From positions 1 to 28,821 of the IMG/VR virus record IMGVR_UViG_3300033997_000105: a stretch of 28,821 nt of DNA, one strand, 5' to 3'. This document shows positions 1 through 28,821 of the stretch, piece by piece. The number at the start of each line of letters is the position of its first letter. The stretch's first letter is position 1. This DNA comes from a virus. The position numbers and the translations under genes were made by a program. Under the pieces are notes generated by a model, which was not told the DNA's origin, made no database searches, and saw only the letters and a program-made list of their open reading frames with translations.

Positions 1-33
1 AGCTCGCATCTGGTTCGCCCGCTGGACGCGACC

Positions 34-66
34 AAAAGCAAAAAGGGCGATCCTTGCGGATCGCCC
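34..66 (-). terminator. Intrinsic terminator downstream of tRNA-Val
   Basis: Read on the minus strand, a 9-bp perfect stem (45-53 with 58-66) closes a GCAA loop and is followed by a T-rich tract complementary to 34-44. It lies about 10 bases after the CCA end of the tRNA-Val fragment and is oriented to end tRNA transcription. It is therefore most likely the host tRNA terminator, which places bases 1-76 in host DNA. Confidence 0.85.
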
Positions 67-76
67 TCTTCTGATT

Positions 77-126
77 TGGTAGGCACAATTGGACTCGAAC
101 CAACGACCCCCACCATGTCAAGGTGG
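77..126 (-). tRNA. tRNA-Val(GAC), 3' part only
   Basis: On the minus strand this contains an anticodon arm with stem CCACC/GGTGG and loop TTGACAT, giving anticodon GAC (valine). It is followed by a variable loop, a T-arm with the TTCGAGT loop, the 3' acceptor strand GTGCCT and an encoded CCA. The 5' acceptor strand (expected AGGCAC) and a normal D-arm are absent: the bases beyond 126 do not pair with the acceptor. It is a truncated copy, not a functional tRNA. The intact gene is expected at the other prophage end, outside this window. Confidence 0.8.
77..126. other. Prophage attachment site (att) at tRNA-Val
   Basis: The duplicated 3' part of a tRNA gene next to phage DNA is the usual mark of a tyrosine-recombinase integration. 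The phage attP carries the tRNA 3' half, so one junction keeps a whole tRNA and the other keeps only this fragment. Sequence identity with tRNA-Val appears to end near 126-130, so the strand exchange lies within about 50 bp, probably in the anticodon or T-arm region. The left prophage boundary is therefore here. The exact core cannot be fixed without the other junction. Confidence 0.72.
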
Positions 127-600
127 CGGCTCGATCAATCGTAAGCTGCTGATTTTAATAGAATTATCTGACCTTTTAATGGCCTGAAAAACGCCAAAAC
201 TTCCCTATAACAATCAATAACTTAGCGCGTGGTTTTGCAAATAGACCTGCGTAAAGAATTTTCCACAGTCGTCCGCACCCCATGACCGAGGCTCGCAAGT
301 CTGTGGTGCCGGCTTCACGAAGCCATCGGGTGTTCGGACGCTCCATAAGCTGGCGCCAGTTCCCCGCTCGGTCTCCAGCCCGCACCCACAAAGTGGCATG
401 ACGCCACTAGACGCCGCAGCCCGTCTTGGGCATGATGCGACCCATCTAGACGCCTTTAGCACTCACTGACGGCGCCATCGAACCGGTTGGGTGCCGTGCC
501 CTGTGTCTGGTAAACACAAAATAGCGGCGCAGTCTGAGCCAGCCACTTCCCTACCAACCGCTGTAAGGGACTGAGGTGGCAAGTTCTGGGAGGACGTACG
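127..600. other. Intergenic stretch between att site and first gene
   Basis: I see no gene with a credible ribosome binding site here. Two overlapping minus-strand reading frames (176-391 and 214-462) exist but have poor starts and no recognisable protein character. The part at about 150-240 is clearly more AT-rich than its surroundings. The stretch just before the plus-strand gene holds TTGGGT (487-492) and TAAACA (511-516) 18 bases apart, a weak promoter-like pair that I would not rely on. Confidence 0.5.
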
Positions 601-759
601 ATGAGTATGACCGAACTGAACGGTTCAGAGGCTCTCGCTCAGCGCATTTATGCGTTCGGCGCAGCAGCAGCGGCACTCTGTGCTGCTGGTGTCGGTCCAG
701 TAACCGCTACAGTACTGGTGCTCTGTGCTAGCTTCGTGCTGGCCAAAGTAAGAGCCTAA
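601..759 (+). CDS. Small hydrophobic (membrane) protein, 52 aa
   Basis: The only credible plus-strand gene in the window. A strong Shine-Dalgarno (GGGAGGA) lies 7 bases before the ATG at 601, and the frame runs to TAA. The product starts with a short polar segment (MSMTELNGSEALAQRIYAFG), followed by a hydrophobic run of about 27 residues rich in Ala, Val, Leu and Cys, and ends with a short basic tail (AKVRA). It should be a single-pass or hairpin inner-membrane microprotein. It sits between the attachment site and the convergent methylase gene, opposite to all other phage genes, so it could be expressed from the lysogen. The family is unknown to me. Function is open: lysogenic conversion, superinfection exclusion, or a toxin-like peptide are all only inference. 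Confidence 0.6.
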   Translation: MSMTELNGSEALAQRIYAFGAAAAALCAAGVGPVTATVLVLCASFVLAKVRA

Positions 760-764
760 GGCTG

Positions 765-801
765 GAGCCACCACCCCCTGCTGGCGGGTAGGGGGCGGCT
801 C
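765..801. terminator. Hairpin between convergent genes
   Basis: The stem is GAGCC (765-769) with GGCTC (797-801), an internal loop, then CCCCCT (774-779) with AGGGGG (790-795), closing a 10-base loop. It begins 5 bases after the stop codon of the small plus-strand gene and lies 74 bases beyond the methylase stop. No U-tract follows on either strand, so it is not a canonical intrinsic terminator. It may block readthrough between the two convergent genes or protect RNA 3' ends. Confidence 0.45.
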
Positions 802-874
802 ATCTACCACTCCCCATCGGCGACAGCTATACACCGTCAATCTCTGCTCAACCTCGCGAACGACACAAGCGCCA

Positions 875-1669
875 TTAGAACAACTGCCCCAGTTGGTCCG
901 GCTCCCAGTTCATGATCACCAGCTCGCCAGTCACCTCGGCCTGGCCGTGCCGCTGGTTCGCCGTCGTGTACCGGATATCCAGCTGCTCGAAGTGGAACCC
1001 GTCAAAGGCCCGGCGTATGTCCGGATGGTCGTTGATGCTGACCATCACCCTGCCCTTGCAGCGCCGCATGAAGTCGGCCATCCGCTCGTACTCCTCGAAC
1101 GGGAAGTCGACGCCATAGCCCGCGGTCTGCCAGTAAGGCGGGTCCATGTAGAAAAACGTGTGCGCTCGATCGTAGCGCTCGGCACAGTCGAGCCAGGACA
1201 GGTTCTCGACGTAGGTGCCGGCGAGCCGCTGCCACGCTGCTGACAGGTTCTCCTCGATGCGCATCAGGTTTATGGCAGGCCCAGTGGTGGCGGTGCCGAA
1301 CGTCTGCCCGGTGACCTTGCCGCCGAAGGCGTGTTGCTGCAGGTAGAAGAAGCGGGCTGCGCGCTGAATGTCCGTCAGCGTCTCCGGCCGCGCCATCTTC
1401 TGCCACTCGAAGATCTGCCGCGAGCTGAGTGCCCATTTGAATTGCCGCACGAACTCCTCCAGGTGGTTCTGCACCACCCGGTAGAGGTTGACCAGGTCGC
1501 CGTTTAGGTCGTTCAGCACCTCCACCTGGGCAGGCTGAGGGCGCATGAAATAGAGCGCCGCACCGCCAGCGAACACCTCGACGTAGCACTCATGGGATGG
1601 GAACAGTGGGATTAAGCGATCGGCCAGGCGGCGCTTGCCGCCCATCCAGGGAATGATTGGGTTTGTCAC
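875..1669 (-). CDS. Orphan DNA adenine N6-methyltransferase (D12 class, Dam-like)
   Basis: 264-aa protein of the MethyltransfD12/Dam family, which transfers a methyl group from S-adenosylmethionine to N6 of adenine in a specific DNA site. Visible motifs are the N-terminal PWMGGKRRL (about residues 7-15), the AdoMet-binding VEVFAGG (30-36) and the catalytic DPPY (176-179). The start is GTG at 1669. An ATG four bases upstream is out of frame and stops at once, and the Shine-Dalgarno is weak. It is the last minus-strand gene before the prophage end, 117 bases after the outer spanin gene, with no restriction endonuclease beside it. In phages such orphan enzymes usually protect the genome from host restriction or alter regulation. 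The target sequence cannot be read from the protein. Confidence 0.9.
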   Translation of the reverse strand: MTNPIIPWMGGKRRLADRLIPLFPSHECYVEVFAGGAALYFMRPQPAQVEVLNDLNGDLVNLYRVVQNHLEEFVRQFKWALSSRQIFEWQKMARPETLTDIQRAARFFYLQQHAFGGKVTGQTFGTATTGPAINLMRIEENLSAAWQRLAGTYVENLSWLDCAERYDRAHTFFYMDPPYWQTAGYGVDFPFEEYERMADFMRRCKGRVMVSINDHPDIRRAFDGFHFEQLDIRYTTANQRHGQAEVTGELVIMNWEPDQLGQLF

Positions 1670-1785
1670 ATCGGCTCTCGTTTTCCAGGGGCCGGGTCCT
1701 GTTGGCTCTCAAGGTGCTCGAAGGTGGGCCGTTGAAATGTGCGCCGGCCGGGAGCTCCAGCCAGTGCTATTGGGGTATGGCTACG

Positions 1786-2046
1786 CTATCGGCAAGCGGA
1801 AACCGCCGCCTCCAGCTGCTTCTCGTATCCGATCCGCTGCCGACGCTCGGCCAGCAGCGCCCGCACCTTCACTTCCAGGCTGTCGCTCTTGCGCAGGTCG
1901 GCAGCTGCCCAGGGCGGCACCGCGACCTCCGGCGCCCGGCACGGCACCTGCACCGGAACCTCGACGCGCACGTACTGCACCTGCGGCTCAGCACGACCAC
2001 TGCAGCCGGCCAAAGCCAGCGCCAGCACGAACACCAGCATCCTCAT
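1786..2046 (-). CDS. Outer-membrane spanin lipoprotein (Rz1-like)
   Basis: 86-aa protein with an N-terminal signal sequence and lipobox ALAGC at about residues 10-14, so it should be lipidated on Cys14 and sorted to the outer membrane. The mature part contains a Val/Pro-rich stretch (VEVPVQVPC) and a Pro pair, then a charged helix. The ATG at 2046 overlaps the stop of the inner spanin gene as ATGA. Outer spanins join inner spanins across the periplasm and fuse the membranes at the last step of lysis. The separate, end-to-end arrangement contrasts with the fully embedded Rz1 of lambda. Assignment rests on lipobox, size and position after endolysin and Rz. Confidence 0.8.
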   Translation of the reverse strand: MRMLVFVLALALAGCSGRAEPQVQYVRVEVPVQVPCRAPEVAVPPWAAADLRKSDSLEVKVRALLAERRQRIGYEKQLEAAVSACR

Positions 2047-2405
2047 AGGCCAAGCTCCTGGTCGATGATCGAGGTGGCGGCCGCGCACTGGTCACCACCG
2101 GTGCGCTCCTGTTGCAGCCGATTCGCCGCGGCGAAGTCCCCCTGAGCGCTGGCCGCTGCCTCGTCCACGGCCTGCGCCGCCCTGGCCTGGCGCTCGTTCG
2201 CGGCCAGGGTCAGGGCGCCCAGGGCCTTGCCCTGCTCCGCTGCCAGCCCAGCGAGGTTGTCGCGGGCTGCCTTGCAGGTGGCCACCTGGTCCTGCTCGGT
2301 GTCGAGCATCGGGCGGAAGTGGCTGGTGGTGGCCCAAGTGCCGACGGCCATGCCCAGCACGATCAGCAGGCCGGCGCCAGTGAGGCGCAGCGTCCAGGCC
2401 TTCAC
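2043..2405 (-). CDS. Inner-membrane spanin (Rz-like)
   Basis: 120-aa protein with one N-terminal transmembrane segment (about residues 8-26), then a long Ala/Gln/Glu-rich helical periplasmic domain with Cys residues near 44 and 107. This is the normal layout of an inner spanin (N-in, C-out). The start codon is GTG at 2405 and overlaps the endolysin stop (GTGA). The gene ends with an ATGA overlap with the outer spanin. Together with the preceding endolysin this makes a three-gene lysis cassette at the very end of the late operon. Sequence alone does not prove spanin identity, but topology and context agree. Confidence 0.8.
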   Translation of the reverse strand: MKAWTLRLTGAGLLIVLGMAVGTWATTSHFRPMLDTEQDQVATCKAARDNLAGLAAEQGKALGALTLAANERQARAAQAVDEAAASAQGDFAAANRLQQERTGGDQCAAATSIIDQELGL

Positions 2406-2854
2406 GCCAGCGCCCTCCGCACGCCCTCATCGATGACTGCACCCTTGTACGGGTTGCCGCCGTTCTCATGGATGATGACGCTCTCCACGAACACCCACAG
2501 CGTGTAGCGATCCTTGATATCGATCGGGTCGGTGATGCCAACCCCCAGGCGCTTGGCCACAGCAGCGGCATAAGCCTGGGTGTCGTTCTCGTTGCTCGGC
2601 GCCCAGCGGTTGATGGTTTCCAGCACCGTGTCGATGCCCTTCCCGCCAACGCCGGGCATGCCGTCCTTGCCGCGGTAGTTGATCAGCAGCTTGCCCAAGG
2701 CGCGGATACCATTCTCGGGCGAGTCGAAGCGGGCGAAGCGCGGCTTGGCGACGCCCACCTCGACACCCAGCTGTCCCTGCCAGGCGTTGCGGGGGTTGTA
2801 GTCGATGTTGCCGGGGTTGTTGTTGCGCACACCGCGTGCGGTGGATTGGGTCAT
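2402..2854 (-). CDS. Endolysin / peptidoglycan-degrading structural protein (RNNNPGNI family)
   Basis: 150-aa protein beginning with the conserved ARGVRNNNPGNI block (residues 6-17), typical of phage proteins annotated as lysozyme-like endolysin or structural protein P5. The conserved later part includes WQGQ, RFARFDSPENGIRALGKLL and NRWAPSNENDT. It has no signal peptide or membrane segment, so release to the periplasm would need a holin. The ATG at 2854 is chosen because GGAG lies 7 bases upstream, just after a terminator-like hairpin; longer in-frame extensions have no such signal. It is directly followed by Rz and Rz1 genes with overlapping codons, so it is the most likely cell-wall hydrolase of the lysis cassette. 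Confidence 0.85.
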   Translation of the reverse strand: MTQSTARGVRNNNPGNIDYNPRNAWQGQLGVEVGVAKPRFARFDSPENGIRALGKLLINYRGKDGMPGVGGKGIDTVLETINRWAPSNENDTQAYAAAVAKRLGVGITDPIDIKDRYTLWVFVESVIIHENGGNPYKGAVIDEGVRRALA

Positions 2855-2869
2855 GGTTTTTCTCCAGGC

Positions 2870-2892
2870 AAAAAAATACCGCCAGGCGGCGG
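2870..2892 (-). terminator. Intra-operon intrinsic terminator upstream of endolysin
   Basis: On the minus strand, CCGCC/GGCGG (2888-2892 with 2879-2883) closes a 4-base loop and is followed by TATTTTTTTG. It lies between the fibre-chaperone stop (2914) and the endolysin Shine-Dalgarno. It should stop unmodified polymerase before the lysis genes unless antiterminated. Confidence 0.75.
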
Positions 2893-2913
2893 TCGGATTC
2901 TGTTGCGGGGCTG

Positions 2914-3294
2914 CTATGCCGGACGCGAGGGTCGGTGTTCCTCGTGGGGGTAGCCCTCGGCGCCTTCCTTCCAGCGGCGCAGCGCAACACCGTATGCCTT
3001 CCATTGCGATTCCGTTCCCAGCAATGCATCGGGGTCCTCGAACAGGATTGCATCCAAGTTATCTTTAACAACCTGAATTTCGGCGTCTCGCCAAGATTCC
3101 TCACTTGCTATTACGAGTAGTTCTTGCGCAAGCTTTTCAGGACGTTCGAAGTATCGCGAAACTTCATCATCGCTCATCAACACAAGACCTTCGATAATGA
3201 ATCCGTCCTGGCTACCATCAGCTGCATATGCATAGATGGCAGATTCGCCGCCCAAAGGTTCGGGACGATAATATTTCATTTCTTCGCTTTTCAT
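2914..3294 (-). CDS. Tail-fibre assembly chaperone-like protein
   Basis: 126-aa acidic protein. The C-terminal part (QWKAYGVALRRWKEG, then YPHEEHRPSRP) has the pattern of phage tail-fibre assembly proteins, which end in a W...Y..ALR.W segment and a Pro-rich tail. The start is taken as ATG at 3294, with GAGGTG a few bases upstream and 2 bases after the fibre stop; an ATG 21 bases upstream lacks such a signal. The position directly after the tail-fibre gene fits a dedicated chaperone for folding or trimerising that fibre. The gene is visibly more AT-rich than the tail genes, as is the fibre, which suggests the two moved as one module. Confidence 0.6.
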   Translation of the reverse strand: MKSEEMKYYRPEPLGGESAIYAYAADGSQDGFIIEGLVLMSDDEVSRYFERPEKLAQELLVIASEESWRDAEIQVVKDNLDAILFEDPDALLGTESQWKAYGVALRRWKEGAEGYPHEEHRPSRPA

Positions 3295-3296
3295 GT

Positions 3297-4676
3297 TCAC
3301 CTCAATTCTTTCCAACTCGGACCAACCATTGCAACACCGCTACTTGTAGCAAGCGAGTATGTGGCATCAGGAGGTACGATCACCGGTTGACATGCGATAA
3401 TCGCCCCGGTGCTAAACCCTGAGCCGCTGTATGCCGCAGGAACCCCGTTGACATAGAGAACAAAATAGTTGCCGACTTGGCCAGCTTGCGCGGCAACACT
3501 GACTTGGATCGGGCGCCCTGTGCTGTTGACGTAGTTTACGCCCGCTGCGCGTTGTGGCGTCATGTCTTGCCAAGATTGGCCAATGCCGATAGGTGTTGCA
3601 TCGGTCCAGGCTGACCAAATACTGTTTAGCTTACGCCGGGTCATTGTATTAGGACTGACCACAGAGTACGCAATTTGCGTAGCTTCATTCGCGGCTCTAA
3701 TGATGGTCAGCACGTTACCGTAGCCAAACAAGTCGGGTCGCCCCACGGCAGTTTCATTGAACGTATAGAAAGATGTGCTGGTGATAGTGTTCAAGTTGGC
3801 AACAGCAGGTGTTGATGTAGCACCTAACCCCATCCAACCGTCGCCGCTTGCAGTCCCGGTGGTTACTAGTTTGCCGACAGTTGCGTCGTAAGTACCTGCT
3901 ACGACGTCCCCCATAGTCAGGGCTCGGCGCCAGTTCCCCCAAACGCCGCCATAACGAATACGCCAAACGGGCGCCGCACGATTGGTATCATCGGTCGCGT
4001 ACGGATATGCAGTTTGCAGGATATGCGTATCCGAATTGTTATAGATATTGTTGTGTACGTACCAATAAGGCGCGGCAGGATTAGTTGAGGAAAGCCCGAA
4101 CGCAGAGTTTGGCGAATTAGGGGCGCTGTTTGCGACCAGCTCCGGCCACCAACCTTGCGCAAGTATGGTGTTGAAGTTTCGGGTTTCGGAAACGGTGGTA
4201 CACAACGGGCGGGTAACTTCGATCAGCGTTCGCACGCTATCCAATGTAGTCGTACCGACCAACTGCTTACCTGCCGCACCAGCCTGCAAGAACGTCATAG
4301 CCCCCGCGTTGTTGGTAAAAATCGGCAGACGATCAACGTCGGAAACTATCGCTGAAAGCGCCGTCAAATTCACGTGCGACAACTGCGCTGCGATGGCGCT
4401 GCGGCCCTGCGCTGCGGATTCTGCAGCTACCAATGCCCGCCCAGCTGTGCCCGTGGCCAACGCACCGATAGTGTCGACGCCCGTGGCGATCAAGAGTTGG
4501 TTCGCGGCCCATACACTGGCTGCAATGGCAGACAATTTGGGGTTGGCAGGCTGGGCGCCACCAACCCCCTGGTAAAGCTCGGTGAAGTTGTCGTTGGTTT
4601 TCTGAAACGCAGTCCGTGCGTCATCGCCGTCCATGCCATCGGGAGCTGTTCCCAGCTCGATTGTCTTCTGAGCCAT
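3297..4676 (-). CDS. Tail fibre / receptor-binding protein with pyocin-knob domains
   Basis: 459-aa protein. The N-terminal part (FQKTNDNFTELY, residues 24-35) resembles the attachment segment of phage fibres. About residues 165-255 and 295-362 look like two pyocin-knob domains, with the typical pattern of a WRIRYGGVWGNWRRAL-type end and a second SIWSAWTDAT end. The C-terminal about 90 residues should form the tip that meets the host receptor. It is likely a trimeric fibre that binds lipopolysaccharide or another surface glycan, but the receptor cannot be deduced. ATG at 4676 follows a purine-rich AGGAGG signal. Base composition is more AT-rich than neighbouring tail genes, as expected for a frequently exchanged host-range module. 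Confidence 0.8.
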   Translation of the reverse strand: MAQKTIELGTAPDGMDGDDARTAFQKTNDNFTELYQGVGGAQPANPKLSAIAASVWAANQLLIATGVDTIGALATGTAGRALVAAESAAQGRSAIAAQLSHVNLTALSAIVSDVDRLPIFTNNAGAMTFLQAGAAGKQLVGTTTLDSVRTLIEVTRPLCTTVSETRNFNTILAQGWWPELVANSAPNSPNSAFGLSSTNPAAPYWYVHNNIYNNSDTHILQTAYPYATDDTNRAAPVWRIRYGGVWGNWRRALTMGDVVAGTYDATVGKLVTTGTASGDGWMGLGATSTPAVANLNTITSTSFYTFNETAVGRPDLFGYGNVLTIIRAANEATQIAYSVVSPNTMTRRKLNSIWSAWTDATPIGIGQSWQDMTPQRAAGVNYVNSTGRPIQVSVAAQAGQVGNYFVLYVNGVPAAYSGSGFSTGAIIACQPVIVPPDATYSLATSSGVAMVGPSWKELR

Positions 4677-4706
4677 GCGGCCTCCTGAATAGTCGTTGCG
4701 GCACGG

Positions 4707-4961
4707 TCAGAAAGCCGGCCCCCAGATCGCGCCGTTGTTGCACTCGAACCGCCGGTAGGTCTTGACCCGCACCGATACCGAGGGCGAGAACGACGGGGCA
4801 ACACCGGTGACCGAGACTGTGCTCTGTTCGGTCACCAGCTCGTGCTTCTTAAGCAGCTCGTCAGTCGGGCGGCACTCGTGCTTGTCGCGGTACTCTGCCC
4901 ACCCGCTGGCACATCCGCCCAAGACCAGGGCGCTCGCCAACATCAGCAACTTATGGTTCAT
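4707..4961 (-). CDS. Small lipoprotein inside tail-fibre module
   Basis: 84-aa protein with a signal sequence (MNHKLLMLASALVLGGC) and lipobox LGGC, so lipidation at Cys17 is expected. The mature part is polar and has two more Cys residues. The ATG at 4961 is preferred over a TTG one codon upstream, because GGAGAG lies 6 bases before the ATG. It overlaps the end of the preceding 62-aa gene. It has no obvious virion role. Phage lipoproteins in tail regions are often superinfection-exclusion factors that mask a receptor (T5 Llp and phi80 Cor are known examples of this function), so that is a reasonable guess, not a demonstration. Confidence 0.65.
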   Translation of the reverse strand: MNHKLLMLASALVLGGCASGWAEYRDKHECRPTDELLKKHELVTEQSTVSVTGVAPSFSPSVSVRVKTYRRFECNNGAIWGPAF

Positions 4962-5139
4962 CAATACTCTCCGGCTTCGGGTGCCGCTCTTTCACGGCCT
5001 TTATGTTTTCGTAGAATCTTTCTGCAATCGGGATCTCGCCGCGATGCATTGCATGCCACAAGTCATCAAGTTGACTTTCGATTGACGGGTACGCTGCAAC
5101 GCGCAGCGCCTCATAGTTGGATCGATGTTCGATTTTCAT
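4951..5139 (-). CDS. Small phage protein (YPSIESQLDDLWHAM type)
   Basis: 62-aa soluble protein with a central AYPSIESQLDDLWHAMHRG block and IPIAERFYENIKAVKERHPKP near the end. This pattern recurs in small proteins found close to tail-fibre genes of many phages, but I know no proven function. ATG at 5139 lies inside the end of the upstream gene (28-base overlap), with GAGGTGATGT just before it. Its stop overlaps the start of the lipoprotein gene, so the two should be translationally coupled. Confidence 0.65.
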   Translation of the reverse strand: MKIEHRSNYEALRVAAYPSIESQLDDLWHAMHRGEIPIAERFYENIKAVKERHPKPESIDEP

Positions 5140-5494
5140 ACATCACCTCAAAGTCAGCGTACGGCCAAAGAGAAATCGATATCCGGAACAATCCCGAACG
5201 ATCAAACCACAACTCAATATCCGTACCGTCGGCCTTGTAGTTCTCGCCATCGATAGTGATAGAAGCCCCCGACTTCACTCCTTTGATCACCGCCCCGTCC
5301 ACATAAACGCCCATGCTCGGGCGCTCAACAATCTCTCCGCCTGCGACATAGTGCCTGTCCCAGTCAATAACGTAGCCCTGCGGAAGAACAAGGCGGTCGC
5401 GATATTCTTCAAGTTCAGAGACAGCCTTATCGCTGGTCGGGTAGTTGATGACGGAAAGGATTCGCCCCGACTCATCATACTCGACAATGTTCAA
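5111..5494 (-). CDS. Phage tail-associated hypothetical protein
   Basis: 127-aa protein, predicted mostly beta (alternating hydrophobic pattern, for example ASITIDGENYKADGTDIELWFD). The start is TTG at 5494, overlapping the end of gpJ by 4 bases, with a strong GGAGG 7 bases upstream (inside the gpJ gene). Its place right after the host-specificity protein J and before the fibre suggests a fibre-adaptor or baseplate accessory role, but I do not recognise a named family. AT content rises here compared with J, marking the start of the variable fibre module. Confidence 0.6.
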   Translation of the reverse strand: MNIVEYDESGRILSVINYPTSDKAVSELEEYRDRLVLPQGYVIDWDRHYVAGGEIVERPSMGVYVDGAVIKGVKSGASITIDGENYKADGTDIELWFDRSGLFRISISLWPYADFEVMYENRTSIQL

Positions 5495-8400
5495 CGTTTG
5501 ACCTCCATGATTGTCATCGCCCGGTTGTCTGTGTAAAGCGCAGCACCAGGACTTAGATCAGGGCTCATTTGGAAGGTAACAGCGCGGGTGCCTGATGCCA
5601 TGCTCAGGATCATGTTCAAGCTGATAGAGCTGGCGGGCACGCCGTTGTATGCAGAACTTGAGGTTGAAGCGCCGAGCCAACGCCCGGAAGTCACGGCTAC
5701 ACCATCGATCAACAACCGCCAGTAGCCGCCTGGCCAGGAGAACGTTCCGCAGTACTGGTTCGACACGTTCATCAGTGCAGGCTGCCCCGTGCTGATGTAG
5801 GTGATGGTCGAGATCGTCGCCCAGTTCGCCACACCCGCAATGCCCCCGACCGATTGAACGCCAGCGCTGTAGTAGCTGACGGGCAAGGTCACTGCCCGGC
5901 CGGCGATCTTGAGGGTGTCAACCGCGAGGTCGGCGATCTTGCCAGTGGTCACCGACAAGTCGGCGATCTTCGCCGTGCTGACCGCAAGGTTCTGGATCTT
6001 CGCCTCGGTGATCGCCGCGTTCGCGATGTTGGCCGTGCCGATCGTGCTTTCCCCGACCACCTCGCTGTTGATGATGACCTGTCCGTTCTGGATCGCGAAC
6101 ACGGACTTGGGAGCCCCGCCAGGCTGGTGCATGACCGCGAACAGGTCGGCCAGGAAGATGACCGTGGACTGCATCCCGTCCGGCGTGTTCTCCACGCCGA
6201 TGCCCATGCCAGCACCGTAGTAGCGACCGTTCACGTCGACGCCGACCTTGATGTTGCGTGTGGCCGAGACGTTGCCTTCCAGGTCCACCACCGCGCTGGC
6301 CGTGTCCTCAACCAGCGCCTCGGTGTTCCCGACGCGGGCAGTGAGCTGCGTCACCGATGTGGCCAAGGCCTGGTCGGCTGTGGCCCGGGTCTGGGCTTCG
6401 CTGGCGATCGCCGCTTCGTTGCCGTCGATGCGGGACTTCTGCGCTGTGATCTGCGCAGTCATCGCTTCGTCTGCCGTCGTGCGCGCCGTGATCTCCTGCT
6501 GCAGGCTCGCTTCGTTGTCGTCGGTCTTCGCCGAAACCGTGGTGATCTGCGTGGCCAGGGCCTCGTCACCGGTCACCCTGGCATAGGCCTCCTGCTCGAA
6601 TCGAGCGTTGAGGTCGTCACCGACCTGCGCCTCGACAACATCGATGCGTCGGCTCAGGGCCTGGTCAGCGTTGCTGAAGGCGCTGTAAACCGACCTAGCC
6701 GCAGCGCGCACACCGGCGCCGCCGGCCTTCCACTTCGTCGCGCCGGCCATCCGCGGGAAGACCTGGGTTTCGACGCCGATCACACGAGTAGCCATCGCCT
6801 GCAGCTCGCCGTCGACCTCCTCCACCCGGGTCTCTACTGCATCGACGCGGATCGCCAACGCGGTCACCAGCTCGCCGAGCGAGGCATAGTCGCCGATGTA
6901 CTCCCAGTAGGCCGCGTTCGTCACCGGGGTGCCGACCGGAACATCCTGCTTGGCGCGGTACAGCTTACCGTCGAGCTTGACCAGGGAGCCGGACAGGTAG
7001 GCGTCGTTCTCGTCCCAATCCGGCGCGCCGACAACATCGGCAAGCTGCGATTGCAGCGAGTCGATCTGGCTCTGCAGCGCGGTGTCGCCTGCGGTGATCC
7101 GGTCGTTGACCGAGCCAGGGCCTTGGCCGCTGATCTTCTCGATCTCCTTCAGCAGGTCCTGACCCAACTGCGTCTCGGTGATCTTGCCCGTGATGTAGTC
7201 GAGGATCGCGCTGGCGTCCGCGCTCGACTGTCCGTAGATCCATTCCGTCCATGGACCGACGTTGCCCGAGCGATCCACCAGGCGCCCACGGAAGTAGCGC
7301 ACCACGGCCGAGGCCATTCCGCTGTGCAGGTAGGTGGGCGTCGGGTAGGCAAACCTGCCCATGTCGACTGGGTTCTGCCCTGATGCCTCCGACGCCATCT
7401 GCAGTTCGGTGTAGGCAGTGTCCTCGGCACCTGGTGGAAAGCCCCAGCTGACGCGAATGCCGAGAATCTCGGAGTCGGTCCGCAGGAACGCCAGCGCAGG
7501 TGGATCTTCCTCCTTGCCCTTCAGCTCGGTCAGGGCAGATGTACGCCAGGTCGAGGTGATATCGAACGCGCTGACAGAGCGAGCGCGGGCCAGATAGGCG
7601 CCAGCGTAGATGCCGACCACGTCGACAGAGGCTGTGCCTGTGCGCGGCATCCTGACCCAGTTGCCACTGTCCTTGCGCCACTCGACATCGTAGGCGACGG
7701 CCCCTTCCACGGCGGGCCAGGCGATAGTCATCGTGCTGACGGCCAGGCCCTGGGCAATCGCGTAGTCGGACGTCAGGGTCACGCTCGCCGGTGGAGGCAC
7801 GGTCGTAACCGGGATGACGCTGATCGGCCGCTCCTCGAGCTTTGCGCCGGTGTCTATCGCGGCGAACTTACTCGGGTTGAACTCCAGCGCGGTGATCTCG
7901 TACTCGCCGTCAGCGGTGCGCGAGGTCTTCAGCACCCGGAACAACTGGATGGCCAGGTCGTCGGCGTCGATCGCCCACTGCAACTCTGGCTCCGGCTGCA
8001 CGCTGTAGGCCGTGGTCACCGTCACGGCGCGCCCGGTCACTGACTGCACTGTGCGGCCCTGGGCGCTGCCGTTGGGCAGGTTTATGATCAGCCGGTCGCC
8101 GGCCTTGATCTGCGTGTCACGGTCCAGGGTCACGACCTTGCCGGCCGCCGCAGCGATGCGGCCGCCGTTGGGCCGGCCGGACAGCAGATCATCGGCCACC
8201 GGGATGACGTGGCCAGGCAGTGGAATGCGGCCCTCCATGCCAGTCTTGAAGGTGACGGTGCGGTCCTGATTGTTGCTCAGCAGCGCCCACTTGCCGCGGC
8301 GCTGTGCCTCGCTGGCCCTGGTGCAACCAATGGCCGAGATCTCGATGGGTCGATCCTGGTACCGGCGCTGCAGCGCAAGGTCGGTTACCGGGATCACATC

Positions 8401-9666
8401 GGTGTCGTAGTTGTTCCCCGGGTTGTCGTAGCTGACCAGGGCACGGCTGTAGTGCGTGCTGCGCTCGGCGCCGCCGTACGTGAACTCGCCGTCGATGACG
8501 TTCGCCCGGGTGAACACGTAGTCGAAGTCCTGCGCCCGGGGCATGTCGGCTTGCATGAACAGCGCGCCCTGCGCCCAGTACACCATGCCCCGGTAGATGG
8601 CCGACAGGTCGCGCAGCAGCGTCCAGGCCTCGGCCTTGGCCTGCAGGTTCATGTCGCACAGGAAGCGCGGCTCCTGGCCGCCCACCCCATCCGGTACCAG
8701 CTGGTCGCAGTACTGGGCGATGCGGTACATCTCCCACTTGTCGACCATCCACGACTTGATGCGCTTGCCCAGGCCGAACCGGTCCTCGACGCACAGGCCA
8801 TAGGTGACGAAAGCCGGGTTGTTGGTCCAGGCCTGCTTGAAGGTGCCGTCCCAGGTGCCGCTGTAGGTGCGGGCGATCGGGTCGTAGTTAGTCGGTACCG
8901 GCCAGCGGCGGGCTTTACACTTCACAGTCACCGACGGGATGTTCTGGAACTGCTCGGCATCGAACTCGATGTAGAGCAGCGCGGTGTTGGGGTAGCGCAG
9001 CTTCTGGTCGATGATTTCGGTGTAGGCCGCGACGGTCATCGTGTCGGCAATGGCGCCGGTGTTGGCGTTCGGCGTGAGGCGCCGGGCGCGGATCACCCAG
9101 CCCGAGGTCGCCGCCGGCAGGTCGACGCGCACGGATCGCTGATAGCCGCCGCTGGTCTTCCCGCTGACGGCGTTGCGGTGCGCCTCAACGAAGGCGCCGC
9201 CGTCGGTGGCGATGTCGATCGCATACTCGATGGTGTAGCCGTTGGTGTCGCCGGTGCTGGTGCTCTGGCTCATCAGGCGCGGCCAGGAGAAGCGCAGACG
9301 CACCGCCGACAGCTGAGTGTTGCTCAGGGCGCGAGTCCACGGCGCGTCACCGCGCAGTTCGACATTCACCGATGTCTCGCTCTCGATCGCCGGTATGCCT
9401 TGGATGTAGTCCTGTTCAACTGTCCCGGGGCGCCACTCCCACTTCACACCAGGCAAGTTCACGTTGCCGCTGGCATCCTCGATTGGCGTGTTGTCCAGGT
9501 AGATATCGCGGGCAGTCGGCGTGCCGTCGAACTCGCCCTCGCCCACGGCCAGCAGGATCTTGGCAATGTTGGTGGACCGCAGGCTATCGGGGGCTTCGTA
9601 CGGGGCCTTCGGTTTCTTCTCGCCGCCCTTGGAGCCGCTGACTACGGGTGGAAGTTCTGCGCCCAT
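5491..9666 (-). CDS. J: Tail tip / host-specificity protein J
   Basis: 1391-aa central tail-tip protein of the lambda gpJ family, which forms the tip below the tail tube and contacts the receptor. The N-terminal half (YEAPDSLRSTNIAKILLAVGEGE, VYLD-type and GLCVEDRFGLG segments) is the conserved tip part. Residues about 625-820 look like two fibronectin type III domains. About 882-927 resembles a carbohydrate-binding module 5/12 pattern (WDENDAYLSGSLV, GKLYRAKQDV, YWEYIGDY). About 935-1112 forms heptad-like coiled-coil repeats (ATQITTVSAKTDDNEASL). About 1205-1258 carries short repeats of the AKIADLSV type. The ATG at 9666 is chosen over an upstream in-frame codon because GGAGG lies 5 bases before it and a terminator hairpin precedes that. 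Confidence 0.92.
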   Translation of the reverse strand: MGAELPPVVSGSKGGEKKPKAPYEAPDSLRSTNIAKILLAVGEGEFDGTPTARDIYLDNTPIEDASGNVNLPGVKWEWRPGTVEQDYIQGIPAIESETSVNVELRGDAPWTRALSNTQLSAVRLRFSWPRLMSQSTSTGDTNGYTIEYAIDIATDGGAFVEAHRNAVSGKTSGGYQRSVRVDLPAATSGWVIRARRLTPNANTGAIADTMTVAAYTEIIDQKLRYPNTALLYIEFDAEQFQNIPSVTVKCKARRWPVPTNYDPIARTYSGTWDGTFKQAWTNNPAFVTYGLCVEDRFGLGKRIKSWMVDKWEMYRIAQYCDQLVPDGVGGQEPRFLCDMNLQAKAEAWTLLRDLSAIYRGMVYWAQGALFMQADMPRAQDFDYVFTRANVIDGEFTYGGAERSTHYSRALVSYDNPGNNYDTDVIPVTDLALQRRYQDRPIEISAIGCTRASEAQRRGKWALLSNNQDRTVTFKTGMEGRIPLPGHVIPVADDLLSGRPNGGRIAAAAGKVVTLDRDTQIKAGDRLIINLPNGSAQGRTVQSVTGRAVTVTTAYSVQPEPELQWAIDADDLAIQLFRVLKTSRTADGEYEITALEFNPSKFAAIDTGAKLEERPISVIPVTTVPPPASVTLTSDYAIAQGLAVSTMTIAWPAVEGAVAYDVEWRKDSGNWVRMPRTGTASVDVVGIYAGAYLARARSVSAFDITSTWRTSALTELKGKEEDPPALAFLRTDSEILGIRVSWGFPPGAEDTAYTELQMASEASGQNPVDMGRFAYPTPTYLHSGMASAVVRYFRGRLVDRSGNVGPWTEWIYGQSSADASAILDYITGKITETQLGQDLLKEIEKISGQGPGSVNDRITAGDTALQSQIDSLQSQLADVVGAPDWDENDAYLSGSLVKLDGKLYRAKQDVPVGTPVTNAAYWEYIGDYASLGELVTALAIRVDAVETRVEEVDGELQAMATRVIGVETQVFPRMAGATKWKAGGAGVRAAARSVYSAFSNADQALSRRIDVVEAQVGDDLNARFEQEAYARVTGDEALATQITTVSAKTDDNEASLQQEITARTTADEAMTAQITAQKSRIDGNEAAIASEAQTRATADQALATSVTQLTARVGNTEALVEDTASAVVDLEGNVSATRNIKVGVDVNGRYYGAGMGIGVENTPDGMQSTVIFLADLFAVMHQPGGAPKSVFAIQNGQVIINSEVVGESTIGTANIANAAITEAKIQNLAVSTAKIADLSVTTGKIADLAVDTLKIAGRAVTLPVSYYSAGVQSVGGIAGVANWATISTITYISTGQPALMNVSNQYCGTFSWPGGYWRLLIDGVAVTSGRWLGASTSSSAYNGVPASSISLNMILSMASGTRAVTFQMSPDLSPGAALYTDNRAMTIMEVKR

Positions 9667-9683
9667 GCTTTCCTCCGGGCAAG

Positions 9684-9703
9684 AAAAAACCGCCCGAAGG
9701 CGG
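9684..9703 (-). terminator. Intra-operon intrinsic terminator upstream of J
   Basis: On the minus strand, CCGCC-TTCG-GGCGG (9703-9690) with the stable TTCG tetraloop is followed by six T residues, then CTTGCCCGGAGG, which is the J ribosome binding site. It lies in the gap after gpI and should be bypassed by antiterminated polymerase. Confidence 0.8.
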
Positions 9704-9722
9704 CCTGGTGACAGTTCAGTTG

Positions 9723-10334
9723 TTATGCCTTGTCTTCGGCGTAGACGGATGCGGAGATGATCGCCCCACCCCACCGGCGCTCACCGATGCAGATCGGTAC
9801 CGGGTTGCCGCTGGCGGTGGTGTTGTTCGCACTGCCGAAGGCGTAGGACGGTCGATTCTCCGGGGCGGCACTCATCGATAGGCCTTTCGCCTGAGGGCTC
9901 AGCATCTGGATGACACCACCCAAGGCCATCGACCCACCCCCCATACCAACCGCCAAGGCCGTGGCGGCAGACCAGCCGAGCGGGTTCCACCAGGCTAGCG
10001 CCACAATGGCAACGCCGATGATGGTCTGAAGAAGGCCGGCGCGTTTACTGCCGCCGATCACCGGCACGATTCGGACCTCCCTGGTACCCCCCCTGCCGAA
10101 TTCGTCCATGCCAACATTCTTCCGGTTCCGGAACACGGCAAACCGCAGGCCCATGCTATCCAGTCGCCTGATCTCTTCCTCGAAGCCATTCAAAGTTGCT
10201 TTGAGCGCCTTGAATACCTCCCAGGTCTCACCGGTTTCGATCTGGCGGCGATGGGTTCTTCCGAACCTCCTGGCCAGCGATCCGGTCAGTTTGATGGTCG
10301 TCATCCTTTGATAGTTGATAGCCAGTCCTGACAT
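9723..10334 (-). CDS. I: Tail assembly protein I (gpI-like)
   Basis: 203-aa protein of the lambda gpI tail assembly family. The conserved N-terminal block is TIKLTGSLARRFGRTHRRQIETGETWEVFKAL, and the C-terminal part contains a Gly/Ala-rich hydrophobic stretch (about residues 105-140), then ENRPSYAFGSANNTTASGNPVPICIGERRWGG, a segment typical of the family. GpI helps J assemble into the tail tip and is probably not in the finished virion. The start MSGLAINYQ (10334) is favoured by a GGGAGA signal; a second ATG at 10304 begins where the family homology begins and is an alternative. Confidence 0.85.
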   Translation of the reverse strand: MSGLAINYQRMTTIKLTGSLARRFGRTHRRQIETGETWEVFKALKATLNGFEEEIRRLDSMGLRFAVFRNRKNVGMDEFGRGGTREVRIVPVIGGSKRAGLLQTIIGVAIVALAWWNPLGWSAATALAVGMGGGSMALGGVIQMLSPQAKGLSMSAAPENRPSYAFGSANNTTASGNPVPICIGERRWGGAIISASVYAEDKA

Positions 10335-10351
10335 TGCTTTTCTTCTCCCAT

Positions 10352-10375
10352 AAAAAAACCACCCGAGGGTGGTTT
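10352..10375 (-). terminator. Intra-operon intrinsic terminator between lipoprotein and gpI
   Basis: On the minus strand, AACCACC-CTC-GGGTGGTT is followed by TTTTTTATGGGAGA. It begins within about 15 bases after the lipoprotein stop codon. The U-tract runs directly into the ribosome binding site of gpI, the same layout as upstream of J. Confidence 0.8.
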
Positions 10376-10389
10376 GATTAGTTGAGCAG

Positions 10390-10743
10390 CTAGATGCAGG
10401 CTTTGACCGCATCGGTCACCCTCTGCAACGGAGACTGCCAAGTTCGATAAAAATGATACTGAACAAACGATCCGCTTCCTTTCGGTGTGACATCAACCAC
10501 ATGTAGCGGGGCCTGGGCGTCGGGGGCCAGGACGGAATATCGCCCCCCTGTGGATTGAAGAATGCCGCCTATGCTTGCGCCGAGAACAGTCGTGCTTTGC
10601 CAGCTATCGCGGATACACTCCGCCACCCCTGGAGCTGGCTTCGAGGACTGCAATGACAACAACGGTGGGTTACTTCGCGTGTCGTTCACACTCGCACATC
10701 CCGCCAGAAGCGCCAGCCAAACCAACACAACAAGTGCTCGCAT
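10390..10743 (-). CDS. Phage lipoprotein between tail genes K and I
   Basis: 117-aa protein with a clear signal peptide and lipobox LLAGC (Cys16), followed by a polar Ser/Asn-rich linker and a soluble domain with two further Cys residues (CIRDSW and KACI), which could form a disulfide in the periplasm. GGAGGG lies 6 bases before the ATG at 10743. Lambda has no gene here between K and I, so it is an insertion in the tail tip block. It is followed closely by an intrinsic terminator, a layout common for accessory genes. Superinfection exclusion or envelope remodelling in the infected cell are plausible roles but unproven. Confidence 0.7.
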   Translation of the reverse strand: MRALVVLVWLALLAGCASVNDTRSNPPLLSLQSSKPAPGVAECIRDSWQSTTVLGASIGGILQSTGGRYSVLAPDAQAPLHVVDVTPKGSGSFVQYHFYRTWQSPLQRVTDAVKACI

Positions 10744-10773
10744 GTCTTTCCCTCCATGAAATGACCGAATGTA

Positions 10774-11529
10774 TCACCTCGCATTCCGATGGCGTAGCAC
10801 CAGGCGGGTTCGGTCGTGCCAGGGGCCGCCGTAGATGATCACCTCGGACGGCCTGCCGTATAGGTGGTGTAGCAGAAATGGCCCAGGGCCGTACAGATCG
10901 GCTTGCTCACCGGGCAGCCTGGGGTCGCCGCCGAGGTAGATGCCCGCGTGGTTCGGGTGCGCCGTCCGGCCCACGGCCATGACGATCATGTCGCCGCGCT
11001 CGGGCCGGTCTACCTGGTAGAAGCCGGCAGCCTCGTAGGCCTGCTCGTACAAGCTCGGGCCAGCGGCCTGCTCCCACCAGCCGTCCTCGCGGGTGTAGGT
11101 CGGGAACTCCAGCCCCCACTCACGCTGGTACCAATCGGCGCAAACCTGCCAGCAGTCCCACACGCCATGCACGAACGGTCGCCCCAGCAGCGGTGTTTCG
11201 CCAGTGGGCGTGATCGTCCGCAGGTCGCCCTCCGGCCAGGACAGGATGTGCCACGGCAGGCCGGTGGCCTCGCACATGGCCAGGTCACGCGGCGAAGGCC
11301 TGCTGGTGGCGTCCGGGTGGGAGTGCACAATCCCGATCACCTGGCCCTGGTCTTCCGCCTCGGCGTACTGCTCCGGCGCGATGCGGAATTCTTCGGTCGG
11401 CTCGGTGGCCACGTTGATGCAGGGGAAGTACACCTGCTTGCGGCCCACGGCCAAGATCAGCCCGCAACACTCGCGTGGGTACTCCGCCGCGGCGTGCTGC
11501 TGCACGGCGGCAAGGATGTGTTTCAGCAT
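10774..11529 (-). CDS. K: Tail tip assembly protein K (JAMM + NlpC/P60)
   Basis: 251-aa protein of the lambda gpK type. The N-terminal Mov34/JAMM metalloprotease-like domain shows Glu20, H-S-H at 69-71 and S79...D82 (VHSHPDATSRPSPRD). The C-terminal NlpC/P60 domain carries the Cys126 nucleophile in WDCWQVCADW and a later His in NHAGIYLGG. Both sets of active-site residues appear intact, so the protein could cut a tail protein and peptidoglycan during assembly or DNA entry. ATG at 11529 follows GGAG by 6 bases and lies 2 bases after the L stop. Confidence 0.9.
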   Translation of the reverse strand: MLKHILAAVQQHAAAEYPRECCGLILAVGRKQVYFPCINVATEPTEEFRIAPEQYAEAEDQGQVIGIVHSHPDATSRPSPRDLAMCEATGLPWHILSWPEGDLRTITPTGETPLLGRPFVHGVWDCWQVCADWYQREWGLEFPTYTREDGWWEQAAGPSLYEQAYEAAGFYQVDRPERGDMIVMAVGRTAHPNHAGIYLGGDPRLPGEQADLYGPGPFLLHHLYGRPSEVIIYGGPWHDRTRLVLRHRNAR

Positions 11530-11531
11530 GA

Positions 11532-12281
11532 TCAGCTCCTGGCGATCAGGGACACGGCCGGATAGCCACCGAACGGCAGCTGGTTTCCCTGGCCGTGGCG
11601 CACCACACACCCGGTGTCCAGGCAGCCGTTGCACTGATCCTTGGCCGGGTCGTCGGTGGGATTGCCGTCGAGATCGAAGTACGGGCCGGTGAATCCGCAG
11701 TTTGGCCCCCGGTAACCATTGGTCATGGCCCAGTGGCACAGCTGGGTCATCTGTCGGCCGATGTTCTCACCGCCTACATCGCCAGGGCTGGCCAGCTCCC
11801 ACGACACGCTGGTGCCGCTCTCTGCAACTTTCTGGTCGATGTACCAGACCTCGATACTCTCCTCGGTGGGGTCAGCCTCTGGGTTGCCCTCTGGGAAGTT
11901 CTGCGCGTCCAGGTACTGCGCCAGCGTGTGGCGTACGGTGAGCTTGAACTCGAGCAAGTTATCGAAGGCCAGGCACAGGGCGGTGATCCTGCCGTTGACG
12001 TTGCCCACGCTCAAGGTCGGGCGAACCTCGGTACCATCCGAGTTCGCTTCGATGCCGTCCAGCTGCATGGGCCAGGCGTCGTACTCGTTGCCTTGCCACC
12101 AGATGGGCTTGGCCGGTAGCTGGTCGGCATCCACTCCAGCCGCTGCCAGCTCGGTGGCTGTGTGCGGGATGGCATGACCGTGGAAGCGCAGCATGTCGGC
12201 GCCGAAGTCGGAGCCGTCCAGCTCGAACAGTAAGATCTCAGAGCCGGCCTCAAGTTTCTGGATCTGCGATATCAGGGTCAT
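11532..12281 (-). CDS. L: Minor tail protein L (gpL-like, Fe-S cluster)
   Basis: 249-aa minor tail protein of the lambda gpL family, part of the tail tip ring. The C-terminal domain contains Cys182, Cys195, Cys217, Cys220 and Cys225. Lambda gpL binds an iron-sulfur cluster through four cysteines of similar spacing, so this protein likely does too. ATG at 12281 overlaps the stop of gpM as ATGA, so translation is coupled. It acts between gpM and gpK/gpI/gpJ in the tip. Confidence 0.9.
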   Translation of the reverse strand: MTLISQIQKLEAGSEILLFELDGSDFGADMLRFHGHAIPHTATELAAAGVDADQLPAKPIWWQGNEYDAWPMQLDGIEANSDGTEVRPTLSVGNVNGRITALCLAFDNLLEFKLTVRHTLAQYLDAQNFPEGNPEADPTEESIEVWYIDQKVAESGTSVSWELASPGDVGGENIGRQMTQLCHWAMTNGYRGPNCGFTGPYFDLDGNPTDDPAKDQCNGCLDTGCVVRHGQGNQLPFGGYPAVSLIARS

Positions 12282-12616
12282 GGGTGATAGGCCCTCTCAA
12301 AGGTTGCGGTGACAACGACAATCCCACCAGGACGCCGCTGGGTGCCGAATTTCTCGCAGCGATACAGGCCAAGCTCACCATACGGCGGGGTCCACAGGAA
12401 CGACTTGAAGCCCTTGTGCCGGCGAATGAACGCCAGGATGGGTTGCATTTCATCGGCGACACCGCCGAAGGTCAGAGGCCAACTGTCGCTTTCCCCATTC
12501 AATCCATCGCCGGCAACCTGCACATAGCCGTCGCCGAATTGCGACTTCCTGACCTTGAACGTGTTGTCCGAGGTCGCCTCGTCATCAGGCGACCAGGTGA
12601 ATGTTTCGATCGCCAT
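12278..12616 (-). CDS. M: Minor tail protein M (gpM-like)
   Basis: 112-aa protein with the gpM family pattern: an N-terminal FTWSPD segment, KVRKSQFGDGYVQ in the middle and FLWTPPYGE followed by a beta-rich C-terminus. It forms the ring between the tail tube and the tip. ATG at 12616 overlaps the TAA stop of the tape measure gene by one base (TAATG). The Shine-Dalgarno AGGAGG is encoded within the last codons of the tape measure, so the two genes are coupled. Confidence 0.88.
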   Translation of the reverse strand: MAIETFTWSPDDEATSDNTFKVRKSQFGDGYVQVAGDGLNGESDSWPLTFGGVADEMQPILAFIRRHKGFKSFLWTPPYGELGLYRCEKFGTQRRPGGIVVVTATFERAYHP

Positions 12617-15600
12617 TAACGCCTCCTTGGGCTGTTGGCATGACTGACGCCGCCGGGGCGCCAAGAGGCCGCAACCACACGCTCGGCAACACCTTGCATC
12701 TGCTGCTGCATCGCCTGCCCGAGCGCATCGGTATCCAGCTGCATGCCCTCGGAGCTGCGGTCTTGCATGGTGAAGTGCATCGGTGCGTTCACCTGCACAA
12801 CGGTGCCACCCCCCTGATTGCCGCCCACCACCTGCACACCCAGCGATCCGTCGGCGCCGCGGGCCAGGGGCATGATCGCTTCAGGGCCGGCTTCACCGGC
12901 GACGCCCAGCTTGCCGCCGGCCATACCGAACGCCGTTGGCTGGTTGAGCACGCTGTTGGTGAAGGCACCACCCTTGGCGAACATCTGCACACCGCCCTGC
13001 CAGGCGCCGCCCAGCGCTTGCGGGAAGTAAGCGCTGCCGTAGCCAGCCTGGGACGCGCCCAGGTTGGACGACACGGCGCCTGCCGATCCGGCCGGCAGAC
13101 CATTGCCACCGCCGCCGAAGTAGCTGCCCACAGCCGATATCCCCATGCCGATCAGGCCGCTGAGCAGAGAGCTTGCGGCCTGCTGGCTGGCGATCCTGGC
13201 CATGTCGCTGATGACGCTGGTGGCGAAGTCCCTGAACTTCATCTTGCCGGTCATGGCGAAGTTGGTCAGGGACGCGGTGGCCGAGTCGAAGCCCGCAGAC
13301 AAGGTGCGATCCGTTGCACCTGCGACGTCCGCCGCGTCGGCCTGGATGTTGGCCCAGGCGCGCTTGGCGCCGTTGCGGTAGTCGCGCTGGGCCTGCAGCT
13401 TGGCCTCGTGGCCGTCGACCTCCATCTGCAGCTCGCGGGCCTGGTAGTCGGCCAGGTCGGCCAGGCGCTGCTCGTAGGCCGATTGGCTCAGTTGGCGCGA
13501 CACGTCCTCCTGCTGCTCCTCCAGCTGCCGGCGGGCATCGGCGTACTTCTGCCGCACAGCGTTCAGGCGGTCGGCCTGCTCGCGCTGATCGTCGCCCATG
13601 CCCACGCCGGCCACGTCCGCATTGATCGCGTCCTGCCGGGTTTGCAGCACCACCTCCATTGCCTTGCGGTAGGCCTCGGCGCTGTTGCGCCGCACCTCTG
13701 CCAGCTTGCGCTCCTCCTGGGTGCGCTTCTGGATTGTGTCTTCGCCATATGCCTGGTTCAGGTTCTTGATGCCGAGTTCCATTTCGGCAGCGGTGATCTT
13801 GCCGGCGGCCTGGGCTTTGCGTAGCCCCTTCACACCCTCCGCCAGATCCTCGAGGCGCTTCTTCTCCGGCAGCGCCTTGTCGATGATGGCGTCCAGCGCC
13901 TTGATCTCGTCCTTCAGCGCCTTGGTGCGGTCCTTGCTGCTGTCGGTGGCGTCCTTGTTGGCCTTCTTCTGCGACTCGATCGCATTGGCCGCCGACAGGA
14001 TGGCCTGGCGATCCGTCTCGCTGAGGCTGGCGTTCTCCGCGATGTGGCGGTTGGCGATCTTGATCGCATCGCCATTGTCCTGCAGGCCGGCCAGCTGCTT
14101 CTGCAGGGTGTCCAGGTAGGACTGGCCCGCCGTGGTCATGCCGGCCTTCGCGGCGTTGTTCGCCTGCGTCGAGGCGGTGTTCTCGTTGGTGACCCCGGTC
14201 AGCACGCGCAACGTTTCAGCGATCAGCGCAGAGCGCTGGTCGGCATCGCTGACGGCGCCGGCCTGGGTGATCCACTGCTGCACGGTGGCGGTCGGCAGGT
14301 TCAGGCGGTCGCCCACCTCCCGCAGCACAGGCGACAGTTCGGTACCGGCGGCCCTGGCCTCCTTCAGCCGGTCGACCACCTCCTGGAACGCACGCAGCTG
14401 CTGGCCATACTGGCCGCCAGAGTCGCGGGCGGGCGCGGTAACAACCGCCTGCCGGATGGACTGGGCCAGGTCGCCGTAAGCCTCCTTCACCTTGTCGGTG
14501 GCGTTGATCTGCTCCTGTTGCCACTTCACCAGCGAGGCTTCGCGCTGGTCCCGGTTGAGCTGGGCGAATTCTTCCCGCAGCTGTGCAACCGGCTTCTTCA
14601 GCTCCTCAATGCTGACGCTGGCCTTGTCGGCGTTGGTGCCCAGCAGCAGGAAGCTGGCCGCTGCGGTGCCGGCCAGCAGCGCGAGCCCCATGGGGCCGCC
14701 CATCATCGCGAGCACGCCGGCCGACGCTGCACGCAAACCGGTCTGTGCCGTTGCAACAGCCGTAGTGGCCGCCGCTTCCAGGGCTCTGGCCTGGGCCAGC
14801 TGGAGCGACATTTCCGTTTGCACGGCGGTACCGCGTGCCGCTGCAGCCTCACGCGCCGCCAGGATCGTGGCTGTTTGCGCCTTGCGCTGATCGGCAATCG
14901 CAGCCTGCAACACGGCTTTCGCCTGGGCGATGCGCGCTGCACGGTCGGCCAGCGCGGCCTGGAGCGCGAGGCCTGCCTTCGCGACATAGTTGGTCAGCGC
15001 GGCAACACCGGCGCCGCCCATGGCGACAGCAACCAGGTTGACGTTGTCCGCCAGAGCCAGCAGGACTTTCGACAGCCCACCCACAAGCCCGGTGCGCTCC
15101 TCCATCCCGCCAAGGAAAGTGCTGATGGCGTTGCTGATGTTGACCATGGCGTCTTGGACGCTGGTCGACATGTCAGCAGCAGCCTTGCGGTTGACCTCGA
15201 CGGTGCGCAGCAGGCCCGTGTTGAGGTCGTCCAGCGACAGCTTGCCCTCGACGCCGAGCTTGCGAATCTCCTTGGCGCTCTTGCCGGTGGCGCTGGCGAT
15301 CGCGTCAACGATGGTCGGCATCGCCGTCTGAATGGAGATCCATCCATCGGCCTCGACCTTGCCGGTCTGCAGTGCTTTCGAGTAGGCGTCCAGCGCTGCG
15401 GCGCCCTTGTCAGCCGTCGCGGCGTTGGTCACCAGCAGAAAGCTGAAGCTGTCGGTGATCTCCAGCGCCTGCTGGGTATTGAATCCCAACGTCTTCATGA
15501 CGTCCGCGGTGCGGATGTACAACTCCTGGGCCTCGGCAAGGGGGCGGTAGGTCTCCTGGGCCGTGCGCAGCAGATGCTCCTGCACTTCCTGATACACGGC

Positions 15601-15900
15601 GGTACTGCCGGCCGCAGCCTTCATCCGGTCGGCCATCTGCCCGTAGGCGTCGACCTGCTTGATGATGCCGCCGATCATGCCGGCACCGGCAACAGCCGCC
15701 AGCGCCCCGCGGATCAGCGTGCCTGCGCCCTGAGCTGCCGCACCTGTCTTGTCGAAGGCCGAGTCGACGGTGGCCAGGTTGCGGTCGATCGCCTGACTGC
15801 TGCGGGCCACCACCTGGTCGGCACTGGCCAGTTCGCGGCGCAGCTGGGCGGTTGTCGCCTCGATCTGGACCAGCATCCCCTGGACTTGTTGATCGGCCAT
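12616..15900 (-). CDS. H: Tail tape measure protein
   Basis: 1094-aa protein that sets tail length and passes DNA or ends up in the host membrane at ejection. The N-terminal region (about residues 1-250) matches the phage tape-measure domain (ELYIRTADVMKTLGF, GKLSLDDLNTGLL). Hydrophobic segments occur near residues 60-80 and about 400-420. The middle and C-terminal parts are long Ala/Gln/Glu-rich helical repeats, and the end is Gly-rich (YFPQALGGAWQGGVQMFAKGG). ATG at 15900 has GGAG 6 bases upstream; an ATG 4 codons earlier lacks one. It lies directly after the G/GT chaperones, in the order fixed in lambda-like tails. Confidence 0.93.
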   Translation of the reverse strand: MADQQVQGMLVQIEATTAQLRRELASADQVVARSSQAIDRNLATVDSAFDKTGAAAQGAGTLIRGALAAVAGAGMIGGIIKQVDAYGQMADRMKAAAGSTAVYQEVQEHLLRTAQETYRPLAEAQELYIRTADVMKTLGFNTQQALEITDSFSFLLVTNAATADKGAAALDAYSKALQTGKVEADGWISIQTAMPTIVDAIASATGKSAKEIRKLGVEGKLSLDDLNTGLLRTVEVNRKAAADMSTSVQDAMVNISNAISTFLGGMEERTGLVGGLSKVLLALADNVNLVAVAMGGAGVAALTNYVAKAGLALQAALADRAARIAQAKAVLQAAIADQRKAQTATILAAREAAAARGTAVQTEMSLQLAQARALEAAATTAVATAQTGLRAASAGVLAMMGGPMGLALLAGTAAASFLLLGTNADKASVSIEELKKPVAQLREEFAQLNRDQREASLVKWQQEQINATDKVKEAYGDLAQSIRQAVVTAPARDSGGQYGQQLRAFQEVVDRLKEARAAGTELSPVLREVGDRLNLPTATVQQWITQAGAVSDADQRSALIAETLRVLTGVTNENTASTQANNAAKAGMTTAGQSYLDTLQKQLAGLQDNGDAIKIANRHIAENASLSETDRQAILSAANAIESQKKANKDATDSSKDRTKALKDEIKALDAIIDKALPEKKRLEDLAEGVKGLRKAQAAGKITAAEMELGIKNLNQAYGEDTIQKRTQEERKLAEVRRNSAEAYRKAMEVVLQTRQDAINADVAGVGMGDDQREQADRLNAVRQKYADARRQLEEQQEDVSRQLSQSAYEQRLADLADYQARELQMEVDGHEAKLQAQRDYRNGAKRAWANIQADAADVAGATDRTLSAGFDSATASLTNFAMTGKMKFRDFATSVISDMARIASQQAASSLLSGLIGMGISAVGSYFGGGGNGLPAGSAGAVSSNLGASQAGYGSAYFPQALGGAWQGGVQMFAKGGAFTNSVLNQPTAFGMAGGKLGVAGEAGPEAIMPLARGADGSLGVQVVGGNQGGGTVVQVNAPMHFTMQDRSSEGMQLDTDALGQAMQQQMQGVAERVVAASWRPGGVSHANSPRRR

Positions 15901-15916
15901 GCATTTCTCCAAGCAC

Positions 15917-15937
15917 GAAAAGCCGCCCGTAGGCGGC
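15917..15937 (-). terminator. Intra-operon terminator upstream of tape measure gene
   Basis: On the minus strand, GCCGCC (15937-15932) pairs with GGCGGC (15927-15922) around a 4-base loop and is followed by TTTTCG, a short U-tract. It begins 6 bases after the GT stop codon. The short U-tract makes it weaker than its counterparts upstream of J and I. Confidence 0.6.
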
Positions 15938-15943
15938 GAGCTA

Positions 15944-16183
15944 CTATTCCTGGCGCCCCCGGAAGAAGGCTTTCAACTTGTCGGCAACACTCACCGGACG
16001 GCGTGACGCGGCGTGCTGGCCTGGCGGTTGGCCCTGGGCCTGCCCGCGCCCCGTCCAATCGAGGCGCGCATCGAGCGCGAGCATGATCTGCGGCACCGGC
16101 GTGCGCCACGCGGTTTCAGGCGGCCAGCCAAGCCATCCGGTGGCCACGCCGAACAGGTAGTCGACGTAGCTGCCGTTCTTCAC
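15944..16183 (-). CDS. Tail assembly chaperone, T part (-1 frame; G-GT fusion)
   Basis: 79-codon frame with SYVDYLFGVATGWLGWPPETAWRTP near the start and a Gln/Gly/Pro-rich linker, then ADKLKAFFRG at the end. Its own possible GTG start (16183) overlaps the G stop as GTGA. However, the frame is open upstream and lies in the -1 frame relative to G, downstream of a GGGAAAG slippery site, so it is probably made mainly as the C-terminal part of a G-GT fusion of about 193 aa. In lambda the GT fusion recruits tube protein onto the tape measure during tail assembly. Confidence 0.75.
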   Translation of the reverse strand: MKNGSYVDYLFGVATGWLGWPPETAWRTPVPQIMLALDARLDWTGRGQAQGQPPGQHAASRRPVSVADKLKAFFRGRQE

Positions 16184-16524
16184 TGCGCTGTGCTGTCCGC
16201 CTCGGGCTTTCCCCGGGCGGCAACGCTCGGCGGGACGGGGTTGAGGAGGACGGTGAGGTACTCGATCAGCTCGGTGGATACCTTCGCCACTCCGGTCTGG
16301 AACACACCAGTCGCAACTTCAGTGTGCTGGTCAGGCTTGAGCCCGGCACCGGCGATGATGATGTCGGCGGTGGAGCCGATGCTCATCAGGCGCATGGCTT
16401 CAAGGGCACCACGCAGGCCGCCGAAACGGGTCTCGATACGCAGCGCCGCTTCCAGGGTGGGCTGCAGGGTGTAAGTTCGCGCTCCGACCACCAGCGTGGT
16501 GGTGCCGTACAGGGCTTCGCTCAT
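16180..16524 (-). CDS. Tail assembly chaperone G
   Basis: 114-aa protein in the position of lambda gpG: between the major tail protein and the tape measure. Features include a beta-rich start (LYGTTTLVVGARTYTLQPTL) and a helical middle (AALRIETRFGGLRGALEAMRLM). The frame ends just after a slippery heptamer at 16213-16207, so two products are expected: short G and the longer GT. Both wrap the tape measure before tube assembly and are absent from mature tails. ATG at 16524 is preceded by GAGAGAACCTC. Confidence 0.78.
   Translation of the reverse strand: MSEALYGTTTLVVGARTYTLQPTLEAALRIETRFGGLRGALEAMRLMSIGSTADIIIAGAGLKPDQHTEVATGVFQTGVAKVSTELIEYLTVLLNPVPPSVAARGKPEADSTAQ
16207..16213 (-). promoter_or_regulatory. 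-1 ribosomal frameshift site GGGAAAG
   Basis: On the minus strand the zero-frame codons CGG GGA AAG contain G_GGA_AAG, an exact X_XXY_YYZ heptamer and the same heptamer that lambda uses for G-T frameshifting. It lies 8 codons before the G stop. After a -1 slip the frame reads Ala-Arg-Gly-Gly-Gln-His-Ser-Ala and joins the T frame at 16183 without a stop codon. Confidence 0.85.
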
Positions 16525-16542
16525 GAGGTTCTCTCAGCGGGA

Positions 16543-16562
16543 GACGGGGCCGAAGCCCCGTC
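16543..16562 (-). promoter_or_regulatory. GC hairpin with TTCG loop after tail tube gene
   Basis: GACGGGGC-TTCG-GCCCCGTC is a perfect 8-bp stem beginning 2 bases after the tail tube stop codon. No U-tract follows. It could protect the 3' end of the tube mRNA or dampen readthrough into the chaperone genes, which are needed in much lower amounts. Confidence 0.6.
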
Positions 16563-16564
16563 AA

Positions 16565-17065
16565 TCACGGGGTAGCCGGGCCGGCCACGATTTCGAGGAT
16601 CTCGGTGTTGATACCGAGCGTGATGTTGCGGCGCACGACGTTGTCGGCGGAACCGGCAGCCACGGTGTTGTTCATGACCTTGACCGCGAAGTAGAACGTG
16701 GTCGGCAGAATCGCCGGGGTCGCGCCGGGGTCGCCGTCGTTGAGCGTGACCTTGATGTTGTAGTTGCCCTTGGTGCGGTCCTTGTGCGCGGCGGCGACCG
16801 CCTTCTGGCCAAGGTCGCCGTTGTCCAGGCCCACGGTCAGGGTCATGTTGCCGGCGTCGGCGGTGCCCTTGTACTTGCGCACGCGGCCGTCGGCCAAGGA
16901 GGTGAAGTTCACCGGGTTGAAGGTGTCGCCGAACTCGCCCAGGTCTTCGATCTCGCCCACATCGACGTAGGTGTCGGCCTTGTATTCGGTTTCGGTGTCG
17001 GCACCGGTCTTGCCGCCAATGGCCAGGCGGCAGCCGGCGGCTGTGTTGAGGTTGTCTTCGGCCAT
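16565..17065 (-). CDS. Major tail tube protein (gpV-like)
   Basis: 166-aa protein rich in short beta strands and Gly/Asp/Asn turns (EIEDLGEFGDTFNPVNF, VRKYKGTADAGNMTLTVGLD, NGDLGQKAV). This matches phage tail tube subunits that stack as hexameric rings around the tape measure. A strong GGAGG lies upstream of the ATG at 17065. Its location just before G/GT and after the tail-terminator gene is the standard order. A strong hairpin follows the stop, which fits a highly expressed gene. It lacks an obvious C-terminal Ig-like extension. Confidence 0.88.
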   Translation of the reverse strand: MAEDNLNTAAGCRLAIGGKTGADTETEYKADTYVDVGEIEDLGEFGDTFNPVNFTSLADGRVRKYKGTADAGNMTLTVGLDNGDLGQKAVAAAHKDRTKGNYNIKVTLNDGDPGATPAILPTTFYFAVKVMNNTVAAGSADNVVRRNITLGINTEILEIVAGPATP

Positions 17066-17120
17066 GGGGGTTCCTCCAAAGGCACATTGGATTGAGCCGC
17101 GGCGCGGCCGGTGGGGTTGA

Positions 17121-17507
17121 TCAGTGGGTGGTGATCACGCGGACGGTGATCGATCCCTGGTAGGTGATGCCGTCGGCGTCTCGCTGGGCATCGGACTGCA
17201 GCACTCGGACGGAGACAGCGCGGCCGTCCGCCAGCGGCAATCGCCGCTCGTCCAGGGCGGCGATCACTTCGCCGTTGATTTTCTTCACCTCGGCCTGGCC
17301 GACGGCGTCGGACCAGACGGACAGGTACAGCAGGCGCTCCTCGCGCTTGCGCCCGGCGATGGGCCGGACGTTGGTCGAGATCTCGCGATCGATCGACACA
17401 TAGGGCTTCGGGGTGTTGATGTCGGCACCATCATGGACTGGGCAGCTGACCTCGGCCTGGAGCCGAGCGAACAGCGCCGCCTGCAGCGCTACGGATGGAT
17501 CAGCCAT
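17121..17507 (-). CDS. Tail terminator / tail completion protein (DUF3168-like)
   Basis: 128-aa protein with the pattern of DUF3168 tail completion proteins: an N-terminal helix (SVALQAALFARLQAE), PKPYVSIDRE, then a beta-rich core and a C-terminal ITYQGSITVRVIT strand. It should cap the tail tube at the end that joins the head. The ATG at 17507 overlaps the end of the HK97 gp10-like gene by 8 bases, so the two are coupled. It is followed by the tail tube gene after a 55-base gap. Confidence 0.8.
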   Translation of the reverse strand: MADPSVALQAALFARLQAEVSCPVHDGADINTPKPYVSIDREISTNVRPIAGRKREERLLYLSVWSDAVGQAEVKKINGEVIAALDERRLPLADGRAVSVRVLQSDAQRDADGITYQGSITVRVITTH

Positions 17508-18000
17508 TGCCTACCCCTTGGCTCGCCTTGCGCAGCGTTCGCCGCACCGCTGCCTCGATATCTGCCATCACATACTCCCTGTTGACCTCCATGGCGGGCC
17601 GCAACCATGGGTGCGCCGGGCGGGCCGGAATGTCCGGGTGCTTGCCGAAAAAGTTCTGCCCGTCGCTCTTGTTCTTGGTTTGGCGATTGCGATTACCCGC
17701 ACGCTTGTCGCCGGTGTAGCCCTTCGTGCCGTACTCGAGGAAGCGCAGGTAGAAGAATTTCCGGTTGTCGCGCTTGCCGCGGATCCCGATCTGGGCGTCC
17801 AGGCCGCTGGGCGAGACATAGACCTTCAGCGCGGCAGCAGCTGCGCCGGTGTCCTTTGGGATCAGCTGACGCTGTGACTCAAGGATGCGGTTGGCCGCAA
17901 TCTCCATCGCCGGCTTCAGCTCGTTGTCCATGGTCTTGTGAATGTTGCGGAGCGTCCGGCGCAGCCGGATATCTCCCCGGATGCTTGAGCGCCTGGCCAT
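17500..18000 (-). CDS. HK97 gp10-like neck/tail completion protein
   Basis: 166-aa basic protein of the HK97-gp10 type. The helical N-terminus (ILESQRQLIPKDTGAAAAAL) is followed by the beta core with FLEYGTKGYTG and a PAHPWLRPAMEVNRE helix, all typical of the family. It joins the connector to the tail. The ATG at 18000 is preceded by GAGGAG and follows the stop of the small 61-aa gene by 3 bases. Confidence 0.85.
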   Translation of the reverse strand: MARRSSIRGDIRLRRTLRNIHKTMDNELKPAMEIAANRILESQRQLIPKDTGAAAAALKVYVSPSGLDAQIGIRGKRDNRKFFYLRFLEYGTKGYTGDKRAGNRNRQTKNKSDGQNFFGKHPDIPARPAHPWLRPAMEVNREYVMADIEAAVRRTLRKASQGVGNG

Positions 18001-18003
18001 GGG

Positions 18004-18189
18004 TTACTCCTCGGCCTGGTCGGCCTTGCCTGGCTTCGCGGGCTTCTCGGCGGCGACTTGCTCTGTCACTTCCTCGGCGTAGCCGCGGGCGATCAGGCCG
18101 GCGCCGTACTCCTTGTCGACTACGAATTCAGCGCCCTTAACGCGCTCTCCGGTGGCGCCGGAGAGCCGGCCCAGTGCACGGATTTTCAT
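18004..18189 (-). CDS. Small hypothetical protein of the head-tail joining block
   Basis: 61-aa protein with an N-terminal beta part (MKIRALGRLSGATGERVKGAEFVVDK), an AGLIARGYAEEV segment, then a low-complexity Lys/Ala/Glu tail. GAGGTGAG lies just upstream of the ATG at 18189. It is conserved in place between head closure and gp10-like genes in related phages as far as I recall. I know no function. The short core resembles small ribbon-type proteins that accompany connectors. Confidence 0.6.
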   Translation of the reverse strand: MKIRALGRLSGATGERVKGAEFVVDKEYGAGLIARGYAEEVTEQVAAEKPAKPGKADQAEE

Positions 18190-18197
18190 GGCTCACC

Positions 18198-18524
18198 TCA
18201 TGGGTTGGGGACGCTGGAGCACAGCAGCCGCAGCATGTCCCGTTCGTTGTTCGGTAGCGCAGCCTCGACCTTGTAGGTAACGCCGGTGCGCTTGTCGGTC
18301 ACCCGCCAGCCGGCGGCGATATCAGCCCGGTGGCGAATGCGGATCTCCGCGCTGACGACCGCCTCCACCTGCTCCGCTACTGGCGTGACGCGGCCGGTTG
18401 GTATGGTGATCTCCGCCCAAACCTCTCCCACCGGCACCCACACCGGCTCGTAGCCGCCCGTGTTGTTCTGCACCCGCTCGGACTTGCTCAGGCGGCAGCG
18501 ATGACGCAGCGGGCCGGCCCTCAT
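18198..18524 (-). CDS. Head-tail adaptor / head closure protein
   Basis: 108-aa protein of the phage head-tail joining family (SPP1 gp16 type): an N-terminal GPLRHRCRL block, a beta-rich centre (VWAEITIPTGRV) and IRIRHRADIAAGWRVTDKRTGVTYKVEAA near the C-terminus. It closes the connector after DNA packaging. The ATG at 18524 overlaps the stop of the upstream connector as ATGA. Confidence 0.85.
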   Translation of the reverse strand: MRAGPLRHRCRLSKSERVQNNTGGYEPVWVPVGEVWAEITIPTGRVTPVAEQVEAVVSAEIRIRHRADIAAGWRVTDKRTGVTYKVEAALPNNERDMLRLLCSSVPNP

Positions 18525-18838
18525 ATGTTCACCCAGCGGTGAGGTTTCCAGAGGGCCGTGGTGGCCATCGGCAACTCGGTCGCGATAGTGCCGATCACAA
18601 CCGTCTCCCGACTGGCGTACCAGTGGCCGATCAGCAGCAACGCGCCCTGCTGGATCGACTTGCGGAACGCCAGGGCATTGCCAATCGGGTCAGGCAGCGG
18701 CTCGCCCTCTGCAATCAGCTTGCGGTTCGTCCACAGCTCGAAGGTGCTGATGGCGGCGTCGGTGTAGCCCTGGATCAGGCTATCCTCGTCGTCGCCATCG
18801 ACCCGCAGGTGCTCCTTCACCGTGCCGAGGTCAATCAT
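18521..18838 (-). CDS. Head-tail connector protein (HK97 gp6-like)
   Basis: 105-aa, mainly helical protein with an N-terminal IDLGTVKEHLRVDGDDEDSL block and AISTFELWTNRKL in the second helix, typical of phage connector adaptors of the HK97 gp6/DUF3199 group, which form a ring below the portal. The start MIDLGTV at 18838 is chosen because the family begins there; the frame is open further upstream but overlaps the preceding gene in another frame. It overlaps that gene by 8 bases. Confidence 0.82.
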   Translation of the reverse strand: MIDLGTVKEHLRVDGDDEDSLIQGYTDAAISTFELWTNRKLIAEGEPLPDPIGNALAFRKSIQQGALLLIGHWYASRETVVIGTIATELPMATTALWKPHRWVNI

Positions 18839-19112
18839 TGTTCGGCACCAGCTTCTGCAGGTCTTCCTTCTTCGCGCCCTTATCGAACTCGATCCCCTTT
18901 GCCGTGAGCCACTCCTTGAGCTCAGGAACATTCATCTTCAGCGGATCGCTTTCAGGTTGGCCGGAGCCGTCGAGATACTCGGCTACCCCCAGGTGATCGA
19001 CTGCCACCAGCGCGCAACGGTCCGAAACCTCCTGCTCGCCCACCTGGATCTCGACCACCTGGTTACCGTCCACAGCGAACGGAAACGCCTTCTTCACGGA
19101 AATGATTGGCAT
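18831..19112 (-). CDS. Hypothetical protein with HeH/SAP-like C-terminus
   Basis: 93-aa protein. The first half is beta-rich (VKKAFPFAVDGNQVVEIQVGEQEV). The last about 35 residues (MNVPELKEWLTAKGIEFDKG, then KKEDLQKLV) form a helix-extended-helix pattern like the LEM/HeH/SAP or Rho-N type small domains that bind nucleic acid. Such proteins often sit between the capsid and connector genes of HK97-type phages; they may be head accessory proteins. GGAGG lies upstream of the ATG at 19112. Confidence 0.65.
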   Translation of the reverse strand: MPIISVKKAFPFAVDGNQVVEIQVGEQEVSDRCALVAVDHLGVAEYLDGSGQPESDPLKMNVPELKEWLTAKGIEFDKGAKKEDLQKLVPNND

Positions 19113-19127
19113 AAATCCTCCAGGAGT

Positions 19128-19145
19128 GGGCGCCCGTGGGCGCCC
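19128..19145 (-). promoter_or_regulatory. GC hairpin after major capsid gene
   Basis: On the minus strand GGGCGCC (19145-19139) pairs with GGCGCCC (19134-19128) around a 4-base loop. It starts 6 bases after the capsid stop codon and has no U-tract. It most likely stabilises the capsid mRNA 3' end; it is the counterpart of the hairpin after the tail tube gene. Confidence 0.55.
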
Positions 19146-19151
19146 GCTCGA

Positions 19152-20354
19152 TCAGGCAGCGCTCAGGGTCAGAACCTTGATCGCCTGGGAGTCGACGAGC
19201 ATGCCGCCGACGCGCTTGGTGGTGTAGAAACCAACGAACGGCTTGTTGGTGTACGGGTCGCGCAGCACGCGGGTGCCGATGCGGTCGACGATGGTGTAGC
19301 CGCGCTTGTAGTCGCCGAAGGAGACTGCGTTGGCATCCGCCGCGATATCCGGCATATCCTCGTTTTCGGTGATGCCGTAGGCCAGCAGGGTCGAAGGCTG
19401 CCCCAGCTCCAGACCAGGACGCCACAGATAATTGCCCTCGCTGTCCTTGAGCTTGCGGGCATAAGCCACGGTCAGGTTGTTCATCATGAAACGGGCGTTG
19501 GCCCGATAACCTGCTTTCAGCGAGTGGACCAGGTCGATCAGGTTGTCACCGGTGAAACCACCAGCGGCACCGGTGATGAGCTTTTGCAGAGTGCCGAAAG
19601 GACGGGTCGCGTCCTTGGCCGTGCTCAATGCGTAGGCCAGAATTCCTTTCGGCTTCTTGTCGCCGTTGCCGAGCAGGAAGGCATTGCCCTCACGCTCGGC
19701 AAACTCCCGTGCGACCTCGCTATTCAGCCAACCCTCGGCGTCGAAGAAGATGTCGTCCAGGCTTGTCTGGGTAGCCTGCGGGTTGGCGTAGATCTCGCCC
19801 ATGAAGGCAGAGACCTGGCCGAGAGTTGGAGTGCTAGTCGCCGGGCGCGGGTCGGTTTCACCAACCCAGCCAGAACCTGCACCGCCCAGGCTGACCAGGC
19901 GCTTGTAGTCAGGCGAGCCCACGGTGATCTGGTTGCACACCTGGCGCATCGGCGAGGTGTCCTTGAGCAGCTCAATGATGCTGCGGTCCAGTTCTTCAGG
20001 GACGGCGTAGCCGCCGTCAGCGTCATTGCCGATCTGCAGCGCCTTGGCCTGCAGGTCGCCCAGGCCGGTGTCAACGCCTTTGCGAACGAACTGCATGAAC
20101 GCGGTCTTGTGCTCGCTCGCGGCCTTGGTGCCGGAGCCGTCGGGGCGCTTCAACTCCGCGAGCTCCTTCTCGAGGGCTGACTTGAGCTCATCGAGTTCGC
20201 CCAGCTTCTCGTTCAGCGTGTCGACCTGGCCGGAGAGCTTGCCTTTCTCCGCTTCCAGGCCCTCGATGCGCTTGTCGTTCTTTTCCTTGAACTCGTCGAA
20301 CTTCTTGCCCAGGGCATCCGCGACTTCTTTGATGTCTTTTTCTTCAACGGCCAT
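19152..20354 (-). CDS. Major capsid protein, HK97 fold, with N-terminal delta domain
   Basis: 400-aa protein of the HK97 gp5 family. Residues about 1-70 are a charged coiled coil (delta scaffolding domain) that the prohead protease should remove. A low-complexity linker follows. The HK97-fold core begins near residue 105 (IGNDADGGYAVPEELDRSII) and includes PDYKRLVSLGGAGSGWVGET and the E-loop/P-domain segments down to GFYTTKRVGG. ATG at 20354 has GGAG 6 bases upstream. The gene overlaps the protease gene by 11 bases. I cannot decide from sequence whether the HK97 covalent crosslink residues are conserved. Confidence 0.93.
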   Translation of the reverse strand: MAVEEKDIKEVADALGKKFDEFKEKNDKRIEGLEAEKGKLSGQVDTLNEKLGELDELKSALEKELAELKRPDGSGTKAASEHKTAFMQFVRKGVDTGLGDLQAKALQIGNDADGGYAVPEELDRSIIELLKDTSPMRQVCNQITVGSPDYKRLVSLGGAGSGWVGETDPRPATSTPTLGQVSAFMGEIYANPQATQTSLDDIFFDAEGWLNSEVAREFAEREGNAFLLGNGDKKPKGILAYALSTAKDATRPFGTLQKLITGAAGGFTGDNLIDLVHSLKAGYRANARFMMNNLTVAYARKLKDSEGNYLWRPGLELGQPSTLLAYGITENEDMPDIAADANAVSFGDYKRGYTIVDRIGTRVLRDPYTNKPFVGFYTTKRVGGMLVDSQAIKVLTLSAA

Positions 20355-21018
20355 GAGAGGCTCCTTCAATGCGGTCAATAAGGGATTTCAAATGATTGAG
20401 TGATGCGTCGGCACCCGCCTCTCGCGGTGAAACTGCGCCGTAGCCCTTGGCCATGAAGGCCTTGGCTTGGGAGCCGGAAAACCCTACCTCTCGCAGGGCC
20501 CGCTCCACTTTGCTGGGCGGCGGTGTTTCGCCGCGGGCCAGCAGAGATTTCACATCGGTGATCCGGGCCTCATCGTTGGCTGGGAAGGTGACCAGGGAGA
20601 CTTCCCACAGGTCGATGGCCTTCAAGAGCCAGATGCCCTTTTCTTTGTCGTACTCGTAGTCGTCGAGCATGTAGCCGATGGACATGCCTGTGAGGCTGCC
20701 GGCCTTCATGTGACCGTGAGCCCGCTTTGCCAGGGGGTCTGCGTCAGTGAGCAACCGCCCTTTGACATACAGCCCTACATCGTCCTCGCGCATCTCGGTG
20801 TACACACCGATCGGCTCGCTCATGTTGTGCTGCCAGAGCATGGCCGGCAGGCGGGACTTCTCTTTCCATTTGGCCAGGCTTGCGGTAAAGGCGCCGCGGA
20901 CAACAACATCGCCGTAGCTGTCCTCCACGCCAAACACCGAGCCGTAGCCCTCGAACTCGCCGTTGTCGCTGACCGACTTGATGGTCAGCGGCAGGTCAAG
21001 GCGCTGCTTTGTCTGCAT
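20344..21018 (-). CDS. Prohead protease (HK97 gp4-like, peptidase U35)
   Basis: 224-aa serine protease that cuts the delta domain from the capsid protein inside the prohead. The conserved block FEGYGSVFGVEDSYGDVVVRGAF (22-44) is diagnostic. The catalytic His64 lies in LWQHN and a Ser in GSLTGMSIGY (108-117). It overlaps the portal gene by 23 bases and the capsid gene by 11 bases, so portal, protease and capsid are translated as one coupled unit. The last about 60 residues are an Ala/Glu-rich tail, likely self-cleaved. Confidence 0.92.
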   Translation of the reverse strand: MQTKQRLDLPLTIKSVSDNGEFEGYGSVFGVEDSYGDVVVRGAFTASLAKWKEKSRLPAMLWQHNMSEPIGVYTEMREDDVGLYVKGRLLTDADPLAKRAHGHMKAGSLTGMSIGYMLDDYEYDKEKGIWLLKAIDLWEVSLVTFPANDEARITDVKSLLARGETPPPSKVERALREVGFSGSQAKAFMAKGYGAVSPREAGADASLNHLKSLIDRIEGASHGR

Positions 21019-22207
21019 CGTCGTCAGCCTCTGGTTTGGTAGTCATGTTCATTGGGGTCAGGTAAATGTCGCCACCTTCGCGAGGGTTCTCGTCCTCCAG
21101 CTCACGGCAGTCGTTCGGGCTCAGGATCCCCCACTGAATGCCCTTACCGTAGGAGTCGTAGCGGCCCTTGAGGTCACCGCGCATCAGGGCGCCGGTGTTG
21201 AACTTGGCGTAGTGGGTCAACCTGTCCTTCTCGTTGAGCAGGCCAACCTGAATCCGGTGCTCGATGCGCGTGATGATCGGCACCAGCGAGTAGTTCACGA
21301 AGCTCATGCCCATCTGTTCAGCGTTGTTGAGCGTCATCTTTTCCATGTTCGCCACCAGGTGCGGCGGGACGCGGAAAAGCCCGCAAAGCTGAGCCTCGGT
21401 CATGCGCTTGGACTCGATGAACTGGGCGTCCTGGGCGTTCAAGCTGATGGGTTTCCAATCCAGTCCCATCTCCAGAATCATCGGCTTGTAGGCGTTGGCC
21501 GCCCCCATGTGCTCGCCCTGGAACTCTTCCTTGAGCCTGGCGAACGCTTCGTCGGTGAGCGTCTGCTCAGTGCGCAGCACCCCGCTGGTGACCGCACCGT
21601 TGGTGAACAGCTTGCCGGCGTGGGCGTCCATTGCCTGGCCGAGCCCGAGCGTCTGGCGGGCGTAGGCAATCGGGTTAAGGCCGTTCAGGCCGTCCAGAGT
21701 GAAAAGTCGCACATGCCAGATTTCCCGCTGTGTGAGCGTCTTCTGACCGGTCTTGAAATCGACCTTGTATTCAACGGACCAATCGTCGTTGAGCTTCGGC
21801 GTGACGATGTCCGGATTGAGCGGGAGCAGCTCAACAACATTGCCGAGCGCCTCGACCTTGTAGGCGTAGAAGTTGCCGCGCAGGCACAGGCAGGCGACCA
21901 GCATTTCCCAGAACTCCTGGGAGGTCATGTAGCCGTTCGGCGCCATGGTCAGCAGCGGGTAGAGCCGATGACCTGTCGCCGGCAAGCGCACCTTGTCCGT
22001 CTGCTTCATCAGGCGGCACGGCAGCATGCCGATCGACTCGGCAAGCACGCGCACGCAGTTGAACACCACCAGCTGTTGCAGAGCGCTGCTGGTGGTCACT
22101 CGCTGACCCGACGATGTTTCGTATCCAGAGCCCAGGGCCTGGGCCAGTTTATCTGGCGTGTCGATGGCGAGCGGGTTGCTCTTTCTCCCAAGCAGGGCCT
22201 TAAACAT
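20996..22207 (-). CDS. Portal protein (HK97 gp3-like)
   Basis: 403-aa phage portal, the dodecameric ring at the unique capsid vertex through which DNA is packed and released. The family pattern is visible in VVFNCVRVLAESIGMLPC, NGYMTSQEFWEMLV, RGNFYAYKV, IWHVRLFTLDGLNGLNPIAYARQ, VPPHLVANMEKMTLNNAEQM and LVPIITRIEHRI. ATG at 22207 overlaps the stop of the small membrane gene as TGATG, with GGAGGGAGC just upstream. The C-terminal end is an acidic linker (PEADDDADKAAP). Confidence 0.93.
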   Translation of the reverse strand: MFKALLGRKSNPLAIDTPDKLAQALGSGYETSSGQRVTTSSALQQLVVFNCVRVLAESIGMLPCRLMKQTDKVRLPATGHRLYPLLTMAPNGYMTSQEFWEMLVACLCLRGNFYAYKVEALGNVVELLPLNPDIVTPKLNDDWSVEYKVDFKTGQKTLTQREIWHVRLFTLDGLNGLNPIAYARQTLGLGQAMDAHAGKLFTNGAVTSGVLRTEQTLTDEAFARLKEEFQGEHMGAANAYKPMILEMGLDWKPISLNAQDAQFIESKRMTEAQLCGLFRVPPHLVANMEKMTLNNAEQMGMSFVNYSLVPIITRIEHRIQVGLLNEKDRLTHYAKFNTGALMRGDLKGRYDSYGKGIQWGILSPNDCRELEDENPREGGDIYLTPMNMTTKPEADDDADKAAP

Positions 22208-22416
22208 CAGCTCCCTCCTCGAATGACGGCATACGCCGACAGTGCCATCAGGATCACCCCGCACACCGACAGCGCCACGGCCTCACCAAAGCCAACCCAG
22301 AGTCCGCGTGCAAGCAGGCCGAAGCCGACCATGCCGACCACATCCGGCAGGCTTTCGCGCAGGCGAGCGAGGGCCGACGCCTCGTCTTCACGGGGCGCCT
22401 CTTGTTCAGGAGTCAT
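22207..22416 (-). CDS. Small membrane protein between terminase and portal
   Basis: 69-aa protein. A polar N-terminus (MTPEQEAPREDEASALARLRE) is followed by a hydrophobic segment of about 45 residues that can form two transmembrane helices (VVGMVGFGLLARGLWVGFG and AVALSVCGVILMALSAYAVI). The ATG at 22416 overlaps the end of the large terminase gene by 4 bases. The stop overlaps the portal start. A membrane protein is unexpected in this spot; it could be an accessory or exclusion factor, or a holin-type protein. I do not recognise the family. Confidence 0.65.
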   Translation of the reverse strand: MTPEQEAPREDEASALARLRESLPDVVGMVGFGLLARGLWVGFGEAVALSVCGVILMALSAYAVIRGGS

Positions 22417-24212
22417 AGGGTTCTGATTCCGTGTTTGGTTATGTGATCCGAGAGGCTCTTTTCTGCCTTCGCCTCGGTCTGGTTTGCGGCACCAACAGAC
22501 ATCGCCATGGCGACGGCACCATCGATGCGTCCGGTTTTCTTGCGCTTGGAGAAGATCCGGTTTTCCTGGGCGTCCGCCTCCATCACCGCCGAGGCGACGT
22601 TCCATGTCAGGCAGGGGTTATCCAGCACCTGGATCTTGCCTGTTAGGATCAGATCCTCGAGCAGGTCGATTGAGTGGGTCATCCACAGGTTCGAATCCCG
22701 GGCCGGTCGGAAGCCCTGCCCATGGGGAACCAGGTTCAACTCGATACCCTGCGCCTCGAGCTCTGCCTCCAGATAGGTCATGTGATACGGGTCGAAGGCA
22801 ACGGCCTTGATGTCGTACTTGGCTGCCAGCTCACCAAGGCGCTTGGCTACGAAGGCATAGTTGATCGCTTTACCAGGTGGCGCATGGATATGGCCGTCCT
22901 GCAGCCAGACCTCGTAGGGCACCCCGTCGATTGCCGCCCTGTCCAGCAACGTATCCTTCGGTGTCCAGAACTCGGTTATGGCCTTGCCCTCTTCAGGGAA
23001 GTAGAGGTTCAGGGCCGTCAGGTCGCGCTTACCGGAAAGGTCCAGCCCGCCGAAGCAGGTCAGCCCATCCAGCTTGTTCGGGTCAAACTTGGCGCAGCAT
23101 GACAACCAGGTGTCGATCTCGACCCATGGATTCGCTGCGTCAACCCACTGGCAGAAGTTCAGCCGCCGCACGGTGCTGGCCTTCGCCGGCATACCCTTCG
23201 CATCGGTCACCTGCTCGCGCAGGTACTTCGGCTGGAAGGTATGCCCCAGGGACGGGTTCGCCTTACCCCAGCATTTCTCGTCCCTGAATGGGTCGTCGCC
23301 CTTATCCAGCGAGCAGATGAAGGCGAAGAAACTGTCGTTGAAGTGGCGGTGCCGCTTCGTGACGCCTTTCGCACCGGCCGCGCAGACGTTCACGCCGAGC
23401 TGGTGGTAGCTGTAGCAAACCGATGTGCGGTCGTGACCGCTGTTGGTGATCATCAGGATCAGCGCCTGCCGACGGCCTTTCGTGCCGGCCCGCATGAACT
23501 CGACGGTCTTGTTGTTCTTGTGCTCGTGCACCTCATCGATGAGAGCACAGTGCGGGCGCGGCCCAGACTGGCCATCGTCGGAACTGATCGGCCGAAAGAA
23601 GGATCCGGTGGCAAGGTATGCCAAGTTCCAGACCTTCTCATCGCGACCGGACTTCTTGATCTTCTTCTTCAGGGCGGGCGACTGATCAACCATCGCCACC
23701 GCATCACGGAACAGGATCATGGCCTGGTCGCGCTTCGTCGCCGCAGCGTACACCTCGGCCCGCGGTTCGCCATCCGAGGTCAGGCAGTACAGCCCGATAC
23801 CGCCGGCAAGCGGAGACTTGCCAGAACCTTTACCCGACTCGATGTACACCGTACGAAATCGCCGGAAGCCATCGGCGCCAAGCCAGCCGAAGATCGAACC
23901 CACGATGAACGCTTGCCACGGCAGCAGAACAAACGGCTTACCTTCGTGCTCGCCGCCGTTGAGCTTGAGGACCGTGCTGAAGTACCGGATTGCCCGACTG
24001 GCCTTCGCGATATCCCACACCAGGCCACGCTTCGGCCCATCCTCCAGGTCGCGGAGGTGACGGCCACAAGCATTGCGAATATCAGGCCCTGCCAAGACCT
24101 TGCCGGATTGGACATCCAAGGCCCAGGCGGTTACAGGGTCAACCTCATAGGAAACCTTCCTGACCTCAGTTGAAGAACTCGTCTTCCGGGTCTTTACTCG
24201 TTGGTTCGCCAA
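22413..24212 (-). CDS. Terminase large subunit (HK97-type, Terminase_1)
   Basis: 599-aa packaging motor and nuclease. The ATPase domain has the Walker A ESGKGSGKS (125-133) and Walker B CALIDE (222-227). The nuclease domain has conserved Asp residues in GGLDLSGKRD (near 391), AFDPYHM and RIDGAVAMAM at the C-terminal end. It overlaps the small subunit gene by 47 bases and the small membrane gene by 4 bases. It should cut at a cos site and package DNA together with the HNH protein encoded upstream. Confidence 0.94.
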   Translation of the reverse strand: MANQRVKTRKTSSSTEVRKVSYEVDPVTAWALDVQSGKVLAGPDIRNACGRHLRDLEDGPKRGLVWDIAKASRAIRYFSTVLKLNGGEHEGKPFVLLPWQAFIVGSIFGWLGADGFRRFRTVYIESGKGSGKSPLAGGIGLYCLTSDGEPRAEVYAAATKRDQAMILFRDAVAMVDQSPALKKKIKKSGRDEKVWNLAYLATGSFFRPISSDDGQSGPRPHCALIDEVHEHKNNKTVEFMRAGTKGRRQALILMITNSGHDRTSVCYSYHQLGVNVCAAGAKGVTKRHRHFNDSFFAFICSLDKGDDPFRDEKCWGKANPSLGHTFQPKYLREQVTDAKGMPAKASTVRRLNFCQWVDAANPWVEIDTWLSCCAKFDPNKLDGLTCFGGLDLSGKRDLTALNLYFPEEGKAITEFWTPKDTLLDRAAIDGVPYEVWLQDGHIHAPPGKAINYAFVAKRLGELAAKYDIKAVAFDPYHMTYLEAELEAQGIELNLVPHGQGFRPARDSNLWMTHSIDLLEDLILTGKIQVLDNPCLTWNVASAVMEADAQENRIFSKRKKTGRIDGAVAMAMSVGAANQTEAKAEKSLSDHITKHGIRTL

Positions 24213-24624
24213 TGGCCTGGACCTTGGAACGTGCGGCTGGTGTCATGCCGAAGTGGGTTAGGTAGGACAGGAGCCGGCGGTCAGCGTCAGCCGCCATGGC
24301 TACCGCAGGATGGGCCTTGATCAGCCCGGTTGCGGTCGCATAGGTGTGCCCCTCTTTCGCAATGACATCGGTCAGCCGACGAACCTCGGCGGCGACCTCG
24401 CATAGTCGCTCCAGGGTCTGGAGGTCAGCCTCAGCAAGCACGCCCATCGAGGACGCAAGTGGGCAGAACACTTTCCACACCGCCTTGCCCCCAGCAGTCA
24501 TGTGAGCGGGCGGAGGCTGGTAGGACGCGACAGCAAGCTGCGGTTCGCGCTTGTTTTCCCGAGCCGGGCGCGACGTTCCGGTGACCTTTTTCTGGGCCGT
24601 GGGAGCTGGCGTTCTGCCCTTCAA
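24166..24624 (-). CDS. Terminase small subunit (P27 family)
   Basis: 152-aa DNA-recognition subunit. The N-terminal MKGRTPAPTAQKKVTGTSRP block is typical of P27-type small terminases, followed by helices (LTHFGMTPAARSKV near the C-terminus) of the usual C-terminal pattern. The start is TTG at 24624: GGAG lies 8 bases upstream across a T-run, and the family's typical N-terminus begins exactly there. The start overlaps a T-rich sequence, which may make translation weak. It binds near cos and hands DNA to the large subunit. Confidence 0.88.
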   Translation of the reverse strand: MKGRTPAPTAQKKVTGTSRPARENKREPQLAVASYQPPPAHMTAGGKAVWKVFCPLASSMGVLAEADLQTLERLCEVAAEVRRLTDVIAKEGHTYATATGLIKAHPAVAMAADADRRLLSYLTHFGMTPAARSKVQAIGEPTSKDPEDEFFN

Positions 24625-24754
24625 AAAAAAGGCTCCAATTCTGGCTTTTTGCGTAAAGAGGGTCGAGGGCGGTCTTACTAAACGAGAACGACTACTTTTT
24701 GACCCTCCCCTAGGGGCTGTGGCGTGCTACAGAAACCACATTCGAGACTGACTC
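24625..24754. other. Probable cos region
   Basis: This 130-base noncoding stretch lies between the HNH endonuclease and the small terminase genes, where HK97-type phages carry cos. It contains the perfect palindrome CCCCTAGGGG (24707-24716) and the inverted repeat GAGGGTC (24658-24664) / GACCCTC (24701-24707) about 36 bases apart. The AT-rich stretch at about 24690-24700 next to them fits a site for bending or nicking. I cannot define the staggered cut positions from the sequence. Confidence 0.5.
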
Positions 24755-25081
24755 TCATTTGCTGCGCCGCTGGCGGTTCCAGTGGTGGTTCGGGTCGATC
24801 GGCAGGCCGTTTACGTCGCACCCCACGATCACGCCCGACTTCTCCTCGCGCTGCTTCGCGCTGTCGTGGCAGGTCTTGCAGAGGCTCTGCAGGTTGCTCC
24901 CATCAAAGAACAGGCTCTCGTCACCACGGTGCGGCTTCACGTGGTCCGCGATGCTCGCGCCGACGGTCCGCCCTTGCGATGAGCAGCGACGGCACAGCGG
25001 CTCGTTCTGCAGCTGATGCCATCGAAGCTGATACCAGCGTTTCGTGTTGTAGAGGTGGTGCCAGGGCGAGTTACTTGCCAT
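24755..25081 (-). CDS. HNH endonuclease (HK97 gp74-like)
   Basis: 108-aa HNH nuclease. The zinc-binding pair LCRRC is followed by the ADHVKPHRGD His motif, then NLQSLCKTCHDSAKQ with the second CxxC and the final His. In HK97-type phages the HNH protein works with the terminase to cut cos, and the gene here sits right before the cos region and the small terminase, as expected. Start: ATG at 25081 overlaps the upstream stop as TGATG; a GTG one codon earlier is the alternative. Confidence 0.88.
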   Translation of the reverse strand: MASNSPWHHLYNTKRWYQLRWHQLQNEPLCRRCSSQGRTVGASIADHVKPHRGDESLFFDGSNLQSLCKTCHDSAKQREEKSGVIVGCDVNGLPIDPNHHWNRQRRSK

Positions 25082-25281
25082 CACTCACCCTCTCGCCGCA
25101 TGCCAACTTGGCTGGCGATATCGGCAGCACGCTCACGCACCTCCAGCACCTGGCCGTCGAACATGTGGACGATGGCGCAGACGCCGTGCCACTGGGAGCT
25201 GGTGCCGGCCTCCTGCACGCGGGCAATGGCGGTCGGCGACAGGAAGTGCTGGCGGCGGTTGATGTCGGTCAGGGTGATCAT
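25081..25281 (-). CDS. FlbD-like small protein
   Basis: 66-aa protein with MITLTDINRRQHFLSPTAIARVQ at the start and FDGQVLEVRERAADIASQVG at the end. This resembles the short beta-rich FlbD-type fold (MI.LT.LNG..F.LN...I..IE), in which one copy of the domain makes up the whole protein. The resemblance is by pattern only. It is linked by ATGA overlap to the upstream TM-plus-coiled-coil gene and by TGATG overlap to the HNH gene. Role unknown. Confidence 0.6.
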   Translation of the reverse strand: MITLTDINRRQHFLSPTAIARVQEAGTSSQWHGVCAIVHMFDGQVLEVRERAADIASQVGMRREGE

Positions 25282-25607
25282 TGCGTGCTCTCCAGCTGGG
25301 CGCGGCTCAGTGCCTCGTCAGCCTTGTCGGCGGCCTTGGTTGCTGTGGTCGCGGCTTTCGAAGCCTTGGCCGCGGCGTTGTCGGTTCGCTTGGTCAGCTC
25401 GTCCAGGCGCTTGTCGCGCTCAGCCATAGCCGCATCGTAGGCATCCCGGATCTGGGCTACCTGGCTGGCCTGGGTGCTGGCCATCGCCCAGTAGGCGGAC
25501 TGCCAACCCAGGACGGCACCACCGGCGATCAACAGCGCGGCGATGACCCACACCTCGGCGCGCCGCCACCACCGGCGGGCGATGAATTCCAATGCACATC
25601 TGTCCAT
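25278..25607 (-). CDS. Membrane-anchored coiled-coil protein
   Basis: 109-aa protein. A transmembrane segment (VWVIAALLIAGGAVLGW, about residues 20-36) follows a basic N-terminus (ARRWWRR), and a long Ala/Lys/Asp-rich coiled coil (residues about 50-105) makes up the rest. The ATG at 25607 overlaps the upstream stop as TGATG. Together with the preceding gene it forms a pair of small single-TM proteins at the start of the late operon, where other Pseudomonas siphophages carry holin genes. It may be a holin, an antiholin or a spanin-like factor; sequence alone does not decide. Confidence 0.6.
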   Translation of the reverse strand: MDRCALEFIARRWWRRAEVWVIAALLIAGGAVLGWQSAYWAMASTQASQVAQIRDAYDAAMAERDKRLDELTKRTDNAAAKASKAATTATKAADKADEALSRAQLESTQ

Positions 25608-25978
25608 CACGAGTTACCTCCCAGCTTGCCGCGCAGGCGGGCGATCTCCTCGCTCTGGGCTGTGACTCGATCAGTGAGCTGGCCGACCTGACTGGTCAGC
25701 GCTTCGATCTTGCCCTCCAGGCGCCCAACGGTTGCCGCAAGGTCGTTGCGCTCCTTCGCGAACTGGTCAGCGCGGGATTCGGCCAGCTTGCGGGCTTCTC
25801 GCTCGGAATCGAGCAGTTCATTCAGGCGCCGGACGGTGCCGATGTCGGCGTTGTCCATGGCTCGGTCTGTCGCGTCCTTGGAGAGGAACTTGCGCAGCCA
25901 AAGGAAGCCGCCCAGCAGCACGGTGCCCGAGCCGGTCAGCCAGGTGGCTGTGCCTGGGCCGAGGTCGGTCGGGTCCAT
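25607..25978 (-). CDS. Holin candidate: single-TM protein with coiled coil
   Basis: 123-aa protein. One transmembrane segment near the N-terminus (WLTGSGTVLLGGFLWLRKFL, about residues 13-32) precedes a long coiled coil (residues about 50-118) rich in Arg, Glu and Leu. No other gene in the window is a better holin candidate, and the endolysin lacks a signal peptide, so a holin is needed. The gene begins the block after the terminator at 26001-26019, where lambda has its holin. ATG at 25978 has TGGAG 6 bases upstream. The function is inferred from topology and position. Confidence 0.55.
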   Translation of the reverse strand: MDPTDLGPGTATWLTGSGTVLLGGFLWLRKFLSKDATDRAMDNADIGTVRRLNELLDSEREARKLAESRADQFAKERNDLAATVGRLEGKIEALTSQVGQLTDRVTAQSEEIARLRGKLGGNS

Positions 25979-25994
25979 CCTTATCTCCAGAAAC

Positions 25995-26019
25995 GAAAAA
26001 GGCCCGCGCGAGGCGGGCC
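25995..26019 (-). terminator. Intrinsic terminator upstream of the holin candidate
   Basis: On the minus strand GGCCCGC (26019-26013) pairs with GCGGGCC (26007-26001) around a 5-base loop and is followed by TTTTTCGTTTC. It separates the AT-rich unknown gene from the packaging and structural genes and is a good candidate for a tR'-like terminator overcome by Q. Confidence 0.8.
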
Positions 26020-26039
26020 TATGGTTCTTGTTTCACACC

Positions 26040-26459
26040 TCAAAGCGACTGCGTGAGGTGCTTGAAAAAGTCTGTAAATTCAGGAACGAGAAACTTCTTG
26101 CTCTCAAAGTCGAGGCGGTCAATCGCTTTGAACGCGCCCTCCTCCTGTACCAGTTCAAAAGTGAACACGTGCTGCACTTTTTGGGGAGGATCTACTTCAA
26201 TTGGGAAATTAAGTCGAAGGGCAACCTTCAGTTCCCGTCCGTTGCGGGGCAGCCTACTTGCGCTGCAGTTTTCGAACTTCCTGTCAGAATACGAACCAAT
26301 CTCAACAGCAGGCAATGTCTGGCCATCAATCGTGACCATTTCCGCTGGATCTATTCCAACGAATTTCGCAAGATCCTGACGGCTCCGCTGAGCGAGTTTT
26401 ACAAGATCATCCCAGTACTGAAGTTCAAGCCGCCAGCCCTCAGTGTATTTAGCCTTCAA
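26040..26459 (-). CDS. Unknown AT-rich accessory gene after Q
   Basis: 139-aa soluble protein with no family that I recognise. It begins with a charged helix (AKYTEGWRLELQYWDDLV), has a central beta-rich part (MVTIDGQTLPAVEIGSYSD) and ends FKHLTQSL. Visible base composition is clearly more AT-rich than the flanking phage genes. The annotated start is TTG at 26459 with GAGG only 2 bases upstream, too close to be efficient. A much better start (AAGGAG, then ATGATG at 26480-26475) lies in the same frame but meets TAA at 26468-26466 after four codons. It may therefore be a gene inactivated by a stop codon, or one using re-initiation. The gene is flanked by a promoter/operator region and a terminator, the layout of a moron. 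Confidence 0.6.
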   Translation of the reverse strand: MKAKYTEGWRLELQYWDDLVKLAQRSRQDLAKFVGIDPAEMVTIDGQTLPAVEIGSYSDRKFENCSASRLPRNGRELKVALRLNFPIEVDPPQKVQHVFTFELVQEEGAFKAIDRLDFESKKFLVPEFTDFFKHLTQSL

Positions 26460-26498
26460 ATCCTCTTAAATCGACATCATCTAGCTCCTTTCCGGAAG

Positions 26499-26527
26499 AT
26501 AATGTCAATTTGACATATGGCGCCCAA
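26499..26527 (-). promoter_or_regulatory. Possible promoter with palindromic operator upstream of the accessory gene
   Basis: The perfect odd palindrome ATGTCAA-T-TTGACAT occupies 26502-26516. On the minus strand TTGGGC (26527-26522) and CATTAT (26504-26499) are 17 bases apart, a weak sigma-70 pair, and the palindrome would lie over the spacer and the -10 element. It sits directly after the Q terminator and before the late genes, so it could be the late promoter (pR'-like) or the accessory gene's own controlled promoter. Low certainty on the hexamers; the palindrome itself is certain. Confidence 0.4.
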
Positions 26528-26558
26528 AAACAAAACCCCGACGCAATGGCCGGGGTTT
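26525..26558 (-). terminator. Intrinsic terminator after Q
   Basis: On the minus strand AAACCCCG (26558-26551) pairs with CGGGGTTT (26540-26533) around a 10-base loop and is followed by TGTTTTTGG. It lies about 75 bases after the stop of the Q gene and would end the early/delayed-early transcript. Confidence 0.78.
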
Positions 26559-26632
26559 CTCTGTGTCGCGTTGCGTTGCAAGCTGGACACGCTGCTATAA
26601 AAACAGGTGTTTATCCGCCCGGAAAGAACTTT

Positions 26633-27007
26633 TTACGCAGCCTCCCGGATGTGCTCCAGCGCCGAGTCGATCCAGGCAACACCCTGCTTGATGATCTCGA
26701 ATGCCTTGCGCTCGGCCATCCTGTTCGCCTCCCCAATCCGCAGCGATGGCCACTTGGCGCCGTAGTACAGCCAGACGAAGTCGCCCATCTGCTGGTTGCG
26801 CTTCGTCAGCCTGGCCACGACCGCGTCGATCATCAGGGCGGTGTCATCAGTCAGCGAGTACTCCACGCCGCCGCTGGCTGCTGCCGCGCTGACCGATGGT
26901 GAGACGTACCTGGGCACGCCCATGCCGTCCATCCGCCAGCTGCCCCACTGCTCCAGCAGCCACTCGGTGTCCCCCAATGGCTTGTTCGCATAGGTCCGTT
27001 TCTTCAT
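26633..27007 (-). CDS. Q-type late antitermination protein
   Basis: 124-aa protein of the phage antitermination Q family. The N-terminal DTEWLLEQWGSWRMDGMGVPRY (about residues 11-32) and the conserved C-terminal WLYYGAKWPSLRIGEANRM and helix are typical. It should bind the late promoter region and RNA polymerase and let transcription pass terminators into the late genes. ATG at 27007 overlaps the upstream stop as ATGA, which decides the start. It is the last gene before the terminator and the late block. Confidence 0.85.
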   Translation of the reverse strand: MKKRTYANKPLGDTEWLLEQWGSWRMDGMGVPRYVSPSVSAAAASGGVEYSLTDDTALMIDAVVARLTKRNQQMGDFVWLYYGAKWPSLRIGEANRMAERKAFEIIKQGVAWIDSALEHIREAA

Positions 27008-27291
27008 GCAGCCCTCCGGGGCGTTGGGTCGGTGTCCAGGCCGAACAGCTCGCACAGGAGCTTGTAGGCGTGCTTGTTCTTGGCGCCGCCCTGGATGATC
27101 CAGGCCTTGGCGAACTGCTCGAACCCCTGCGCGGCTCGGGATCCGTGCCAGTCGGCCACGATATCCATCAGGGCCGCCGAAGCGATCCGGCCATTGGTCC
27201 GGTCCAGCAGGATGCGGTTGCCCTGCTTGAGGAACTCCAGCTCGACGGGGGTCAGGTTCTTGCGCGGCAGGGCCGCAGTTACGTTACTCAT
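27004..27291 (-). CDS. Hypothetical protein between integrase and Q
   Basis: 95-aa, mostly helical soluble protein (LTPVELEFLKQGNRIL, then WHGSRAAQGFEQFAKAWIIQGG and KNKHAYKLLCELFGL). It overlaps the integrase end by 8 bases and the Q start by 4 bases. This places it in the same coupled delayed-early unit, in the position of nin-region genes of lambda. I do not recognise the family. Confidence 0.65.
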   Translation of the reverse strand: MSNVTAALPRKNLTPVELEFLKQGNRILLDRTNGRIASAALMDIVADWHGSRAAQGFEQFAKAWIIQGGAKNKHAYKLLCELFGLDTDPTPRRAA

Positions 27292-28618
27292 GGCCGTCTC
27301 CCGGCTTGATTTCTTGAATGTGCATCCTCCCTTGGGATGGATGCTCTAAGGCGCTGCAAGCCGCGCCGCTGTTGGCCTCATCGCTTGCAGCCCCGGTTTT
27401 GTGTCCCGGCAATGTCCCGGTGTGGATAGCGGAGAAACCCTGCTGATCGAGGTGGTCGTGCCAGGCCTCAAGGGCGCGGCGCTTCAACCCCTCCAGCGTG
27501 GTGTGGATGTAGGTCGCATCGAGGTCCTTCATGGCGTGGTTCAGCAGCTGCTCGCCGACCATGTAGTCCACGCCAAGGTCGGTCCAGGCGGTGCGCGCCA
27601 CCTTCCTGAGGTCATGGCTTGACCACTCACCCTTGGCCAGCTCGGTGAACAGGGTGTTGGCCTTGCTCGGGCTCAGCGGTGCGCCGTAGCTGCCGGGGAA
27701 CAGCAGCGGGCCGGTGTAGCCCTGGGCAGCCTGGTGGTCCCGGTACCGGCGCAGCAACGCGCAGGCCTGGGTGGTCAGCGGCAGCGTGTGCTCGGCCTTG
27801 GTCTTCGTATCCGGGGCCGGGATGAACCAGCGTCCGGCATTGAGGTTGACGTTGCGCCAGCGCGCCAGCCGGGTCTCGCCCAACCGGGAACCGTGGCACA
27901 GCATCATCAGCGCCAGCATGCAGCCCGGGGCCTGGGCGTCGAAGCGCTCGGCCAGCACCACCAGCAGGCCCGGCACATCGTCCCCACGCAAGCGCGCAGG
28001 CTTCGGCTTGATCCGGGTCCGCACGAAGTCGGTGAACTTGAGCCCCGCCACCGGGTTGATCGCCAGCATGTCCAGGCGCAGGGCCTGCCGGAACGAGACG
28101 GACAGCACGCCATAGACCGATCGCACGAAGGACAAGGCGTAACGCTCCTGCATCGGCCACATCAGGCGCTGGTCGATGGCTGCCTTGGTGACGTCGACCA
28201 GCAGCAGGTCGCCCAGCCTCGGCACTAGGTGGCGATCCAGCGCCGACTTGGCACTGGCCTTTCGCTTGGCGGACAGGCCACGGTCCCGGTCCATGCGGTC
28301 GCGGTACCACGCCAGCACGTCGCCCACCGTGGCCCAGCTGGTGGTGGTGGACTTGGCGCTGGCATCAGCAGCCCGGCGCGCCAGGATCGCCGGCAACGTG
28401 GCCAGCATGGTCTTGGTGTTGATCCCGGGGTAATCCCCGGCCTTGCCCCAGATCTGGCGAAACACCACATGCCACGCGCCCCGGGAGCGGTCGATGGTTG
28501 AATACCGGAACCGCAGTTCGCGGTGCCGGGTGTCGCGCAGCTGCCTGGCCTCCCCGGCGGCGTGCCGGCGGATCTCGGCATCGCTGAGGGTGACCGTCAG
28601 GGTTTTAGAACCGCTCAT
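27284..28618 (-). CDS. int: Tyrosine recombinase / integrase
   Basis: 444-aa site-specific recombinase. The catalytic set appears complete: Arg245 (HGSRLGETRLARW), a Lys near 274-278 (beta-hairpin), His335 and Arg338 (SSHDLRK), His361 (LLNHAM) and nucleophile Tyr370 (ATYIHTTLEG). The N-terminal region (1-90) matches arm-binding domains and 95-200 is the SAM-like core-binding domain. ATG at 28618 is chosen because the family homology starts there and it lies within 14 bases of the upstream stop. The C-terminal about 50 residues form an unusual extra tail. It lies between the helicase and the Q genes, not next to the att site seen at 77-126, which is atypical. Confidence 0.92.
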   Translation of the reverse strand: MSGSKTLTVTLSDAEIRRHAAGEARQLRDTRHRELRFRYSTIDRSRGAWHVVFRQIWGKAGDYPGINTKTMLATLPAILARRAADASAKSTTTSWATVGDVLAWYRDRMDRDRGLSAKRKASAKSALDRHLVPRLGDLLLVDVTKAAIDQRLMWPMQERYALSFVRSVYGVLSVSFRQALRLDMLAINPVAGLKFTDFVRTRIKPKPARLRGDDVPGLLVVLAERFDAQAPGCMLALMMLCHGSRLGETRLARWRNVNLNAGRWFIPAPDTKTKAEHTLPLTTQACALLRRYRDHQAAQGYTGPLLFPGSYGAPLSPSKANTLFTELAKGEWSSHDLRKVARTAWTDLGVDYMVGEQLLNHAMKDLDATYIHTTLEGLKRRALEAWHDHLDQQGFSAIHTGTLPGHKTGAASDEANSGAACSALEHPSQGRMHIQEIKPGDGHE

Positions 28619-28821
28619 GGGCGCCTCCCTTGTACCGCTGGGCATAGCTGCCCCGCCCCGCCTCGATCTCGTCGTCGCTCGGCATCGAGCCGGAAAGGTT
28701 CGCGAAGCGGCCGTACTGGCCCTCCTGTTGCACGATGCAGCTGCCGACGCGGGCATGGCGGCACTTGGTCATCAGGATCTCGGTGAGGCCGTTCTGGCCC
28801 TCCTCGCTGTCCATGTCGCGG
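28605..28821 (-). CDS. Replicative DNA helicase (DnaB-like), C-terminal end, partial
   Basis: Only about 71 C-terminal residues are in the window; the gene continues beyond 28821. LTEILMTKCRHARVGSC followed by EGQYGRFANL matches the pattern at the end of DnaB-type helicases (EI...K.R.G..G.V....... ..Y.RF.NL). A tail of about 28 residues follows it. The stop (28605-28607) overlaps the integrase start by 14 bases. The first in-window ATG (28814) is unlikely to be the start. A phage-encoded replicative helicase suggests its own initiation system upstream. Confidence 0.7.
   Translation of the reverse strand, partial: RDMDSEEGQNGLTEILMTKCRHARVGSCIVQQEGQYGRFANLSGSMPSDDEIEAGRGSYAQRYKGGAHERF

What the first reader, a model, noticed from the sequence alone, without database searches (positions are those of the whole stretch)
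2870..26019. Recurring terminator-then-ribosome-binding-site module in the late operon
Terminator-like hairpins occur at 26019-25995, 15937-15917, 10375-10352, 9703-9684 and 2892-2870. In each case the U-tract runs straight into the Shine-Dalgarno of the next gene (holin candidate, tape measure, I, J, endolysin). So many terminators in one operon suggest the Q complex must pass all of them, and that leaky lysogen transcription is cut off before the tail tip and lysis genes. It could also control the ratio of tail proteins.
Basis: partly seen in the sequence, partly recalled or inferred. Interest (0 to 1): 0.6.

Follow-up and report, generated by a model that had tools for sequence, protein, structure and literature searches.

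The report
Conserved hairpin stops in phage operon
A bacterial virus carries terminator-like RNA hairpins fused to the ribosome-binding sites of its tail and lysis genes; relatives keep them at the same gene borders and HK97, N15 and T1 records already annotate them, but what they do is still unproven.

Summary
All five hairpins exist at the stated places (within 1-2 bases), and each stem ends 21-23 nt before the ATG of the next gene. This is far beyond chance: 5 observed, 0.01-0.015 per shuffle, maximum 1. Relatives keep them. Terminators precede J in 96/97 loci, the tape measure in 83/91, I in 82/101 and the endolysin in 70/75 distinct upstream regions, but genes M and L in 0/221. The hairpins covary.

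It is not new. GenBank records of HK97, N15 and T1 already annotate terminators at the same borders, and lambda itself has one before J. [quoted passage not shown]

The Q/lysogen reading is only partly supported. The module is as frequent where no Q was detected as where Q is present, and virulent T1 has it. Mu, B3, D3112 and P2, which use no antitermination, lack it in their late genes.

Stronger hairpins without a U-tract follow the capsid and major tail genes. Function was not measured; the best guess is a transcription stop that the modified polymerase passes.

The parts
26633..27007 (-). Q-like antiterminator gene
   Evidence: PF06530 31.9 bits (cut-off 26); phrog_79 E 6.9e-27
26533..26558 (-). 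terminator between Q and the late genes, tR'-like position
   Evidence: 10-bp stem, hairpin -12 kcal/mol, T 7 of 8
25976..26020 (-). module 1: terminator hairpin 26020-26000, T-run, SD, ATG of holin-like gene
   Evidence: 39 of 62 distinct upstream regions of relatives have a terminator
19128..19145 (-). U-less hairpin GGGCGCC-CACG-GGCGCCC after major capsid gene, before SD of next gene
   Evidence: gap sequence; hairpin in 58/58 distinct relatives, U-tract in 1/58
16543..16562 (-). U-less hairpin GACGGGGC-TTCG-GCCCCGTC after major tail gene, before SD of next gene
   Evidence: gap sequence; hairpin in 81/87 relatives, U-tract in 6/87
15898..15937 (-). module 2: terminator hairpin 15937-15922, T-run, SD, ATG of tape measure gene
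   Evidence: 83/91 relatives; covariation
10332..10375 (-). module 3: terminator hairpin 10375-10356 after lipoprotein (moron-like) gene, T-run, SD, ATG of I
   Evidence: 82/101 relatives
10390..10743 (-). moron-like lipoprotein gene inserted between K and I
   Evidence: phrog_914, unknown function; the K-I gap is empty or variable in relatives
9664..9703 (-). module 4: terminator hairpin 9703-9690, T-run, SD, ATG of J
   Evidence: 96/97 relatives; covariation
2852..2893 (-). module 5: terminator hairpin 2893-2878, T-run, SD, ATG of endolysin
   Evidence: 70 of 75 distinct upstream regions

Best explanation
The five elements are selected intrinsic-terminator-type RNA hairpins fused to the ribosome-binding site of the next gene, part of a punctuation system shared by lambda/HK97-type siphophages. 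Shown: hairpin, U-tract, spacing, conservation and covariation. Inferred: unmodified RNA polymerase stops there, so transcripts from leaky, host-flanking or moron promoters do not reach the tape measure, tail-tip and lysis genes, while polymerase carrying the late antiterminator (Q here) reads through and the SD, placed just after the U-tract, is exposed only on read-through RNA. Also inferred: residual termination and the U-less hairpins after the capsid and major tail genes help keep mRNA for abundant proteins above mRNA for tape measure, tip and lysis genes.
For: Terminator anatomy: J, TMP and I hairpins carry 6.4-6.5 T in the 8 bases after the stem, at least 5 T in 97-98%. Stem strength is like host terminators, median -8.3 against -9.0 kcal/mol. 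Position-specific conservation: J 96/97, TMP 83/91, I 82/101, against M 0/111, L 0/110, K 2/105. Double-changed paired cells exceed all shuffles: J 16 (maximum 11), TMP 15 (7), I 72 (35). Spacing: 211 of 342 sense-strand terminators lie 15-25 nt before a start against 1 of 135 on the antisense strand; in host chromosomes 5 of 97 do. A terminator precedes I in 81/90 loci where an extra gene sits between K and I and in 0/10 where K abuts I. Q-like gene plus tR'-like terminator upstream. No module in late genes of Mu, B3, D3112, P2.
Against: No RNA measurement. Module frequency does not depend on a detectable Q, and virulent T1 has it. One strong tR' would be enough to silence the operon if the late promoter were the only source of transcription. 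The J and TMP terminators are present even without an adjacent moron. The promoter scan found no more promoter-like sites inside the operon than shuffles give.
Confidence: 0.5

Rival explanations
1. Ratio control in the lytic cycle: the modules are partial terminators that step transcription down from the capsid and tail-tube genes to the low-copy tape measure, tip and lysis genes, whether or not there is a lysogenic state.
For: Borders fall where copy number drops. Virulent T1 has the same borders marked. Hairpins after the capsid and major tail genes lack U-tracts and so would not stop transcription there. Many relatives show no detectable Q.
Against: Q-modified polymerase is generally termination-resistant (established for lambda Q), so little step-down is expected in Q phages. 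Repeated terminators before I and J, which are needed in similar low numbers, are not explained. No expression data.
Confidence: 0.25
2. Post-transcriptional role: the hairpins protect 3' ends or mark processing sites of the long late mRNA, and isolate the next SD from upstream GC-rich RNA. The U-tract is then an unstructured ribosome or S1 landing zone rather than a termination signal.
For: The U-less class is real, stronger (-14 kcal/mol) and covarying (CAPend 23 double-changed cells, shuffle maximum 9; MTPend 19, maximum 10), and sits in the same compact hairpin-SD-ATG layout. Spacing is tight.
Against: At TMP, I, J and endolysin the T-run is near-universal and directly abuts the stem as in terminators. 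Most other starts in the operon do without such a hairpin.
Confidence: 0.15
3. Gene-insertion scars: the terminators came in with morons or serve as short shared sequences for recombination between phages.
For: I-terminator present in 81/90 loci with an inserted gene and 0/10 without. Near-identical module in front of non-homologous endolysins (window; L010 22488-22530).
Against: J and TMP terminators are present with no neighbouring moron (I-J gap 20-100 bp: 73/73). Covariation shows the paired structure is kept while its sequence changes, which a passive scar or homology tract would not do.
Confidence: 0.08

Closest known systems
Putative terminators in the late operon of coliphage HK97 (GenBank NC_002167)
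   Same: Annotated after the capsid gene, before and after the major tail gene, before H (tape measure), before I and before J; hairpin-T-SD-ATG layout at H, I, J
   Different: Different host and sequence; the hairpins after capsid and tail genes are all labelled terminators there, although the one after the tail gene has no T-run
Putative rho-independent stem-loops of N15 (NC_001901), and the lambda I-J gap (NC_001416)
   Same: Before J, before and after the capsid gene; lambda ACCGCCTGCGGGCGGTTTTGTC before J
   Different: No terminator before the tape measure or I, where genes overlap
Late region of virulent phage T1 (NC_005833), described as 'transcriptons' flanked by terminators (PMC11447400)
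   Same: Terminators at capsid end, tail end, tape measure and J
   Different: No lysogeny; no Q family found; some T1 modules leave room for a promoter after the hairpin, the window's do not
Intra-operon terminators of Salmonella phage L (PMC8022706)
   Same: Terminator inside a single-promoter, antiterminated late operon; same two functions proposed
   Different: A terminator at the end of the procapsid gene module of a P22-like phage; that paper says the roles are not known

Membership tests
Intrinsic (rho-independent) terminators | GC-rich hairpin directly followed by a U-run | tested here: met
   for modules 1-5; not met for the capsid-end and MTP-end hairpins
Intrinsic (rho-independent) terminators | RNA polymerase releases the transcript at the U-run | not testable with these tools
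   needs RNA 3'-end mapping or in vitro transcription
Lambdoid late-operon intra-operon terminators | Located between co-directional late structural or lysis genes at borders seen in HK97, N15, lambda | tested here: met
Q-antiterminated late operon | Q gene upstream and a terminator close downstream of it | tested here: met
Q-antiterminated late operon | Q modifies polymerase at the late promoter so that it passes the terminators | not testable with these tools
   no promoter or Q-binding element was mapped and no RNA data are available
Q-antiterminated late operon | Modules occur only where Q occurs | tested here: inconclusive
   Modules equally frequent with and without detected Q, but many records are fragments and Q types vary; for PF06323 not even the control genomes gave a hit
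Moron cassette | Inserted gene with its own promoter and terminator | tested here: inconclusive
   The K-I insert is followed by a terminator; the promoter scan showed no excess of promoter-like sites

The most novel reading that the evidence does not exclude
The late operon carries a two-class RNA punctuation code: strong U-less hairpins that guard the mRNA of capsid and tail-tube genes without stopping transcription, and weaker U-tract hairpins that stop part of it before tape measure, tip and lysis genes. Together they would set virion protein ratios during lytic growth, independent of Q and lysogeny.
Probability: 0.25. Interest if true: 0.6.

Novelty: new member of a known kind. Interest (0 to 1): 0.37.

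Why it matters
Terminators inside phage late operons have been annotated for years with no known role (PMC8022706). The survey here shows they are fixed at particular gene borders in about a hundred related prophages, and that a second, U-less class sits just after the two most abundant virion genes. The question then becomes a clean test: add or remove the U-tract at one border and measure RNA and virion protein ratios. If the effect is real, it explains how one promoter can feed genes whose products are needed in hundreds of copies and in only a few.

Tried and rejected
Chance: rejected by two randomisations and by antisense and host-chromosome controls. A known RNA family: Rfam gave no match in the window. 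Internal promoters after the hairpins: no excess of promoter-like sites, and 21-23 nt leaves no room for one. Q as a strict requirement: scans with PF06530, phrog_79, PF06323 and PF03589 left many module-bearing records without a Q hit; this is not decisive because records are partial and Q is diverse. RNAalifold on the raw MAFFT alignments of TMP and I failed through gaps and was replaced by pair counts on the consensus hairpin. The Fc02 transcriptome paper concerns another type of Pseudomonas phage, and its retrieved passages mention neither antitermination nor late-gene terminators at these borders. Phage records NC_003278 and NC_005284 were not held.

Full report
WHAT IS THERE. The window is a whole 28,821-base IMG/VR virus record. 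Its late operon runs on the - strand from a Q-like antiterminator gene (26633-27007; PF06530, phrog_79) through terminase, capsid, major tail protein, tape measure, M, L, K, I, J, tail fibre and endolysin genes. A sixth terminator, 26558-26533, lies just downstream of Q in the tR' position.

CHANCE. With the 38 gene starts held fixed, local shuffling gives 0.01-0.015 modules per window (maximum 1) against 5 observed; random start positions never reached 5 in 20,000 draws. In the first 89 loci (the window, 80 viral contigs and 8 phage records) the sense strand has 342 strict terminators, 211 of them 15-25 nt before a start codon; the antisense strand has 135, one of which does. In 800 kb of Pseudomonas chromosome from four genomes, both strands, 97 terminators are found by the same rule and 5 lie 15-25 nt before a start. 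The compact layout is therefore a feature of these phage operons, not of the host or of the search rule.

CONSERVATION. With 80 viral contigs, 37 prophage loci from sequenced genomes and 8 phage records, a terminator lies within 75 nt of the start of J in 96/97, the tape measure in 83/91, I in 82/101, the endolysin in 11/12 and the major tail gene in 32/84. The same test at M, L, K and two small tail-region genes gives 0/111, 0/110, 2/105, 0/80 and 0/90. Separate scans give 70/75 distinct upstream regions for endolysin relatives and 39/62 for the holin-like gene, so the first module is the least constant. On alignments, paired cells changed on both sides exceed every shuffle: J 16 (maximum 11), TMP 15 (7), I 72 (35). 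Structure, not sequence, is kept. Many of these loci are close relatives, so the counts are not independent events.

A SECOND CLASS. Between the capsid gene and its successor a GC hairpin is present in 58/58 distinct relatives, but a T-run in only 1. After the major tail gene a hairpin is present in 81/87 and a T-run in 6. These hairpins are stronger (median about -14 kcal/mol, against -8 to -9.5 for TMP, I and J), have 2.2-2.8 T in the next 8 bases against 6.4-6.5, and covary too (23 and 19 double-changed cells, shuffle maxima 9 and 10). The operon thus has two kinds of hairpin in the same hairpin-SD-ATG layout, sorted by position: U-less after the abundant proteins, U-tract before the scarce ones. 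I did not find this contrast stated in the papers searched. In coliphages it is weaker: HK97 and N15 have no T-run after the tail gene, while lambda, D3 and T1 have partial or full T-runs after the capsid gene.

MORONS. Where K runs straight into I, no terminator precedes I (0/10). Where one or more extra genes sit between them, one does (81/90). At J the terminator is there whatever the I-J gap (95/96). So the I terminator travels with inserted genes, and the J terminator does not.

IS IT Q AND THE LYSOGEN? For: a Q-like gene and a tR'-like terminator are in place, and Mu, B3, D3112 and P2, whose late operons are switched by activators, have no module in their late genes. Against: in records where no Q was found, TMP (18/18) and J (22/22) have the module just as in Q-positive ones (23/23, 21/21), though many records are fragments and Q is diverse. 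Virulent T1, with no lysogen and no Q hit, carries annotated terminators after capsid and tail genes and before tape measure and J, several in the same compact form. Some T1 modules have room for a promoter after the hairpin, so T1 is not a clean counter-example. Lysogen silencing alone does not explain the pattern.

WHAT IS KNOWN. The GenBank records of HK97 and N15 already annotate putative terminators at these borders, and lambda has one before J. [quoted passage not shown] The TLS paper describes the T1 late region as transcription modules flanked by terminators (PMC11447400).

VERDICT. Real, strongly conserved and structurally selected, but a new member of a known kind. The most likely mechanism is a stop for unmodified polymerase that antiterminated polymerase passes, with a possible further effect on protein ratios. 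No transcription was measured, so the functional part stays inference.

Noticed in passing
window 19145-19128 and 16562-16543: Strong hairpins without a U-tract directly after the major capsid and major tail genes, conserved and covarying in relatives.
   Followed up: yes
window 2893-2852 and L010 22488-22530: Nearly identical hairpin-T-SD module stands in front of two non-homologous endolysin genes, so the module outlives swaps of the gene behind it.
   Followed up: partly
window 105-40: Sequence like the 3' end of a tRNA (GGTTCGAGTCC...ACCA) followed by a strong terminator at the record's low end: probable attachment site. ARAGORN found no complete tRNA in the window.
   Followed up: no
window 875-1669: D12-class adenine methyltransferase gene (PF02086) after the lysis genes at the end of the late operon.
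   Followed up: no
window 26040-26459: Gene between the tR'-like terminator and the first module matches no PHROG or Pfam family.
   Followed up: no
L167 (lambda) 6099-6138 and 15465-15508: Lambda itself has compact terminator-SD-ATG modules before E and J that are not marked in the RefSeq record.
   Followed up: partly
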